This document shows positions 1-64,000 of a stretch of DNA of 64,000 nucleotides, in pieces (within the stretch, counting starts at the first letter, position 1; each line of letters starts with the position of its first letter). A model generated the notes under the pieces. It was given only the letters and a program-made list of their open reading frames with translations. It searched no databases and was not told the DNA's origin. Position numbers and translations under genes: made by a program. The stretch lies in contig JAIXUS010000068.1 in assembly GCA_027483445.1 (NCBI GenBank), positions 1 through 64,000 of the forward strand. The letters are read 5' to 3'. The stretch is from Bacteroidota bacterium. GTDB lineage: Bacteria > Bacteroidota > Bacteroidia > M30B66.

Positions 1-780
1 CGCGATGGACGTGTGATAGGCGAAGAAACCCGGTATTACAACAGCGACAAGACAGAGATCCGCTCGCGTACGGTGCGCAATGCAAAAGATTCGATGCGCT
101 TTCATCGCAACACCTTTTACCGCGGGGGCATACTGGAATCAGAATTCAGTTTTAATTGGGTGATGAAAGATGGTCGGCTGGAACTTGAGTTCGACGGACC
201 ATACAAAATGTATCATGGCAATGGGAAACAGGCCAGTGCAGCGATTTTCAAAAACGGCTTCTTGGTTGACACCTATCGACATTGGAATGCGGCGGGAACA
301 TTGGTTCAGGAGTGTTCGTTTGCTTCAGAAAACAGCACCAAAACGCTGGAACTTCTCGAGATTGATGATGAATCTATGTCGGGCGCGGGTGTGCCCAATG
401 GCATTTGCCGGTTCTGGAACGATGCAGGAGTGCTGATTCGGGAGGAATCCTACCTCATGGGGCAACGCGATGGTGTTTGGAAAACCTGGCATGCAAACGG
501 CCAGCTCGCTTCCGAAAAAACGTACAAGAACGATTTAGCGGTTGGAAAGCCCCGTTATTACGACGAACAAGGCAAGAAAATCAAGGCGCCTACCGACGAT
601 TGTCCGACCCAAAACTGGGGCAGCGGTTTTGTGTGCTCCAAACATCAAAACGAAGCGGTTATCGACAACATTGGCTCATGCAAAAATTGCGGCGAAGGCA
701 CCAGCAGCGGCATGTATTCGTTGTGTGCGAAATGTGCCTGTCGGTTAAAAAAATGCCAGCGTTGCGGCAAGGATTTGTGA
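1..780 (+). CDS. YwqK/MORN-repeat protein with C-terminal zinc ribbon (5' truncated)
   Basis: The reading frame is open from base 1. The GTG at 13 is only the first start-like codon; the residues before it (RDGR) continue the repeat pattern, so the true start lies upstream of the window. The visible part has several repeats of the form G-x-W-x-x-Y-x-x-x-G-x-x-x-x-E, the MORN-like repeat of the YwqK family. The last 60 residues are Cys-rich, with a CxxC pair, a second CxxCxC group and a terminal CxxCGK, which looks like a two-site zinc ribbon. The function is not known. The repeats suggest a binding scaffold and the ribbon a metal site. It converges on the mannose-1-phosphate guanylyltransferase gene across a repeat-filled gap. 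Confidence 0.7.
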   Translation, partial: RDGRVIGEETRYYNSDKTEIRSRTVRNAKDSMRFHRNTFYRGGILESEFSFNWVMKDGRLELEFDGPYKMYHGNGKQASAAIFKNGFLVDTYRHWNAAGTLVQECSFASENSTKTLELLEIDDESMSGAGVPNGICRFWNDAGVLIREESYLMGQRDGVWKTWHANGQLASEKTYKNDLAVGKPRYYDEQGKKIKAPTDDCPTQNWGSGFVCSKHQNEAVIDNIGSCKNCGEGTSSGMYSLCAKCACRLKKCQRCGKDL

Positions 781-853
781 TTTTTTTTGGCCGGCGGGCG
801 CGCTCTCCGCGCTACACGGTAGCCAGCTGCGATCGCTGCCGGGCTCGCGGCAC

Positions 854-1185
854 ATTAGGGCTTACTGAAAATGTCAGAAATGCGACAGATGCGAGGCGAC
901 TAAGCAAAGCTGTTCGGGCTTTGTGATAGGAGCCCCCGTAAACTCCACATTTCGCGAATGTTTGGTCTGTTGTCGGGTTGTTGTTTAACCGAAAACAAAG
1001 CGCCAGCGGTTGAAGCGGATACCCCGCAAGACCGGCGCGTAGGCACGTGGGCGAGTGCGGGCTGAGGAGTAGCAGCGAAAAACGCGGTGCCCGCCCCAAA
1101 TTTAGCATGTGGAATAGAAAGCAAACCGGGCAGGCGCCCAACCATCACATAAAATTTAAATTCCCCGAATTCAAAAGCCTCTAAT
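854..1185. repeat. MITE-like intergenic repeat, degenerate copy
   Basis: The left end at 854-873 reads ATTAGGGCTTACTGAAAATG and continues with TCAGAAATGCGACAGATGCG. This matches the minus-strand copy at 5220-5274 and, over a shorter length, the one at 28946-28971. A weak inverted counterpart, TTCAAAAGCCTCTAAT, lies at 1170-1185 and needs a one-base gap to align. The right boundary is therefore uncertain. The copy appears to contain the AGCGGATACC repeat at 1000-1138. Confidence 0.4.
1000..1138 (+). repeat. Structured dispersed repeat (AGCGGATACC family), copy A
   Basis: Conserved modules are AGCGGATACC at 1014-1023 and GAGGAGTAGCAGCGAAAAAC at 1064-1083. Between them CCCGCA (1023-1028) can pair with TGCGGG (1056-1061). 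The ends GCGCC (1000-1004) and GGCGC (1133-1137) can close an outer stem. Two more copies with the same module order lie at 20250-20438 and 28785-28873. It could be a REP-like element or a structured RNA. It fills the gap between two convergent genes; I see no coding sequence in 781-1209. Confidence 0.6.
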
Positions 1186-1209
1186 TGCGTAGAGCACAAT
1201 CGGTAATGC

Positions 1210-2307
1210 TTACACGAACTCTTCGCCAAACTGAACTTTTACATTCGAGACCATCTGACGGATTTCCTGCTCGCTTTCGCGCGGACAAATCAACAACATG
1301 CCATCTGATTCTACAACAATATACCCATCGAGGCCCTGAACCATAACCAGCTTGTCTTTTGGCATGTGTATGAGACAGTTGCTCGCGTTCTGGAGTACTA
1401 CTTTTTTCCCAACTACGGCATTGCTGCTGTTGTCTTTCTTTGAGTTTTCGTAAAGCGAGCCCCAGGTTCCTAGGTCTGACCACCCGAATTCTGAAGGAAT
1501 CACAAATACATTGGATGCCTTTTCCAAAATGGCATAATCAATAGAAATATTGGTGCATTGGGCATAGGCCAACTCAAGGGCGCTGTATTCTTCGGTTGTT
1601 CCAAAGAGCGCGCTCATATCTAAAAACACCTGATACATTTCGGCTTGGTAGATTTTGAACGCCTCTTCCATTGTTTTCACCGACGATATGAAAAGTCCGG
1701 AATTCCAAAGAAAATCGCCAGAGCTGATAAACGAATTGGCCAGGTCTTCGTTGGGTTTTTCAGTAAAGGTTTTGACTTTGCACACTTCGCCGCGATGGGC
1801 GTTTTGGTGGAATTGAATATAGCCGTAACCGGTATCGGGCCTACTTGGCCTCAAACCGAGGGTTACAACTCCGTCTTCGACTGCAGAAAATTGAAACCCT
1901 TTGTTTACCTGCTCCAGAAAGGCCGTTTCGTTCCCAATCAAATGATCGGAAGGCGCGACCACCAGAAGGGCTTCAGGGTTTTTTGCGCGGATTTTAGCAG
2001 TAGCATACGCAATGCATGGTGCCGTATTTCTTCGGGAGGGCTCTAACAAGATTTGATTCTCATGAAAGTCGGGCAGCTGTTGCTTTACCAAAGAAAGGTA
2101 GTGTTTGTGGGTAACAACTAGAATGTTCTCCTTTGGAATGATTTGGCTAAACCGATCGGCGGTTTGTTGTAAGAGGGTTCGTCCAGAGCCAAGAATATCG
2201 AGAAACTGCTTGGGCCTCGCCTGACGGCTCACCGGCCAGAAACGAGTCCCGGCACCGCCCGCCATAATTACGCAGTAAAGGTTATTTGCATTGAGCACTG
2301 TTTGCAT
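1210..2307 (-). CDS. manC: Mannose-1-phosphate guanylyltransferase
   Basis: This enzyme makes GDP-mannose from mannose-1-phosphate and GTP in the cytoplasm, for glycan and LPS precursors. The nucleotide-binding signature GGAGTRFWPVSR followed by PKQ is at residues 17-34. The family motifs APSDH, FTEKPN and FGWSDLGTW are all present. At 365 residues it is the transferase domain alone, without the phosphomannose isomerase domain found in longer fused versions. It starts 5 bp after the aminotransferase stop codon on the same strand, so the two are probably co-transcribed. Nothing in the sequence looks damaged. Confidence 0.9.
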   Translation of the reverse strand: MQTVLNANNLYCVIMAGGAGTRFWPVSRQARPKQFLDILGSGRTLLQQTADRFSQIIPKENILVVTHKHYLSLVKQQLPDFHENQILLEPSRRNTAPCIAYATAKIRAKNPEALLVVAPSDHLIGNETAFLEQVNKGFQFSAVEDGVVTLGLRPSRPDTGYGYIQFHQNAHRGEVCKVKTFTEKPNEDLANSFISSGDFLWNSGLFISSVKTMEEAFKIYQAEMYQVFLDMSALFGTTEEYSALELAYAQCTNISIDYAILEKASNVFVIPSEFGWSDLGTWGSLYENSKKDNSSNAVVGKKVVLQNASNCLIHMPKDKLVMVQGLDGYIVVESDGMLLICPRESEQEIRQMVSNVKVQFGEEFV

Positions 2308-2312
2308 GAGGC

Positions 2313-3602
2313 TTAGACTTTTTCAAGTAAGTTGAGTGAGGCGCGCAGAGATTGAAAAACTTCCGGAATCTCTTCATAACGGCAGGTTCCAACCGAAAGG
2401 CGGTACCATGAGGAATTGGCCGAAGCGCCAAAGGCATAAAAGGGAACGATGGCCAGTCCGGCCGAATCGAGCAAGAACCGCGTTACATCGGCTCCGGTTT
2501 CCAAAACTTGCCCGGAAGCAGCAATACGACGACCCTTTAAATCGATGTTTACGGTCAGATACAAAGCTGCCTGGGGAGCAATGGAATTCACCGGGAACCC
2601 ATCCGCTTTTAGCTGAAGGAATCCTTCGTGGAAGGCTGAAAGTCGGCGACTAAGTCTTTCCCTGAGTTCATCAATAAATGCTTTTACCGAGCCTTTATTT
2701 GATAAATACGCCGCTGTGGCCACTTGCTCAGCTTTAGGGGCCCAGGCTCCTACGTGACCAAGAATGCTCTTCATCGGTTCGATGATGTGTTCGGGGCCAA
2801 ATGCCCAGCCCACTCGAACTCCTGTTGCTGCAAAGGCTTTTGAGAGACCGTCAATGAAAATTGTGTACGGCCGCAGCTCCGGAAACAGGCTTACCGGATC
2901 AACGTGTTGGGTATCGCCATACGTCAATGCCCAGTAAATCTGATCGTACATTAGGTAGAGCGGCTTTTGTCCCGGCGAGCGGCGTTTATTTTCCTCCACC
3001 ACGAGGCTGCATATTTCATGAAGGCCTTGTTTGGTAAATGTGGTTCCGGTTGGATTTAAGGGTGAGCACAAGGCCAATAAGGCAGCTCCATTGAGATGAG
3101 GCCTGAGCTCATCGGCGGTGGGCATAAAGTTGTTTTCGGGTCGGGTTTCGACCATAACCGCGTTGGCCGCACTTAAATGAGAATAGTGGTTATTGTTCCA
3201 TGATGGAACCGGAAACACCACTTTGTCGCCCGGATCGACCAGGGTTTGAAAAGCGGCATAAATCAAAGGGCGGGCTCCTCCGGCAATTAGGAATTCGGAT
3301 GGACTGTAGCGCAATCCTTGATATTCTTCGATAAAACGGGAAACCTCACTGCGCAGCTCAAGCATACCATTGGCCGGAGGGTAATTGGAGTGGTTTTTCT
3401 CGTAAGCCTTCACAATTTCGGCTTTCAGCAAGGCCGGAATCGGAAATAAGGCCGGGTCGAAATCGCCAATGGTGAAGTTATAAATGCGTTGCCCTTTGCG
3501 GATTTTCTCGTTGATTTCTCCCGCCAAACGGATAATCTCAGAGCCTTGCAGGCTTCCTGCCATTCGGGATACCGGGAAAAGGTCGGCGTCGATCATGCTC
3601 AT
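2313..3602 (-). CDS. PLP-dependent class I/II aminotransferase
   Basis: This is a fold-type I aminotransferase. The NPTG motif lies near residue 183 and the Schiff-base lysine is in GLSKAFAATG near residue 255, followed by the phosphate-contacting R-x-GW. The substrate cannot be read from sequence; aspartate or aromatic/branched amino acids are typical. A TTG start 15 bp further upstream is possible, but that TTG lies inside a promoter-like TTACTTTG. I therefore prefer the ATG at 3602, with a second ATG at 3596. It is the first gene of an apparent two-gene unit with the guanylyltransferase. Confidence 0.85.
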   Translation of the reverse strand: MSMIDADLFPVSRMAGSLQGSEIIRLAGEINEKIRKGQRIYNFTIGDFDPALFPIPALLKAEIVKAYEKNHSNYPPANGMLELRSEVSRFIEEYQGLRYSPSEFLIAGGARPLIYAAFQTLVDPGDKVVFPVPSWNNNHYSHLSAANAVMVETRPENNFMPTADELRPHLNGAALLALCSPLNPTGTTFTKQGLHEICSLVVEENKRRSPGQKPLYLMYDQIYWALTYGDTQHVDPVSLFPELRPYTIFIDGLSKAFAATGVRVGWAFGPEHIIEPMKSILGHVGAWAPKAEQVATAAYLSNKGSVKAFIDELRERLSRRLSAFHEGFLQLKADGFPVNSIAPQAALYLTVNIDLKGRRIAASGQVLETGADVTRFLLDSAGLAIVPFYAFGASANSSWYRLSVGTCRYEEIPEVFQSLRASLNLLEKV

Positions 3603-3714
3603 CAGTTTAGGCTGCAAAGTAAACCCAGAACAGTGGGCTTCACAAAGAAATGTTATTAACCGGAGCGATTCCTTGCGGTATAGCGCTTCACTCCAGATTT
3701 ACCGAGTTTTTTTC

Positions 3715-4335
3715 TTACCCGGCATCGGCCATCCACTCCACTTCGGCAAGCGGATGTACCAAATAAATGCGCTTGCTTTGGAGCTCTTCGCAACGAAAGT
3801 TTTTCCGCTGTCGGGGTCCTTTTTTGAAAACTCGCCCCGATTTCAATTTAAACACAGAGGCCTCCGGTAAATCTTCAAGATGGAGCACCGGGTCTTCATC
3901 AAACTGCCGTAAACTGCGCATTAGTTGGGTGTCGTTACACGAACTGGAAGACGGGTTTTTCAGGTATTGACTTAAGGCCAGCAGAACGGGTTCGGGGAAA
4001 ATCGACCCGTTGAGATATGGCGTCATCAGGCGGGAAAAGTTCTGTTTCCACTCTTTACCATGCGGTTTTACACGCATTCCATATTCGTTCCAGGTTACAA
4101 GGTGGGCTATTTCATGAACCAGGGTGATAAGAAAAGAAAAGGCATTGAGATTATAATTGATAGTGATGTGGTGACCTCTTGAGCGCCCTGGCTCCGGACG
4201 AAAATCGCCCAGTTTGCTGCTTCTTTCCCGCGTTATTTTTAAGTGAAATCCATATTCAATAATGCAGTCGGCCATGCTGTGCACTGCAGCTTCCGGCAAA
4301 TACCGGCTCAACACCTCAATATACCTATCGCGCAT
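3715..4335 (-). CDS. SprT-like zinc metalloprotease domain protein
   Basis: The zinc motif HEIAH is at residues 74-78, and a downstream KPHGKEW supplies a likely third ligand (His92). This is the SprT/Spartan-like arrangement. At 206 residues it is a typical stand-alone bacterial SprT-like protein. The C-terminal half is basic and carries few recognisable motifs. In eukaryotes relatives cut DNA-protein crosslinks; the role of the bacterial forms is much less certain. It stands alone on the minus strand, 112 bp upstream of the aminotransferase. Confidence 0.8.
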   Translation of the reverse strand: MRDRYIEVLSRYLPEAAVHSMADCIIEYGFHLKITRERSSKLGDFRPEPGRSRGHHITINYNLNAFSFLITLVHEIAHLVTWNEYGMRVKPHGKEWKQNFSRLMTPYLNGSIFPEPVLLALSQYLKNPSSSSCNDTQLMRSLRQFDEDPVLHLEDLPEASVFKLKSGRVFKKGPRQRKNFRCEELQSKRIYLVHPLAEVEWMADAG

Positions 4336-4496
4336 AGCGGATTCAAAGATGCTGAAATTGCCTGCTTCTGCGAATTCTGTTTTTCAACAATACCGTGCTG
4401 AAACTTGGCCTGGCTGATTGATGAAGAATTGAGAATTTACTTAGTTTCGTTCGCTTGAACCCGCTCATCTACTTTTTGCTACCTAAGTCTTAATCC

Positions 4497-5069
4497 ATGT
4501 TCAAATTTGTAAACCCGGCCCTTTATGGAGCTGTTGTTCTCTTTTTCTTCCTACCCTTTTTGGAAATTCGTTGCAATGGGTCAACGCTTGTTCAGGCAAG
4601 TGGGTATGCGCTGGCGTTGAATCTGAAAATGGATATGCCCAGCCAAGGGTTTATGGGACAGATGGCCGATTCGCCCGACTTAAGTGCACTCGATTCAAGC
4701 AAACGTAAACCAGATGTATTATCACTCGGGGTTTTGATTTTGATGTTTATTGGCGGTGTTCTGTGGTTCGTAAACAGAAAAACCGAACGGTGGGCTGCAA
4801 TTATTGGAGGCTCCATTTCTACCATTTTGCTGGCTTTACTTCAACTGGTGTACAGCGGAAAACTGGAAGAAAAAACGGGTGGAGACTTTGGCGAAATCTT
4901 TCAATATGTAAAGTTCACGATTCACTTCGGAATCGGTTACTGGCTGAGTTTGTTAGCCTGTTTGGGGCTTGTTGTTGTGAATGTCTACCTCAAAATACAG
5001 GAACGCAGAAATGCCGCATTGCTTCCTTATACACCCGAAAATGAGCCGGATTTACTCGATGAGGCCTAA
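4497..5069 (+). CDS. Hypothetical four-helix membrane protein
   Basis: I do not recognise a family. The 190-residue product has hydrophobic segments near residues 7-22, 75-92, 100-118 and 140-165, which fit four transmembrane helices. A hydrophilic loop of about 45 residues lies between the first two, and the tail is acidic (EPDLLDEA). A promoter-like TACTTTTTG lies about 25 bp before the ATG. It is divergent from the SprT-like gene and is followed by a repeat element, so it is probably transcribed alone. Confidence 0.65.
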   Translation: MFKFVNPALYGAVVLFFFLPFLEIRCNGSTLVQASGYALALNLKMDMPSQGFMGQMADSPDLSALDSSKRKPDVLSLGVLILMFIGGVLWFVNRKTERWAAIIGGSISTILLALLQLVYSGKLEEKTGGDFGEIFQYVKFTIHFGIGYWLSLLACLGLVVVNVYLKIQERRNAALLPYTPENEPDLLDEA

Positions 5070-5087
5070 GGTTTATCTCCAATACTG

Positions 5088-5274
5088 AGGGCTTCCTGAA
5101 AAACACCTTAGCCCTTAATTGAATGAGGCGTTATGCAAGGGATTTCGTCTCAATTTTGAAAATCCATGCACTCCTGAATTCATAACGTTCAATTTTTCGT
5201 TAGCCAGAAATGCAGCATCTGCTTCTTTGCCCGCGGCTCGCATCTGCCGCATTTCTGAATTTTCAGTAAGCCCT
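5088..5274 (-). repeat. MITE-like intergenic element with terminal inverted repeats
   Basis: The 187-bp segment begins AGGGCTTCCTGAAAA (5088-5102) and ends with the inverse of AGGGCTTACTGAAAA (5260-5274), 14 of 15 bases matching. Inside, CAGAAATGCAGCA (5205-5217) and TGCCGCATTTCTG (5245-5257) form a 13-bp stem with one mismatch. The minus-strand end matches the copies at 854 and 28971. No coding sequence lies inside and I see no clear target-site duplication. The rest of the 5070-5384 gap shows nothing else. Confidence 0.6.
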
Positions 5275-5384
5275 TCTTAAGGCCAGCTGAATTTCTTCTG
5301 CACCAAAATATCCAAACAGACCTCTTGCTTACCTTGAGTAAGGCGAGTAAAAACAATGGGGTTCAGTGGAAAAGCTATGTTCTA

Positions 5385-5918
5385 TTACCTGAACGTACCA
5401 TACCCCACAAAATGCTGTGAGTAATACGCCTCTTGTAATCGATTCACAACCACGCCTTTCTTCGTGCTGGCATGAATGAAAAAATCCCCGCTAAGGTGCA
5501 TTCCGACGTGCGATACTTTGTTGCCCGAAATTTTGAAAAAATACAAATCGCCCTCCCGAAGCTGTTCTTTTCGAATTCGTTTTGATTTTTCGAATAACAA
5601 TGCCGATTGGTGCTCGACCTTCAATCCGAATACTTTAAGGTAAACTTGCTGAACAAAACCCGAGCAATCGGTTCCTTGTTTGGAGCTTCCACCATAGCGA
5701 TAAGGAGTTCCCATCCACTGTGCTACTTCTTCGAAAAAGCTCCGGTTTGCCGACTCGGGCAACTCTAGTCCAAGCTTACGTTCATAATCACTCAACCCGG
5801 TTTCACGGCGAGGCTTTTCAATGCTTGGCTTGGGCTTCGTTTTACACCCTGATAAAGCAAGCCCAAGCAACAGAACGATACTAAAACAAATGCGTCCGGT
5901 TTTCCAGCAATAGCTCAT
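5385..5918 (-). CDS. NlpC/P60 (C40) cell-wall peptidase lipoprotein
   Basis: This is a predicted gamma-D-glutamyl-diamino-acid endopeptidase that trims peptidoglycan peptides. Counting from the chosen ATG, a signal peptide ends at lipobox Cys25 (LALSGC). The catalytic Cys85 sits in TDCSGF and the two histidines are His137 (SHVG) and His149 (FIHAS). The longer open frame to 5978 adds 20 polar residues before the signal peptide, so the internal ATG is preferred. It still overlaps the end of the upstream YwqK gene by 38 bp, implying translational coupling. The lipid anchor places it at the outer membrane or in the periplasm. Confidence 0.85.
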   Translation of the reverse strand: MSYCWKTGRICFSIVLLLGLALSGCKTKPKPSIEKPRRETGLSDYERKLGLELPESANRSFFEEVAQWMGTPYRYGGSSKQGTDCSGFVQQVYLKVFGLKVEHQSALLFEKSKRIRKEQLREGDLYFFKISGNKVSHVGMHLSGDFFIHASTKKGVVVNRLQEAYYSQHFVGYGTFR

Positions 5919-7449
5919 AATCGGCCGGTTCAAATTCAGGTCTGATTCGCACTCCTTCGTATTCTGTTTCAATGCCATTTCGATACTCTACATCAAGGTA
6001 TGGAAGGCCATCCAAACCATACATGCGCCAAAGGCCTTCGCGTTTTCCGTTCGAATATTTTCCCTCCCAATACAAGGCACCATTAAGTCGAAATGCCTGA
6101 TGTTTTCCTTCGGGATTTCCCTGATTAAACTTTCCTCTGAAAGCAAGGGTGCCATCGGGAAAACGATGCTCCCAAACACCATGCATCATTCCTGTTTGAA
6201 AAAATCCCAGAATCCGCTGATTTCCTTGTAAAAACATCCATTTTCCTTCCCGTTCTCCATCGATAAACTCTCCGAATGCCAGAGTGTCGCCCAGTTCCGA
6301 TAGTTCGAGAGAAAATCCGTCTTCCTGGCCATTTCTGTATTGCTCTTCGCGAAGTAAAACCCTGCTTTCATAATACCACTTCCATACGCCGGTAGGTTTA
6401 CCATTTATAAAGCTTCCCTCCTGCTCTGCGGCTCCCGATAAATAATAATACATCCACTTTCCGGAGCGAAAATCATCTTTGTACACTCCTTCGGATTTCA
6501 ATTCTCCACTGAGATAAAACTCCTTCCAAAGACCTTGTCGCCGACCAATAGAATCAAGCATACCAATGGCTGTTCGTTTACCGTCTAAGTAAACTTCTGC
6601 CAGGCTGCTTTGCTTGCTGGTATCGGTTTCGATATGCATTCCCACTGGTTGACCTTGCGCATTAAATGCACCGGTTTTTAATTTCCCATCAACCGTGAAA
6701 CGTTTTCTCACTTCCGGTGGAGTGTTTTCTTGATTGTTCCGCAGAAGAACACCGTCCGCATACTGTTCAAGAAGCTGCAAATTGCCTTGCTGGTCGTAAA
6801 TTTTTCTAAAGCCATCCAACAAACCGTTGCGATACGTTGATTCTTCCTGTATCGATAAATCCGGGTAAAGAGAAAGCCAAACACCAGTTTTCTTATTCTG
6901 CCGATCAAACCTGTTTACCGGCCTTTTCTGAACTAAGGCTCCGTTTCTGTACTCCATCCAATAGAGCAATTGTCCTGTTGAATCGTACTCTGCCGCCTTA
7001 CCATTTTCTTTTCCATGCGAATAAGGAATTACAAAAACTTTTCGGCCATTGAAATGATACCGTTCTGAAAACCCCTCTCGAAAATCATCTACATACCGGT
7101 CGATAGACAAGGGTTTTCCTTCCGGAGAATAATCTGTTTTTAGCCCGTTTTTCTTTCCGCCGCTGTATTGAATAGTGGTTTTTAAAAGCCCATCTTCCGA
7201 ATAAAACTTCCAAAGACTATCGCTTTTCCCTGCTTTTAATTGGCCAATCGATTTCATGGCGCCACCCGGATAATACGACTTCCAGATTCCTTCGGGAATG
7301 CCATTATTCATGGATCCTTCTGAGGACTTTCGGCCATCTGGAAATTTTAATACCACATACCCATTTTTCAACAAGCTATCTTGTGCCTGAAGATTATTCC
7401 AGGCAAAAAATAGTATGGCGAAAAACAGGCATCTAAAAAACTTCATCAA
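5881..7449 (-). CDS. Exported YwqK/MORN-repeat protein
   Basis: The 522-residue product starts with a signal peptide ending at LQAQ (about residue 23). The rest is nearly all tandem repeats of about 23 residues with the pattern G-x-W-x-x-Y-x-x-x-G-x-x-x-x-E-x-x-Y-x-x-G, roughly 18 copies. Such proteins are often labelled YwqK-family antitoxin, but this one is exported and has no toxin partner here, so a surface or periplasmic scaffold role is more likely. Its start overlaps the M16 peptidase stop by 4 bp, and its end overlaps the NlpC/P60 gene. Base composition is AT-rich like the peptidase gene upstream. Confidence 0.75.
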   Translation of the reverse strand: MMKFFRCLFFAILFFAWNNLQAQDSLLKNGYVVLKFPDGRKSSEGSMNNGIPEGIWKSYYPGGAMKSIGQLKAGKSDSLWKFYSEDGLLKTTIQYSGGKKNGLKTDYSPEGKPLSIDRYVDDFREGFSERYHFNGRKVFVIPYSHGKENGKAAEYDSTGQLLYWMEYRNGALVQKRPVNRFDRQNKKTGVWLSLYPDLSIQEESTYRNGLLDGFRKIYDQQGNLQLLEQYADGVLLRNNQENTPPEVRKRFTVDGKLKTGAFNAQGQPVGMHIETDTSKQSSLAEVYLDGKRTAIGMLDSIGRRQGLWKEFYLSGELKSEGVYKDDFRSGKWMYYYLSGAAEQEGSFINGKPTGVWKWYYESRVLLREEQYRNGQEDGFSLELSELGDTLAFGEFIDGEREGKWMFLQGNQRILGFFQTGMMHGVWEHRFPDGTLAFRGKFNQGNPEGKHQAFRLNGALYWEGKYSNGKREGLWRMYGLDGLPYLDVEYRNGIETEYEGVRIRPEFEPADYELLLENRTHLF

Positions 7450-10373
7450 AAGGCAAATAGCTTTTTAACCGGTACAATTTCCAATTTCCCGTATCGCTGT
7501 AATTGCGATTTAGATATGCGCTTATTTGAGCCTACAACACAAAGTCGGTAGGATTGTACAGGAGAAAAATATTTCTGATGAAAGGCACTTATTTCCTTTA
7601 TGCCTGTTGAATTAATCCATGCATATATCGGCTTTCGCATATCACTTGTATAGCCGGCTCGTCGCTGATTTATGATGTAGCTAGCCCAATCTTTTTCCGA
7701 AATTCGTTCAGATTCAATGAGCGACTTCAAAGAAGATTGAGAAGCCTTCAACAATTGGTCTGATTCCGGCATTTTTCTCAACAGGTTTTCCATAGCCACC
7801 ACGGCAGAATCAAACTTATCGGCTTGTGTGCCTACAAAGGCGGTAACAAAAGAAGGTAAGGTAATCAATTCAGCCTGATTATACCGTGCATAACAAGAAT
7901 ACGCCAGTGCTTTAGATTCACGAATTTCTTGAAAAACTATGGCCGACATATTTCCATCAAAATATTCGTTGAACACTCGCATTGTGGCCATCGATAAAGT
8001 GTCTGCTCTTTCAACAGGTTTCGTCCAATAGATATCAGATTGTACCATATTAAAATCGGTAAAAAACACATTTTTCTCAGTACTTGCCAATGGCGTAAAG
8101 TCACGATTAACGAGTCGAACAGGGTTTTGATTGTTATTCTTATGAATACCGTTCAGCTTTTTTTGCACTTCCTCTATTTCAAGGGTTCCGTAGTAATTTA
8201 CCGCATGGGGTTGCCCAAAAAGGCTTCGAATAAACACTACTAATTCGGAAGGTTTAATGCGTTTCAGCTGCTTGTTGTTCAGTAAGAAATTACTTGGATT
8301 ATCCTCTCCATACAAAGCATAATTTCTTAATGCTCCGGCGACGATATTTTTATTGGCCAAAGCATTTTCCCTTTCTTGGATGAGGTTCGAAATTAATGAT
8401 GATAAAACCAAATTGTTTTCTTGCACTTGAGAAACCCAATTTTCTAAAATTGAAATGGCACTTTCAAACGAAGCAGATGGCCCGCTAACCTCAAATGTTG
8501 TGGTACGTGAACCAACAAACATGCTAATGTCAGAAGCCAGCTTGTATAATTCCAACCCATATTGATCCACACTCATCGAAGGAGTTCCAGCCAATTTTAA
8601 ATACTCTATGGCTAACTCAAGGCGTTTATCAGCAAATCGTCCGAATTCGAAGATATACTGAAGCTTAAAAAGGTCGTTTTGTGTGTTTTTTACGTAATGC
8701 AGCTCAACACCTTCGCGCAGCTGTACATTTTTTACAGTTCCTTGAAAGGGAATAAACTCAGGCTGTAGGGGTTTACTTTCGCTGTCATAAATGCCTTTTG
8801 CAAAACGCGATGCAGACTCTCTGTTCACTACAACTGGAGTAATCTTGGGCTTCTCAATTTTTTCCACGTTAGGGTCTTCACCCTGATTTTTAAAAACAAC
8901 CACAAAATCTTTATTCAAATATTTTCGGGCAAAAAGCATCATTTGCTCCTTTGTTATTTTTCTTAAGGCTGAACGGTCGGCGGTGATATCTGCCCAAGAA
9001 ATTCCTTTGGTAAATGCATCTGAAATTTCAAAAGCCCTAGAAGCATTCGACTCATAAGCGCGAGCATTTCGTGTTTCAATATTCAATGTTACTGCATTGA
9101 GTAAATCATCACTGAATTTTCCTCTCCTTAGTGAATCGAATTGAGCCAATAACAGTTTTTTTGCTTCTTCCAATGTTTGCTTTTCTCCGGGCTCCGCAGA
9201 AATATAAATTACAGAGGCATCATGAAGCGCATAAACGAATGCTGAAGCATTTAACAGCTTTTGTTTAGCCACTAAATTTATATCAAGAAGTCCCGATTTT
9301 CCATTGTACAACAATTCTTGTAAAACGGTTAGCTTAAGTCGGTCTATCCCTTGCGGGGATGGCAAACGAAATCCAAGCGTCACGCTCGGCGGTTCTGGTC
9401 CAACAACTTCAAATGTTGTCGCAAGCGTATCCGGATTTTCTAGTTTAAACGACAGTTGATCAACAGGTTTTGGCTTATATAGCTTAAAGGCCTGATCTAT
9501 TTTTTGGATGGCATCATCAGGATTAATATTTCCTGCGAGTACTATCGCCATATTGTTCGGAACATAGTATTTCTGAAAATATCTACGAATGGCTTCCAAC
9601 GAAGGGTTTTTTAAGTGTTCGACGGTTCCAATTGTAGTTTGAGTTCCATAAGTATGATTCGGGAATAGACCTTTAAACAAGGCTTCAAACACCTTATCTT
9701 GATCAGAATCCAGAGAAATGTTTTTCTCCTCATACACAGCCTCAAGTTCTGTATGGAAAAGCCTCAAAACAGGGTTTCTGAAACGTTCGGCTTCTATTTG
9801 AATCCAGGTATCAAACTGGTTAGAGGGAATATCAGTGATATAAACTGTTTCATCAAAAGAGGTAAAGGCGTTGGTACCTTTGGCTCCCAGATGCTGCATC
9901 ATTTTATCGAACTCATTTGCGATGGCAAATTTTGAAGCCACCTGCGAAACCGAATCAATAACCGCATAAACTTCATTTCTCCTTGCTTGATCGTTGGTAC
10001 GGTTATATCGCTCGTACAGCTCATCAATTCTTTTTAAATATCCCTGCTCTTTTTCATAATCTCTTGTACCATAGCGATCTGTTCCTTTAAACAGCATGTG
10101 TTCGAGGTAATGCGCTAATCCTGTATTTTCTTTTGGATCGTGTTTGCTTCCCGCTTTAATCGCAATGCAGCTGTAAATTCGGGGCGAATCTGTATTGGGC
10201 GAAATGAAAACGGTGAGTCCATTCTCAAGCACATATTTTCTCACTTTAAGCGGGTCGCTCAGCGCAAATTCAAAAGGGTACCCTCGAATGGTATCTCTCT
10301 GAAAACCTTGTGATACTGTGTTTGTACAGGTGATGAAAAGCAGTGAAATAAGTGTGATCAACTTCATTTTCAA
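7446..10373 (-). CDS. M16 family zinc peptidase, two-repeat form
   Basis: This 975-residue exported peptidase has an N-terminal signal sequence and the inverted zinc motif HYLEH at residues 88-92; a glutamate-rich segment (AVYEEKN) some 80 residues later supplies the distal ligand. The length fits the two-lobed pitrilysin/insulysin architecture, with an active N-terminal half and a C-terminal half lacking the motif. It likely degrades peptides in the periplasm. The gene is clearly AT-richer than its neighbours: sampled 60-base lines contain 20-23 G+C against 33-35 elsewhere. It follows nadA by 6 bp and overlaps the next gene by 4 bp. Confidence 0.9.
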   Translation of the reverse strand: MKMKLITLISLLFITCTNTVSQGFQRDTIRGYPFEFALSDPLKVRKYVLENGLTVFISPNTDSPRIYSCIAIKAGSKHDPKENTGLAHYLEHMLFKGTDRYGTRDYEKEQGYLKRIDELYERYNRTNDQARRNEVYAVIDSVSQVASKFAIANEFDKMMQHLGAKGTNAFTSFDETVYITDIPSNQFDTWIQIEAERFRNPVLRLFHTELEAVYEEKNISLDSDQDKVFEALFKGLFPNHTYGTQTTIGTVEHLKNPSLEAIRRYFQKYYVPNNMAIVLAGNINPDDAIQKIDQAFKLYKPKPVDQLSFKLENPDTLATTFEVVGPEPPSVTLGFRLPSPQGIDRLKLTVLQELLYNGKSGLLDINLVAKQKLLNASAFVYALHDASVIYISAEPGEKQTLEEAKKLLLAQFDSLRRGKFSDDLLNAVTLNIETRNARAYESNASRAFEISDAFTKGISWADITADRSALRKITKEQMMLFARKYLNKDFVVVFKNQGEDPNVEKIEKPKITPVVVNRESASRFAKGIYDSESKPLQPEFIPFQGTVKNVQLREGVELHYVKNTQNDLFKLQYIFEFGRFADKRLELAIEYLKLAGTPSMSVDQYGLELYKLASDISMFVGSRTTTFEVSGPSASFESAISILENWVSQVQENNLVLSSLISNLIQERENALANKNIVAGALRNYALYGEDNPSNFLLNNKQLKRIKPSELVVFIRSLFGQPHAVNYYGTLEIEEVQKKLNGIHKNNNQNPVRLVNRDFTPLASTEKNVFFTDFNMVQSDIYWTKPVERADTLSMATMRVFNEYFDGNMSAIVFQEIRESKALAYSCYARYNQAELITLPSFVTAFVGTQADKFDSAVVAMENLLRKMPESDQLLKASQSSLKSLIESERISEKDWASYIINQRRAGYTSDMRKPIYAWINSTGIKEISAFHQKYFSPVQSYRLCVVGSNKRISKSQLQRYGKLEIVPVKKLFAF

Positions 10374-10379
10374 ATGATT

Positions 10380-11354
10380 TTAAAGGCCTAGTTGGGCAGA
10401 AATATCAAGCATACGACGGATAGACAGTTCGGCTGGTTTACGGATGTCTTCATCAACGTGAATTTCAGGTAATTCATATTTCATACATCGATACACTTTT
10501 TCCAGGGTATTTAGCTTCATGTGAGGGCAATCATTGCAGGCGCAGGTGTTTTCCGGCGGGGCCAGGATGAACGTTTTGTGCGGACTCGACTTCACCATCT
10601 GATGAAGAATCCCGCTTTCTGTGGCCACAATGAAGGTTGAGGCTTCGTTGTTCTGACTGTATTTCAACAGGGCGGTAGTAGATCCAATGAAATCAGCATG
10701 TTGTAAAAAAGCCTCTTCACATTCCGGGTGAGCGATCACTTTTGCTTCAGGATGCCTCTGCTTAAGGCGAACGAGTTTTTCCAATGAGAAAATTTCATGA
10801 ACCATGCAGGCGCCATCCCACAACAATAAATCTCTGCCAGTTTGTTGAGCTACATACCGCCCCAGATTCTTGTCGGGGGCGAAAATGATTTTCTGGTTGG
10901 GCGGGAGGCTATTGACAATCTGAACGGCATTAGACGAAGTACACACAATGTCGGTTTGGGCTTTGATGGCCGCAGAACAATTGATGTAGGAGATCACCAG
11001 ATGCTCTGGGTGCGCTTTTCTGAACTCGGCAAAGCGATCGGGTGGACAACTATCGGCGAGTGAACAGCCGGCCTTTAAATCGGGTAAAACCACTTTCTTG
11101 TCGGGACAAAGTATTTTGGCCGTCTCAGCCATAAAGTGGACCCCCGCAAAAACAATCATCGAAGCATCCGTTTTGGCGGCTTGTTGGGAAAGCCCTAAGC
11201 TATCGCCAATATAATCAGCAACATCTTGTATATCAGAGTCTTGATAGTAATGAGCAAGGATTATTGCATTTTTCTCTTTCTTCAAACGCTGGATGCCGTC
11301 GAAAAGATCGATTTGTGCGTTTTCGGCCGGAGTTGTCTTCTGCGGATAAAACAT
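10380..11354 (-). CDS. nadA: Quinolinate synthase NadA
   Basis: NadA condenses iminoaspartate with dihydroxyacetone phosphate to quinolinate in de novo NAD synthesis. The three cysteines expected to hold the [4Fe-4S] cluster are visible as Cys97 (AGCSLADSC), the Cys in GACMVHE and one in CNDCPHM near residue 271. Conserved [14 protein letters not shown] and INCSA blocks are intact. The length of 324 residues is normal. nadB and nadC are not in the window. It heads a minus-strand run into the M16 peptidase gene, and its promoter must lie in the AT-rich gap to its right. Confidence 0.95.
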
Positions 11355-11852
11355 AACAATATGTTCTTTATTTTAAAAAGGAAAGGTGTACATGTTAATA
11401 AGGCTGTTAGCAATGTGAGAACTTATTTCCCTGTTTTATTGCGTGAAGCGTTATTCTCATTTTACGAACACAAAACTAACAGTTCAAAAAGGAATAAAGT
11501 CCTGTTTTTCATATTTATCTGTTTTTATTCACAAGAAGCTGATATCTCTGTTGGTTTACTCTTTTCTGTTATTCACAACCCTTGTTTTTGTTAAAACACT
11601 GTTATCAAATTGAGTGTTAGAAATTAGAAAAAAGCCTTGCTTGGTGTTGCTTCCTGATTAAGGCACCAAATAAACACACAAGTCAAGAAAAGCTTTTCAT
11701 AAAATCTCCCCGTCTATTAACACTTCTTAACACATTTTGTGTTCGCATCTTTTTTCTTTGTGGCTGATTTTCAGGAGTCGTTTTTCCTGACAAAATTTGC
11801 AGCGTTCATTTCTTTCCGATACACTCCACGCAGGAAACTTTAATCTCTTCAC
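11355..11852. other. AT-rich divergent intergenic region
   Basis: This 498-bp gap separates divergent nadA and rpiB and is visibly AT-richer than the genes beside it. Two exact copies of TTATTCACA, a match to the DnaA-box form TTWTNCACA, lie at 11525-11533 and 11569-11577, 44 bp apart in the same orientation. An ACAAAATTTGCAG near 11790 may be a degenerate -7 element for rpiB. I see no gene; the plus-strand open frame reaching 11594 is mostly antisense to nadA. Confidence 0.4.
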
Positions 11853-12281
11853 ATGAAACTCTCCATCGCTGCCGATCATGCCGGCTTTTCGTTAAAACAG
11901 CAACTCATTGAATATCTGAATAAAAGCGGGTATTCACTCATTGATTTCGGAACTCACTCTGAAGAAAGTATGGATTACCCTGACGTTGCCCACCCTTTAG
12001 CAAACAGTGTTGAAAACAGACAGGCAGATCTCGGCATTTTGATCTGTGGTTCGGCCAATGGGGTGGCGATGACAGCCAACAAGCACCAGGGAATTCGTGC
12101 AGCGATCTGCTGGCAAGCCAATATTGCTGCACTTGCCCGGCAACATAATAACGCCAATGTTTTGTGTTTGCCTGCTCGTTTTATCAGCACCGAAGAAGCC
12201 ATTCAAATCACTGATACTTTCTTAAGCACCGCTTTTGAAGGTGGACGACACCAAAAAAGGGTTGAAAAGATGGTCTGCTGA
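11853..12281 (+). CDS. rpiB: Ribose-5-phosphate isomerase B
   Basis: This enzyme interconverts ribose-5-phosphate and ribulose-5-phosphate in the pentose phosphate pathway. The RpiB/LacAB fold is shown by ADHAGF near the N-terminus, the active-site block CGSANGVAMTANK with the catalytic-base cysteine, and GIRAA followed by RQHNNANVL. The length of 142 residues matches the family. It is transcribed divergently from nadA and is the first gene of a plus-strand run that continues to about 20 kb. Confidence 0.92.
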   Translation: MKLSIAADHAGFSLKQQLIEYLNKSGYSLIDFGTHSEESMDYPDVAHPLANSVENRQADLGILICGSANGVAMTANKHQGIRAAICWQANIAALARQHNNANVLCLPARFISTEEAIQITDTFLSTAFEGGRHQKRVEKMVC

Positions 12282-12310
12282 AACTAAAACTCGAGGGTTA
12301 GAAATTTTCC

Positions 12311-12343
12311 TTTGGGTCTTGTATCAAAAAGCCCGTATTTTCG
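12311..12343 (+). promoter_or_regulatory. Putative Bacteroidota promoter for the DUF4175 gene
   Basis: TTTG at 12311-12314 and TATTTTCG at 12336-12343 resemble the -33 (TTTG) and -7 (TAnnTTTG, one mismatch) elements, 21 bp apart. This supports initiation at the ATG at 12368 rather than the TTG at 12344. Confidence 0.4.
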
Positions 12344-12367
12344 TTGATTGTACTGATGCGTGATGTT

Positions 12368-15300
12368 ATGAACAATGCTTCTTACAGTTTGCTAATCAAC
12401 AAGCTGGATGCGTTTATTCGTAAGTACTACAAAAATCAGCTTATCCGGGGAGCTATCTATTCATTGGGTGCTCTTACAGCTTTCTTTTTGTTGACTGCGA
12501 CCTTGGAGTATTTCGGTGAGTTTGGAATCACCGGGAGAGCAATCCTCTTTTATTCATACCTGGCTTTGGCCGCCGGTATCCTCGTACGTTTCATCGTTAT
12601 TCCTTTGCTCGGGTTGCTTCGCTTAGGCAAAACACTCAGCTATGAAGCCGCCGCAGAAATTGTAGGTCGTCACTTCGGCGACATTAAAGATAAGGTCATC
12701 AACACCCTACAACTACAGCAGCAACTCGAAAGTCATCAACCATCTTCGGCCTTGATTGCCGCCAGTATTGATCAACGCATACTGGAATTGAAGCCGGTTC
12801 CATTTACTGCTGCCGTAAATATTCGTGAAAACCTTCGCCATCTTCGGTGGGCTTTGATTCCTGCCGGAATTATCATCGTGTTGATTTTGGCCGTTCCTTC
12901 GTTGATTACCGACAGTTCAAAGCGCATTATTGCCTACAATCAGACCTTCGAACCTGTAGCTCCTTTCCAGTTTACCTTGGAAAATAAAACGCTTCAAACG
13001 CCGGCACTTCAAGACTTTGAGTTGAACGTAAAAACAAGTGGGGCAGAACTTCCTGATCAGGTGTTCATTGATATTGCAGGCAGTAAATTCAGGCTAAATA
13101 AGGAAGACAAACTCCATTTCAACTACACGTTCCGTAACGTGCAGCGCGATGTATCGTTTCGCTTGTATGCAGATGGCTTTTACTCCAGAGAGTATCAGCT
13201 TAAGGCCTTACCCAACCCGGTCTTGAATGGATTTTCTGTTGACCTTGATTATCCGGCTTACACTGGGAGGAAAGATGAGCGAATCAGTAATGCCGGCGAT
13301 TTAACGGTTCCGGCAGGAACTCGAATTCAATGGAATTTCAACACCACGACCACCGAGCAATTGCAGTTGGTTTTTGGAGATTCAATTCGTGAGGCAGAAC
13401 AGAAAGGGCGGGGAAATTTCCAGTTTTCTTCGGCCTTCCGGAAAGATGCTCGATACAGAGTTCGTACTTCAAACAATGCTATTCGTAACAAAGACCAGGT
13501 GGAGTATGGTATCGTAGTGATTTCAGATGAGTATCCATCAGTAGTTGTAGAAGAAAAGCAGGATTCTGGTTCTGTTTCGCAACTCTTCTTTAAGGGCGAT
13601 ATGGAGGATGACTATGGATTCACTTCTTTACGATTCGTTACCCAGCGCAAAAATGGAGAACAGATTGTTTCTGTTCAGCAGCAAGATGTTCCATTTAATC
13701 GGAGTTTCTCAAGAAATGTGTTTTTCTGGTCGGCCAACTTTCAGCAATTCCAGCTTCTGCCCGGAGAGGAAGTTGAGTATTGGTTTGAGGTAAAAGACAA
13801 TGATGGTGTAAACGGACCCAAGGCAGCCCGCTCGCAAAGGCGATCCTTTAAAGCACCAACCCTTGATGAGTTGATGAAAATCAAGGAGGAAAAGAATACA
13901 GGGTTGAAATCAGATTTAAAGGAAACGCTTAAAGATGCCCGACAACTGCAAAAAGAGTTGGACGAACTCAATAAACGTTTATTGGAAAAGAAGGAACTCA
14001 ATTGGCAAGACAAAAAGAAAGCCCGTGAGCTGATAGACAAGCAGCAACAAATTGAGCAACAAATTGAGGAGATTAAAAAAGAGAATCAGCTGAATAACCA
14101 GCAGCAGGAAGAGTTCAAGAAGAGTTCGGAGGAAATGCTCGAGAAACAACAGCAGCTCGAGAAAATGTTCGAGCAAATCTTGAGTGAAGAGATGAAGGAA
14201 AAGCTGAAGGAACTTGAAAAGCTACTAGAGAATCTCGACAAGGAGAAAATGCGCGATGCTGTACAGAAAATGCAGCAAGACAATAAAGATATGGAGAAGG
14301 AGCTCGACCGGGCTTTGGAATTATTTAAGCAGCTTGAAGTTGAGCAAAAGATGGAGGCAGCCATTGAAAAGCTCGATGAGCTTCAGAAAAAGCAGGAAGA
14401 ACTCGCTCAGAAAAGTGAGCAAAAGAATGCTGATGAGCAACAGCTGAAGAAAGAGCAAGACGCATTGAATAAGGAGTTTGAGGAGTTTAGGAAGGAGATG
14501 GACGATTTGGAGAAGAAAAATCAAGCCCTGGAAGAGCCCATGCAAATGCCCGACATGAATGCCAAGGAGGAAGAGATTCAGCAGGAAATGCAAAACAGTG
14601 CTCAGCAACTCCAGCAAAGCAAGTCAGGTAAAGCCTCCCAAAGTCAGAAGAAGGCAAGTCAGAAAATGCAGGAGATGAAGGAGGCCATGCAGCAACAAAT
14701 GCAGCAGGAATCTTCGGAAAGCATGGAAGAGGATGTTGCTAAGCTTAGGGCGATCCTTGAAAACCTCCTTCAGCTTTCGTTCGATCAGGAAAGGCTGATG
14801 AAGCAGCTACAACGCACTCCTCCATCGAATCCGTTGTATGTTGGCATTACATCAGAGCAGAAGCGACTTACGGATGCGGCAAAAGCCATTGAAGATTCAC
14901 TTTTTGCTTTGAGCAAGCGTGTGCCACAAATTGAGTCAATTATCAATCGTGAGATTAGCAAGATTAATTATGAGTTGAGCAACACGGTTAAGCACCTTGC
15001 AGAAAGGCAAAGTGGTATGGCAGCATCGCGCCAGCAAATGGCGATGACGTCTATTAACAATCTAGCGTTGATGTTGTCGGAAACATCCGATCAAATGCAG
15101 CAGCAACTAGCGCAGCAGCAACAGCAACAAGGAAACGGAAGTTGTAATAAGCCGGGGCAGAATAAAAAGCCCGGAAAAGGGAAGCCCAAACCATCCATGA
15201 GTACCATGCGCCAACTCCAGCAGCAGATCAATGAGCAAATGCAGCAGATGAAAGAAGGCATGCAAAAGCCGGGAGGCATGAAAGGCAAACAGATGAGCGA

Positions 15301-15718
15301 ACAACTTGCAAAGATGGCCGCTCAACAAGAGATGCTACGCAACGAGCTTCAAAAGATGATGAACCAAATGATGAAAGAAGGGGAAGGCGGAAATTCCGGA
15401 AACCTCCGAAACATTATTAATAAAATGGAGCAGAGCGAAACCGACATAGTCAACAAAAACATTACATCTGAAACATTGCGCCGCCAACAGGAAATTATGA
15501 CCCGTTTGCTGGAAGCCGAAAAGGCAGAGCGGGAGCGGGATCAAGACGATAAACGCGAAAGCAATGAAAATAAATTAGAGTACAAGCGAAACCTTTCCGA
15601 ATGGAATCAGTACAACAAAATGATGAGTCAGGAAGCAGAAATGCTAAAAACCTTGCCTCCATCACTGAAACCTTTTTACAAGAACCGCGTAAAGTCGTAC
15701 TTTAATTCCATCAACTAA
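12368..15718 (+). CDS. DUF4175-family membrane-anchored coiled-coil protein
   Basis: The 1116-residue product begins with two hydrophobic helices (about residues 25-50 and 55-80) and a third near 160-180, so it is anchored in the inner membrane. A beta-rich region follows to about residue 500. From there on it is dominated by Gln/Glu/Lys/Met-rich heptad sequence, a very long coiled coil with several poly-Gln patches. This arrangement is typical of the Bacteroidota DUF4175 family, whose function is unknown. The ATG at 12368 is preferred over 12356 and the TTG at 12344 because of the promoter just upstream. It is followed after 16 bp by the RsbW-like ATPase, ybeY and mnmG. Confidence 0.8.
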   Translation: MNNASYSLLINKLDAFIRKYYKNQLIRGAIYSLGALTAFFLLTATLEYFGEFGITGRAILFYSYLALAAGILVRFIVIPLLGLLRLGKTLSYEAAAEIVGRHFGDIKDKVINTLQLQQQLESHQPSSALIAASIDQRILELKPVPFTAAVNIRENLRHLRWALIPAGIIIVLILAVPSLITDSSKRIIAYNQTFEPVAPFQFTLENKTLQTPALQDFELNVKTSGAELPDQVFIDIAGSKFRLNKEDKLHFNYTFRNVQRDVSFRLYADGFYSREYQLKALPNPVLNGFSVDLDYPAYTGRKDERISNAGDLTVPAGTRIQWNFNTTTTEQLQLVFGDSIREAEQKGRGNFQFSSAFRKDARYRVRTSNNAIRNKDQVEYGIVVISDEYPSVVVEEKQDSGSVSQLFFKGDMEDDYGFTSLRFVTQRKNGEQIVSVQQQDVPFNRSFSRNVFFWSANFQQFQLLPGEEVEYWFEVKDNDGVNGPKAARSQRRSFKAPTLDELMKIKEEKNTGLKSDLKETLKDARQLQKELDELNKRLLEKKELNWQDKKKARELIDKQQQIEQQIEEIKKENQLNNQQQEEFKKSSEEMLEKQQQLEKMFEQILSEEMKEKLKELEKLLENLDKEKMRDAVQKMQQDNKDMEKELDRALELFKQLEVEQKMEAAIEKLDELQKKQEELAQKSEQKNADEQQLKKEQDALNKEFEEFRKEMDDLEKKNQALEEPMQMPDMNAKEEEIQQEMQNSAQQLQQSKSGKASQSQKKASQKMQEMKEAMQQQMQQESSESMEEDVAKLRAILENLLQLSFDQERLMKQLQRTPPSNPLYVGITSEQKRLTDAAKAIEDSLFALSKRVPQIESIINREISKINYELSNTVKHLAERQSGMAASRQQMAMTSINNLALMLSETSDQMQQQLAQQQQQQGNGSCNKPGQNKKPGKGKPKPSMSTMRQLQQQINEQMQQMKEGMQKPGGMKGKQMSEQLAKMAAQQEMLRNELQKMMNQMMKEGEGGNSGNLRNIINKMEQSETDIVNKNITSETLRRQQEIMTRLLEAEKAERERDQDDKRESNENKLEYKRNLSEWNQYNKMMSQEAEMLKTLPPSLKPFYKNRVKSYFNSIN

Positions 15719-15734
15719 ACTCACGCACGAGCCC

Positions 15735-16151
15735 ATGATGATCACTGATACCCGATCCGTAAGTTTTTCCTCTGTGAAAGAGAACATCACCTTAGTTGGC
15801 AAGTATGTCGACGAAATCTGTGAATTTTACAATATTGGCGACGAGAATTATGGGAATATTCTCGTGGCAGTTACCGAAGCTGTATCGAATGCGATTTACC
15901 ACGGTAACCGCCTTAATCCCGAAAAGGCCGTGCATTTTCGGTACGAATCCAAAGACAATAGCTTATGCTTTGTTGTAGAAGATGAGGGCAAAGGGTACAA
16001 TCCTGAAACGCTGCCCGACCCTACCGATCCGGAAAATATTGAGACGCCAAACGGAAGAGGTGTTTTTCTGATGCGTAAGCTGAGTGATGACATCAAGTTT
16101 GAAAACAACGGTACCCGGGTAGAATTGTATTTCCGAATCATCAATCAATAA
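15735..16151 (+). CDS. RsbW-like GHKL ATP-binding protein
   Basis: This 138-residue protein is a stand-alone HATPase domain of the anti-sigma-factor kinase (RsbW/SpoIIAB) type. The N box is TEAVSNAIYHGN, the G1 box VEDEGKGYNP, and the G2 box NGRGVFLMRKL. Family members phosphorylate or sequester small STAS-domain or sigma factor partners, but no partner gene is nearby. It lies between the DUF4175 gene and ybeY, an order I recall as common in Bacteroidota. Its TAA at 16149-16151 sits directly at the presumed start of ybeY. Confidence 0.85.
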   Translation: MMITDTRSVSFSSVKENITLVGKYVDEICEFYNIGDENYGNILVAVTEAVSNAIYHGNRLNPEKAVHFRYESKDNSLCFVVEDEGKGYNPETLPDPTDPENIETPNGRGVFLMRKLSDDIKFENNGTRVELYFRIINQ

Positions 16152-16155
16152 AATC

Positions 16156-16584
16156 CTGATTCAGTTTTCTATAGAGACGCCCGGTTTTACGTTAAAGAAC
16201 CGGCGACTGATAAAGAATTGGTTACAAAAGGTTGTCCAACATCATGGTAGCGAGTTGGGCAACCTTTCGTTCATTTTCATGAGCGACGAGCAACTGCTTG
16301 CGATGAATAAGCAATATTTGAATCACGACTATTACACCGATATTATCACCTTTGATTATTCGGAGTCAAGCTTGATCTCCGGCGACTTATTCATTAGTGT
16401 CGATCGCGTTCGAGAAAATGCCAAGCAGCTTAAGGTTTCGTTTAACGAGGAGTTGCATCGAGTTATGGTGCATGGTGTTCTGCATCTTTTGGGCTTTTCT
16501 GACAAGAGTAAAGCTCAGGCCCAAACCATGCGAAAGCAGGAAGATGAAGCGCTTAAAATGACTGATAGTCAGATTGTTGGATAG
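16156..16584 (+). CDS. ybeY: Endoribonuclease YbeY, non-canonical start
   Basis: YbeY is a metal-dependent RNase for 16S rRNA maturation and ribosome quality control. The core YYTDIITFDYSE, ISGDLFIS and HRVMVHGVLHLLGF is intact. The first canonical start codon is TTG at 16255, yet family-like sequence (IQFSIETPGFTLKNRR and on to SELGNLSFIF) reads in frame for about 33 codons before it. No ATG, GTG or TTG occurs there back to the in-frame stop at 16120. Initiation is probably at ATC 16153, CTG 16156 or ATT 16159, right after the upstream stop; the exact codon is a guess. The third His of the usual HGxLHLxGYDH motif is replaced (FSDK). Confidence 0.8.
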   Translation: MIQFSIETPGFTLKNRRLIKNWLQKVVQHHGSELGNLSFIFMSDEQLLAMNKQYLNHDYYTDIITFDYSESSLISGDLFISVDRVRENAKQLKVSFNEELHRVMVHGVLHLLGFSDKSKAQAQTMRKQEDEALKMTDSQIVG

Positions 16585-16664
16585 CTTTTTCTCAGACACA
16601 CATTGTTTTTCAGACACAATCTACGGCAATGTGGTATCTAAGTGCACCATACTCAGATTGTTAC

Positions 16665-16672
16665 TACCTTTG
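16665..16672 (+). promoter_or_regulatory. -7 promoter element of mnmG
   Basis: TACCTTTG matches TAnnTTTG exactly and lies 41 bp before the mnmG ATG. A clear -33 TTG at the usual distance was not found. The parS-like site at 16693 would fall inside the transcript leader. Confidence 0.5.
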
Positions 16673-16692
16673 CAGCCCAATATTGAGTTGAA

Positions 16693-16708
16693 TGTTTCAC
16701 GTGGAACA
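16693..16708 (-). promoter_or_regulatory. parS-like ParB-binding site (exact)
   Basis: The plus strand reads TGTTTCACGTGGAACA, whose reverse complement TGTTCCACGTGAAACA is the 16-bp parS sequence known from Bacillus subtilis and conserved widely. It lies 5 bp before the mnmG start codon. A second, opposite-oriented site follows the gene. Confidence 0.8.
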
Positions 16709-16713
16709 AAGCG

Positions 16714-18582
16714 ATGTTTACTGAATATGATGTTGTAGTTGTTGGTGCTGGCCATGCTGGCTGCGAAGCCGCTGCCTCCGCGGCCAATTTGGGTTCGCGC
16801 GTTTTGTTGGTTACCATGAATATGGCTACGATTGGCCAAATGTCGTGTAATCCGGCCATGGGCGGTATAGCGAAAGGGCAAATTGTTCGCGAAATTGATG
16901 CATTGGGTGGTTATTCCGGAATTGTAAGTGACCGTTCGGCGATACAATTCAAAATGTTAAATCGTTCCAAAGGACCCGCAATGTGGAGTCCGAGGGCACA
17001 AAACGACCGCATGCGGTTTGCCGAGGAGTGGCGATTGATGCTGGAGCAAACATCCAATGTTGATTTTTTCCAAGACATGGTTACTGGCTTACTTGTGTCG
17101 AATGACCGAGTTTGTGGTGTGAAAACCGGATTGGGTGTTGAGATTAAAGCAAAGGCAGTAGTACTTACCAATGGCACTTTTCTCAACGGACTCATTCATA
17201 TCGGAGAAAAGAATTTCGGAGGCGGCAGAGCTGCGGAACGTGCTGCAACTGGAATTACAGAGCAATTGCTAAGCTTTGGGTTTGAAAGTGGCAGAATGAA
17301 AACAGGTACTCCACCGCGGGTGGATGGCCGATCGTTGGATTACTCTAAAATGGAGATTCAACCGGGTGATGACGAACCGGGCGGCTTTTCCTACCTCGAC
17401 TTACCGCGCTTGAATAAGCAACTTCCTTGTTGGATGACATACACCTCGGCCGAAGTTCACGATACGCTCAAAAAGGGTTTTGACAAGAGTCCTATGTTTA
17501 GCGGGCGCATTCAAGGTTTAGGGCCACGTTATTGTCCTTCTATCGAAGATAAGATTGATCGTTTTGCCGACAAAGAACGGCACCAGCTTTTTGTGGAGCC
17601 AGAAGGGTGGAATACGGTGGAGGTTTATGTAAATGGATTTAGCACTTCACTGCCTGAGGATGTTCAGTACGAAGCATTGCGGAAGGTTGTAGGCTTTGAA
17701 AACGTGAAGATGTTTCGCCCCGGTTATGCAATAGAATACGACTATTTTCCGCCAGAGCAGCTTACGCTTACCTTGGAAACCAAGCGAATCGAGAACCTTT
17801 ACTTTGCCGGACAAATCAATGGAACTACAGGTTATGAGGAGGCCGCCGGTCAGGGTTTGATGGCTGGAATTAATGCACACCGTAAAATCCATGGTCAAGG
17901 TGCCTTTGTGTTGTCGCGTTCTGAGGCTTATATCGGTGTCTTAATCGACGATTTGGTAACGAAGGGCACCGAGGAGCCTTATCGTATGTTCACCTCAAGG
18001 GCTGAATACCGAATTTTACTCCGCCAGGACAATGCCGACTTCAGACTTACACCGCGCGGTTATGAGATAGGTTTAGCGTCGAAAGAGCGTTTTGACCGTA
18101 TGCAGGAAAAGTATGCGCGCGTGGATGAGCTCATCGCGTATTTGTCGAAACAAAGCGCGGAGCCCGCTGAGGTAAATCCTTATCTAGAAGCTGTGGGCAC
18201 ACCGCCTATTGTACAAAAGCTAAAATATCCTCCCTTGGTTGCAAGACCACAACTTGAGTTCAGACGCTTTGTTGAGGCGGTTCCTTCGCTCCGGAGCTTT
18301 GTTGAATCGCGAAATATAACCGACGAAGAGCAGGAGTTGGCAGAGATTCAACTTAAGTATGAGGGCTACATTCGAAAGGAACAGGAAATGGCGCAGAAAA
18401 TCGCACGGCTGGAGCATATTGAGTTGCACGCCAACTTTGACTATCATCAGCTAAAGTCGTTGTCGACAGAAGCCCGTCAGAAACTCAGTATCATTAAGCC
18501 CAAAAACATCGGTCAAGCCTCTCGGATTAGCGGAGTTTCGCCTTCAGATATTTCGGTGTTAATGGTGTATCTTGGCCGCTGA
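16714..18582 (+). CDS. mnmG: tRNA uridine 5-carboxymethylaminomethyl modification enzyme MnmG
   Basis: MnmG (GidA) works with MnmE to modify the wobble uridine of several tRNAs, using FAD. The dinucleotide-binding motif [13 protein letters not shown] is at residues 7-19, followed by [11 protein letters not shown], and the family block [17 protein letters not shown] lies in the C-terminal half. At 622 residues the length is normal. The ATG at 16714 is preferred; a frame through the parS site would add residues before the conserved N-terminus. mnmE is not in the window. The gene is enclosed by two parS-like sites, and gidA is an origin-proximal gene in many bacteria. Confidence 0.95.
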
Positions 18583-18583
18583 T

Positions 18584-18599
18584 TGTTCCACGTGAAACC
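18584..18599 (+). promoter_or_regulatory. parS-like ParB-binding site (15 of 16)
   Basis: TGTTCCACGTGAAACC differs from canonical parS only in the last base. It starts one base after the mnmG stop codon and is inverted relative to the site at 16693. Confidence 0.7.
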
Positions 18600-18602
18600 T
18601 AC

Positions 18603-19472
18603 ATGGTAAAACTGCATGAATGTCCGGTTTGCTCGGGCAACCAATTTTCTCCCTACTTACAATGCGCCGATCATACGGTAAGTCAAGAGTCGTTTACAAT
18701 TATGCGTTGCTCCGGATGTGGGTTTTTGTTAACCAGTCCTCGCCCGGAGAATTCCGACCTGGGAAAGTATTATAAGTCGGAGCAATACATTTCGCACAGC
18801 AACACCTCAAAGGGTTGGGTAAATCGAATGTACAAACTGGCGCGACGCTTTACGTTGGCTCAGAAGTTTCGTTTGGTGAACCCTTATGCGCAGCAAAGCG
18901 GACTTTTGGACATTGGTTGCGGAACCGGGGCGTTTTTGAATTATTGCGCCGAAAAGGGCTTAAGGGTTGAAGGCGTAGAGCCTGATGACGACGCGCGACG
19001 CTTTGCGCAGAGCGAGTATGGATTTGCTCTGAAAACGGAAGAGGAACTTGATTCGTGGGCCGCTGGTCAGTTTTCGGCAATAACGATGTGGCATGTTTTA
19101 GAACATGTGCCTAATTTACAGGAACGAATCGCGCAGCTCAAGCGTTTGCTCGATGCACAGGGTCGTGTTTTTGTGGCCGTTCCCAATCACCGGTCTGCAG
19201 ATGCGCAGTATTACAAAGAATTCTGGGCTGCGTATGACGTGCCTCGCCATCTTTGGCATTTTTCGCCCTCAACAATCAGAAGCCTGTTTAATAAGCAAGG
19301 TTTTGTGCTGGAGCGAACCTTACCCATGAAACTTGATGCATACTATGTATCGTTGTTAAGCGAACGATATAGAAATGGTTCTGCCCTGAATGCTCTTTGG
19401 CAAGGATTCCGATCAAATTGGAAGGCGGGCGACGATCAATGGTCAAGTCAAATATATGTTTTCAAAAAATAG
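18603..19472 (+). CDS. Class I SAM-dependent methyltransferase with N-terminal zinc ribbon
   Basis: The N-terminus has two CxxC pairs (CPVC at residues 7-10 and CSGCGF near 36) that likely bind zinc. The SAM-binding motif I, LLDIGCGTGAF, is near residue 100, and MWHVLEHVPN is the post-II motif. This architecture is common among bacterial methyltransferases of unknown substrate, often near glycan genes. It starts 3 bp after the second parS-like site and 20 bp after mnmG, so it is probably co-transcribed with it. Substrate cannot be inferred. Confidence 0.85.
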   Translation: MVKLHECPVCSGNQFSPYLQCADHTVSQESFTIMRCSGCGFLLTSPRPENSDLGKYYKSEQYISHSNTSKGWVNRMYKLARRFTLAQKFRLVNPYAQQSGLLDIGCGTGAFLNYCAEKGLRVEGVEPDDDARRFAQSEYGFALKTEEELDSWAAGQFSAITMWHVLEHVPNLQERIAQLKRLLDAQGRVFVAVPNHRSADAQYYKEFWAAYDVPRHLWHFSPSTIRSLFNKQGFVLERTLPMKLDAYYVSLLSERYRNGSALNALWQGFRSNWKAGDDQWSSQIYVFKK

Positions 19473-19583
19473 CCTTTTGGGGCGATTTAACGCGGTGAGC
19501 CCCCGTTTTGGAACTGTACCATTCGTGTGCAGCCAAACGTTGAATAGCGCGCGCCTGGCGCGGTTGAATTTTTTGCCCAGAAG

Positions 19584-20033
19584 ATGAATCCGATTCGCGC
19601 AAAGTGGTTGATGAACTTCTACCCTCCCCTATTGGTGAGTCGCGTAGTGGTGAAATCGGTGTCGGCCGATTTTCAACGGGTAAGCGTTGTGGTTAAAAAA
19701 TCGATTCTGAATCGGAATTTGCATGGGACAATTTTCGGGGGCAGTATTTTTTCTTCAGCCGACCCTTTCCATGCTTTAATGTATTGGCAGGTGCTTAAGA
19801 AGCGTGGATTGAATGTTCAGGTTTGGTTGAAGCGGGCGGAAATTCAGTATATCAAACCGGGAAATACCGACTTGTTTGTTGAATTTGTGTTGGACGATGC
19901 CGATGTCGATGCCGCGGTGAAGTCGGTTCAGGAATTCGGAAAAGCCGATAGGCAGCACGAGACTCGAATTTTTAACGCACATCGCGAGCTGGTCGCCATT
20001 GTAAATTCAATCGTGAGTTTAAGGTTAAAGTAG
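19584..20033 (+). CDS. DUF4442 hotdog-fold protein
   Basis: The 149-residue sequence fits the DUF4442 group of hotdog-fold proteins, distant relatives of acyl-CoA thioesterases. The segment LHGTIFGGSIFSSADP is the typical helix-start region, and PGNTDLFVEF is the following strand block. The substrate is unknown. It is the last gene of the plus-strand run from rpiB and is directly followed by a CTCTCTCC hairpin repeat. Confidence 0.7.
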   Translation: MNPIRAKWLMNFYPPLLVSRVVVKSVSADFQRVSVVVKKSILNRNLHGTIFGGSIFSSADPFHALMYWQVLKKRGLNVQVWLKRAEIQYIKPGNTDLFVEFVLDDADVDAAVKSVQEFGKADRQHETRIFNAHRELVAIVNSIVSLRLK

Positions 20034-20038
20034 TTGAG

Positions 20039-20154
20039 ACCTCTCTCTCCTGTCTCTCTCTGCGGGAGAGAGAGGATACTTCTCGGTAGAACGGAATTTA
20101 CTGGTGAATGGGAAGGGTCGTTTACATTGCATTAATCACGCTCACTCTCCTCGG
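20039..20154 (+). repeat. CTCTCTCC hairpin repeat, single copy
   Basis: This begins six bases after the DUF4442 stop codon and matches the 120-bp tandem unit at 27366-27716: CTCTCTCTCCTGTCTCTCTC, a GCGGGAGAGAGA hairpin arm, GATACTTC, CGGTAGAACGG, and a closing CTCACTCTC. The hairpin stem is nine base pairs and is not followed by a U tract. Confidence 0.65.
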
Positions 20155-20249
20155 TATGAGACGATACTGGGTGGATAAATGGAGTTTTTGTGTAGGTGAT
20201 GAGGTTCGCCCCAAACAGTGTGTTTAGCCATGTTGAATGTGCAAGATTT

Positions 20250-20438
20250 AGCGCCAGCGGGTGTAGCGGATACCACGCAAAACAGAGCGAGTGTGAGAGC
20301 GAGAGTGAAGAGCGTGTGTAGTTGATAGCAAGCGGAAAGCAGCGCGATGGCGGCTCTGTTTTGCGGAGTATGAGCGAAACACGCGGTGCCCGGCGACACA
20401 GATCCATCGAAACGAAAGGCTTAGCGAGGCAGGCGCCC
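20250..20438 (+). repeat. Structured dispersed repeat (AGCGGATACC family), copy B
   Basis: Modules are AGCGGATACC at 20265-20274, GATAGCAAGCGGAAAGC at 20324-20340 and GAGTATGAGCGAAACACG from 20366. CGCAAAACAGAGC (20276-20288) and GCTCTGTTTTGCG (20353-20365) form a perfect 13-bp stem unlike that of copies A and C, so the stem is variable while the flanks are conserved. GCGCC and GGCGC close the ends as in copy A. With the hairpin repeat it fills the 20034-20484 gap; I see no gene there. Confidence 0.6.
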
Positions 20439-20484
20439 CAAAAAACCATAGTAGTATCATAGGAAAATGGGTGATCGTCGCGCC

Positions 20485-21981
20485 TTATTTTAACTCAAAA
20501 AGGCTGTAACGGTCGGTGTTTGAGGCTGGTGGACGCAGGAAATCCCATCGTAATAGTTGGGCATCGCTGCGGAATACGCCGTTTTTTTGTTGATGGCCTT
20601 CGATGATTTGTTGATCATTCCACACCAATACATAGTCTCCCGCTCGCGGCTTTTGGGCGAGAAGGTTCTCCTTGGTTTTGTAAAATCGAAGATTCGTTTT
20701 GGGTTTTCTGAAGTAACGAAATTCGTAGTAGTGAGCCATCACATAGCCAATGTCGTAAGGACAAAACACGGTGATAGGGCCCTTTTTCTCGGTTTCGCTC
20801 CACAAAAAACGAAAGGTGTTCACGTCGGGCGATGCTGGAACTGCGGCTATTGAGGCGTTTAAAAGAGCAGCGGTTGAAAAAAGAAGTATGAGACAAACGG
20901 CACGCATGGATCGCGACCAGAAGTCGTTCGCAATGAACCTATTGGGCAATGGAAAATGGGCGGCAGCCGTAAAAAGGATGAGCGGGAAAACGGGAAACAG
21001 AAAGCGAAATTCTTTATGACCTATTGCGCAGTGGCCGGCTACGAAAGCCACGATAATCAAGCTAAGTACATTAAGCGGCTTTTTGAATACTGCCCAAAAC
21101 AACGCGAAGAGCAACAATAGATTCAGCGGAGCGGCCAAGTTATTCCATGTAAGATGGGTGTAATAATACCAAGGAGACGCGCCAAACATGTGCCCGGGTT
21201 TCATAAGTGTTTGGTAGAGGTAGTTGGCCGGCGGAAAGGTGGGTTTTCCGTAAAGCCAGTAATCGACCGGTAACAGCGCAACACAGGCGGCGAGGATTCC
21301 GCCGGAAAACACAAAAAAGCGCTTCCACCCTACCCGATCAACGGCTAAAAGCCAAAGACCGCAACCCAATGCGGCCAAACCAAGTTGGTAACGAAATCCG
21401 AAACCAATACCCCAACAAAAGCCGGAAAGAAAAAACACGGAAAAGGTGCTTGATGATTGGGGTTTTCCTTTTCTGAAAAGCAGAATCAGCGCTAGAATGG
21501 CGAAGATGCTTGAATAGTTTTCAGAAGAGAATCGCGCGTGCAGGTAAGGCATCAACGGGAACAGGCAAAGGACGGCGCTAATGGCTTGTTTGCGAATGGC
21601 GTCGAGTGAAAAGGCATCGGCCAGCATGCGCAGCCCAACCAGTGAAATAAACCCTAACGAAATGCTTAGCAAACGAAGAAAATCGGAAACCCAGAACGGT
21701 TGGTGCTGGCCGGTAAGGCCGTAAAAGAATTGATGAACGATATATGCAATGCCGGGCTGTAATCCGGAGCGCATGCCGGCATCGTATTCCCAGGCTAAGC
21801 TTTCGTGTGTGCAGAGGCCCAGTTTATAGGCCGCAAACTCGAGTATTTGAAAGTGCTCATCGGCATGATGGTAGCCGGTGCAATACACCAGCGCCACAAC
21901 GTGGAACAATGCCGAAAACAGGAATAGTGCTTTTTCGAGCGGAGGCAATTGCAGCAAAAACCGAAGAGGATTAAGGCTCAT
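20485..21981 (-). CDS. GT22-like mannosyltransferase (Alg9/PIG-B type), membrane
   Basis: This 498-residue protein has about ten hydrophobic helices. An acidic HHADEHFQ motif lies in the first extracytoplasmic loop (about residues 38-45) and HKEFRFLFPVFP lies near residue 320. Both are hallmarks of the GT22 family (Alg9, Alg12, PIG-B), which transfers mannose from lipid-linked donors. In bacteria the acceptor is unknown. Its start overlaps the upstream gene by 4 bp. It is the third gene of a tightly packed minus-strand operon. Confidence 0.7.
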   Translation of the reverse strand: MSLNPLRFLLQLPPLEKALFLFSALFHVVALVYCTGYHHADEHFQILEFAAYKLGLCTHESLAWEYDAGMRSGLQPGIAYIVHQFFYGLTGQHQPFWVSDFLRLLSISLGFISLVGLRMLADAFSLDAIRKQAISAVLCLFPLMPYLHARFSSENYSSIFAILALILLFRKGKPQSSSTFSVFFLSGFCWGIGFGFRYQLGLAALGCGLWLLAVDRVGWKRFFVFSGGILAACVALLPVDYWLYGKPTFPPANYLYQTLMKPGHMFGASPWYYYTHLTWNNLAAPLNLLLLFALFWAVFKKPLNVLSLIIVAFVAGHCAIGHKEFRFLFPVFPLILFTAAAHFPLPNRFIANDFWSRSMRAVCLILLFSTAALLNASIAAVPASPDVNTFRFLWSETEKKGPITVFCPYDIGYVMAHYYEFRYFRKPKTNLRFYKTKENLLAQKPRAGDYVLVWNDQQIIEGHQQKNGVFRSDAQLLRWDFLRPPASNTDRYSLFELK

Positions 21982-22283
21982 TCCTGGTTTTCAAATGGTT
22001 TGGTTTTATCGCTCAAATACTGGTTTTCGTGGTTGTGCATGTGGTATTTTACGTACAACAATACTTCGTGAACAGCCGATTGTGCGTGAAGGTCGTGTAA
22101 GTTGGCGATAAGCTGCTGAATTCGTTCAAAGGGCCCTTCAATGTGGGTTTCGAAGGCGGTCACTTTATAGGTAAGTCCCGATTGAGCGATACGCTCAATG
22201 GCGGCGTCGATCAAGGGAAAGCCTTGACTTCGTTCGGCAATTGGCACCAGTTGAATGGCCGCAGAAATGATGCGTTCATTCAT
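21978..22283 (-). CDS. MTH1187/YkoF-like thiamine-binding protein
   Basis: The 101-residue sequence fits the MTH1187 (thiamine_BP) family: an alpha/beta ferredoxin-like fold with SGLTYKVTAFETHIEG, the block that forms the ligand site, followed by a helix and the LLYVKY strand. Relatives bind thiamine or hydroxymethylpyrimidine. No thiamine biosynthesis or transport gene is nearby, so the ligand here is uncertain. It overlaps its neighbours by 4 bp on both sides, implying coupled translation. Confidence 0.7.
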   Translation of the reverse strand: MNERIISAAIQLVPIAERSQGFPLIDAAIERIAQSGLTYKVTAFETHIEGPFERIQQLIANLHDLHAQSAVHEVLLYVKYHMHNHENQYLSDKTKPFENQE

Positions 22284-22624
22284 AAAAGGGCCTTCATTTT
22301 GTCGGGATCGAAACCGAGTAAAAACACATTGTTGCCTTCAATAACCGGGCGCTTGATCATGCTTGTGTTTTTTAGGAGCAATTCGATGGCAGAGGCGGAA
22401 TTTTCGGCCTGTTTCTTTTGTGCATCGTCGAGCTTTTTCCAGGTAAGCCCTTGTCGGTTAATCACGGCCTCTTTTCCGGCTTTGTCGAACCACCGTTGTA
22501 GCGATTTGGCATCGATACCCAGTTTTTTGTAGTCGTGGAACACATACTGAACTCCTTTCTCATTGAGCCAATCGAAGGTTTTCTGCATGGTGTTGCAGTT
22601 TTTAATTCCGTAGATGGTAAGCAT
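22280..22624 (-). CDS. ArsC/Spx-like thioredoxin-fold protein
   Basis: The 114-residue product resembles the Spx/MgsR/YffB branch of the ArsC family: YGIKNCNTMQKTFDWL at the N-terminus with a single redox cysteine, then YKK, KKLD and IKRPVIE with the conserved Arg-Pro. It could be an arsenate reductase-like enzyme or a regulator; the single-Cys NCNTM site favours the YffB type. The ATG at 22624 is chosen over 22663, because the longer form would run through the terminator of the upstream gene. Confidence 0.8.
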   Translation of the reverse strand: MLTIYGIKNCNTMQKTFDWLNEKGVQYVFHDYKKLGIDAKSLQRWFDKAGKEAVINRQGLTWKKLDDAQKKQAENSASAIELLLKNTSMIKRPVIEGNNVFLLGFDPDKMKALL

Positions 22625-22634
22625 GGCGAAAGAT

Positions 22635-22671
22635 AAAAAAACCCGGTTTAGCCAAACGACCAAACCGGGTT
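22635..22671 (-). terminator. Rho-independent terminator after the acyl-CoA dehydrogenase
   Basis: On the minus strand AACCCGGTTT, a 12-nt loop and AAACCGGGTT form a 10-bp perfect stem, followed by a run of T. It lies 20 bp after the dehydrogenase stop codon and before the next minus-strand gene. Confidence 0.85.
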
Positions 22672-22690
22672 ACAAGGTTGAATGATAGAC

Positions 22691-23869
22691 TTATTTGAAT
22701 GCGTTTTCACCGGTAATGTCCATACCGGTAATGAGCAAGTGAATATCGTGAGTGCCTTCGTAGGTTACCACGCTTTCGAGGTTCATCATGTGTCGCATGA
22801 TGGGGTATTCGCCGGTGATGCCCATGCCTCCGTGAATTTGACGGGCTTCGCGGGCGATTTCGAGGGCCATATTCACGTTGTTTCGCTTGGCCATGGAGAT
22901 TTGTGCCGGTGTTGCGCGGTCTTCGTTGCGTAACACACCCAATCGCCAGGTAAGCAATTGTGCCTTGGTGATTTCGGTGATCATTTCAGCCAGTTTCTTT
23001 TGCTGAAGCTGGAACCCGCCGATTGGACGACCAAACTGCTTTCTTTCCAACGAATAGCGGAGGGCTGAATCGTAGCAATCCATTGCGGCTCCGATGGCGC
23101 CCCATGCGATGCCGTAGCGTGCCGAGTTAAGGCAGCTCAAAGGGCCTTTCAACCCTTCGATATTGGGCAGAAGATTTTCTTTGGGCACTTTCACGTTGTC
23201 GAAAACAAGTTCGCCCGTTGCTGAGGCGCGGAGCGACCATTTGTCGTGCGTTTCGGGGGTTGTAAAGCCTTCCATTCCACGTTCCACGATAATTCCACGG
23301 ATTTTTCCGGCGTCGTTTTTCGCCCAAACCACAGCGATGTCGGCAAAAGGAGCGTTAGAAATCCACATTTTAGCGCCATTGAGCAGGTAATGATCGCCCA
23401 TATCGCGGATGTTGGTAATCATGCTTCCCGGGTCGGATCCGGAATCTGGTTCGGTAAGGCCAAAGCAGCCCATCATGTCGCCGGAAGCCAGTTTTGGTAG
23501 GTATTTCCGGCGTTGTTCTTCCGAACCGAACTTGTAGATGGGGTACATCACCAGAGAGCTTTGAACTGAGGCTGTGGAACGAATTCCGCTGTCGCCACGC
23601 TCAATTTCCTGCATGATTAATCCGTAAGTGATTTGGTCGAGGCCCTGTCCGCCGTATTCGGTTGGAATGTATGGTCCAAAGGCGCCAATTTCGGCGAGAC
23701 CTTTAATGAGGTGTTTCGGGAACTCCGCACGCTGCGCATAAGATTCAATGATGGGTGTAACTTCTTTTTTCACCCAGGCACGAACCGTATCGCGGATAAG
23801 CTTTTGCTCATCGGTCAGCAATTCATCCATCCAGTAATAATCGTGACCCTGAAACCTGTCTTTGCTCAT
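22691..23869 (-). CDS. Acyl-CoA dehydrogenase, glutaryl-CoA dehydrogenase-like
   Basis: This FAD-dependent enzyme oxidises acyl-CoA thioesters. Visible motifs are GCFGLTEPDSGSDP (FAD/substrate block), WISNAPFADI, RKQFGRPIGGFQLQQ, QIHGGMGITGEYP, and the catalytic glutamate in TYEGTHDIHLLI. The last two and the length (392 residues) fit the glutaryl-CoA dehydrogenase branch, which also decarboxylates. The substrate is inferred only from similarity. The ATG at 23869 (MSKDRFQ) is preferred over the far upstream 23962. It is divergent from the dps gene and ends at a strong terminator. Confidence 0.9.
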   Translation of the reverse strand: MSKDRFQGHDYYWMDELLTDEQKLIRDTVRAWVKKEVTPIIESYAQRAEFPKHLIKGLAEIGAFGPYIPTEYGGQGLDQITYGLIMQEIERGDSGIRSTASVQSSLVMYPIYKFGSEEQRRKYLPKLASGDMMGCFGLTEPDSGSDPGSMITNIRDMGDHYLLNGAKMWISNAPFADIAVVWAKNDAGKIRGIIVERGMEGFTTPETHDKWSLRASATGELVFDNVKVPKENLLPNIEGLKGPLSCLNSARYGIAWGAIGAAMDCYDSALRYSLERKQFGRPIGGFQLQQKKLAEMITEITKAQLLTWRLGVLRNEDRATPAQISMAKRNNVNMALEIAREARQIHGGMGITGEYPIMRHMMNLESVVTYEGTHDIHLLITGMDITGENAFK

Positions 23870-24002
23870 AAAAAACGTTTGAATTTGGGCGGCTAAAATA
23901 GCCAATTTCAAGATGGAACAGCCCAATAGGGGGATTGTTTCTGTGCTGAAAAATTCGTTCAATTCGAATGGGCATGATTAAACCGTTCCACGGCTGTTTT
24001 GT

Positions 24003-24010
24003 TACCTTTG
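24003..24010 (+). promoter_or_regulatory. -7 promoter element of the Dps gene
   Basis: TACCTTTG is an exact TAnnTTTG match 19 bp before the Dps ATG at 24030. No convincing -33 element was found. Confidence 0.5.
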
Positions 24011-24029
24011 AAGCCCATCCAGAGCGATT

Positions 24030-24560
24030 ATGACAGCAAAAAAGGCGAATGCCAAACCCAAAGCGGCAGCACGAAAAGCCATCACCAGAAAGGTAACCGC
24101 AATAGGCCTTGATGAAAGCCAGTCGGTAGAATTGGCCGACAAGCTCAACGACCTTTTGGCTAATTATCAGGTTTTTTACATGAATGTGCGCGGTTTTCAC
24201 TGGAACATTCGTGGTGAGAAATTTTTCGAATTACACCTCAAGTTCGAGGAGTTGTACAATGACTTGGTTTTGAAAATCGACGAGATTGCTGAGCGTGTAC
24301 TCACGTTAGGCCATACACCGGTTCACACTTTCGAAGGCTATTTGGCTACGGCGGTGGTAAAACCGGCGCAAAACATTACCGAAGGGCGCAAGGCGGTAAC
24401 GGCTATTTTGGAGGCATTCCGGGTAGTCATCACCAAACAGCGCGTATTGCTTGATTTATCTGATGTGGCCGACGACGAAGGCACCAATGCTTTGATGAGC
24501 GACTATATTCGTGAGCAGGAGAAGCTGGTTTGGATGTATTCGGCCTGGCTTGGTCAATAA
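24030..24560 (+). CDS. dps: Dps-family ferritin-like DNA-protection protein
   Basis: Dps forms dodecamers that oxidise and store iron and can coat DNA in stress. The ferroxidase-site residues are visible in NVRGFHWN (His57) and ELHLKFEELY (about 67-76). The N-terminal 22 residues are rich in Lys, Ala and Arg, a tail of the kind used by E. coli Dps to bind DNA. The length of 176 residues is normal once the tail is counted. It has its own promoter element and stands alone between the divergent dehydrogenase gene and kbl. Confidence 0.9.
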   Translation: MTAKKANAKPKAAARKAITRKVTAIGLDESQSVELADKLNDLLANYQVFYMNVRGFHWNIRGEKFFELHLKFEELYNDLVLKIDEIAERVLTLGHTPVHTFEGYLATAVVKPAQNITEGRKAVTAILEAFRVVITKQRVLLDLSDVADDEGTNALMSDYIREQEKLVWMYSAWLGQ

Positions 24561-24619
24561 GCAATTGCTCAACACATTTTATGTTCAATCAGCTACTTTA
24601 GGCGCGAAATTCTCAGCAC

Positions 24620-25810
24620 ATGTACGGAGCCATTCAACAGTTTTTACAAAACGAACTTGCCGCAATTGAAGAGGCAGGTCTTTACAAGCGTGAACGCATA
24701 ATTACCGGGCCTCAGGGTGCCGATATCCGTGTAAGTACCGGACAAGAGGTTGTTAACTTTTGTGCCAATAACTATCTTGGTTTATCGTCGCACCCGGCGG
24801 TGATTGAGGCGGCCCACAAAACCTTAGAGAGTCATGGTTTTGGCATGAGTTCGGTTCGCTTTATTTGTGGAACACAAGACATCCACAAAACGCTGGAGGA
24901 AAAGATTTCAGCCTTTCTCGGAACCGAAGACACCATTCTGTACGCGGCGGCCTTCGATGCCAATGGAGGCGTTTTTGAGCCATTGCTGGGCGCTGAGGAT
25001 GCCATTATTTCTGATTCCTTAAACCATGCATCCATCATCGATGGCGTGCGTTTGTGTAAGGCTGTACGTTACCGCTACTCGAACAACAACATGGAGGAGC
25101 TCGAAGCCCGGCTTCAAGAAGCACAGGCACAGCGCTTTCGATTGATTGTTACCGATGGGGTTTTTTCGATGGATGGCTACATCGCGCAGCTGGATAAAAT
25201 CGTGGCTTTGGCCGAGAAATATGACGCCATGGTAATGGTTGATGAGTGCCATGCCTCCGGTTTTATCGGAAAAACCGGCCGGGGAACCCATGAACATTGC
25301 GGCGTGATGGGTAAAATCGACATTATTACCGGCACGTTGGGAAAGGCCTTGGGTGGTGCAATGGGAGGATTTACTTCTGGTCGTAAGGAGATTATCGACC
25401 TCCTTCGTCAACGTTCACGTCCTTATTTGTTTTCCAATTCACTCGCGCCCTCCATTGTTGGGGCCGGCATAGCCGTGATGGATTTATTGAGTTCCACCAC
25501 AGCGCTTCGCGATAAGTTAATGGACAATACGGCCTATTTCCGCGCCGAAATGAAGGACGCCGGGTTCGACATTAAGGAAGGAATTCACCCGATTTGCCCG
25601 ATTATGTTATACGATGCCCGGTTGAGCCAGGTTTTTGCTGAGAAATTATTGGCCGAGGGGATTTACGTAATTGGATTTTATTACCCGGTTGTACCGAAAG
25701 ACCAGGCGCGCATCAGGGTTCAGATTTCGGCGGCACATGAGCGTCACCACCTCGACAAAGCCATTACCGCATTTAAAAAGGTGGGTCGTGAGCTTGGCGT
25801 AATTGCGTAA
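24620..25810 (+). CDS. kbl: Glycine C-acetyltransferase (2-amino-3-ketobutyrate CoA ligase)
   Basis: This PLP enzyme cleaves 2-amino-3-oxobutanoate with CoA to glycine and acetyl-CoA in threonine breakdown. The Schiff-base lysine is Lys242 in [31 protein letters not shown] and [10 protein letters not shown] are the other family motifs. At 396 residues the length matches E. coli Kbl closely. The usual partner threonine dehydrogenase (tdh) is not adjacent. A weak -7-like TACTTTAG lies at 24594-24601. Confidence 0.92.
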
Positions 25811-25843
25811 GTTGTGCTTTCTTTGTGGAAATAATTTTTCCCA

Positions 25844-26497
25844 ATGAGACGGCCTTGGTTGCCTTTTTTGATTTCTGTTATCGCGTTAGGTGCTATCTTG
25901 CTTAATGGTTGTCGTAAAGAAGAAAGCGAGCTGCGTTTGCCTGAAATTCGCTGGAAAGTTGAGGAAGACATACCCTTACAATCGGGTTGGCAGTTCTTTA
26001 CGGAAACGTCGGCCGACGCCAATCAAAACCAGTATTCAACCATTGCGCAATATGCCAATGGTGCAATTCGGCTCATCTCCACGCAGATCCATTCCTGCGG
26101 TGATGCCTATGCTTTTCGGCCGTTTTCCTTAAGAACAGACCCTGAGAACCAATTGCACTACCAACGATTTTACATCATAATGCGTAAGTGTTCTCGCTCA
26201 GTAAGCTCTACAACAACCTTGAGTGTTGTTCATCAAGGAAAGGCTTATCAAATTGTACTTCCGGATCTTCCGGATCAGCAGCAGATTATCTTCGATATAA
26301 CACCCAAAGGCATCGAAGCCACCCTGTTCGATTCTCAGGAGAAATTAGAAACGCGAATTTTAAGCAGTGGTGGTTTTCCGCATTCTGCGGATGGCATTTG
26401 GCTTCATGCCTTGGGTTGTGGACCACAAACCAATAATGTTGCCCACATTGAGCTCAGTGCAATTCAGCTCAGTTTGCCCTATTTTAAGTCGTTTTAG
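25844..26497 (+). CDS. Hypothetical lipoprotein
   Basis: I do not recognise a family. The 217-residue product has a signal peptide with a lipobox ending at Cys23 (LLNGC), so it should be a lipoprotein. The rest is beta-rich, with no visible catalytic motif; two other Cys occur near residue 85 (HSCGD) and 115 (RKCSR), and one more in LGCGP. It starts 33 bp after kbl on the same strand and may be co-transcribed with it, but nothing links its function to threonine metabolism. Confidence 0.65.
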   Translation: MRRPWLPFLISVIALGAILLNGCRKEESELRLPEIRWKVEEDIPLQSGWQFFTETSADANQNQYSTIAQYANGAIRLISTQIHSCGDAYAFRPFSLRTDPENQLHYQRFYIIMRKCSRSVSSTTTLSVVHQGKAYQIVLPDLPDQQQIIFDITPKGIEATLFDSQEKLETRILSSGGFPHSADGIWLHALGCGPQTNNVAHIELSAIQLSLPYFKSF

Positions 26498-26638
26498 TTT
26501 GGCTCAATTGCTTTGCTTTTCTCGAAATGGCGGCTGTTTGATGGTTAGGAGAGGTTGATTTAGCGTTGTTCATGCGGTTGTGGATATTGAAAATGTTTAC
26601 ATTCGCCTCACACCCTTTTGAATCAACAACCAACGCTT

Positions 26639-27361
26639 ATGAAACGAGGACTTCTACTCATTTCCACTGTTTTTCTTATTTCCGCCTTAAATGCCCAGGT
26701 TGGCGAAGAGGTTACACCCTTTAAACGCAGTTATTTCGCTTCAGCCTCAGAGGTAATCTTTGGTCTTGCAAATACGGGAAACACTGCGCTTAGCAGTCCC
26801 GGCGGACCTGTTTTTGCTACGACAACACCCAACCCGGTACCTCGCTTCACGGTGTTTTTTCATGCGGCCTCGCAGTTTCACTTTAATTTCAGCAATGCGA
26901 TTGGCTTTTACACCGGATTGGGTTTGCGGAATGTGGGGATGATTAATCGTTTTGGCGACACTATTCGCGTAAAACAACGAGGCTATTCGGTGGGTGTTCC
27001 TATTGCCTTAAAGCTGGGAAACATGGGAAGAAAAACCTATTTTGCTTTGGGTGCTGAGGCCGAGTATTTTTTTCATTACAAACAAAAAACGTTCATTGGA
27101 TCGGGCAGGGGAGATAAGCGCGAGAAGAGTAGCCAGTGGTTTTCCGACCGCCTTACGAATTTTAATCCATCCGTTTTTTTGGAGATGAATTTCGGACGCG
27201 GAAATTATATTCGACTTAAGTATTACTTGTCAGACTTTTTGAATCCAAACGTGGAACAATCATTTAGTAACAATGGAGTACGCACGGTATTTAAGCCGGC
27301 GCAGAGCCAGTTGTTTCTCCTGTCTTATGGAAGGGTTGTGAGTAAGAAGAAGAAGCAGTAG
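26639..27361 (+). CDS. Outer membrane beta-barrel protein
   Basis: The 240-residue product starts with a signal peptide ending at LNAQ. The mature part alternates hydrophobic and polar residues in barrel-like strands, such as FHFNFSNAIGFYTGLGLR, and ends with strands LFLLSYGRVVS. No family-specific motif is visible. The ATG at 26639 places the signal peptide directly at the start; the TTG at 26618 would add seven polar residues. It is followed at once by the 120-bp tandem repeats. Confidence 0.65.
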   Translation: MKRGLLLISTVFLISALNAQVGEEVTPFKRSYFASASEVIFGLANTGNTALSSPGGPVFATTTPNPVPRFTVFFHAASQFHFNFSNAIGFYTGLGLRNVGMINRFGDTIRVKQRGYSVGVPIALKLGNMGRKTYFALGAEAEYFFHYKQKTFIGSGRGDKREKSSQWFSDRLTNFNPSVFLEMNFGRGNYIRLKYYLSDFLNPNVEQSFSNNGVRTVFKPAQSQLFLLSYGRVVSKKKKQ

Positions 27362-27365
27362 AAGG

Positions 27366-27716
27366 ACCTCTCTCTCCTGTCTCTCTCCGCGGGAGAGAGA
27401 TGATACTTCGCGGTAGAACGGGGTTTATTGGCGAAAGGTAACTATCATCAATAAAGGGGGTCGCTCTTACTCTCACTCTGAATTTACCTCTCTCTCCTGT
27501 CTCTCTCCGCGGGAGAGAGATGATACTTCACGGTAAAGCGGGGTTTTGGGGATGAAAGAGAAATTTCGTTTTTGACGTGGGTCGCTCTCACTCTACACTC
27601 TCACTCTGACCTTCAGCGGGAGAGATATGATACTTCACGGAAGAACGGGGTTTATTGGCGAAAGGGAGCTGTCATCAATGAAGTGGATTGCTCCCACTCT
27701 CACTCTCACGCTGAAT
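27366..27716 (+). repeat. Tandem 120-bp repeat with CTCTCTCC hairpin, three units
   Basis: Units begin at 27366 and 27486, exactly 120 bp apart, and a third, shortened one begins near 27609. Each has TCTCTCTCC and GGAGAGAGA arms around a GCG loop, then GATACTTCACGGTAGAACGG and a GTCGCTCTCACTCTCACTCT tail. The third unit has lost the first hairpin arm. A single related copy lies at 20039-20154. The 27362-27747 gap holds nothing else that I can recognise. Confidence 0.75.
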
Positions 27717-27747
27717 TTCCGGGTGGTTGGGTTTTGTGAAAGGCCGG

Positions 27748-28725
27748 TTAAAATCCGTCGGGTTTGGGTTGGTTGTTTACGATTTCTTCGATGCGGCTTA
27801 ACACTTCGGGGCTTAGTTTTGAAAGTACATCAAGGGAACGAATGTTCTCTTCGAGATGGCTTTTTTTGGATGCGCCGAGAATGACGGTGCTCACATTGGG
27901 GTTTTTCAGGCACCAAGCAATGGCGAGGCAGGGCAAAGAGATGTCGAGTTCATTAGCCAGGTAGCTGAGTGCTCGGGTTTTGTTGAGGTTTTCTTCGGTA
28001 TGCACTTTTTCGCGGAGCCAATCGAGCCCTTGCATGCCCAGCCGGGTGTGGTCGGGGAAGCCCTCGTTGTATTTTCCGGAGAGGATGCCGGATGCGAGAG
28101 GCGACCAGATGGTAGAACCGTAACCCAGTTCGGAGAACACGCGGCTGTATTCGAGTTCGAAGCGACGACGGTGGAACAGGTTGTATTGCGGCTGTTCCAT
28201 AGTGGGCGGAATAAGGTGTTCGCGGCGGGCGATGGCATGTGCTTCGGTAATTTCCTGTGCGCTCCATTCGGAGGTTCCCCAGTAGAGGATTTTCCCTTGG
28301 CGGATGAGGTCGTTCATCACCCAAACCGTTTCTTCGATGGGTGTTTCAGGATCGGGTCGATGGCAGAAGTAGAGGTCGAGATACTCGAGTTGGAAGCGCT
28401 TGAGGGCGGCATGGCAAGCCTCGAACACGTGTTTGCGTGAAAGCCCGGTTTGGTTTGGTTTATCGCCACCCCAGAATACCTTTGAGGAGACGAGGTAAGT
28501 ATCGCGTCGCCACTGGAGCTTTTTGAGGATGTTGCCCATGACGATTTCGCTTTGTCCACGGGCGTAGATCTCGGCATTGTCGAAAAAGTTGATTCCCAAG
28601 TCGTAGGCGGTAACCATGAGCTCTTCGGCGGTTTCGTCGCTGATTTGCTTTCCGAAGGTGAGCCATGAGCCCAGTGAGAGTGCTGATACTTTAAGGCCGG
28701 AGCGGCCGAGGCGGCGGTATTCCAT
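27748..28725 (-). CDS. Aldo/keto reductase, Kv-beta-like (AKR6 type)
   Basis: This NADPH-dependent oxidoreductase has the TIM-barrel motifs MEYRRLGRSGLKVSALSLGSW, FDNAEIYARGQSE (catalytic Asp and Tyr), SSKVFWGG (Lys), and LDLYFCHRPDP (His). The closing block VILGASKKSHLEEN binds the cofactor. This pattern and length (325 residues) fit the voltage-gated potassium channel beta subunit-like group, usually annotated as general detoxifying reductases. The ATG at 28725 is preferred over the 14 codons upstream, which are not family-like. It stands alone. Confidence 0.9.
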   Translation of the reverse strand: MEYRRLGRSGLKVSALSLGSWLTFGKQISDETAEELMVTAYDLGINFFDNAEIYARGQSEIVMGNILKKLQWRRDTYLVSSKVFWGGDKPNQTGLSRKHVFEACHAALKRFQLEYLDLYFCHRPDPETPIEETVWVMNDLIRQGKILYWGTSEWSAQEITEAHAIARREHLIPPTMEQPQYNLFHRRRFELEYSRVFSELGYGSTIWSPLASGILSGKYNEGFPDHTRLGMQGLDWLREKVHTEENLNKTRALSYLANELDISLPCLAIAWCLKNPNVSTVILGASKKSHLEENIRSLDVLSKLSPEVLSRIEEIVNNQPKPDGF

Positions 28726-28784
28726 GTGTGGATTAATGTGGGTCGAAATTACACAATTCGTGGGCATTCTACAGGGGGGCGAAA

Positions 28785-28873
28785 ATGCGCAAGGGATTGC
28801 AGCGGATACCCCGCAGGCCCGCAGCGCAGCGAAGGGGCGAGGAGTAGCAGCGGAAAGCCCGGTTCATGCGCCC
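28785..28873 (+). repeat. Structured dispersed repeat (AGCGGATACC family), copy C
   Basis: Modules are AGCGGATACC at 28801-28810 and GAGGAGTAGCAGCGGAAAGC at 28839-28858, with a short GC-rich stem-forming segment between them. It is the shortest of the three copies and, unlike A and B, lies in the divergent gap upstream of korA. It directly abuts the MITE-like element that starts at 28876. Confidence 0.6.
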
Positions 28874-28875
28874 TA

Positions 28876-28971
28876 ATTAGAGCTTTCTGAAAACACTCAA
28901 TTGTTAGGCTCTGTTTGGATGTGTTTAATGCATGACTTTTTAGTTCTGCCGCATTTCCGGTAAGCCCTAAT
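28876..28971. repeat. MITE-like element, 96-bp copy
   Basis: The left end ATTAGAGCTTTCTGAAA and the inverse of the right end, ATTAGGGCTTACCGGAA, agree at 13 of 17 positions. The right end also carries the inverted AAATGCGGCAG block shared with the copies at 854 and 5274. It lies 35 bp before the korA -7 element. Confidence 0.5.
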
Positions 28972-29005
28972 GAGAAAAAACGTTAAGACAAGGGCGGAAT
29001 CTGTG

Positions 29006-29013
29006 TACCTTTG
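29006..29013 (+). promoter_or_regulatory. -7 promoter element of korAB
   Basis: TACCTTTG is an exact TAnnTTTG match, 38 bp before the korA ATG at 29052. Confidence 0.5.
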
Positions 29014-29051
29014 CCCAACTTTTTACGGCTTCGGCTGTTTGGATTTTTGCA

Positions 29052-30896
29052 ATGGAAAACAATACCCTCCTCGCGACGGAGGCCACGATTCTCTTCGCAG
29101 GTGACTCTGGCGACGGGATACAGCTTACCGGTGATCAGTTTACGAACACCACCGCCCTGTATGGCAATGATTTAAGTACGTTCCCTAATTTCCCGGCTGA
29201 AATTCGTGCCCCACAAGGTACGCTGGCCGGAGTTTCGGGCTTTCAGATAAAGTTTGGCAGCACGCAGGTGTTTACGCCCGGCGACCGCTGCGACATGCTC
29301 GTGGTGATGAATGCCGCTGCGCTAAAGGCGAACCTGAAGCAATTGAAGCCCGGCGGAATTATTATTGCCAATACGGAAGGCTTTGATGGGAAAAACCTGC
29401 GTTTGGCGCGCTATGCCGAAGGGGTGAACCCGCTGGAAGATGGAAGCCTCGAAACGTATAAACTTTTTAAAATTGATGTTACGCGCCTTACCAAAGCGAC
29501 GCTTGGGGGCAGCGGGCTGGGAACCAAGGAGATAGACCGCACGAAAAACATGTTTGTGCTCGGTTTCATTTACTGGATTTACAACCGCTCGCTCGACACG
29601 ACCATTCGCTTTATTGAACAAAAGTTTGCAAAGCGGCCGGAGATTGTAGAGGCCAACATCAAGACGCTGAAGGCGGGCTACAATTTTGGTGATACCTCGG
29701 AAACCTTCATGCAGCGCGTGGAGATCCGTCCGGCCCAGATTGCTCCCGGCCGTTACAGGAACATCAACGGAAATCCGGCTACCGCCATGGGCCTGATTGC
29801 CGCGGCTAAAAAAGCCGGCCTAAAGTTGTTTTTGGGCTCATACCCGATTACTCCAGCATCAGACATTTTGCATGAGCTTTCGAAGCATAAGCATTTTGGT
29901 GTGGGCACCTTCCAGGCGGAAGATGAAATCGCGGCCATTTGTGCGGCCATCGGCGCCTCATTTGGCGGTTCATTGGCCGTAACCACTTCATCGGGTCCGG
30001 GCATAGCCCTGAAAACAGAGGCCATTGGTTTGGCCATCATGTTGGAGCTGCCGCTGGTGATTGTTAATGTGCAGCGGGGCGGCCCATCGACCGGATTACC
30101 GACCAAAACAGAGCAGGCCGATTTGCTGCAGGCCGTGTATGGTCGAAACGGAGAAGCGCCACTACCGGTAATCGCGGCGAAAAGTCCGGGCGATTGTTTC
30201 TATGCCGCCTTTGAAGCCTGCAGAATTGCCATTGAGCATCGCACACCGGTATTTTTCCTTAGCGACGGTTACCTGGCCAATGGGGCCGAGCCTTGGCGTT
30301 TCCCATCGTCGGCCGATTTGCCGGAGATCAAACCCAATATTTTGAACAGTGCTCCGGCCGAAGGAGAGAAGTTTTTACCCTACGGTCGCGATGAGAAATT
30401 GGCGCGCCCATGGGCCGTTCCGGGCGTAAAGGGCCTGGAACACCGAATTGGCGGACTGGAAAAAGAGCATGAGACCGGAAACATCAGTTACGACCCCGAG
30501 AACCACGAGTTTATGGTGAAGCTCCGCGCGGAAAGGATTGAGAAGGTGGCCGATTATATTGGTCCTCAAACGCTCGACCAAGGGCCGGAGAAAGGCAAGT
30601 TGCTGGTGTTGGGCTGGGGCTCAACCTACGGCGCAATTAAAACCGCGGTGAAGTCGGCGCTCGACGAGGGTTACAGCGTGGCACACGCGCATGTACGCTA
30701 CATTCATCCATTCCCCAAGAATCTGGAGTCGATTCTCCGCAGCTACGACCATGTATTGGTTCCGGAGATGAACAATGGTCAGCTGGTTCGCATCATTCGC
30801 GACCGCTTTTTAATTCCGGCTGAAGGATTCTCGAAGATTAAGGGCATACCGTTCACCGCCGAGGAGTTGCTTACAAAAATTAAAACGCTTGCTTAA
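29052..30896 (+). CDS. korA: 2-oxoacid:ferredoxin oxidoreductase alpha subunit with fused gamma domain
   Basis: With the beta subunit this enzyme oxidatively decarboxylates 2-oxoglutarate (or another 2-oxoacid) to acyl-CoA, reducing ferredoxin. Residues about 10-190 are the gamma domain ([14 protein letters not shown] and [14 protein letters not shown]). The alpha domain follows from about residue 240, with [19 protein letters not shown] and the [17 protein letters not shown] block. At 614 residues it is the usual fused KorA. The substrate is taken from the family; pyruvate-type activity cannot be excluded. The stop is one base before the korB start. Confidence 0.92.
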
Positions 30897-30897
30897 G

Positions 30898-31929
30898 ATG
30901 GAAACAGCAGAAAAAACCGTGACTCCATTTACCTCCAAAGAGCTGGTTACCGACCAGGAGGTGCGTTGGTGCCCTGGCTGTGGCGATTATTCGATTTTGA
31001 AGCAGGTGCAAACGGTGGTTCCGGAATTGGGGCTTAACCGCGAGGAAATCGTGTTTATTTCGGGCATTGGATGTTCGTCGCGTTTCCCATATTACATGGA
31101 AACTTACGGCATGCACTCCATTCACGGACGGGCAACGGCCATTGCATCAGGGCTTAAGGCCACAAGGCCGGAGCTGAGTGTTTGGATTGTTACGGGTGAT
31201 GGCGATTCGTTGTCGATCGGAGGCAATCATTTCATTCACTTGCTACGCCGGAATTTCGATGTGAACGTGTTGTTGTTTAACAACGAGATTTACGGCCTCA
31301 CCAAAGGCCAATACTCGCCAACTTCGGAAAAGGGTAAGATTACCAAGTCGACACCAATGGGTTCGGTTGATCATCCGTTTAATCCACTTGCTGTGGTAAT
31401 GGGGGCAGATGGCACTTTCGTAGCCCGGGCTATGGACCGCGACCCGATACATTTACGAACCATTTTGAAGCGGGCACATCAGCATAAAGGCACATCTTTG
31501 ATAGAGATTTATCAGAACTGCAACGTGTTTAATGACGGGGCATTTGAGGTGTTCACCGAGAAATCGAGCAAGGCCGATGAGACGCTTTTTGCGGAGCATG
31601 GTCAGCCTTTGGTTTTCGGTGCCGCCAAGGATAAGGGGCTGATTTTGGATGGTTTCCAGCCCAAGGTGGTTTCATTGTCGGAGGTTTCGGCCAACGATTT
31701 ATGGATTCACGATGAGCGCGACCGAACCAAGGCTGATATGTTGGTTCGGATGTTTGATGACCCTTCGCGGGAAGGCCATTTTCCGCGCCCATTCGGGATT
31801 TTTTATGTGGAAGACCGTTTCACCTATGAGGAGGCCTATCAACATCAGTTAACTGAAGCGTTAGCGCGAAAGGGCGAAGGCGATTTGGATGCCTTGCTGA
31901 GTGGGAATAACACTTGGGTGGTGGAGTAG
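30898..31929 (+). CDS. korB: 2-oxoacid:ferredoxin oxidoreductase beta subunit
   Basis: This subunit binds thiamine diphosphate and an iron-sulfur cluster. Cluster cysteines are visible in WCPGCGD (Cys25, Cys28) and GIGCSSR. The TPP/magnesium motif [15 protein letters not shown] is followed by [19 protein letters not shown]. The length of 343 residues is normal. The ATG at 30898 lies one base after the korA stop; an earlier TTG within korA is less likely. It converges on gldH with only 16 bp between stop codons. Confidence 0.93.
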
Positions 31930-31945
31930 GGGAGAACCTTCCGCT

Positions 31946-32413
31946 CTATTTCTGTTGATACTTTTCAATTCTTAAGCCGACCTCTTTCACGTCGGCGAGA
32001 ACAGGCATTTGCATGGCTTGAAGCAGGCTGAAACGGTATTTACCTTTGAGTGGAAAGCGCAAATTGCGTTTGAACATGATTTGATGGTCGAACACATCTC
32101 CAAAGCCTTTGCCGGTCCATTTTCCGTCTGGGCCCTGAAGCACAAGTTCGAGGGTATCTTGTGCCGATTTTCCATTGGGAAAGTCGGTTTTCATGAACAA
32201 ATACAGGTTTGAATAAGGGTAATTGTCGCCATGCCGAAGGTTGACATAAAAATTGTTTCCGCTCAGGGTGTCATCAACCGTCACCTCAAAGGCAATGGCC
32301 TGCTTTTGAGACCAGCCATCACCATCGACCGGTGTATTGTCTTCGAACACCCTGTTTTCGTCGCAGGAGGCGAACATCAATAAGGCAAACAAACAGCTTA
32401 GCGCGATTCTCAT
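31946..32413 (-). CDS. gldH: Gliding motility lipoprotein GldH
   Basis: GldH is an outer-envelope lipoprotein needed for gliding in Flavobacterium johnsoniae and common in the phylum. The 155-residue product has a signal peptide with the lipobox Cys17 (MFASC). It shows the family blocks YSNLYLFMKTDFP, DTLELVLQGPDGKW and the closing VKEVGLRIEK. Its start overlaps the end of ricT by 4 bp, so the two are translationally coupled; this ricT-gldH order is usual in Bacteroidota. Its presence fits the adhesin and PorP/SprF genes further on. Confidence 0.88.
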   Translation of the reverse strand: MRIALSCLFALLMFASCDENRVFEDNTPVDGDGWSQKQAIAFEVTVDDTLSGNNFYVNLRHGDNYPYSNLYLFMKTDFPNGKSAQDTLELVLQGPDGKWTGKGFGDVFDHQIMFKRNLRFPLKGKYRFSLLQAMQMPVLADVKEVGLRIEKYQQK

Positions 32414-33837
32414 GCTTCCGGTGTTGGTTTGTTTTCGCCTTGATTCGGTCTGTCGCCACCTCGGTTAGGGCGGTTTCGGCGATTTCTATCTCGATTCCGA
32501 TTGATGTTGTTGCCCTGTTGGTTTTGTGGAGGCGCTGAGCCCTCATTGCGTGGCGTTTTAGCCTGCTGTGGAGCTTGTTGGCGCTGCTGTTGCTGCTGTT
32601 GTTGCTGAGGTGGACGGTTTTGGGGCTGACGCTGTTGTTGGGCGCCACCTTGATTTTGTCCTCCCGCTGTTTTGGGCGCGTTGTTTTGGGGTCGGTTTTC
32701 TCCCGGGGCTCCCCCCGACTTCTTCTTTTTCTTCTTTTTACGGTTCCGGCTGTTGTCGAAACGCGTGAGGCTGTCTTGTCCGACCACATTCTCGTAATCG
32801 GGCTCCTTTTCTACTTCTTCGAAATCGTCGGCATCGAGCAAGGCTTCGGGCTTTTCTCCGGCTTTATTGAGGGCCATAATGTCTTTCACACGGCGCACAG
32901 GCACAGCAATAAAATTGCCCGGATCGTCGGCATAGGTGTAAAACATGAGCCGCTTGAAAATGTCGGTTTTTTGGTGATAGGCCAGTCCGCGTTGGGTTTC
33001 CAGTTTCACATTGGATTCTGGAAATTCCTTAATGGCATCGAGGTAACTGTCGAGCTCGTAGTTGAGGCAGCATTTAAGTTTACCGCATTGACCGGCCAGC
33101 TTTTGCGGATTAAGGCTAAGTTGCTGATAGCGTGCGGCGGAGGTGTTTACCGAGCGAAAATCGCGCAGCCAGGTAGAGCAGCAGAGCTCTCGACCGCATG
33201 AGCCGATGCCACCCAAACGGGCGCTTTCCTGACGGGCTCCAATTTGGCGCATTTCCACCCGAATTTTGAACTCTTCAGCCAAATGACGAATGAGCTCTCT
33301 GAAATCGACACGCTCATCGGATGTGTAGTAAAAAATCGCTTTAGTGCCATCGCCCTGGTATTCAACATCGCTGATTTTCATGTTGAGTTTAAGCTCGTTG
33401 GCCATGGCCCGGGCGCGCATCATTGTTGGGTTTTCGCGATCAACCGCCTGCTGCCATTTTTCAATGTCGCTGGGGCGGGCTTTGCGGAAAATTGTTTTGA
33501 GCTGAGAGTCAACGGCAACGCCCAGTTTTTTCATTTGTAGGCGCACCAGCTCACCGGTCATCGAAACCATACCGAGGTCATGGCCCGGCGAGGCCTCAAC
33601 GGCAACCGCATCACCAACGGCAAGTCCGGTTACCTCTCCAATTTTGTAAAACTCTTTGCGTGCGTTTTTGAAGCGCACTTCAACCACGTTAAAGGCGGGG
33701 GCTCCTCCGGGAAGCTCCATGTTGGCAAGCCAGTCGAACACCGGCAATTTGGTGCATCCTCCAACTCCACAGGCCCCGTTATTATTACATCCGGCGGGCA
33801 AACCACCTCTTCCGGACGAGCAACTGGTACAAGCCAT
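32410..33837 (-). CDS. ricT: PSP1-domain protein RicT with disordered C-terminal tail
   Basis: In Bacillus, RicT (YaaT) joins RicA and RicF in an iron-sulfur complex that affects RNA maturation. The PSP1 core here spans about residues 40-330 and includes GRELCCSTWLRDF and CGKLKCCLNYELD. The N-terminus adds a Cys-rich leader (CTSCSS, CNNNGACGVGGC) that could bind metal. From about residue 365 the chain is low complexity: a Lys run, then Gln/Pro/Asn/Arg-rich sequence to residue 475. That tail is probably disordered and perhaps RNA-binding. RicA and RicF are not nearby. It lies between holB and gldH. Confidence 0.85.
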   Translation of the reverse strand: MACTSCSSGRGGLPAGCNNNGACGVGGCTKLPVFDWLANMELPGGAPAFNVVEVRFKNARKEFYKIGEVTGLAVGDAVAVEASPGHDLGMVSMTGELVRLQMKKLGVAVDSQLKTIFRKARPSDIEKWQQAVDRENPTMMRARAMANELKLNMKISDVEYQGDGTKAIFYYTSDERVDFRELIRHLAEEFKIRVEMRQIGARQESARLGGIGSCGRELCCSTWLRDFRSVNTSAARYQQLSLNPQKLAGQCGKLKCCLNYELDSYLDAIKEFPESNVKLETQRGLAYHQKTDIFKRLMFYTYADDPGNFIAVPVRRVKDIMALNKAGEKPEALLDADDFEEVEKEPDYENVVGQDSLTRFDNSRNRKKKKKKKSGGAPGENRPQNNAPKTAGGQNQGGAQQQRQPQNRPPQQQQQQQQRQQAPQQAKTPRNEGSAPPQNQQGNNINRNRDRNRRNRPNRGGDRPNQGENKPTPEA

Positions 33838-33950
33838 TGATTTCTTGGTATATATGAGCGAGAAGCGCCATTAAGGCCAGTGGCCGGCACTTCAGCGATA
33901 GGGCAAAGCTATCAAAAAACACTTCAGGTTTGATGGGTTGGGCGCCGATG

Positions 33951-35093
33951 TTACACGCGCACAGGTGCATTCTTTTCCTTCCTGAACACATCAGAAATCT
34001 GCATGCTCGTATCGAAAAAGATAATTCGGCCATGTCCGTTGCCTTTTACGTGCAGAAATGCCTGATTGATGTAGCCGGATATTTCCGCGTAATTTCCCGG
34101 ATGAAAAAAGCGGGAGAATTTTTCAATAAATGCCTTTTCCTCGCTGCCTAATCTCACCAAATCGGGCAGGTGGTTGTGCAGCAGAGTCTGACGAATCATA
34201 AACAGGCAATACGACAAGAAGCCTTTTTGCCACTCTCGGCCTTTTTTCTGAAAGGGCTCCGACATGGCCATCAGGTTTTGCACATGAAACTGATAACAAG
34301 CCAGCATCCAGTCGCGAAAGAGGGCCAATTGCTCACCGCTTGCTTCTCTGTTTTGCAGCATCCACAAGGCTAGTGCTGCGTTTCCTTCGGCAATTTCGGC
34401 AAGCTGGTGGTAATCGGTGTTGCTTTCGGTGTTTTGCCTACTAAGTACATTTGCGCACTCTTCGGTGGTGTAGGGCTTTATTTTGTGAAGCTGGCAACGC
34501 GAAAGAATGGTTCCAAGTATGTTTTCGGGTTGTTCCGAAATGAGCATCAATATGGTTTTGTTGGTAGGCTCCTCCAGCGTTTTGAGCAGTCGATTGGCTG
34601 ATGTTGGATTTAACAATTCGGGCAGCCAGATAATCATGAACTTGTAGCCACCTTCCACCGAAACCATGGTGAGCTTGCGAATGATCTCATGCGCCTCGTC
34701 GGCAAAAATCGAAGGCTGTTTGTTTCCGCCATCAATCTCGTCCATCCAGGCATCTAAGCCCAAATATGGATTGTTTAGAAAAGCAGAGCGAAAAGGAACG
34801 ATATACTCATCTGCCAGCCCTTTCTGCTTTTCGAGCTTCACCACCGGAAACGAGAAGTGCAGGTCGGGGTGCGTAAGTTTGTTAAACTTCAAACAAGAAG
34901 TACAAGAGCCACAGGCATCGTTGTGGTTGCGGTTTTCGCAGGCGATAAAGCGGGCATAAGCAATGGCCAGCGCCAGAGCTCCCGAGCCTTCCGGTCCGGC
35001 AAAAAGTTGGGCATGAGCAATACGATTTTCACTCACGCTTTCGCGAAGTTTTTGTTTGAGTTGCGCGTGGCCTTCTACATCGCTAAACAGCAT
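33951..35093 (-). CDS. holB: DNA polymerase III delta' subunit
   Basis: HolB is a clamp-loader subunit of the AAA+ family. The ATP-site loop is degenerate (AGPEGSGALALA), as expected for delta' subunits that do not hydrolyse ATP. The zinc module CGSCTSC is preceded by a further Cys in FIACENR. The LLKTLEEPTNKTILMLISEQ block and the sensor region ILSRCQ are intact. The ATG at 35093 (MLFSDVEG) is preferred over 35108. It is divergent from the M23 peptidase gene, with about 70 bp between starts. Confidence 0.9.
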   Translation of the reverse strand: MLFSDVEGHAQLKQKLRESVSENRIAHAQLFAGPEGSGALALAIAYARFIACENRNHNDACGSCTSCLKFNKLTHPDLHFSFPVVKLEKQKGLADEYIVPFRSAFLNNPYLGLDAWMDEIDGGNKQPSIFADEAHEIIRKLTMVSVEGGYKFMIIWLPELLNPTSANRLLKTLEEPTNKTILMLISEQPENILGTILSRCQLHKIKPYTTEECANVLSRQNTESNTDYHQLAEIAEGNAALALWMLQNREASGEQLALFRDWMLACYQFHVQNLMAMSEPFQKKGREWQKGFLSYCLFMIRQTLLHNHLPDLVRLGSEEKAFIEKFSRFFHPGNYAEISGYINQAFLHVKGNGHGRIIFFDTSMQISDVFRKEKNAPVRV

Positions 35094-35162
35094 GTGGCGA
35101 AGGTACAAATTGAGCAGGCTTGCCGCTGAAGATATTTTCCGAAATTCGCTTCCTGTTCGCCT

Positions 35163-36041
35163 ATGGAAACGCCCAAGCCTAATGCCTTCCGCAGAATGAT
35201 GGAAAACCTCCGGTTTAAGTACCGGTTGGTGGTGATGAACGACGAAACCTATGAAGAGCGCTACTCTCTGAAACTGTCGCAGTTAAACTTATTCACGGCG
35301 CTCGGTCTGCTTTCGATTTTTCTCATTTTGATTACCACTGTCATCATTGCCTTCACACCGCTTCGGGAATATATTCCGGGTTACTCGAGCGACGTAAATA
35401 TGCGGCGGCAGGTGCTGGCATTGGCTACCAAGGTCGACTCGCTGGAGCAAAATGCAGCAGCCAAGGAGGCTTTGCTGCAAAACATCCGCAACGTGATTAG
35501 TGGCCGTGTTGAAGCAAAGCCAGCCGAGGCCAGAACGGGCACAAAAACTCCGGTAAGTCCCGGAGCGCTGAGTCCATCGTCTAACGAAAATGAGTTCAGA
35601 CAAGAGATTGATAAGGAAGACCGTTACGACATCAATGCGCAGCTTTCCAACTCGCGTTTAAGCCAGATTTCGAATTATTATTTTTTCACACCGATGAAGG
35701 GTAAAATAACCACGTTGTTCAATCCCGGCGAACGTCATTTTGGAATCGACATTGTGGCTCCTCGCAATGAGGCCGTTAAAGCTACGCTGGATGGCACGGT
35801 GGTTTTTGCCGGCTGGACGTCGGAGTTTGGGCATGTGATTCACATTCAGCACGCCAACAATTTGGTATCGGTGTATGAGCACAATGCTGTGCTCTTAAAA
35901 AAAGAAGGCGAGGCGGTCAAAGCGGGCGAAGCCATTGCCATCACAGGTAATTCGGGAGAGTTGAGTACAGCGCCGCATCTGCATTTTGAGTTGTGGTTTG
36001 ATGGCGACCCGGTAGACCCGAGAGATTTGATGGTATTTTAA
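35163..36041 (+). CDS. M23 family metallopeptidase, membrane anchored
   Basis: This is a predicted zinc endopeptidase acting on peptidoglycan cross-links. A transmembrane helix near residues 45-68 is followed by a short coiled coil and a linker. The LytM domain occupies about residues 180-292, with HFGID (zinc His and Asp) and HLHFELW (the HxH pair), both intact. Similar anchored M23 proteins act as divisome or elongation factors; which one applies cannot be told. The GH3-family gene follows on the same strand after 76 bp. Confidence 0.9.
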   Translation: METPKPNAFRRMMENLRFKYRLVVMNDETYEERYSLKLSQLNLFTALGLLSIFLILITTVIIAFTPLREYIPGYSSDVNMRRQVLALATKVDSLEQNAAAKEALLQNIRNVISGRVEAKPAEARTGTKTPVSPGALSPSSNENEFRQEIDKEDRYDINAQLSNSRLSQISNYYFFTPMKGKITTLFNPGERHFGIDIVAPRNEAVKATLDGTVVFAGWTSEFGHVIHIQHANNLVSVYEHNAVLLKKEGEAVKAGEAIAITGNSGELSTAPHLHFELWFDGDPVDPRDLMVF

Positions 36042-36117
36042 GGGTTGTTCGCCTGGATAGGGCATTTTTGAATAAGTGCTCAGGAAGCGTCAATAAACCC
36101 TAATTTTGAGGCTGTTT

Positions 36118-37629
36118 ATGGGAATCAAATCATTGCTGGCTAGACCGCTGGCCGCTTACACAGCATCTAAGATTAAAAAGTGGAGCCTGAACCCGCACCA
36201 AACGCAGCAAAGGGAGTTCGAAAAGCTTATTTCCTCCGCGCGCAACACGGTATTTGGAAGGGAACATGATTTTGGGGCCATCAGAAATTACGACGATTTC
36301 CGAAAGCGCGTTCCCATTCGCGATTACGAGGCGTTTCGTCCATACATCGACCGGATTATCAAAGGAGAAAACGACGTGCTGTGGCCGGGTAAACCCATTT
36401 ATTTCTGCAAAACCTCGGGCACAACCTCAGGCACAAAGTATATTCCGATTAGCAAGCAATCCATCCACAACCATATTGGTTCCACGCGCGATGCCTTACT
36501 CAATTACATTCACCAAACCGGCAATGCACGCTTTTTAGATGGAAAGCTGATTTTCCTTTCTGGAAGTCCGGTGTTGACAGAGGCTGGAGGCATTCCACTC
36601 GGGCGGCTCAGTGGTATTGTAAACCACCACGTTCCCGGCTATTTGCGCACCAATCAGATGCCGAGCTACAAGACCAATTGTATCGACGACTGGGAAAAGA
36701 AGGTGAGAAAAATAGCTGAGGAAACGATAAAGTCGCCCATGACGCTAATTAGCGGTATTCCTTCGTGGGTGCAAATGTATTTTGAGGTGTTGCAGGAAAT
36801 GTCGGGCGGAAGACCAATAGGCGACCTTTTCCCCGATTTTTCGCTGTTTGTTTATGGTGGAGTGAATTATGAACCATACCGGGCTCGCTTTGAGAAACTC
36901 ATCGGGCGCAAGGTTGATTCGCTGGAACTGTTTCCGGCCTCCGAAGGGTTTTTTGCTTATCAGGATGCCTTTCCATCAGAAGGATTGCTCCTGGTGCTGA
37001 ACTCAGGCATCTTTTATGAATTTGTGCCGGCCGATGCCTTTTTTACTGAAAACCCACCCCGTCTCAGTCTTGAAGAAGTTGAGCTTGGGGTAAACTACGT
37101 GCTATTGCTCAGTAACAACGCCGGTTTATGGGCTTACAACATCGGCGATACGGTTAAGTTTGTAAGCAAAAATCCGTATCGCGTTATTGTAAGCGGTCGC
37201 ATTAAGCACTTTACTTCGGCTTTTGGTGAGCACGTAATTGCCGAAGAGGTAGAGCAAGCGCTGCGTGAGGCCGCTTTAGGCGAAAATGTGGAGATTGTAG
37301 AATTTACAGTGGCTCCGCAAGTCACCCCGGAAAGCGGATTGCCTTACCATGAGTGGTTTATGGAGTTCAGCGCTCGTCCGGCAAACCCCGATCGGTTTCG
37401 ATTGAAAATTGACAAGGCGCTTCAAGAGCGGAATATTTATTACAAAGATCTGATCAAGGGCAACGTACTTCAACCGCTGGTTATTCGAAGCGTTCAAAAA
37501 GATGCTTTTGTGCATTACATGAAGTCGGAGGGTAAACTGGGTGGACAAAACAAGGTGCCCCGGTTGAGCAACGACCGAAAAATTGCCAATGTGTTGAGTG
37601 GAATGATTACCGAAAGTTGGGGCGCCTAA
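36118..37629 (+). CDS. GH3 auxin-responsive-promoter-family protein (acyl-acid amido synthetase fold)
   Basis: GH3 proteins are adenylating enzymes; plant members join amino acids to auxin or jasmonate. The ATP-binding block YFCKTSGTTSGTKYIPIS is intact, as are the YGGVNYEPY and LELFPASEGFFAYQD segments. Bacteroidota commonly carry one copy, of unknown substrate. At 503 residues the length is normal. The ATG at 36118 is preferred over the TTG at 36106, which lies inside TAATTTTG (36101-36108), itself an exact -7 match. The leader would then be very short. Confidence 0.85.
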   Translation: MGIKSLLARPLAAYTASKIKKWSLNPHQTQQREFEKLISSARNTVFGREHDFGAIRNYDDFRKRVPIRDYEAFRPYIDRIIKGENDVLWPGKPIYFCKTSGTTSGTKYIPISKQSIHNHIGSTRDALLNYIHQTGNARFLDGKLIFLSGSPVLTEAGGIPLGRLSGIVNHHVPGYLRTNQMPSYKTNCIDDWEKKVRKIAEETIKSPMTLISGIPSWVQMYFEVLQEMSGGRPIGDLFPDFSLFVYGGVNYEPYRARFEKLIGRKVDSLELFPASEGFFAYQDAFPSEGLLLVLNSGIFYEFVPADAFFTENPPRLSLEEVELGVNYVLLLSNNAGLWAYNIGDTVKFVSKNPYRVIVSGRIKHFTSAFGEHVIAEEVEQALREAALGENVEIVEFTVAPQVTPESGLPYHEWFMEFSARPANPDRFRLKIDKALQERNIYYKDLIKGNVLQPLVIRSVQKDAFVHYMKSEGKLGGQNKVPRLSNDRKIANVLSGMITESWGA

Positions 37630-37679
37630 ATTTTTGGCACTTTCCTTGCTTCGCGGCCGCCGGCTAAATCAGAACCTGT

Positions 37680-38102
37680 ATGCACATTTCTGCACTCCGT
37701 AAATTCCGTTTGTTTTTTGTGTTGATGGCACTTGGTGTATGCCTGGTTGCATGCGCCGACGAAGAGGCTGTTGAACCGGACGTTGATCCCCGTGAAAAGT
37801 TTGTTGGCAGCTGGACCGTTTCAGAAGAGGTCGCCGGCACAGCCTCGGGCACTTATCCATCAACCGTTAGCCTCGATTCGGCGAACAGCGCCCAGATACG
37901 CATTTCGAACATTTTCAATCTCGGCAATGCCGTTTCGGTTTCTGCAACCGTTTCGGAAAACAGCCTAAGCATTGGCTCACAAACGGTTTCAGGCATTTTG
38001 ATTGCCGGAACGGGCAGCTTTCTGGCCAATAGTTTTGTGCTCAACTATACCGCAAACGATGGCTCTGTAACCGAATCAGTAAAAGCCACTTATTCACGAT
38101 AA
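37680..38102 (+). CDS. Small lipoprotein, lipocalin-like
   Basis: I do not recognise a specific family. The 140-residue product has a lipobox ending at Cys25 (CLVAC), an acidic linker, and then a beta-rich domain opening with FVGSWTVSEEVAG. That G-x-W near the start is typical of small lipocalin-like lipoproteins of Bacteroidota. It lies 12 bp before lpoB on the same strand, so it is probably in one operon with it and the following TPR lipoprotein, and may act in the same envelope process. Confidence 0.6.
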   Translation: MHISALRKFRLFFVLMALGVCLVACADEEAVEPDVDPREKFVGSWTVSEEVAGTASGTYPSTVSLDSANSAQIRISNIFNLGNAVSVSATVSENSLSIGSQTVSGILIAGTGSFLANSFVLNYTANDGSVTESVKATYSR

Positions 38103-38114
38103 ATCCCCAACCGT

Positions 38115-38711
38115 ATGAATACCTTCCGAACATCTGCCTACCTCTTGTTTTTTGTTGCCGGCAGCCTTTTGCTCTCATCTTGTGCGCGCCGCACGGTGAC
38201 CCGTGTTGCGCCCGACAAAGTTATCGACCTGAGTGGTCGTTGGAACGAAACGGATGCTCGTTTATGTGCCGAAAGTCTCGTTAGCCAGGCCCTTTCGGGC
38301 GATTGGTTAGGCAATTTTAGCAACGCCAATAAACGTAAACCAGTGGTGGTTGTTGGCTTGGTGAAGAACAAGTCGCACGAACATATCGATACCGAAATTT
38401 TCATCAAAGACGTAGAAAAGGCCTTTTTGAAAAGCACCATGATTCGTTTGGTTCAGGCGGGCGACAAGCGCAATGAGTTACGCGGTGAGCGCGCAGATCA
38501 ACAAGACTTTGCCTCACCCGAATCGATGAAAAAGTTTGGGCGAGAATTGGGCGCGGATTTCATTATGCAGGGCGCGGTTAAGTCGATTGTAGACAGCTAC
38601 GGTCGCGAGAAAACCACCTATTGGCAAGTAGACCTTGAGCTAACCAATCTCGAAACGAATGAGATCGTTTGGATTGGCGATTACAAAGGCAAAAAGTACA
38701 TTGTAAACTGA
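38115..38711 (+). CDS. lpoB: Penicillin-binding protein activator LpoB
   Basis: In E. coli, LpoB is an outer-membrane lipoprotein that reaches across the periplasm to activate PBP1b. Here the lipobox ends at Cys23 (LLSSC). The family block RWNETDARLCAESLV follows, and FGRELGADFIMQGAVKSI with ETNEIVWIGDYKGKKY closes the domain. The length of 198 residues is close to that of E. coli LpoB (213). Whether the partner PBP has the matching docking domain cannot be judged here. It lies 10 bp before the TPR-like lipoprotein gene. Confidence 0.85.
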   Translation: MNTFRTSAYLLFFVAGSLLLSSCARRTVTRVAPDKVIDLSGRWNETDARLCAESLVSQALSGDWLGNFSNANKRKPVVVVGLVKNKSHEHIDTEIFIKDVEKAFLKSTMIRLVQAGDKRNELRGERADQQDFASPESMKKFGRELGADFIMQGAVKSIVDSYGREKTTYWQVDLELTNLETNEIVWIGDYKGKKYIVN

Positions 38712-38721
38712 TCTGTCGGTC

Positions 38722-40119
38722 ATGAAAATTGCGAGAAGCACCGTTGTTTTGACGGCGCTTCTTTTTTTGCTCCTCAGCAGTTGCAGGCCTTACTATCTTC
38801 GGCAGCAGACCTTTTTGCGATTGGTTTCGGAGGAGCGTTATGCCGAAGCAGAGGCCGAGTTGTCATCCTCCCGAAGGGCAAAAAAGAAAGAGCGCCATCG
38901 TTTATTGTTCCTGTTTAATCGCGGATATGTAGCGTTTCAGCAGGGAAAATGGAAAGAGAGTGCGTATTGGTTTATGCAGGCCGACCGTATGGTTGAAGAA
39001 TACCGCAAGCAATTGGGCTACGAGGCGCTTTCGATTTTGGTCAATCCCGGTGTAAAGCCATATAAAGCAGAAGATTTTGAAGTGGTGATGATGCACTACT
39101 TTACAACACTGGCCTTCCTGAAAGAGCGCAACTTTGAATCGGCACTGGTGGAGTGCAGAAGAATGAACCTGAGTTTGCAGGACATGCACTTTGCCGACAG
39201 CAAAAAGCCCCGTTACAAAAACGATGCGTTCGGCCATCTCCTTATGGGACTGTGCTATGAAGCATACGGCGATGTGAACAATGCCTTCATCGCTTACCGA
39301 AATGCGGTTGAGGTTTATCGAAGCGATTATTCATCGTTTTTTGGCTTGCCTGTGCCTCAGCAGCTCAAGCACGATTTGGTTCGTACCGCTTTGCGGAATG
39401 GCTTTAACGATGAGGCCCGGCGCTGGTCAGACACCTTAGGGGTCCCTGTTCCTGAACGAAACACGGCCATGCCTGATGCCGAACTGATTGTTTTGTGGCA
39501 AAATGGCCTCGGGCCGGTAAAGGAACAGTGGTCGATCGATTTCACCATAGTGCAACAGGCGGGACAGCTCTTTTTTAACAATGCGGGAATGGGCTTGAGC
39601 TTCGCCTTCCCGGTTTCGTCGGTGAGTAGCTCCGACCTGAATAATCTTCAGGCCTTACGGGTGTTTCGGGTGGCCTTCCCGCGGTATGTTAGCCGACGGC
39701 CGGTTTTTCAAAGGGCCGAGGTGAGCACGGGATCCTTCAAAACGCGTGTAGAATCGGTGCAACCGATCGATCAAATCGCCTTTAAAAGTCTGGAAGACCG
39801 ATTTGCCCGGGAGATGAGTAATGCCATCCTCCGCTTTGCGGTAAAGAAAGCCACCGAATACGCCATCCGAAAGGAGAATAAAGACGCCGGAGCTCTTGTT
39901 GGTATAGCCAATGCCATTACAGAGCAAGCAGATACCCGCAACTGGCAAACGTTACCTTACGAAATTGGCTATGCACGTGTGCCTTTAAAGGTGGGCGAAA
40001 ACAAGGTGGTTTTTCGGGCCGAATCGGCAGGCCGCAGGGCTCCACATGTTGATACGCTTTGCATAGAGGCCCAAAAAGGACGAACATACTTTGAGGTCAT
40101 TAGCACAATTCGGCCTTAA
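38722..40119 (+). CDS. COG3014-like lipoprotein with TPR-like repeats
   Basis: The 465-residue product has a lipobox ending at Cys21 (LLSSC). The N-terminal half has helical repeats resembling TPRs (RLLFLFNRGYVAFQQGKWKES and LLMGLCYEAYGDVNNAFIAY). The C-terminal half is mixed alpha/beta with no catalytic motif. It resembles the COG3014 group, which I recall occurring beside lpoB in other bacteria. A role in assisting PBP activation is an inference from context. Its stop codon interlocks with that of the opposing adhesin gene in the palindrome TTAA at 40116-40119. Confidence 0.65.
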   Translation: MKIARSTVVLTALLFLLLSSCRPYYLRQQTFLRLVSEERYAEAEAELSSSRRAKKKERHRLLFLFNRGYVAFQQGKWKESAYWFMQADRMVEEYRKQLGYEALSILVNPGVKPYKAEDFEVVMMHYFTTLAFLKERNFESALVECRRMNLSLQDMHFADSKKPRYKNDAFGHLLMGLCYEAYGDVNNAFIAYRNAVEVYRSDYSSFFGLPVPQQLKHDLVRTALRNGFNDEARRWSDTLGVPVPERNTAMPDAELIVLWQNGLGPVKEQWSIDFTIVQQAGQLFFNNAGMGLSFAFPVSSVSSSDLNNLQALRVFRVAFPRYVSRRPVFQRAEVSTGSFKTRVESVQPIDQIAFKSLEDRFAREMSNAILRFAVKKATEYAIRKENKDAGALVGIANAITEQADTRNWQTLPYEIGYARVPLKVGENKVVFRAESAGRRAPHVDTLCIEAQKGRTYFEVISTIRP

Positions 40120-43100
40120 CGCCACAAGGTGAAATACCCTTTTCTGGGTTGACTTTCGTCTTCTATTTCAATCAGGTAGTAGTACGTGCTTTCGGGCAAA
40201 TCGGCACCGATTACCAAGCCGGCATTGGCTTTTCCGTCCCAGTTGTTTTGGTAATTGATGCTGTCGTAGACCTTATTTCCCCAGCGATCGAATACGCGGA
40301 GCGAAATCCTCTTTCCGGCGGGGCTTTGAATTACAAAGCGATCGAATAGGCCATCTTCATTGGGCGAGAACCCCTCCGGAATGAACACTTCCGGTTCTTT
40401 AGCCTTGCAATCGGGGTCGTCGGGACTTAAAAATGTGATCACGACCAAATCGGAGTCGGAGCACAGGCCGTTGGTAACGGTCCATTCGAGGAAATAATTT
40501 CCGGTGCTCTGCGCCAGTGCGCCAGTGTTTTGAAATTGAGGAACAAGGAAGGAAATCCCACCGTTGAGGCTGCTCCACGTTCCACTTCCAACCAAAGGAA
40601 TTTCGGCCTGAAGGAATAAGGTATCATTTAAGCAGCCAATAAGGTCGGGCCCAGCTTCGGCGTTGGGTTGCTCAAGGAAGTTAAGCGTTAGCGTATCGGC
40701 GGTAGAGCAAAAGTCGTTGCTAACCTCCCAAATCAGGCGGCTAATTCCGGGTTCAATTCTTACGATGTTTGATGCCGGGTCGGAAGGGTCGGAGAGGGTT
40801 CCGGAGCCGCTAAGCAGCGACCATTGTCCGTTTGCGTCGATGGGTGTTTCGGCCTCCAGCTGGGTTTCTATCCCGCAAATTACCTTATCGGGCCCGGCAT
40901 TCACCACTTGTGGAAAGTTGGCTTTTTGTAAAATGAGCGTATCCGCGCTGGGGCATTCGCTGTTGATTACCGAATAACTAAGTACAATTTCGCCTTCTTC
41001 CATGTTGCTCAGCGTAATCTCTGAGGCCTGCAAGCTGCTTAAATCGGCATTTCCGGCCAGCAGAGCCCATTGCCCGTTTTCGGGGCTCGAGCTCAGTAAA
41101 ACGGTGTCGTCGCACACCACTCCATTTTCATTAAAAATGAGCGCAGTGTCACTCTGTATAAGCCGTGTAATCGAAATGGTATCGCTCAGCGTTGCACACA
41201 CGCCGTTGCTCAGGCTTAGTTGTATTTGCGCCTGTCCGGCGGATGGCAATTCGAGCAGGCTATTGAGACTTTGTGGGCTGTTGAGGATGGCATTTCCGGA
41301 AACAACAGTCCATAGCGGGTTGGCAAAAGTGCTGGCAATGGGCGAAAGCAGGAACTCGTTGCCGCAAATGGAGGTATCGTTGCCGGCAAAAGGAGTTTCA
41401 AAAGGCAACCAAAGCACCACCTGTGCGGTGTCGGTGCTACTGCATGCCTCGTTGCTCAAGGTGTAGGCCACAAGCAAGGTGTCGTTTTCCAGTGCTGAAA
41501 GCGTGGCGCTGTTTCCTTGAGTTTGGCTCAGGCTTCCGTTCCCGCTTATCAGTGCCCATGTGGGTTCGCCCGAAGCTGTCGTGTTTCCTTGCAGAAGAAT
41601 AGACGATGCGCAGGACTCGAGATCGTTTCCGGCATTGGCCGGACCGGGCGACTCCAGCCGTTCAACAATCAACTGGTCTACTGTTGAGGGGCAAGGGCCA
41701 TTCGATACGGTGTACAGCAAAAAAGTAAGGCCGGTTTGGAGGTTGCTGAGGGTGGTTTGGGCTGCGTTTGGGCTGACTAAAGTTCCGGTGCCACTCAATA
41801 GCGACCAGTTGCCCGAGCCAATGATTGGAGCGGTGGCATTCAGTTGTATGCTGGAAAGGCAGGTAACGACATCGGCTCCGGCATTGGCGGGCGAGGGGGG
41901 CAAAAAACGCTCAACAATAAGCGTATCGGTCGAAACCGGGCAGTTTCCATTGAGGGTGGTCCAAATAAGTCGGTTTTCTCCGGGGCCAAGGTTGTTCAGT
42001 TGGCTGGTTGGGCTTTGCGGAGAGTTTAGCGTTCCACCACCGCTGATAATCGACCAAATACCGTTGCCGCTGGTTGGCGCTGTGGCATAAAGGGAAATGG
42101 CATCGCTGCATATTGCGGTGTCGAGTCCGGCGTTGGCCGGTGATGGCGGTATTTCTCGAATCAGGCTTACCTGGTCGGAAGAGACCGGGCATGGCCCATT
42201 GCTGATGGTCCATCGAAACACATTAGCACCTGGGGCCAGATTAGAAACTGTTGTTGAGGCGGCTCCAGCGTTGCCGAAACTGCCCGCTCCGCTAATTACC
42301 GACCATGCTCCTGTTCCAACTAGCGGCACATTGCCAATTAGCTGAGCATCGGGTGCGCATACCACCTGATCGACGCCGGCTGAGGCTGTGCTTGGAGTTA
42401 AGAAGCGTTCCAACTGAACATCGTCGAAACTCACACACGATCCATTGCTTACCGTCCAGCGCAAAACAGTAATTCCGGCAGAGAGGCCACTAATGCTGGA
42501 GTTGGGTAGAGTAGGGGCAGAGAGGGTTCCGTTATCGGAGAGGATGGTCCACAATCCACTTCCGGCCGAAGGCGCCGAAGCGCTCAAGGTAGCCGTTCCG
42601 GCGCAAATTTGTTGATCCGGGCCTGCAGCGGCATTGGTCGGGTTTGCATCAACAACGATGAGTAACGTATCGGAGCTGCTGGCACAAACGCCGTTGCTCA
42701 CCGTCCAACGCAGCTGGTTTATTCCGCTGCTTAGGGCACTCACACTTGTGCTTGCCAGGTTGGGATTTGCCAGGGTTCCCGATCCGCTAATCACACTCCA
42801 AAACCCGGTTCCTACAGGCGGCGGTTGGGCGTTCAGCAAGGCTGAGGTTGCACAGGTTTGTTGGTCGGGCCCGGCTACCGCCGGTGATGGCTGTTCGAAG
42901 CGCACAATGCTTATCTGGTCGCTTGCGGGCGGACATTGAGCATTGGAAACCGTCCATTGAAAAACTGAAGTACCAATGCCCAGGTTGCTTACTTGCGTTG
43001 TGGGCGAATTGGGGTTCGACAGGGTTCCGCTTCCCGAAACAAGCACCCAGGTTCCGGCATTGCCACTGCCCGGTGCATTGGCCAACAGTGTTGCTGATGG

Positions 43101-46100
43101 GCTGCATACTTGCTGGTCGGGCCCTGCATTGGCCTGTGGTGTGGCCAGAATGGTTAGCGTGATCTCATCCTGACTTGGCAAACAAACGCCATTGCTGATG
43201 GTCCAGCGCAAGGTTACAAGTCCGGCGGAGAGGCCAGAAACACTCGTGTTTGGCAGAGCCGGATTACTGATGGTTGCACTCCCTGTAATTACACTCCATG
43301 TTCCTGAGCCCACAATTGGGGTATTGGCGTTAAGCGTAAAACTGTTGGCACAAATGCTGGCATCGGGACCGGCCTGCGCCTGGCTTGGTGGTGCAAAAGA
43401 TATGATGCTTACCTCATCGGTGCTTGCCTGACAAAACCCGTTGGTGGTGGTCCAGCGGAAGACGTTGAGCCCGGCGGCCAGGTTGCTCACCGTAGTTCCC
43501 GGTTGTGCGGGGGTTCCAAATGTGCCGCTCCCCGAAACCACCGTCCATTGTCCGCTCCCTATCAGTGGAGTGTTGGCAAGCAAAGTTGCGCTGTTTCCGC
43601 ATACTTGCTGGTCGAGACCGGCGTTGGCTTGCGTTGGCGGCGATTGTACGGTAATCGTGAGCTCGTCTTGTGAGGGAGCACAACTTCCATTGGTAATGGT
43701 CCACCGAAGAATGTTTTGCCCCTGACTCAGTCCGGTTACTGCGCTGTTTGGGCTTCCTGAGTTGGAGAAGGTGGCAGAGCCCGCAATTACCGACCACTGA
43801 CCAATCCCAACAATGGGTGTATTGGCGTTTAAGGAGGCGTTGCTGTTGCAGATGGTTTGGTCGGGGCCTGCCTGTGCCGTGGTTGGTGCGTTAATTACGT
43901 TGATAGACACTTCATCGCTCACTGCGGGGCACGAGCCTGCACTTACCGTCCAACGAAGTATGGTTTGTCCATTTGCCAACCCGGAAACACTGCTTGTAGC
44001 CGAATTGGGGTTGGCCAAGGTGGCCGAACCAGAAACCACCGACCAGGTGCCATTGTTGGGTGGACTTGCATTAAGGGTTGTGGTGTTGCCGCAAATTTGT
44101 TGGTCGGACCCGGCATTCACGGCGGTTGGCGGAGCCTGAACGGTAATTTCAACAACATCGCTTACCGAAGGACAAACGCCGCTTGTAACCGTCCATTGGA
44201 ATTGATTGAGCCCGGGGCTGAGTCCACTCACCGTACTTTGGGGGTTTGAGGCTGCCGCAAAAGTGCCCGTTCCTGAAATTACAGTCCAAAGGCCTGTTCC
44301 TGTAAAGTTGCTTTGGGCGTTTAGGCTTGCATTTGTGGCACAAATGGTTTGGTCGCTACCGGCATTGGCCGGACCGGGAGCTTGTGAAACGGTGATTTCA
44401 ACTTCATCAGCGGCTGTTCCGCAAGCTCCGGCGTCGATGGTCCATCGAAAAACATTTGAACCCGCACTAAGGCCGGCGACAGCGGTAGTAGCGTTGGTTG
44501 GATTGGCAAATGTACCGGAGCCTTCAACAACCGTCCATAATCCGGCACCGGCCGGGCTGGCAGAGAGCACCGCACTAACCGAACACACTTCCTGGTCGGG
44601 ACCGGCCGATGGGCTAAGCGGATTGCTTGCTACTTGTATGCTAATGTCATCAGCCGAAGGCGCACAAACCCCGTTGCTAATGGTCCAGCGTAAAATGTTG
44701 AGTCCGGGGCTCAAGCCTGAAACGCTGCTGTTGGGCTGGTTTGCGTTGGCGAAGATGGCAGTTCCGCTCACTACAGTCCATTGGCCGGAGCCGATTGCCG
44801 GAGTGTTTGCGGCGAGTTGTGTTGTGGTGCTGCAGATGTTTTGGTCGAGTCCAGCAGTGGCGGCTGTAGGCTGATCTTGTACCTGAATTACGACCTCATC
44901 GAATACGCTTCCGCAAGCCCCGTCGGGAACCGTCCAGCGGAGGGTTATGCTGCCCGCCGATAAGCCAGAAACCGTAGTGTTGGCGAGGGTTGGATTGGTG
45001 ATGGCTGCCGTTCCGCTTTGAACGCTCCATACTCCATTGGTTGCCGGTGTTGCCGCAAGCTGAGTTTGTGAGGAGCAGATGGTTTGGTCGGGCCCGGCGA
45101 CGGCATTTGCAGACGAGGCCTGAACGAGTACGGTGATTTCATCAGCCGAAGGCGGACAAACCCCATTGCTTACCGTCCAAACGAGCGTATTTGAACCTAC
45201 CGAAAGGCCCGAAACGCTGCTGTTGGCTTGTGTTGGATTGGCGAAAACCGCCGAACCATTTTGCACCGACCAGGTGCCTGTGCCAACGATTGGCGGTGTT
45301 GCGGCCAGTGTGGTTACTCCGCCGCAGATGGTTTGATCGTTTCCGGCAATGGCGGGCGATGGTGTTTGGTCAACAACAATGGTTACTTCGTCGAAGGCAT
45401 CGCCACAAGCGCCGGCGTTGATGGTCCAACGGAACACGTTTACGCCCGGCAAAAGTCCCGAGACAGAAGTGTTGGCTTGGGCCGGATTACCCAAAGTGCC
45501 GCCGCCCTGAATCACGCTCCAACTGCCTCCATTTGAGGCGTTTGCTGAGAGTTGGGTGCTGCTTCCGCAGATGGTTTGGTCGGGCCCGGCCTCCGGGTTA
45601 ACCGGGTTTCCACTAACAAAAAGGGTGAGCTCATCGAATGAGGGTGTGCAATTGCCGTTGCTGATCGTCCACCGAAGAATGTTGTTTCCAACACTCAATC
45701 CACTCACGGTGGTGTTGTACAGGGCCGGATTGGCAAAGGTGGCGGTTCCGGAAATCACGCTCCAAAGTCCGTTACCGCTGGTAGCCTGGTTTGCGTTCAG
45801 TTGAGCTGCTGTGCTGCAAAGGTTTTGGTCGGGGCCTGCATTGGCCGTTGTTGGCGGTGTTTGAACGCTTATGATGACATCATCGCTTACTTCACCACAA
45901 ACGCCATTGGGAATGGTCCAGCGTAAAATGGTTGTTCCTTCAGGCAAGCCGCTTACTTCGGTATTGGCGAGTGCGGGATTTTGCAGGTTGGCGCTTCCGC
46001 TAATTACCGACCATAACCCTCCCGGAGAAGGGAGCGCGGAAAGCTGTGTGCTGGAGGTGCAGATGCTTTGGTCGGTACCGGCATTTGCTGTTAGATTGGT

Positions 46101-47405
46101 GATTGCGACAGTAATGGTTACATCGCTGGTGCTGGCATCACATACGCCGTTGCTGATGGTCCACCGAAGTGTGTTTTCCCCTTCAGAAAGGCCTGTCACC
46201 GTTGAATTGGGGTTATTCGGATTGTCGAAAACCGCATTTCCGGCCACTACACTCCATTGCCCGTTTCCAATGAGCGCCTGGTTGGCATTCAACACAAACG
46301 TGCTGCTGCAAATCGTGGTATCGTTGCCTGCATTGGCGGCTGTTGGAAGTTCGTCAACAAACAGGCTCAGTTCATCGCTTTGTTCGCCGCAGGAGCCTCC
46401 GGCAACCGTCCAACGAAGTATGGTTTCGCCCGGCGAAAGTAAGAATACCGCCGAATTGGGGTCGTTCGGGTTTTGCACGGAGGCGGCACCCTGTACAACA
46501 GACCATAAGCCACCTGCCGGACTGGCATTGAGGCTTGTTGAGGTGGCGCATAGGGTTTGGTTTGGTCCTGCATTCGGGGCTTGTGGAGGGCTTTCCACCA
46601 CGATGTTTACCTCGTCGAAGCGGGGTTCGCAGGGCGGATGGCTAACGGTAAAGCGGAGCACGTTTAGTCCGGGGCTTAAACCGCTTACCGAAGTGCCGGC
46701 CTGATTGGCCTGGTCGAACGTGGCACTACCGCTAATCACCGACCAGCTTCCCGATCCTATCTGTGGCGCTGAGGCATTCAGTGTTGTGCTTGTGCTGCAG
46801 AGGGTTTGGTTTGGGCCGGCCTCAGCGGCCGATGGCGGTTCGTTCACCACAATGTGCACGGTGTCGCGGCTGGGTTCGCATCCCGGTACGGAAACCGTCC
46901 ACACCAGCTCATTCGTTCCGGTTTGAAGTCCGCTTGCAATGGTGTTTGCCGAATTGGCGTCGTCGAAACTGATGTTGGGGTTGTTGGCGGTCCAGCTGCC
47001 CGAGCCAATCAATGGTATATCGGCATTTAGGGTGGCTGTTGAGCTGCAGAGGGTTTGGTTTGGGCCGGCCTCAGCGGCCGATGGCGGTTCGTTCACCACA
47101 ATAAGCACGGTGTCTGACGAAACCAGGGTAGGACCATCGAAGAATTCCCAGACCAGTGTAGTAGTTCCCGGCTGGAGGCCAATCAGGTCGGCATCAGCCT
47201 GGCTGGGATTGACCAGTGTTCCGCTTCCATTTACGAGGGTCCAAAGTCCATCGAAGGCAAAAGGCGTATTTCCGGAGAGGCGAATACTATCGGCGCAGGT
47301 GAGTTTATCTTCTCCTGCATTGGCTGGTTCGCCAAGCGAAGCCGCCGTTAGCAGCGGGCTGCACCAAAGCCATGGAGCAAGGAAAAACAACAACAGTTTG
47401 CGCAT
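40116..47405 (-). CDS. Giant T9SS type B adhesin with about 28 PKD-like repeats
   Basis: From the ATG at 47405 the product has 2429 residues. It has a signal peptide (MRKLLLFFLAPWLW onward), then about 28 tandem repeats of 80-85 residues of the pattern AGPDQTIC-(n)-L-x-A-(n)-G-x-W-S-V-x-S-G-(n)-F-x-N-P-(n)-V-x-G-L-(n)-L-R-W-T-(n)-NGVC. The last 95 residues are the gliding-associated C-terminal domain (TIGR04131 type): IPEGFSPNEDG, RVFDRWGNKVYDS, NNWDGKAN and a final KGYFTLWR. This predicts export by the type IX system and cell-surface display as an adhesin. It follows the OmpA gene by 81 bp. The upstream ATG at 47447 would displace the signal peptide and is rejected. Confidence 0.9.
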   Translation of the reverse strand: MRKLLLFFLAPWLWCSPLLTAASLGEPANAGEDKLTCADSIRLSGNTPFAFDGLWTLVNGSGTLVNPSQADADLIGLQPGTTTLVWEFFDGPTLVSSDTVLIVVNEPPSAAEAGPNQTLCSSTATLNADIPLIGSGSWTANNPNISFDDANSANTIASGLQTGTNELVWTVSVPGCEPSRDTVHIVVNEPPSAAEAGPNQTLCSTSTTLNASAPQIGSGSWSVISGSATFDQANQAGTSVSGLSPGLNVLRFTVSHPPCEPRFDEVNIVVESPPQAPNAGPNQTLCATSTSLNASPAGGLWSVVQGAASVQNPNDPNSAVFLLSPGETILRWTVAGGSCGEQSDELSLFVDELPTAANAGNDTTICSSTFVLNANQALIGNGQWSVVAGNAVFDNPNNPNSTVTGLSEGENTLRWTISNGVCDASTSDVTITVAITNLTANAGTDQSICTSSTQLSALPSPGGLWSVISGSANLQNPALANTEVSGLPEGTTILRWTIPNGVCGEVSDDVIISVQTPPTTANAGPDQNLCSTAAQLNANQATSGNGLWSVISGTATFANPALYNTTVSGLSVGNNILRWTISNGNCTPSFDELTLFVSGNPVNPEAGPDQTICGSSTQLSANASNGGSWSVIQGGGTLGNPAQANTSVSGLLPGVNVFRWTINAGACGDAFDEVTIVVDQTPSPAIAGNDQTICGGVTTLAATPPIVGTGTWSVQNGSAVFANPTQANSSVSGLSVGSNTLVWTVSNGVCPPSADEITVLVQASSANAVAGPDQTICSSQTQLAATPATNGVWSVQSGTAAITNPTLANTTVSGLSAGSITLRWTVPDGACGSVFDEVVIQVQDQPTAATAGLDQNICSTTTQLAANTPAIGSGQWTVVSGTAIFANANQPNSSVSGLSPGLNILRWTISNGVCAPSADDISIQVASNPLSPSAGPDQEVCSVSAVLSASPAGAGLWTVVEGSGTFANPTNATTAVAGLSAGSNVFRWTIDAGACGTAADEVEITVSQAPGPANAGSDQTICATNASLNAQSNFTGTGLWTVISGTGTFAAASNPQSTVSGLSPGLNQFQWTVTSGVCPSVSDVVEITVQAPPTAVNAGSDQQICGNTTTLNASPPNNGTWSVVSGSATLANPNSATSSVSGLANGQTILRWTVSAGSCPAVSDEVSINVINAPTTAQAGPDQTICNSNASLNANTPIVGIGQWSVIAGSATFSNSGSPNSAVTGLSQGQNILRWTITNGSCAPSQDELTITVQSPPTQANAGLDQQVCGNSATLLANTPLIGSGQWTVVSGSGTFGTPAQPGTTVSNLAAGLNVFRWTTTNGFCQASTDEVSIISFAPPSQAQAGPDASICANSFTLNANTPIVGSGTWSVITGSATISNPALPNTSVSGLSAGLVTLRWTISNGVCLPSQDEITLTILATPQANAGPDQQVCSPSATLLANAPGSGNAGTWVLVSGSGTLSNPNSPTTQVSNLGIGTSVFQWTVSNAQCPPASDQISIVRFEQPSPAVAGPDQQTCATSALLNAQPPPVGTGFWSVISGSGTLANPNLASTSVSALSSGINQLRWTVSNGVCASSSDTLLIVVDANPTNAAAGPDQQICAGTATLSASAPSAGSGLWTILSDNGTLSAPTLPNSSISGLSAGITVLRWTVSNGSCVSFDDVQLERFLTPSTASAGVDQVVCAPDAQLIGNVPLVGTGAWSVISGAGSFGNAGAASTTVSNLAPGANVFRWTISNGPCPVSSDQVSLIREIPPSPANAGLDTAICSDAISLYATAPTSGNGIWSIISGGGTLNSPQSPTSQLNNLGPGENRLIWTTLNGNCPVSTDTLIVERFLPPSPANAGADVVTCLSSIQLNATAPIIGSGNWSLLSGTGTLVSPNAAQTTLSNLQTGLTFLLYTVSNGPCPSTVDQLIVERLESPGPANAGNDLESCASSILLQGNTTASGEPTWALISGNGSLSQTQGNSATLSALENDTLLVAYTLSNEACSSTDTAQVVLWLPFETPFAGNDTSICGNEFLLSPIASTFANPLWTVVSGNAILNSPQSLNSLLELPSAGQAQIQLSLSNGVCATLSDTISITRLIQSDTALIFNENGVVCDDTVLLSSSPENGQWALLAGNADLSSLQASEITLSNMEEGEIVLSYSVINSECPSADTLILQKANFPQVVNAGPDKVICGIETQLEAETPIDANGQWSLLSGSGTLSDPSDPASNIVRIEPGISRLIWEVSNDFCSTADTLTLNFLEQPNAEAGPDLIGCLNDTLFLQAEIPLVGSGTWSSLNGGISFLVPQFQNTGALAQSTGNYFLEWTVTNGLCSDSDLVVITFLSPDDPDCKAKEPEVFIPEGFSPNEDGLFDRFVIQSPAGKRISLRVFDRWGNKVYDSINYQNNWDGKANAGLVIGADLPESTYYYLIEIEDESQPRKGYFTLWR
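40406..47330 (-). repeat. In-frame array of PKD-like domain repeats
   Basis: About 28 repeats of roughly 245 bp. Through the middle of the array two subtypes alternate: a longer one with IGSGQW-like centres ending NGVCxPSxDE, and a shorter one with GGLW or NGVW centres ending GACG-x-x-x-DE. The DNA is diverged between most copies but contains near-exact local duplications. Confidence 0.85.
46794..47102 (-). repeat. Exact 60-bp direct repeat inside the adhesin gene
   Basis: Bases 46794-46853 and 47043-47102 are identical over 60 bp, starting GCTGCAGAGGGTTTGGTTTG. The offset is 249 bp, exactly 83 codons or one domain, so the copies lie at the same place in adjacent repeats. Confidence 0.9.
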
Positions 47406-47486
47406 AATAAGGCTTGAACAGGCCAACCGTAATAGGATTGCCATCAAAAATAGCCAAACAAGGCTAATTTAATCTCAGAAACTAGT

Positions 47487-49940
47487 TTATCGGTATTGCA
47501 CCACCCTGATTTCGGTACGGCGATTCACCTGATGTTCTTTGTCGGGGCATTTAACGCCGTTTTTGCAGCGGTTGAGGATTTGGGTTTCGCCGTATCCTTT
47601 GCCGCTAACCCTTTCGCTTTCGATGCCTTGACTGATCAGGTATGAAACGGCCACGATGGCTCTTCCTTCGGAAAGCTTCAGGTTGTCCTGGTCGGAGCCT
47701 TGGCTATCGGTATGTGAGCCCAGTTCGATGATCATGGTGGGATTTTCCTTCATTACCTGCACAACGTAGTCGAGCACAAGCTTGGCTTCGGGGCGAATGT
47801 CGGTTTTGTTCAGGTCGTAAAGGATGCCTTCAAGGGCGATAACTCCACCTTCGGTGAGTTTGAGCAGGCGAAGGTTTTTGTTGGAGATTTTACCATCGGC
47901 TGTAAGCGTTGTTTTGCTTTGTGAGGTGGAGAAATACCCAACCCGGCTGGCGGCAATGTTTACTACGTCGCCTTCTTTGAGCACGGTTTCATACTTTCCG
48001 GTTTCATCGGTAACGACTTCAAACTTTGAGTTAGTCTTTGTGTTTTCGATCGAGAGCAAGGCTTCGCTTACGGGACTGTTTGTTTGTTGATCGGTAACGG
48101 TAATGGCGATTGGTGTTCCTTTTTTAGGGGCAATTCCGGTTGAAAGGTTGAGGAACACATCTTCGTCCTTATTGGTACAAGGCGCTTTGAATTTACGCTT
48201 TGCAACGGGCAAGCCTTTGGCTTCGGCAATTACTTCGTATTCGCGACACGGTTGAAGCAGGAATTTAACGCCACCTTTAGCGTCGGTTTGTTCGAGTCCA
48301 ACCGGTTGTTCGCCGGCGGTAACGTCGTTGAGCGATACCACGGCACCCTCGAGGTCTTTGTTCACGAAGCGGTCGAAGAAGCGCACATAAAGCTTGGGTT
48401 TTTTGGCATAAAGGCTAACATCGCGCGAGGCTTTCGGGTCGCAGTTGATTTGCACTTCTTCTTCGCTTTCAGGGTAACCTTCGGCTTTTACGCGGAATGT
48501 GTACTTTTTACAGGGCTGTAGAATAAGGCTAGACACCCCGCTGTTGTTGGTACGCAGGGTTCGGATGCTTTTTCCATCGAGTAGCACTTCCACTCTTGCG
48601 TTTTCGATGGGTTTGATTTCATCGCGATCCATCACTTTTATATACGATGGGGCGGGCGAATAGGTAAATCGGTAAATATCGTCGTGGTCGAGCCCACCGT
48701 CGCGGTTGGAGCCAAAGAATCCGGAGCGGCCATCGTTTCGAACAATCAGGCCAAAATCATCGCCGGTGCTATTGATGGGTGAACCGATGTTTACTGGTGT
48801 TTCTCCGGGTTCGCTCAGGGTAAATTTGAAGATATCAAGGCCGCCAAGGCCGCCCCAGCCATTAGACGCAAAATAAAGCAAGCTGTCTTTCCAAACGAAG
48901 GGGAACATTTCGTTGCCTTCGGTATTTACAGCAGGGCCGAGATTTTCGGGTTTCGACCAGGTGTTTCCGTTGCGGGTCGATTTGTAAATGTCGGTACCAC
49001 CAAGCCCTCCGGGCATGTCGCTCACAAAGTAAAGCGTATTGCCATCGGCCGTAAAGGCCGGATGACCACTCGAATATTCGGTGCTGTTGTGTTCAAACGG
49101 ACGAACATCGGTAAACTTGCCACTTTCGGCGTTTGCCAGATAGAGATTCAGTCGGTTTACATGGTCGCTTGATCGTTTCACCTTGCCTTTGTGGTAGGCG
49201 TTTCGGGTGAATGCCATCAATTTACCATCGGCGCTCATAGCAGCGGGGCCTTCGTGCAGTTTGGTGTTTATCTCCTTGCCCAAATTGATGGGACTGGTAG
49301 GCGTTGAATCGTTGGTTAGAGGGATTTTCCAGAGGTCGAGCCAACGTTTGTTGTTCCAGGGCGCTTTGGAGCGCGCCATGCCTTCGTCGAAACCGTTCGA
49401 TACCACCAGCAGGTATTGCTGAGGGCCTTCGTTGTAGAAGGCGGGGGCGAAATCGGAATGTGCTGAGTTAAACCCCAGCTTTTCGAGTCGGTAACCCGAC
49501 GATTCGGCAAACAGGTCGGAGTAATTGTTGATGCTATTGATAAACCGGCTGCCCCGCTTGTCGGTGGCCATCTTCTCGTCGTACTTTTTGAAGTTTTGGC
49601 GGGCTTCTTCTTTTTTACCGAGGCTTTCCTGCGCTTGGGCTAATTTTAAGAAGTCGTCGTTGTTGGCCTGACCGGAGTCGACCAGCTTTTGGAGGAACTC
49701 AGCGGCTTTGGCGTGGTTGTTTAGCTTCACCGCGGCATCAGCCATGCGTCGGAGCACCGCCATATTGGCCGGAGCCTTTCGGTGCACATGTTCGTAAAGT
49801 TCGAGCGCCTCAACATAGGCAAAGTTTTCAAAAAGTCGGTTGGCGCGACGTTCGGCAGGCGATTGGGCAAAGATCGATCCTGCACTCCACAGAATTAGCG
49901 TCAGCAGCAGTGCGGCGAGACTAACAGTTCGGTTTAGCAT
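47487..49940 (-). CDS. OmpA-family protein with TPR, PD40 propeller and carboxypeptidase-regulatory domains
   Basis: After a signal peptide (to about residue 25, SIFAQ) come TPR-like helices (about 28-130), a PD40/WD40-like propeller (about 150-430; AFTADGNTLYFVSDMPGGLGGTDIY and similar), and three carboxypeptidase-regulatory-like beta domains (about 440-690). The C-terminal OmpA domain (about 700-817) has the peptidoglycan-binding LGSHTDSQGSDQDNLKLSEGRA. This architecture is found in OmpA partners of PorP/SprF in T9SS loci. It likely anchors the outer-membrane assembly to the cell wall. It begins 4 bp after the PorP/SprF stop. Confidence 0.85.
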   Translation of the reverse strand: MLNRTVSLAALLLTLILWSAGSIFAQSPAERRANRLFENFAYVEALELYEHVHRKAPANMAVLRRMADAAVKLNNHAKAAEFLQKLVDSGQANNDDFLKLAQAQESLGKKEEARQNFKKYDEKMATDKRGSRFINSINNYSDLFAESSGYRLEKLGFNSAHSDFAPAFYNEGPQQYLLVVSNGFDEGMARSKAPWNNKRWLDLWKIPLTNDSTPTSPINLGKEINTKLHEGPAAMSADGKLMAFTRNAYHKGKVKRSSDHVNRLNLYLANAESGKFTDVRPFEHNSTEYSSGHPAFTADGNTLYFVSDMPGGLGGTDIYKSTRNGNTWSKPENLGPAVNTEGNEMFPFVWKDSLLYFASNGWGGLGGLDIFKFTLSEPGETPVNIGSPINSTGDDFGLIVRNDGRSGFFGSNRDGGLDHDDIYRFTYSPAPSYIKVMDRDEIKPIENARVEVLLDGKSIRTLRTNNSGVSSLILQPCKKYTFRVKAEGYPESEEEVQINCDPKASRDVSLYAKKPKLYVRFFDRFVNKDLEGAVVSLNDVTAGEQPVGLEQTDAKGGVKFLLQPCREYEVIAEAKGLPVAKRKFKAPCTNKDEDVFLNLSTGIAPKKGTPIAITVTDQQTNSPVSEALLSIENTKTNSKFEVVTDETGKYETVLKEGDVVNIAASRVGYFSTSQSKTTLTADGKISNKNLRLLKLTEGGVIALEGILYDLNKTDIRPEAKLVLDYVVQVMKENPTMIIELGSHTDSQGSDQDNLKLSEGRAIVAVSYLISQGIESERVSGKGYGETQILNRCKNGVKCPDKEHQVNRRTEIRVVQYR

Positions 49941-49944
49941 GGGA

Positions 49945-50874
49945 TCAGAAATAACGGGGAGTAATGGTTTTGTTTTTATTGAATCCGAAGTCGCAGCGGA
50001 GCATCACTTCGTGCGATCCGCCTACATTACCGGCCAGTCCACTTACGGTTTGGTCGTAAGCATAACCCACGCGGAAGTTTCGGTTGAGCTGAATTTCAAC
50101 CATGCCAACTAAGGCGTCGCCGGTGCGGTACGAAAGGCCAAAGCCGAGAATGTCGAGCCAGTAAACGTTGGCGTTAATGTCGGCCTGCAAGGGTGCGCCA
50201 TTCACGTGTTTAATCATTATCGATGGCTTTAAGCGGAATGTAGGCGAGAGTTTGAACACATAGCCTCCCGAGAGGTTGAAATGCGTGCGAAGTCGAGCAA
50301 CATACACAGTGTTGAATTGCTCTTCGCTGAGGATGTTGTTTCTCAGGTGTGGAATACCCAGGCCAACGAACCATTTGTCGGAATACCAAAATGCGCCTGC
50401 CCCGAAGTTAAGGTTCCACAACGAGAGGTTGTTTCCGAAGGCCGCATCGAATGTGTTGTCTTGAGAAAGTTGAATGTCGGTGAGGTTTACGCTAAAGTTT
50501 CTCACGCCAGCCTGTAAGCCGAAGGCTAAGCGCGATTTGCTAAACTTGAGGTGGTAGGCATACATCGCCATGAAGCCATTGGTTTGCATTTCGCCCATAC
50601 GGTCGTTCACAAAGCTAAGTCCGACGCCTACATGTTCGTTTCTGAGTGGGGCGTGGCATGTGAAGGTGCCTGTTTGAGGCGCACCGGGGAAATTAACCCA
50701 CTGGCGGCGAAACAAGCCCACGGCCTGCATTTGGTCTAACGAACCGGCATAGGCCGGGTTGAGGGCCAGCGGGTTAAACATATACATGCTGTACATGGGG
50801 TCTTGCTGTGCCCGGGCAGCCGAAGCGAGTGCCAAAAGGGCCAGAAATACGAGGGTTTTCACGTCGCGCTGCAT
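49945..50874 (-). CDS. Type IX secretion system PorP/SprF family membrane protein
   Basis: This is an outer-membrane barrel of the PorP/SprF family (TIGR03519 type). Diagnostic blocks are QQDPMYSMYMFNPLALNPAYAGS after the signal peptide, FRRQWVNFPGAPQT, and HVGVGLSFVNDRMG. SprF-like proteins are known to be needed for secretion of partner proteins with type B C-terminal domains. It lies directly between the two adhesin genes. I prefer the ATG at 50874 (MQRDVKTLVF), which gives a clean signal peptide. The ATG at 50904 would overlap the adhesin stop and add ten residues. Confidence 0.9.
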   Translation of the reverse strand: MQRDVKTLVFLALLALASAARAQQDPMYSMYMFNPLALNPAYAGSLDQMQAVGLFRRQWVNFPGAPQTGTFTCHAPLRNEHVGVGLSFVNDRMGEMQTNGFMAMYAYHLKFSKSRLAFGLQAGVRNFSVNLTDIQLSQDNTFDAAFGNNLSLWNLNFGAGAFWYSDKWFVGLGIPHLRNNILSEEQFNTVYVARLRTHFNLSGGYVFKLSPTFRLKPSIMIKHVNGAPLQADINANVYWLDILGFGLSYRTGDALVGMVEIQLNRNFRVGYAYDQTVSGLAGNVGGSHEVMLRCDFGFNKNKTITPRYF

Positions 50875-50894
50875 GGTGCGATGAAAAGAGGTGA

Positions 50895-53800
50895 TTATCT
50901 CCATAGTGTGAGGTATCCTTTACGGGGTTCGCTTTCCCCTTCGATGGTGATGAGATAGTAATAGGTGCTTTCGGGCAGCTGCTCTCCGGCGAGAATGGTT
51001 CCCTGCGAGGCGGTACCATCCCAGTTATTGAGATAATTTTCGCTTTGATAAACGAGGTTACCCCAACGGTTGTACACTTCGATTCGAATGCGTTTGCCTT
51101 CAGGGTTCGAAATCACAAACAAATCGTGAATGCCATCGCCGTTTGGCGAGAAGCCTTCAGGAATGAAGATTTCGGGCTCCTCGCAAGCCGATGAGTCGGA
51201 TGGAAGAATGGTGAGTGTGAGCGTGTCGGTAGCGGCACAGGCCCCATTGAGCACATTCACAACAAAAGTGTTTGCCCCAATGCTTAGGTTGTTCAGGCCC
51301 ACCTGCGGACCTTCGGGGTTTTCTACAGTTCCGTTGCCACTCAACACCGTCCAGCTTACCTCACTGCCCTCCGGTATGCCGGCAATGGCCACCGAAACCG
51401 GTAGATTTTCTTCACAAATTGAGGTGTCGGTCGGAATGGTTAGGGCAATTGGTTCAAAACTTAACACAACCAGTGTATCGCTGCTTACGCAAGGGCCATC
51501 GGTGATTGTCCATACAAAGGTGTTATTGCCCGGTGAGAGTCCATTTACAGCGGTCGACGGCTGATTGGGGTTTCCAATTTCTCCGCTTCCCAAGGCTAAG
51601 CTCCAGGCTCCTGCGCCGGCGGAAGGTAAATTACCCAGCAGTTCGGTGCTACTGCCACATACCGATTGGTCTTCGCCGGCAAAGGCCGGAGTGCCGGGCA
51701 GTGTAACATCAACCGTTACGGTATCGCTTCGGGTTATTCCCGAAACAGTGATCGACCAAACAAAGGTGTTTTCGCCTGCACTAAGGTTGCTCACTGCTGT
51801 ATTGGCCGCGCTGGAATCGGCCAGTTCGCCGCTTCCGGCAATCACCGTCCAGACGCCCGAGCCATCCGCCGGTACGGCGCTACCCTGCAATACCACAGAA
51901 GTACCGCAAAGGACTTGATCGTCGCCGGCATCTACCTCAAATTGAGGCATTTCAACCAAGATGATTATGGTGTCGGGGGCGCAAATTTCCGGCAACGGAT
52001 CGCCGGTATCGCACACCAGTACAACCACCGTATCGGTGCCTGTGAAGCCGTCGTTCGGTGTGTAGGTGAAATTGCCATCCTCGCCCAAAACAAAGGTTCC
52101 GTTCGAAGGAGGAACAATCACCGAATCGGCCAGAAGCTGGGTGGAGTCGGGGTCGAAGTCGTTGGTTAAGAAGTTACCTTCCAGGGTTAATCCTGGCGCT
52201 ATGTTGAACGTGTCGTTGAGGATCACCGGAGGGTCATTCACCGGAAGCACAACGATAATCAGGGTGTCGGTTGCACATTCGGGTGGCAGAGGAAGGCCAT
52301 TGTCGCAAACATTAATCAACACAGTATCAGTGCCGTTGAAGTTTTCATTGGGTGTATAAACGAAGCTACCATCGGGGTTGATGACAATGCTGCCATTTTG
52401 AGGGCCTGAAATCGGGGTGGTGTCGGCGCTCAGTTCGGTTCCTTCCGGGTCATTGTCGCCACCATTGAGGATATTTCCACTGAGTGGTTCATCTTCGTTG
52501 GTAGAGAGCGAGTCGAGGAGAAGCACCGGCGGGTCGTTGAGGGAATCGTTTACGGTAAAGAAGAGCGTATCGCTTTCGCATTCGGGCGGCAGAGGCAGGC
52601 CGGAGTCACAAACAAGAACAACCACGGTATCTAGACCAATAAATCCGGAATTCGGAATGTAGGTAAAGCTGCCATCGGGATTCAGTGTGAAGCTTCCGTT
52701 TGCTGCATCAACGAGCACCGAATCAACCGTTAGCGCAGTGCTATCGGGGTCGAAGTCGTTATCGAGCAAATTACCGGTAAGGGTATCTAACTCCGTAAGG
52801 GCGTATGTTTGGCTTTCGGTAATTGGTGGGTCGTTCACCGGGCTCACTGTGATCACAAGGGTATCTAAGCCGCAAAGTGGAGGCAGGGGAATGTCTTGAT
52901 CACAAATGTTGATGACCACAGTGTCAACGCCATTGAAGTTCTCGTTTGGCGTGTAAACAAAGCTTCCGTCGGGGTTAATGGTGATGCTTCCGTTTTGTGG
53001 ACCAGCAGCCGCAATGGTATCTGCAACAAGAGTGGTTCCATCGGGGTCAGAATCGTCGGTGATGACATTGCCGCTTACCGGTATGTCTTCGAGTGTGCTC
53101 AACGTGTCGTTGCTGATTACAGGCGGGTCGTTTACTGTATCGTTTACGGTAATGAACAAAGTGTCGAGGGAACATTCGGGGGGCAGCGGGAAACCAGAGT
53201 CGCAAATGAGTACCACAATGGTGTCTAGCCCACTAAAGCCGGGATTGGGCACGTAGTTAAAGCTTCCGTCGGGGTTTAGGGTAAAGCTTCCGCCGTTAGG
53301 CTCTACCACTACGCTATCGGCGGTAATGGCGGTACTATCAATGTCGAAATCGTTGTCGAGTAAATTTCCGCTAAGGGTATCACCGGGCGATGCGTTGTAC
53401 GACTGGCTGTTGGCAACCGGCGGGTCGTTTACGGGTGTTATGGTGATGACCAAGGTGTCGAGTCCGCAAAGCGGTGGAAGCGGAATCCCCTGGTCGCAAA
53501 TTTCTACGACCACGGTATCGGTTCCGTAGAAGTGCTCATTGGGCGTGTAGGTGAAGCTTCCGTCCGGTTGAATAACGATGCTTCCGTTCTGCGGGCCTTG
53601 TTGTGGTATGGTATCAACAACCAGCACTGTGCTGTCGGGGTCTACATCGCCATTGATGAAGTTACCGGTTAATACAGAATCTTCGGGCGTGCTGAGGCTG
53701 TCGTTGACCAACACCGGTGGCTGGTTACATGCGAAAGTAATCGTCACCAGGTCGGTCGAGTCGGGGCACTGACCACCAAGAACGGTCCACTGGAATACGT

Positions 53801-56800
53801 TTTCCCCTTCGCTCAGTCCGCTAATTGCAGTGTTCGCATCGGAGCTGTCGGCCAGCGTAGCCCCACCTGAAATTACGGTCCAGAAACCGGTTCCGGTTGT
53901 AGGAGCCAAGGCGCTCAGTGAGGTGTCTGTTCCGCAAACAATGAGGTCGTTACCAGCAAATGCGGTGTCGCCCCGGCTAATGGTAATCTGGTCGCTTTCG
54001 GCCGGACAAACGCCGTTGGTCACTCTCCATTCAAACACGTTGTTTCCAACATCGAGGTTGCTTACTGTGGTTGTGGCGGATGACGGATCGGCAATGCTGG
54101 CGTTTCCACCAATGAGCACCCAGGTTCCGGTTCCTACCGAAGGCGTGTTGGCGCTGAGGTTAACACTATTGTCGCAGGTGAAAAAGTCGCTACCGGCAAA
54201 GGCGGTGTCTGGCGGTGTAGTTCTGAAGATGGTAACCGTATCGCTGGTCTGAGGGCAGCTTCCGTTGGGCGAAACGGTCCATTGGAATACATTCAAGCCA
54301 AAAGCCAGCCCGCTTACTTGGGTTCCTGCACTATCGGGATTGGTAATGAGGCCAGAGCCCGAAACCACACTCCATACACCGGAGGCATTTACTAAAGATG
54401 CAGCCAAAAGGCTTGCGGTATCAGCACAAATCTGTTGGTCGGCACCGGCGTTCGCCACCTCAGGAAGGGTGTCGCGGGTGAGTACTACATCGTCAAAACT
54501 GGCAGTACATGAGCCATTGCTAATCGTCCACCGCAGTGTTGTTATGCCTGCCGGCAGATTGCTGATTGTGGTGCCTGGATTTGCGGCATCGTCCAAAACC
54601 CCTCCACCATTGAAAATGGTCCAGATGCCTGTTCCCACTACAGGTAAATTACCCGCCAGTGTGGCTGTAGAGTCGCAAAGGCTTTGGTCTACACCCGCCA
54701 GAGCGGTGCTTGGTTCTTCGTCGCGTGTGATGCTAACTTGATCAAAGACCACGCATGAGCCATTGGTGATTGTCCATTGTAAGACGGTAATTCCTGGTCC
54801 AACATTACTCAAGCCGGAGTTTGTTGAGGTGCTGTCGCTCAAGGTTGCAGTACCGCTTACAATCGTCCACAGCCCAGTGCCAATGTTTGGCGTAGATGCT
54901 GAAAGTGTAGTGCTGTCGGCGCAGATGCTTTGGTCGGCTCCTGCATTGGGAGCGATAGGGTTCTTGCTTACATTGATGCTTACCGAATCGGTGCTTGGAG
55001 GGCAGGCGCCATTGCTCACAGTCCACACCAGGATGTTTTCACCAGGGCTCAAAGCCGAAGCCACCGCATTGGGGTCGGATGTGCTGCTAAAGCTGCCAGA
55101 GCCGGTAGCCACCGACCAAGCGCCGGTTCCAACAGTTGGAAGAGCGGCTTCTAGGCCAACCGAAGTACCACAAATTGCAGTATCTATTCCGGCAACGGCT
55201 ATTGAAGGAGCTGCGGTAATGGTAACCGTAACAGTATCGCTGGTTTGCGGGCATGATCCGGTATTCACGGTCCACACAAAGCTATTCGTGCCCAGTCCTA
55301 TTCCTGTTACTCCGGTTTGAGGGTCGGAGGCATCGCTAAAGTTGCCGCTGCCCGAGAGTAAGCTCCATTGGCCGTTTCCGGGGAATGGGTCATCAGCCTG
55401 CAAGGCTACAGCCGCACCAACGCAAAATGAAAGATCGGGGCCGGCATTGGCCACCACTGTGGCTGAGTCGCGGAGCACCACCACCTGATCGGTTGACGGA
55501 GGACAAACTCCACTGGTAATGTTCCACTGGAACACGTTTACGCCAAAGCCCACATTGCTCACAAGGGTATTGGGCTGGGAAGCATTGGCAAATACACCAC
55601 TACCGGTAACAATAGTCCATTGGCCAACACCAAACAAGGGGTTGTTGCCCGCAAGGCTCAAAGTATCGCCGCAGATTTGTGCATCTGCACCCGCATCGGC
55701 TGTGGTTGGGGGCGTACTGATGGTTAACACAACCTGATCGCTTGCTGGATCGCAGCCCGGAGAAGAAACAATCCAGCTGAGAACCGTTTGTCCGGGGATT
55801 AGTCCGGTAATGCTTGTATTGGGCGAATTAACATCGGCTATTGTACCCGAACCCGACACAAGGGCCCATTGGCCGGTTCCTGTAACCGGGTTTACGGCAC
55901 TTAGGCTTGCGTTGTCGGCACAGAGGTTTTGGTCGCTTCCCGCATCAGCCGGGCTTGGCGCTGCACTCACGGTAATGCTCAATTGATCGCTGCTCGATGG
56001 GCAACTGCCGCTACTGATGGTCCACTCCAACACGAGTGTTCCGGCACTTGTGGTGCTCAGCGTAGCATTGGCGTCGGCTGTATTGCTAAGGCTTCCTGTC
56101 CCGGAAATCAGGCTCCAGCTTCCCGTTCCGATGGTTGGTGTATTGGCTTGCAACACAATACTGTTCCCAGCACATATCACGCTGTCGGGGCCGGCATTGG
56201 CTGCATCGGGAGGGAGGCTGCGGGTAATGCTTACCTGATCGAATGCCACACAGGCACCACTGGTAACCGTCCATCTAAATACATTTACGCCCGGCGAAAG
56301 ACCACTTACTGCGGTATTCGGGTCGCTGCTGCCGGCAAATGTTCCGTTTCCGCTGATTACACTCCAGGCGCCGGTTCCTACAGTAACAGGTTGGGCGGAA
56401 AGGTTCGCCGTAGTGGCACACACATCCTGGTCGGGTCCGGCGTCGGGGGTTACTGGATTGGGGCTTACGTTGATGGCTACCGTGTCGCTACTCGGGGCGC
56501 AGCTACCATTGCTGATGGTCCACACCAGCAGGTTTTGCCCGGTTTGTAGGCCCGCCACCTGATCGTCGGGGTTTGATGGGTCGCCAAACACTGCGGTGCC
56601 TTGTGCTACCGACCAGGCGCCGGTTCCAATTAGCGGTGTATTGGCATCAAGCAAGGCTGTTGCGGAACAGATGGTTTGGTTGGGACCGGCCGCAGCTGCG
56701 GATGGCGGTTCGCTCCTCAATACGCTTACCTCATCGCTTGCGGTGCAGGTTCCATTGGTAACGGTCCAACGGTACTCATTCAAGCCTACGCCAATGTTAC

Positions 56801-59800
56801 TTACAGCGGTGTTAGGACTTCCCGCGTTAGCGAAAACCCCGCTACCACTCACAACCGTCCATGTTCCAGTTCCCACGGCAGGCGATAGGGCCGATAAACT
56901 CGTCGATGTTGCGCAGATGCTTTGGTCGACACCGGCATCGGGAGTTCCTACAGACTCATCAACAACGATGGTTAATGTATCGCGGCTAGGAGGACATGAG
57001 CCGCTGCTGATTGTCCAAATAAAGGTGTTTTGCCCAACGCTTAGTCCGCTCACTGTGGTTGTTGCATTCGAGGCGTTTGCCGGGCTTCCGGCACCAAGGC
57101 CAGTTGACCAGCTACCGACACCTGCAAGAGGCGTATTGGCAGAAATGGATGTGGTATTTGCGCAAATCTGTTGGTTTGGCCCTACAACCGAAGTGCTGGG
57201 CACGGCATCGCGGGTAATGGTAACCTGAGATGTTGACGGCGGACAAGTGCCGTTGGTAATCGTCCATTGAAACACATTGGCCCCAATGGCCAGGTTACTC
57301 ACGGTGGTGTTGGCTGTATTGGGTGCACTAAAGGTTCCACTGCCGGAAATAAGGCTCCAGGCTCCTGTTCCAACACTCGGTACATTGGCCGAAAGTGTGG
57401 CTGAGCTGGCACAGACCGACTGTGGGTTTCCGGCTACAGAAACATCAGGCAGCGCAAAACGGGTAATGGTTACCTGGTCGCTCACGGGCGGACAAGTACC
57501 GTTGGTTACCGTCCAAGTAAATACGTTGGCGCCGATTCCAAGGCCGGTTACGCCGCTATTGCTTTGGGTTGGGTTGGTAATGGTTCCGCTTCCGCTGGTC
57601 AATGTCCAAACTCCGCTCCCAGCCGTTGGGGCCGTAGCATTTAGTGTGGCCGTTGTTGCGCAGAGCGACTGATCAGGGCCTGCGTTTGCGGCTGCAGGCG
57701 GGGCAAACCGGGTGATGGTTACTTGGTCGGTGCTTGGCGGACAAACGCCGTTGCTAATGGTCCATTGAAACACATTTGCGCCCACCGAGAGACCGGTAAC
57801 AGTGGCTCCGGGGAGCGTGTTGTTGCTAAACACCCCTGAGCCGGAAACAACGGTCCACGCTCCGGTTCCAATTACAGGGCTGTTGGCCGCGAGTGTAGCC
57901 GTTGCAAGGCAAACTTGCTGATCGGGGCCGGCATTGGCTGCATCGGGCGGTGGAATTCGGGTTACTTCTACAGTATCGGAAGAAACGCACTGCCCACCGT
58001 TGGTGATGGTCCATGCAAACCGACTGGTGCCTACCGCGATGCCACTTACAGCAGTGTTGGCTTGTGTAGGATTCGCAATTACACCTGTTCCGCTAACCAA
58101 GGACCAAACACCGGTTCCGACATTCGGGTTATTCCCGGCCAGGTTGGTGTTTTCTTCGCATATACTTTGGTTTGCACCAGCGGCGGCTGTTGTAGGTAAG
58201 GGGATAGCAATTGCAGCCACATTTGCGGTAACGGTGCATTGTGCATTATCGCGGACCAATACACTGTAGGTGCCGCCTTGGTTGAGTGTGGCGGGATTTC
58301 CGGTTTGGGTACTGTTGTCTGGAGCTGTCCAGGTGTATACGGCATTGTTCAGTCCGGCGCTACTGGTTGCATTCACGGTAACCGGGGTAGATGAGCCGGC
58401 ACAAAAAGTAGGGTCGGGAGGTGTAAATCCAGAAACAGCCAAATCGCCAAACGAGCAGCAATTGATCGAGGCAATGCTTACAAAGTTGTCGGTAAAGTCG
58501 CATTCCGGCAGGGTACTAATCGGGAAGGTTAAGGGTGTACTTTGGCTTCCATCATCGTTGAGTACAATAAAGAGCGTGAACGGTTTAGGAAGCGGAGCAA
58601 TGTCGAGCTGAACAGGAATCAACTCACTGCCTCCGGGCAAAATTTGGGTGTTGGTTTGCACCGGGCCGCCTATCGGCGAGATGGGAATAGCCGCTCCTGT
58701 AAACGGGTTTCCGGCATAAAAGCGAATGGGGTAGCCGGGGTCTGCCGGCCCACCGGTAGAGCTCACATTTAAGCCAAGGTTGTAGACGTCGGAGCCGTCG
58801 CAGGCGGATGACACAACGCTCAAATCGAGGTTTATGGCCGGATACACCGGACAGCCATCCTGTGTAAGGAAGGTAGATTGCGCTAAGAAGGAGTTAAACG
58901 GGCGGTTTTCGCTGCAGGTAGCGAACGGGCAGGTAACTGTACTGAGTAAAATTTGATGCCCCTGCTGCTGAATCGGTACCGAAAGATTCGTGTTAATATT
59001 TACATTAAAGTAACTGTATTGATTCCAGACCGATCGGCAAGGAGCCCAGGCTTGTCCGGTGGCACCAAAAACATTTACGGTTCCAAGCGAGATATTGGCG
59101 GTTTCGCAAGTAACGCAAATTTCGGCTTGCCCATCACCATCAATATCGGCCACAACGGGCATTTCGGCTCCGGTGCCCGACGAGCAAGGGTTGCTACCAA
59201 TCGTTACCGGTGCTGTTCCGCTACCATCGATGATGCGTAGGGTTGACTCGTCGCGGTAGACCAATTCCTGTGTTCCATCCTGATTAAAGTCGAACATGGT
59301 AATGCCCGTAAATCCCGAAGCATCGGTGGTGGTAAGCGTCCACTTGTTCTGTAATGTTGAGGTTCCGTTGTATTCCAGAGCGTATACCCGTTGCGACCGG
59401 GTAACCCCAATTTCCGGCTGGCAGTCTTTGTCCATGTCGCCCACAAAGGGTACCCCAATCCAGTTGCCCCCGGTGTTGGGCAGATTGATGGAGGCCACCA
59501 ATGAAGGGCTGCCATTGCCGGGATTCCAAACATAGAGCTGCCCAGTACTGCCTTGTGAGGCTACTACAACATCGAGACTTCCATCGAGGTCAATGTCGGC
59601 TAAGGAGGTGTAACCATCGCCAAAACCGGGAAGCACGATAGGCGTCATGCTGTTTCCTGCGGTGCCGTTGGGGTTTGTAATATTTACCTGAAATACGGTG
59701 TTTCCGCAGGCCAGCTCAAGCCCAGGGTCGTTGGTTAAGTCGGCGGCAATTGGGTTGGCAAGGTCGCCAAAGGCCTGGCGGGTCATCACCGCCATAGAGG

Positions 59801-60536
59801 CCCCGGAGCCTCCTTCTGCGAGCTTCCGCCCGTTAAGGGCATTGAAAATCTGGTTGTATACATATACCTCCGGAATGCCGTCGTTGTTGAAGTCGGCAAT
59901 CCCCAGCGAACTTCCAAACCTGGCCGTTCCGGGGTAGCCGTATTGTAAATCGGATTGCCATTTAAGAACTCCGGTATGCTCGTAACAAAATAGGTATCGC
60001 CGTTGGCCAACGCCATTATTGGGGTGATCGATGGTGGCAATAATGATTTCACCAAATCCATCGTCATCCACATCGGCAATCGCTACGGGGTTTGGTCCCA
60101 CCCAAGCCATAAATGGGGTGTTAATGGCGCCTTCCGTGTCGCCGGTTGCTCCATTCATGATTACCAGATCTCGAGCCCGCCTTGGGTCTGAGGCGACAAG
60201 CCCGCTGCCCGACATGATAATCACATTGGGCACCCCGTCATTGTCGATGTCGGCCACCAACGGGGTTTGATAAATGGGCACGGCATCCTGACTAACCCAT
60301 TGCGATTGAAAATTGAGGGCTCCACCTGGAGTTGAAAACTCACAGCTGGGTGTACAAAGTAACGTTTGGTCGTCGCATGGGCAATCCGGATCAAACACAT
60401 CAACCAGTTGATCGCCATCGTCATCAATACCATTGTCGCAGATTTCCTGCGCAAATGTGGTCATCCCGAAAAGCATCAGGAAAGCCAGCATCAACAGTCG
60501 TTTCAGGTTGTTTTTAGGTAGATATTTTTTCGTCAT
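50895..60536 (-). CDS. Giant T9SS type B adhesin with FG-GAP propeller, PKD-like and cadherin-like repeats
   Basis: From the ATG at 60536 the product has 3213 residues. A signal peptide (MLFGMTTFAQ) is followed by an EICDNGIDDDGDQ motif and an FG-GAP/VCBS-type beta propeller (to about residue 560) with calcium-loop repeats such as DIDNDGVPN, DVDDDGFGE and DFNNDGIPE. After a linker region come 18 PKD-like repeats (about 795-2280), six cadherin-like repeats of about 98 residues (NPDGSFTYTPN and VNDPP motifs, to about 2870) and three more PKD-like repeats. The TIGR04131-type sorting domain ends KGYLTLWR. It is probably a T9SS-secreted surface adhesin like SprB in concept, though not its ortholog. 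The start at 60566 is less likely. Confidence 0.9.
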   Translation of the reverse strand: MTKKYLPKNNLKRLLMLAFLMLFGMTTFAQEICDNGIDDDGDQLVDVFDPDCPCDDQTLLCTPSCEFSTPGGALNFQSQWVSQDAVPIYQTPLVADIDNDGVPNVIIMSGSGLVASDPRRARDLVIMNGATGDTEGAINTPFMAWVGPNPVAIADVDDDGFGEIIIATIDHPNNGVGQRRYLFCYEHTGVLKWQSDLQYGYPGTARFGSSLGIADFNNDGIPEVYVYNQIFNALNGRKLAEGGSGASMAVMTRQAFGDLANPIAADLTNDPGLELACGNTVFQVNITNPNGTAGNSMTPIVLPGFGDGYTSLADIDLDGSLDVVVASQGSTGQLYVWNPGNGSPSLVASINLPNTGGNWIGVPFVGDMDKDCQPEIGVTRSQRVYALEYNGTSTLQNKWTLTTTDASGFTGITMFDFNQDGTQELVYRDESTLRIIDGSGTAPVTIGSNPCSSGTGAEMPVVADIDGDGQAEICVTCETANISLGTVNVFGATGQAWAPCRSVWNQYSYFNVNINTNLSVPIQQQGHQILLSTVTCPFATCSENRPFNSFLAQSTFLTQDGCPVYPAINLDLSVVSSACDGSDVYNLGLNVSSTGGPADPGYPIRFYAGNPFTGAAIPISPIGGPVQTNTQILPGGSELIPVQLDIAPLPKPFTLFIVLNDDGSQSTPLTFPISTLPECDFTDNFVSIASINCCSFGDLAVSGFTPPDPTFCAGSSTPVTVNATSSAGLNNAVYTWTAPDNSTQTGNPATLNQGGTYSVLVRDNAQCTVTANVAAIAIPLPTTAAAGANQSICEENTNLAGNNPNVGTGVWSLVSGTGVIANPTQANTAVSGIAVGTSRFAWTITNGGQCVSSDTVEVTRIPPPDAANAGPDQQVCLATATLAANSPVIGTGAWTVVSGSGVFSNNTLPGATVTGLSVGANVFQWTISNGVCPPSTDQVTITRFAPPAAANAGPDQSLCATTATLNATAPTAGSGVWTLTSGSGTITNPTQSNSGVTGLGIGANVFTWTVTNGTCPPVSDQVTITRFALPDVSVAGNPQSVCASSATLSANVPSVGTGAWSLISGSGTFSAPNTANTTVSNLAIGANVFQWTITNGTCPPSTSQVTITRDAVPSTSVVGPNQQICANTTSISANTPLAGVGSWSTGLGAGSPANASNATTTVSGLSVGQNTFIWTISSGSCPPSRDTLTIVVDESVGTPDAGVDQSICATSTSLSALSPAVGTGTWTVVSGSGVFANAGSPNTAVSNIGVGLNEYRWTVTNGTCTASDEVSVLRSEPPSAAAAGPNQTICSATALLDANTPLIGTGAWSVAQGTAVFGDPSNPDDQVAGLQTGQNLLVWTISNGSCAPSSDTVAINVSPNPVTPDAGPDQDVCATTANLSAQPVTVGTGAWSVISGNGTFAGSSDPNTAVSGLSPGVNVFRWTVTSGACVAFDQVSITRSLPPDAANAGPDSVICAGNSIVLQANTPTIGTGSWSLISGTGSLSNTADANATLSTTSAGTLVLEWTISSGSCPSSSDQLSITVSAAPSPADAGSDQNLCADNASLSAVNPVTGTGQWALVSGSGTIADVNSPNTSITGLIPGQTVLSWIVSSPGCDPASDQVVLTISTPPTTADAGADAQICGDTLSLAGNNPLFGVGQWTIVTGSGVFANASQPNTLVSNVGFGVNVFQWNITSGVCPPSTDQVVVLRDSATVVANAGPDLSFCVGAAVALQADDPFPGNGQWSLLSGSGNFSDASDPQTGVTGIGLGTNSFVWTVNTGSCPQTSDTVTVTITAAPSIAVAGIDTAICGTSVGLEAALPTVGTGAWSVATGSGSFSSTSDPNAVASALSPGENILVWTVSNGACPPSTDSVSINVSKNPIAPNAGADQSICADSTTLSASTPNIGTGLWTIVSGTATLSDSTSTNSGLSNVGPGITVLQWTITNGSCVVFDQVSITRDEEPSTALAGVDQSLCDSTATLAGNLPVVGTGIWTIFNGGGVLDDAANPGTTISNLPAGITTLRWTISNGSCTASFDDVVLTRDTLPEVANAGADQQICADTASLLAASLVNASGVWSVVSGSGLITNPDSAGTQVSGLAFGLNVFQWTVSPNGSCPQTSDTVTIFRTTPPDTAFAGSDFFTCDNSVNLSANTPSVGTGTWVLIGGNASIADPSSATTTVSNLDVGNNVFEWRVTNGVCPAESDQITISRGDTAFAGNDLIVCGTDTSLSALAPTTGTGFWTVISGGATLADSSDANTAISGLSEGENVFQWTVLGGQCPDSTDLVTITFACNQPPVLVNDSLSTPEDSVLTGNFINGDVDPDSTVLVVDTIPQQGPQNGSIVIQPDGSFTYTPNEHFYGTDTVVVEICDQGIPLPPLCGLDTLVITITPVNDPPVANSQSYNASPGDTLSGNLLDNDFDIDSTAITADSVVVEPNGGSFTLNPDGSFNYVPNPGFSGLDTIVVLICDSGFPLPPECSLDTLFITVNDTVNDPPVISNDTLSTLEDIPVSGNVITDDSDPDGTTLVADTIAAAGPQNGSITINPDGSFVYTPNENFNGVDTVVINICDQDIPLPPLCGLDTLVITVSPVNDPPITESQTYALTELDTLTGNLLDNDFDPDSTALTVDSVLVDAANGSFTLNPDGSFTYIPNSGFIGLDTVVVLVCDSGLPLPPECESDTLFFTVNDSLNDPPVLLLDSLSTNEDEPLSGNILNGGDNDPEGTELSADTTPISGPQNGSIVINPDGSFVYTPNENFNGTDTVLINVCDNGLPLPPECATDTLIIVVLPVNDPPVILNDTFNIAPGLTLEGNFLTNDFDPDSTQLLADSVIVPPSNGTFVLGEDGNFTYTPNDGFTGTDTVVVLVCDTGDPLPEICAPDTIIILVEMPQFEVDAGDDQVLCGTSVVLQGSAVPADGSGVWTVIAGSGELADSSAANTAVSNLSAGENTFVWSITVSGITRSDTVTVDVTLPGTPAFAGEDQSVCGSSTELLGNLPSAGAGAWSLALGSGEIGNPNQPSTAVNGLSPGNNTFVWTITDGPCVSSDTLVVLSFEPIALTIPTDTSICEENLPVSVAIAGIPEGSEVSWTVLSGNGTVENPEGPQVGLNNLSIGANTFVVNVLNGACAATDTLTLTILPSDSSACEEPEIFIPEGFSPNGDGIHDLFVISNPEGKRIRIEVYNRWGNLVYQSENYLNNWDGTASQGTILAGEQLPESTYYYLITIEGESEPRKGYLTLWR
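51190..58195 (-). repeat. In-frame PKD-like and cadherin-like domain arrays
   Basis: Eighteen PKD-like repeats lie at about 53720-58195, six cadherin-like repeats at about 51950-53715 and three PKD-like repeats at about 51190-51940. The cadherin-like repeats alternate in two types (PQNGSI type and NGSFTLNPDGSF type), making three two-domain units of about 590 bp. Confidence 0.85.
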
Positions 60537-60576
60537 ATAACTGGACGCTTGAAGGCGTGTAAGCATGCACTATTCG

Positions 60577-60611
60577 CAAGGTTAAAGTTCCACCCTCGGG
60601 TTTGATACAAA
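60577..60611 (-). promoter_or_regulatory. Putative promoter of the adhesin locus
   Basis: On the minus strand TTTG (60611-60608) and TAACCTTG (60584-60577, one mismatch to TAnnTTTG) are 23 bp apart. The -7 element lies 40 bp before the ATG at 60536. Confidence 0.35.
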
Positions 60612-60664
60612 GGGAGTTATTCCGTCTTTTTGTCAATACTCCAATGTTGATAACCATACAAAGG

Positions 60665-60672
60665 TATTTTTG
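60665..60672 (+). promoter_or_regulatory. -7 promoter element of the small membrane gene
   Basis: TATTTTTG is an exact TAnnTTTG match, 20 bp before the ATG at 60693. Confidence 0.45.
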
Positions 60673-60692
60673 CACGTAAAGCCCCGTAAACA

Positions 60693-61043
60693 ATGAAGCT
60701 TCGTCTGCTCGAAAACCTGCACATTCCTCTTTGGCTCATTAAAGACACCTGTTGGGCCATGTCGTGGCGAAGCCTCGGAATGGTGATGATTGTTCCAACA
60801 TTCTCTCTGGCGTTACACCTCTCTTGGCGAAGCCGGAAGTCGCCGGTAGAATTTTGGCCGAACGCCTCGGTAAGCTGTTGGATTACCGCGAACTCAATTT
60901 GGATGGCCGACGAGTTTTACTCGCTCAATATTCGCTACGTAAGCCTTTTTTTCTTTGGGCTGGGTGGCTTGATGATAATTTACTGGCTATGGCGCTATTT
61001 CTTACCCTTGTGGAAATCCCTCCAAAAGTCGCCCGAAGCCTAA
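60693..61043 (+). CDS. Hypothetical two-helix membrane protein
   Basis: I do not recognise a named family. The 116-residue product has a hydrophobic segment near residues 25-45 (LGMVMIVPTFSLAL) and another near 83-105 (YVSLFFFGLGGLMIIYWLW), with a Trp/Ser-rich loop between them. Both termini are probably cytoplasmic. It has its own -7 element and converges on lptD, leaving 7 bp between stop codons. It is divergent from the adhesin operon, so a link to T9SS cannot be excluded but has no direct support. Confidence 0.7.
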   Translation: MKLRLLENLHIPLWLIKDTCWAMSWRSLGMVMIVPTFSLALHLSWRSRKSPVEFWPNASVSCWITANSIWMADEFYSLNIRYVSLFFFGLGGLMIIYWLWRYFLPLWKSLQKSPEA

Positions 61044-61050
61044 TTGTTTA

Positions 61051-63570
61051 CTATTCATTGGTGAGGTCGAACCACTGCCTGCGTCGGTTAAGTCGAAGGT
61101 CTTGCAGCATCGACGACTTCACATTAATTGAGAAGTTATAGCTCTGCCGAAAACCAAAAGGAATCCAATTAAATCGCATTTCCCAACAGTGCAAATCGCG
61201 GAAAATGTCTACCGAGGTAAAGCTGAAGTCCTTTCTTACAAAGTCGTAACCCGTATTGATGGCAATTTTCCATTTCTCGGTAATGGAAATGTCGCCATTG
61301 AAATTCAAAATGGTACTGCGCACCGGACTTTGACCGACAAAGCTTTGGCTGAATATCAACCCAGCGGTGATATTCCAGGGAATGCTGAAATCGACGTAGG
61401 CCGATGGGTTTTGGTTGATTTCGCGCTGTTCATTTTTTTCGCGTTCGTTTTGAGGGTTGCGGTTGTTTTTTCGGTTTCCGGATGCCAGCGTCGTGTTTAA
61501 GGCGAGATTGGTATTTAAAAGCCTCAACAATCGCCCATTTTGGTTAATGTTTAAGGTGTTAATCCGAATGCCCAAAGAGTCGGTTGCATACCAATCGTAA
61601 ACCGAAGAATACACCACGTCGACCTTCTGAAATAGCCGCGTTCGAGCACTAATCACCACATTTTGCCATTGCAGCGAATCGGCGGCTAAATTGTAACCGG
61701 TATTCACGTTTAACACATCCAACAAGCTCACTTTCCGAAGCCCGGTTCCGGTAGTGTCGCGTTTCGACCGAAATTTCCCTTCAAAATTGTTGTTCAGGGC
61801 CAGGCTCATCGTTCCTTGGCGACCTACAGCCGGCTGGCCGTAAATTCCAATGTCGTAGGGCGAATAAAATCCGAGAGCTCCGTCGGGTCCGAAATAGCCA
61901 AAAACACGCGTGCTAAAATCGGGCTGATACCGAAAACCGAACTGGGGCGTCATCACATGCCGAATTGTGTTTTTTCCCAGCTTCAGGAAGCTATACACCC
62001 GCGTTGATACGTTTACCGAGGCATTGTACTCCCACAACTGACTAAAGCGGCGAATGGTGTCGGTTACAACTTGCTGTGTGAGTGGATCAATCGACTTTTC
62101 AATTTGTGAAAAATAACCCCGGCCCGTAAAGTTCAATGAGGGCGAAACATTGAAATACTTCAGCATTTGAAAGGAGGTCGCAATGGGCATTTGGAACTGG
62201 ATGCCGTTGTTGAAACGACGGGCAAGTCCGGGCTGGCGAAATACTGAATCGGGCTGGGAAATGGTATTTCGGCTTTGCAAAGTGCCGGTAATGCCGATTT
62301 TCTCATAAAACCGTTGTGCGCCCACCGGATTGCGCCGTTTGAATGGAAAAATCCGGTTTACGTTCACCTGAACCTCAGGTGCATTAATAGTAATAATGCG
62401 TGTTTGGGTATTCTGACTGTGGCCCGCGGCGATGTTAAAATTCACCGGCAGGCGATTAAAGGTTTTCGTGTACGTAATCGCACTTTGAAAGGTGTTGGCC
62501 ACAATGTTTGCCGTGTTGAGCGAGTTGAGCTGATTGTAGTCGTTCGAGCCGGCATTCACACTGGCCGAAAAGCGCGAATTGGGCCTCGACTTTGGGTCCT
62601 GGTTGTGGCGCCACGTAACGAAAAAGCTGCGGTTTACCGACGAGCCCAGCAACTCCGGATCGCCTTGCAAAATGGTCGCATAACGCATGTCGAGTGCACC
62701 GTTGAACCGGTAACGGTAATTGTAATTCGTTCCGGCCTTCAAGCCCCAGCTCCCGCGCGAATAAATATCGCCCCGAATCGAAGCATCGAAATGGTCGCTG
62801 ATGCCAAAGTAATAGCCCCCATCCATCAGGAAAAAGCCCAGCCCGGGCGATTCTCCATAGGTGGGAAATAATATCCCCGACTTTCGGGTGGTCGTGTTGG
62901 GGAAAAGTCCGAAAGGCACCAACAAGGGTGTTGGGATGTCTTCAATCACCAAATTAGCCGGACCGGTTACAATTTTGTCATCCGGAATAACCTTAATTTT
63001 TGAAGCATTAATGTAAAAATGCGGATGGTCGGGCAGATTGCAGGTGGTGAATTTTCCGTTTTTCACGAAAAACTCATCGTTCTCATTTTTCTTCACCTGC
63101 TCTCCATGCAAAAAACCCTCTCCCTGCTTGGTAAACACGCCCGAAATACGACCTTTCTTCGTTTTGAAGTTGTAGTCCATTTTTTCGGCATCAAAATCCT
63201 GACTGCCTTCCGTAAACGAAGGCTCTCCCACCATTTTACCACTTGAATCGGGTCGGCCTTCTGCATGTACCACATTGGTTTCCCAATTAATCTCAATGTA
63301 CTCTGCCTTTAACCTGATTTTCTGGTATTGCACATCCGCTTCGCCGTAGAGATAAATCTTGCGGTTGCCCAAATCGAATCGCATTGAATCGCGGGCATTG
63401 TATTTCACCTCGTCTTCCAGGGCATCGGGCGAAGCCGGAAGCTGTACTTCAAGCGAATCGGCGGTTTTGGGAGGCAATGTATCAGCCACAGCCGCGTTTC
63501 TCTGCTGTGCCGTAGCCGTGCCGATGAACACAAGAACTGTGAATAAACCTGTTGTTAAGTGCCTGAACAC
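61051..63570 (-). CDS. lptD: LptD-like LPS assembly outer membrane protein
   Basis: LptD inserts lipopolysaccharide into the outer leaflet of the outer membrane. The 839-residue product has a signal peptide (ending TATAQ). The N-terminal OstA/LptA-like jellyroll runs to about residue 230 (IYLYGEADVQYQKIRLKAEYIEIN and AEKMDYNFKTKKGRISGVF). The large barrel follows, with SGILFPTYGESPGLGFFLMDGGYYFGISDHFD. It matches the Bacteroidota form often annotated as putative LptD. The disulfide cysteines of E. coli LptD are not evident. It is divergent from the amidase gene, an arrangement I recall from other Bacteroidota. Confidence 0.85.
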   Translation of the reverse strand: MFRHLTTGLFTVLVFIGTATAQQRNAAVADTLPPKTADSLEVQLPASPDALEDEVKYNARDSMRFDLGNRKIYLYGEADVQYQKIRLKAEYIEINWETNVVHAEGRPDSSGKMVGEPSFTEGSQDFDAEKMDYNFKTKKGRISGVFTKQGEGFLHGEQVKKNENDEFFVKNGKFTTCNLPDHPHFYINASKIKVIPDDKIVTGPANLVIEDIPTPLLVPFGLFPNTTTRKSGILFPTYGESPGLGFFLMDGGYYFGISDHFDASIRGDIYSRGSWGLKAGTNYNYRYRFNGALDMRYATILQGDPELLGSSVNRSFFVTWRHNQDPKSRPNSRFSASVNAGSNDYNQLNSLNTANIVANTFQSAITYTKTFNRLPVNFNIAAGHSQNTQTRIITINAPEVQVNVNRIFPFKRRNPVGAQRFYEKIGITGTLQSRNTISQPDSVFRQPGLARRFNNGIQFQMPIATSFQMLKYFNVSPSLNFTGRGYFSQIEKSIDPLTQQVVTDTIRRFSQLWEYNASVNVSTRVYSFLKLGKNTIRHVMTPQFGFRYQPDFSTRVFGYFGPDGALGFYSPYDIGIYGQPAVGRQGTMSLALNNNFEGKFRSKRDTTGTGLRKVSLLDVLNVNTGYNLAADSLQWQNVVISARTRLFQKVDVVYSSVYDWYATDSLGIRINTLNINQNGRLLRLLNTNLALNTTLASGNRKNNRNPQNEREKNEQREINQNPSAYVDFSIPWNITAGLIFSQSFVGQSPVRSTILNFNGDISITEKWKIAINTGYDFVRKDFSFTSVDIFRDLHCWEMRFNWIPFGFRQSYNFSINVKSSMLQDLRLNRRRQWFDLTNE

Positions 63571-63598
63571 CTCCCCGAAACGCGATGTGTGAAGGATT

Positions 63599-63638
63599 TA
63601 GTTTTGTAAACCCGAAATAGAATAGGGCACAAAACTAA
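63599..63638. promoter_or_regulatory. Symmetric divergent promoter elements for the amidase and lptD genes
   Basis: TAGTTTTGT (63599-63607, plus strand) and its exact inverse ACAAAACTA (63629-63637) form a 9-bp inverted repeat. Each contains TAGTTTTG, an exact TAnnTTTG -7 match, one reading toward the amidase gene and the other toward lptD. The two reads cross each other. Confidence 0.5.
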
Positions 63639-63676
63639 TCGTTTTCAGAGCCATACACGCAGAACGAAAGATTTTT

Positions 63677-64000
63677 ATGTACAAAACACTCAATATCAGG
63701 CACCTGTTGAAGCTTGCCCTCGGCCTTGGGCTGCTGGCCATGCTCCTGATTTGGATGTTGCCCAATGCCTTCAGCAGCGAAAATGCGCGGGAAAAAAAGC
63801 TCCGTACCGTAGTGATCGACCCCGGGCATGGAGGGCACGACAGTGGATGCCATGGGTCATCAGCCTATGAAAAACATGTTGCCCTGGCCATTTCGCTCAA
63901 ATTAGGAGCCTTAATCGAGAAACATTTTCCGGATGTCAAAGTCATCTACACCCGAAAAACCGACGTGTTTGTTGAGCTTTACCGAAGGGCGCAGATTGCC
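63677..64000 (+). CDS. N-acetylmuramoyl-L-alanine amidase (3' truncated by window end)
   Basis: The frame is open to the last base, giving 108 residues. A hydrophobic N-terminal segment (about residues 10-28, LLKLALGLGLLAMLLIWML) is a signal anchor. The amidase_3 domain begins at about residue 44 with VVIDPGHGGHDSG, which includes a zinc His, and continues to YEKHVALAISLKL, whose Glu is the second zinc ligand. VIYTRKTDVFVELYRRAQIA follows as in the AmiC family. It cleaves the bond between MurNAc and the stem peptide. It shares a divergent promoter region with lptD. Confidence 0.88.
   Translation, partial: MYKTLNIRHLLKLALGLGLLAMLLIWMLPNAFSSENAREKKLRTVVIDPGHGGHDSGCHGSSAYEKHVALAISLKLGALIEKHFPDVKVIYTRKTDVFVELYRRAQIA

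Follow-up and report, generated by a model that had tools for sequence, protein, structure and literature searches.

A putative CUG start codon of ybeY in one order of Bacteroidia

The ybeY locus and its reading frame

The window analysed is a stretch of 64,000 nucleotides on contig C59 of a draft genome of 4.26 Mb (G000) with 2.38% contamination, which its relatives place in the class Bacteroidia. At the locus studied, a long gene that heads the ybeY neighbourhood, and which we take to be DUF4175-like, is followed by a HATPase_c_2 gene (RsbW/SpoIIAB-like), by ybeY and by mnmG. The HATPase_c_2 gene, assigned by a profile match, occupies positions 15735-16151 of the forward strand, begins with ATG, encodes 138 amino acids and immediately precedes ybeY in all nine loci of the order; the identity of its protein is 76-98% in eight order relatives. 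Its TAA (16149-16151), the proposed site of termination ahead of re-initiation, lies 4 nt ahead of the CTG (16156-16158) proposed here as the start codon of ybeY, and the two reading frames differ. The ybeY coding sequence, stop included, extends over 16156-16584 on the same strand and would encode an rRNA maturation RNase YbeY of 142 amino acids. Its downstream neighbour, mnmG (16714-18582, forward strand; TIGR00136, 823.5 bits), has an ordinary ATG start. Conservation between G000 and its nearest relative, G004, is much higher in the HATPase anti-sigma-like protein (15735-16151) than in YbeY (97.8% and 73-75%), and the HATPase gene ends with Asn-Gln-stop in eight of the nine order sequences and with His-Gln in G008.

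The ybeY frame is open from a TAG at 16120-16122 (forward strand) to the stop at 16582-16584. Reading it codon by codon bore out the preliminary description of this DNA, according to which the frame holds no ATG, GTG or TTG between this TAG and a TTG at 16255-16257 (forward strand): 44 codons intervene, and the TTG is the first usual in-frame start. The same description had placed ATC, CTG and ATT in the ybeY frame directly past the stop of the upstream gene, and they are indeed there, one base beyond the TAA, at 16153, 16156 and 16159. If all codons were equally frequent, 44 codons without a usual start would have a chance of about 0.12, which is not rare alone; the absence becomes significant because the protein is conserved ahead of the TTG and because relatives show the same absence.

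The product matches two YbeY models above their curated cut-offs, TIGR00043 (105.7 bits, cut-off 45) and PF02130 (102.8 bits, cut-off 25). The three-histidine metal site H-x3-H-x5-H, which we take to be the YbeY motif, is not found in that form, since HGVLHLLGFSD (16471-16503) has Asp at the third position. The pattern HGxLHLxGxxD, with Asp for the third His, occurs in 134 of 137 Bacteroidota ybeY loci, the other three falling outside the search pattern, and we read this Asp as a lineage-wide variant, so that the assignment to YbeY depends on the curated models. Across 39 aligned YbeY sequences every catalytic-core column is kept, Phe4 (numbered from the CTG) is invariant and Trp22 is at least 90% conserved; both residues precede the TTG at 16255, and conservation of the protein is present upstream of every usual ybeY start. 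Over the 32 codons that follow the CTG, G000 and G004 differ by 9, 7 and 18 changes at codon positions 1, 2 and 3, a pattern similar to that of the remainder of the gene (25, 18 and 53). An AlphaFold2 model with a mean pLDDT of 95.6 gives a single packed fold in which strand 1 comprises residues 2-6 and helix 1 residues 16-29, and the TTG corresponds to residue 34, within strand 2 (33-42). On alignment and predicted structure, the stretch of 33 codons that begins with CTG 16156, ends with GAG 16252 and translates as LIQFSIETPGFTLKNRRLIKNWLQKVVQHHGSE is genuine YbeY protein, in agreement with the preliminary description, which had judged about 33 codons ahead of the TTG to be plausible YbeY sequence.

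The start codon across the order and beyond it

All 10 genomes of the order, which belong to one family, were searched, and ybeY was found in nine; in the tenth (G009, 73% complete) it was not found. The codon aligned with CTG 16156 is CTG in seven (G000, G001, G003, G004, G005, G006 and G008) and TTG in two (G002 and G007), and in none of the nine loci is it ATG or GTG. At the equivalent place, other Bacteroidia whose YbeY begins with Met-Ile-x-Phe have ATG (for example L003, L011, L016 and L017). Comparison reduces the candidates ATC, CTG and ATT to the CTG at 16156-16158. The codon before NTG is variable (ATC, GTT, ACT, GCC, GTT, GCA, AAG, TGC and AGT), and the codon after it is ATT, ATA or ATC in eight loci and GTA in G008, so that a start at the following codon cannot be shared by all nine. 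Two genomes read TAG GCC CTG (G001) and TAA GCA CTG (G003), with a single codon between an in-frame stop and the CTG, which leaves no other codon from which to start. The codons CTT, CTC, CTA and TTA make up 57% of the leucine codons in the genome itself and 59% of those within the nine ybeY genes; were the position an internal leucine, NTG in nine of nine would have a chance of about 5e-4 by the leucine usage of 618 predicted genes of the genome, and of 3e-4 by that of the internal leucines in the nine ybeY genes, with relatedness ignored in both values.

Outside the order, a usual start, scored from the in-frame stop up to five codons beyond the anchor, was found in 127 of 128 ybeY loci, the nearest being ATG in 111, GTG in 12 and TTG in four. 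These loci are 80 taken as the best of 92, together with 48 of 50 class genomes, G044 (no match) and G059 (contig beginning inside ybeY) having been left out of the class sample. With one locus per species, this class sample has a usual start in 48 of 48, against its absence from seven of the nine order loci (Fisher p 1.4e-7, a value that does not count independent events, as the nine loci are related and a single origin suffices on the tree). Six loci (L032, L050, L067, L068, L077 and L106) had no nearby start at first and have an ATG a few codons farther up. The one exception is a ybeY of Flavobacteriales MAG-176 (L076, JAHDEG010000006.1), where TAA TGC TTA AAA TTT ATT ATA ATT AGC AAA ATA GTT precedes the core without ATG, GTG or TTG, so that ATT, ATA and similar near-cognates are the sole candidates; it is possibly an independent AUU/AUA start, from one assembly.

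A tree built from HATPase, YbeY and a portion of MnmG groups the order loci, nine in number, in one clade (99/100), and three changes suffice: one gain of CTG followed by two replacements of CTG by TTG, a count that is a parsimony estimate on a tree with several weak inner branches. On this sequence tree the rare start of ybeY is shown as having arisen once and then been kept, while the UUG in two of nine loci indicates that CUG itself is not strictly kept. No report of a rare ybeY start was found in the titles and abstract openings of the literature on CUG/CTG starts or on YbeY start codons.

Other genes were compared as ortholog-like pairs, aligned stop to stop, among G000 (1.02 of 4.26 Mb), G001 (0.37 Mb) and G006 (0.39 Mb). 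Overlapping ORFs were removed before the count, since the rows were otherwise mostly antisense mirrors of real genes, and six G000 pieces with more than 53% G+C, probably contaminants, were retained. Among 298 pairs (138, 91 and 69; 255 different queries), 24 rows had at least five residues aligned ahead of the first usual start in both partners, namely three rows of infC, three of ybeY and 18 others. Read by eye, these 18 have Met, or Val/Leu at the first GTG/TTG, at the onset of protein similarity. Thus ybeY and infC (AUA) are the only genes without a usual start among the 298 pairs, and the rare start belongs to the gene and not to the genome at large. Hexamer coding potential over the 1.02 Mb of G000 recovered infC first; the ybeY N-terminus scored 1.7, below the listing cut of 3.5, which makes this test unfit for counting short missed N-termini, and both tests detect only missing starts of at least five residues. 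As a control infC worked: its ATA stands at the aligned place in all 10 order genomes (L160, on G000:C65 at about 5786-6382 of the minus strand, and L132-L140), mostly behind an AGGAGG Shine-Dalgarno sequence, with an ATG two codons after it in three of the 10. Rare infC starts (AUA/AUU/AUC) look common across the class, beyond the order. A second infC (L131, on G000:C31), with a different and much stronger profile match (260.7 against 178.5 bits), also has an ATA near its start, and its contig is probably a contaminant.

Proposed initiation at the CUG and competing explanations

We consider it very probable, from the comparison of sequences, that translation of ybeY begins at the CUG of 16156-16158, the initiator tRNA reading this codon as formyl-methionine to give a YbeY of 142 amino acids (Met-Ile-Gln-Phe-Ser...), with MIQFSIETPGFTLK as the predicted N-terminal peptide. 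The stop of the upstream gene precedes the ybeY start by 4, 4, 8, 3, 9, 3, 1, 9 and 2 nt in the nine loci, a distance short enough throughout for termination-reinitiation; coupling needs short distances and is reported to be almost abolished at about 20 nt (PMC10666635). Ribosomes that finish the HATPase gene 1-9 nt upstream would re-initiate at the CUG without a Shine-Dalgarno sequence, and immediate re-initiation by a terminating ribosome would most simply account for the use of a codon this weak; we infer that coupled re-initiation is the likeliest mode. The weak CUG would then keep the output of YbeY small and in proportion to translation of the upstream gene. The preliminary description had suggested re-initiation at a rare start codon. 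The rare start stands, and re-initiation is compatible with the gaps and with the lack of a Shine-Dalgarno sequence in all nine loci. The same tight HATPase-ybeY pair occurs with an ATG start in other Bacteroidia (for example L027, L047, L056 and L070), so coupling permits the CUG and does not explain it.

Several points weigh against a CUG start. Initiation complexes on CUG are reported to be less stable than those on AUG, GUG or UUG (PMC11497404), and a selection in mycobacteria did not enrich for CUG even where a Shine-Dalgarno sequence was present (PMC4633059). At the nine ybeY starts no AGGA, GGAG or GAGG was found within 20 nt, so that no strong Shine-Dalgarno sequence compensates for the codon; the phylum hardly uses such sequences. 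A 16S rRNA from which to read the anti-Shine-Dalgarno was not found in G000. A search for conserved RNA structure near the start gave four pairs with no compensatory changes (-0.24 kcal/mol), and an A at -3, which is favoured in Flavobacterium (PMC6847099), is present in just four of nine loci.

Other origins of the N-terminus fit the comparisons less well. Initiation at a neighbouring AUH codon (ATC 16153 or ATT 16159), with the CTG ordinary or untranslated, would resemble infC of the same genomes, which starts with ATA, and such a codon follows the NTG in eight of nine loci; G008 has GTA after and GTT before, and the preceding codon varies while NTG is constant, which makes this reading improbable. 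A far smaller chance attaches to the TTG at 16255 as the true start, with the region before it untranslated. It is the first usual in-frame start, but G004 has CTG at the same position, the next usual starts of the nine genes (+99, +36, +75, +147, +108, +147, +138, +48 and +48 nt) share no place, and strand 1, helix 1 and Phe4 would be deleted; we reject it, and with it the preliminary description's own proviso that the protein might begin there. A fusion of the upstream protein with YbeY, made by a frameshift or by reading through the stop, is hardly credible either: the genes are 1-9 nt apart and share a frame in four of nine loci (gaps 3, 9, 3 and 9), but the gaps modulo 3 (1, 1, 2, 0, 0, 0, 1, 0 and 2) include all three relative frames, and this variation excludes a fixed frameshift or readthrough.

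Least credible of all is a sequencing or assembly error, or a decaying ybeY. In its favour stand the draft state of the genome and a contamination of 2.38%, but the CTG recurs in seven separate species assemblies, the frame is open with substitutions concentrated at third codon positions, and the catalytic-core columns are all kept; an anomaly that most of the species examined share is genuine and no artefact of sequencing. The preliminary description had allowed for an ATG in relatives as a sign of assembly error, and no order relative has one. A quite different standing belongs to the view that the CUG is real but has no regulatory role, being a neutral, tolerated change that translational coupling has rendered harmless. 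To this we give a substantial chance, somewhat short of even: CUG was replaced by UUG twice, and the surroundings are unconserved except for the end of the upstream gene; against it, ATG and GTG, one step away, are absent from all nine loci, and outside the order the nearest start is ATG in 111 of 127.

Precedents, possible feedback and neighbouring elements

Among the closest likenesses to ybeY is infC (IF3), a 30S-related gene with an AUU/AUA start, since in both a rare start is kept across species and low initiation is expected. In Staphylococcus aureus Ribo-Ret located the start of infC at AUA, and autoregulation by IF3 is described as likely (PMC13009471). The two genes differ in that infC has AUA with a Shine-Dalgarno sequence and a rare start widespread in the class, whereas the CUG of ybeY is confined to one order. 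A CTG start was proven by N-terminal sequencing and mutation for rep of FIB plasmid replicons, where it sets a low level (PMC11983097); this gene resembles ybeY in its codon, its protein is held low and it is usually mis-annotated at a downstream GTG, but it is a plasmid gene with a good ribosome-binding site, and ybeY is a chromosomal core gene without one. The same paper cites CTG as the annotated start of 20 genes among nearly 85,000. Rare starts conserved across species are also reported for S. aureus ccpN (AUA) and cvfC1 (AUU), which differ from ybeY in codon and in having an extended Shine-Dalgarno sequence, and reporters of AUA/AUU sites gave about 10% of AUG (PMC13009471). Known termination-reinitiation pairs share the very short stop-to-start distance of HATPase-ybeY, but most overlap by 4 or 1 nt and have normal starts, in contrast to +1 to +9 nt and CUG here (PMC10666635). 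As rare starts lower yield in these precedents, a low, upstream-dependent synthesis of YbeY is expected by analogy.

The ybeY start is best read, from sequence comparison, as a natural, conserved CUG start that is chromosomal, order-wide and in a ribosome-maturation gene, and that would belong to a known, very small kind. Natural bacterial CUG starts are hardly documented, and gene finders limited to ATG, GTG and TTG shorten proteins with such starts. A core ribosome-maturation gene that keeps CUG/UUG throughout an order offers a clean case for the purpose of a weak start codon.

Such a purpose could be sensing, an idea to which we give a low probability. YbeY completes the 3' end of 16S rRNA, and the rate of its synthesis would be limited by the tolerance of ribosomes for a CUG that 30S subunits proofread by IF3 turn away. 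Where 30S is immature or poor in IF3, more initiation at CUG and with it more YbeY would follow, which would close a homeostatic loop alongside infC under its AUA control. In Escherichia coli lacking ybeY, 30S-bound IF3 is reported to be up and IF2 down, with no direct YbeY-IF3 contact found (PMC5101352). YbeY and IF3 are thus linked in E. coli, although the link could tune the loop either way, by sequestration of IF3 or by stronger rejection. Two 30S genes, infC with AUA and ybeY with CUG, would stand under starts expected to respond to initiation fidelity.

Two parS-like palindromes flank mnmG, TGTTTCACGTGGAACA at 16693-16708 and TGTTCCACGTGAAACC, with one mismatch, at 18584-18599. The pattern is presumably a ParB site, and two occurrences at no more than one mismatch compare with 0.01 expected. 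Exact matches were found in 47 of 275 loci, many of them just downstream of ybeY.

Follow-up and report, generated by a model that had tools for sequence, protein, structure and literature searches.

Organization of the locus

The window analysed here, a stretch of 64,000 nucleotides at the start of a contig from a Bacteroidota bacterium, contains four consecutive genes on one strand (Table 1). Open reading frames and family matches at 40116-60536 confirm the first-pass annotation, which had described four genes on one strand with short gaps or an overlap. In reading direction the genes encode a giant protein with a type B C-terminal domain (CTD) of the type IX secretion system (T9SS), here called cargo 1, a barrel of the PorP/SprF family, a PorE-like protein and a second giant type B protein, cargo 2. 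Cargo 1 ends where the PorP/SprF gene begins, and the latter has two ATGs available: the one at 50904 gives an overlap of 10 bp, and the other lies ten codons further in, at 50874. The next two junctions are gaps of 4 bp (PorP to PorE-like) and 81 bp (PorE-like to cargo 2). Upstream of cargo 1, at a distance of 514 bp, an LptD gene is found on the same strand. Downstream, an LpoB-like gene and a gene for a TPR protein are convergent with the four genes, and the TPR gene overlaps the stop of cargo 2 by 4 bp.

Table 1. Features of the four-gene locus, with positions in the window.
Feature	Position	Strand	Description
Cargo 1	50895-60536	-	3213 aa from ATG 60536; signal peptide, FG-GAP, Ig/PKD-like and cadherin-like/tandem-95 repeats, type B CTD
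Type B CTD of cargo 1	50898-51164	-	TIGR04131, CHU_C
PorP/SprF-family barrel (predicted carrier and outer-membrane anchor)	49945-50874	-	309 aa; PF11751, TIGR03519, AlphaFold2
Carrier C-terminal PRYF, residues 306-309	49948-49959	-	Proposed wall-docking (PorE-binding) tail, after the last strand (287-296)
PorE-like periplasmic protein	47487-49940	-	817 aa; TPR, PD40 beta-propeller, CarboxypepD_reg, OmpA; without lipobox
OmpA-like domain of PorE-like protein	47553-47819	-	Asp745/Asn753/Arg760
Cargo 2	40116-47405	-	2429 aa from ATG 47405; signal peptide, two-cysteine Ig/PKD-like repeats, type B CTD
Type B CTD of cargo 2	40119-40382	-	TIGR04131; 65% identity to cargo 1 CTD across the final 100 residues
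TACCTTTG, candidate Bacteroidota -7 element	60659-60666	-	123 bp upstream of cargo 1
TATTTTTG, candidate -7 element in the PorE-like/cargo 2 gap	47445-47452	-	40 bp before cargo 2

Promoter and terminator scans gave nothing above chance, and the -7 pattern, of which Table 1 lists two candidates, is no commoner in the window than chance predicts. A separate promoter for cargo 2 may lie at TATTTTTG; we infer a single transcript for all four genes. No RNA families were found in the region. Elsewhere in the window, positions 14001-16000 have a strong AT skew (0.34), within an ORF (12344-15718) for a DUF4175 protein.

The two cargo proteins

Each cargo carries an apparent signal peptide and a type B CTD of the TIGR04131/CHU_C kind, with a TIGR04131 score above the cut-off. 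Cargo 1 combines N-terminal FG-GAP repeats with six cadherin-like/tandem-95 repeats and Ig/PKD-like repeats of 83 residues, and cargo 2 has 25 motif-detected, two-cysteine Ig/PKD-like repeats of 80-84 residues. Taken over both proteins, the Ig/PKD-like repeats are ~83 residues long and nearly always have two cysteines. Their mean identity is ~41% inside one cargo and 39% between the two, and they therefore represent a common repeat family and no recent copy. Recent repeat expansion was considered and ruled out by the ~41% repeat identity and by a scan of the region, in which DNA tandem repeats are nearly absent. The repeats suggest that the cargoes may act as adhesins.

The carrier barrel and the PorE-like protein

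The product of the second gene is a clear member of PF11751 (265 bits; TIGR03519, 276 bits). Its AlphaFold2 model (pLDDT 85) consists of 14 strands, the last formed by residues 287-296, followed by a free tail of 13 residues; the even number of strands suggests that this tail lies in the periplasm. The nearest solved folds are 8gl6_F and 6h3i_F of the T9SS translocon, a chain that we take to be PorV. A sequence search of the PDB with the barrel returned one spurious match only. The tail was searched for Cys-X-Cys, the motif that couples SprF to the gliding tracks, and none is present; it ends in PRYF.

The 817-residue protein scores 337.6 bits (1e-100) with the PorE model (NCBIfam NF052230, an exception model), under its cut-off of 600 bits, and on sequence it is PorE-like and not PorE itself. 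The best PorE match of the genome, on contig C19, is also below this cut-off (530 bits). All four domains of PorE (TPR, propeller, carboxypeptidase-regulatory-like and OmpA) are present in the PorE-like protein. In its OmpA domain, residues Asp745, Asn753 and Arg760 vary little or not at all, and their spacing equals that of Asp576, Asn584 and Arg591 of Porphyromonas gingivalis PorE, which contact peptidoglycan (PMC7192894). A lipobox was sought in the N-terminus and not found; the signal peptide ends in ...SIFAQ before SP, with no Cys. The lipobox is likewise missing from 74 of 95 operonic PorE-like proteins. Without it, the protein would need a partner to remain at the outer membrane.

Comparison with known type B systems

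A type B cargo depends on a PorP/SprF carrier specific to it, mostly encoded directly downstream (PMC12618676). In the genome of the window (G000), a type B CTD gene lies directly upstream of six of the ten PorP/SprF genes, and the same is true of most PorP-PorE pairs elsewhere, so the linkage of cargo and PorP is not a matter of chance. Flavobacterium johnsoniae has six porP-porE neighbours (PMC9143113) and five operons with a type B cargo, a carrier and a PorE homologue, for which static wall-anchored complexes were proposed; Fjoh_3952 has been reported to be static (PMC12618676). The distinction between mobile and non-mobile complexes had already been put forward in 2022 (PMC9143113). As in Fjoh_3952-Fjoh_3951-Fjoh_3950 and the other operons of that species, cargo, carrier and PorE-like genes are adjacent in our locus: the TIGR04131 cargo lies directly upstream of the PorP/SprF gene, and a PorE-like protein with all four domains is part of the cluster. 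However, in our locus the PorE-like gene is followed by another giant cargo, whose CTD matches that of the first.

The same three kinds of protein are known from P. gingivalis, in which PorE, PorP and PG1035 form a complex; PorE binds the single PorP of this species, and PorP binds the type B protein (PMC9143113). P. gingivalis PorE is a lipoprotein, whereas the PorE-like protein described here has no lipobox, the genes adjoin one another and a second cargo is present. The first three genes are thus a further case of the published cargo/SprF-like/PorE-like module. It is the fourth gene, cargo 2, that is unusual, and it makes the locus a conserved variant of that module.

The first-pass annotation had called the module self-contained. 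This does not hold, as SprA (contig C71), GldJ (C84) and a core PorP with a PorK-like neighbour (C47) are all encoded elsewhere in the genome. Beside GldJ, at the contig end, lies a PorP/SprF fragment (L100, 10107-10583) with two tail cysteines (ECKPKKKRFRTINCPSF), possibly a track-linked carrier.

Conservation of the second cargo

The CTDs of the two cargoes form the third closest of the 666 CTD pairs in their own genome, for which the median identity is 32%. Comparison of gene ends and neighbours indicates that cargo 2 is kept in seven genomes of the family (G000, G001, G003, G004, G006, G007 and G008). In G001, G003 and G006 its N-terminus comes right after the PorE-like gene, and the contig stops there; its 3' end adjoins the same convergent TPR gene in G001, G003, G004, G006 and G007. 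For G008 the assignment is based on a matching CTD. Cargo 2 is cleanly absent from G002, where the convergent gene directly follows the PorE-like gene; it is therefore dispensable to the module. In the tree, the cargo 2 CTDs are one group inside their class (support 87/96). In each of G006, G007 and G008, CTDs of this class number exactly two, with a single PorP of the matching class; the next PorP is 40-43% identical. The two CTDs are less alike in other members (57, 56, 52, 50 and 40% identity).

One carrier of F. johnsoniae took a non-cognate CTD that was 68% identical, but not those at 43% or 26% (PMC12618676). In the case of Fjoh_1677, three orphan type B cargoes more than 44% alike use one carrier (PMC12618676), so that, as proposed here, several cargoes with related CTDs depend on one barrel; however, those genes are unlinked, whereas the two cargoes in our locus flank their carrier. 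The closeness of the CTDs (65%), the conserved position of cargo 2 and the one matching PorP for two CTDs in G006-G008 make it probable, as far as sequences can tell, that both cargoes use the one carrier, as the first-pass annotation had suggested for this PorP/OmpA pair.

Of the 64 PorP-PorE pairs whose neighbourhoods were examined, seven have a giant or type B gene after the PorE-like gene, and four of the seven are this operon. Two further candidates were set aside. The arrangement in G016 (L133) is not the same, cargo 2 there having its own PorP and PorE-like gene; this locus and L124 contain tandem cargo-PorP-PorE triads and cargo-PorP pairs within one cluster. The second cargo of G013 (L156) lies in two frames and its CTD is visibly unlike the upstream one, and it was not counted; the split of this large gene 3' of the PorE-like gene (1212-10759) is possibly a frameshift or an assembly error. 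On contig C24 of G030 (L127 with L212), PorP and PorE-like genes are followed by a type B cargo of ~3000 residues, with none upstream.

Carrier tails and adjacent PorE-like genes

Across 174 PorP/SprF loci, a PorE-like gene is adjacent to 84 of the 86 carriers with a PRYF-type C-terminal end, compared with 16 of the 70 non-core carriers with other ends. In the first set, from which core PorPs were excluded, PR[YFL][FLIY] ends 49 of 63 carriers with a PorE-like gene after them and 2 of the 38 that lack one. The loci of a second set, which were fetched once the rule had been formulated, gave 35 of 37 and 0 of 18, respectively. PorE-adjacent carriers end in PR[YF][FL], and PorE-less carriers mostly end otherwise (L093-L132, L223-L282). 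The C-terminus is NVR[FY]L in all 13 core-type PorPs; this is a description and not a test, as core PorPs were recognised by that end, together with a next gene of PorK size where visible. Upstream of a PorE-less paralogous cargo-PorP pair, an ORF of ~1150 residues is found in four genomes (L094, 2821-6267; L119, 10964-14389; L120, 13772-17254; L121, 15347-18787). In the T9SS literature searched, we found no mention of the PRYF tail and no description of how PorE contacts PorP. The carrier-tail rule is the best new lead from the locus.

Proposed function and alternative explanations

The locus is likely to be a T9SS operon of cargo, carrier and anchor whose products form immobile surface fibres tied to the cell wall. 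The two cargoes would pass through Sec to the periplasm and then leave the cell via the SprA translocon. The PorP/SprF barrel, which corresponds to the PorV shuttle, would use the type B CTDs to pick up the cargoes at the translocon and would then remain in place to anchor them in the outer membrane. The PorE-like protein would bind the barrel from its periplasmic side, and its OmpA domain would bind peptidoglycan. Since this protein would bridge barrel and peptidoglycan, the fibres would be fixed rather than carried on gliding tracks, and immobility of the cargo complexes appears quite likely.

That the cargoes are mobile gliding adhesins of the SprB kind, moved on tracks through the carrier, is very improbable. 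The genome does encode GldJ and SprA, and SprB is likewise a giant type B repeat protein beside a PorP/SprF barrel, SprF. However, SprF needs its Cys-X-Cys tail, which bonds to GldK and couples it to the gliding tracks (PMC12635249), and sprF has no adjacent PorE-like gene (PMC9143113); the reverse is found here on both counts. A gliding-SprF role of the carrier was rejected on its tail, and the comparison with sprB-sprF loci advised in the first-pass annotation is off for these reasons; the right comparison is Fjoh_3952-3951-3950 (PMC12618676). A different objection is that cargo 2 is a mere neighbour with its own promoter, perhaps at the element 40 bp before it, and another carrier such as the PorP on contig C50. 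The CTD of the C50 cargo is ~51% identical to that of cargo 2, which makes the C50 carrier a conceivable partner of cargo 2 in this genome. With 44 type B CTD matches to only 10 PorP/SprF genes in G000, most of the cargoes have to rely on a shared or an unlinked carrier. The CTD pair is only 40-57% identical in other genomes, and the pair at 43% did not cross in F. johnsoniae. Yet cargo 2 is closer to cargo 1 in its CTD, its position is conserved across the family, and G006-G008 retain it with no C50-type PorP found there. We therefore regard this explanation as unlikely, and one carrier for both cargoes as the better reading of the locus.

The meaning of the PRYF tail is harder to judge. It may well be a wall-docking signal by which the carrier docks the PorE-like protein, although we put this somewhat short of an even chance. 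A serious possibility, to be held with similar reserve, is that PRYF is the inherited mark of one PorP lineage or a signal for outer-membrane assembly (BAM). Outer-membrane proteins commonly have an aromatic residue at the C-terminus. In a PorP tree built without the tail (155 rows), tail type and PorE adjacency each change 12 times and cluster, as a lineage mark would. However, the tail end lies ~10 residues beyond the last strand of the model, and PorE-lacking paralogues 50-60% identical to the carrier end in HRIF or QRDF. Independent pairs on the tree run ~5 to 0 in the direction predicted for docking, but the median p is ~0.06, and common ancestry is therefore only partly excluded. If docking is the correct reading, the tail could, more tentatively still, set the fate of type B proteins: PR[YF][FL] would lead to a PorE-like wall anchor and a fixed fibre, Cys-X-Cys to GldK and a gliding adhesin, and other tails to further fates. 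The carrier of this operon would then be of the wall type, with two passengers.

A short tail that predicts a PorE partner makes it testable how Bacteroidota choose between fixing a giant secreted protein to the wall and carrying it on gliding tracks. In a genome with about four type B cargo genes per carrier gene, the two-cargo operon lends itself naturally to asking whether one carrier can load two large cargoes.
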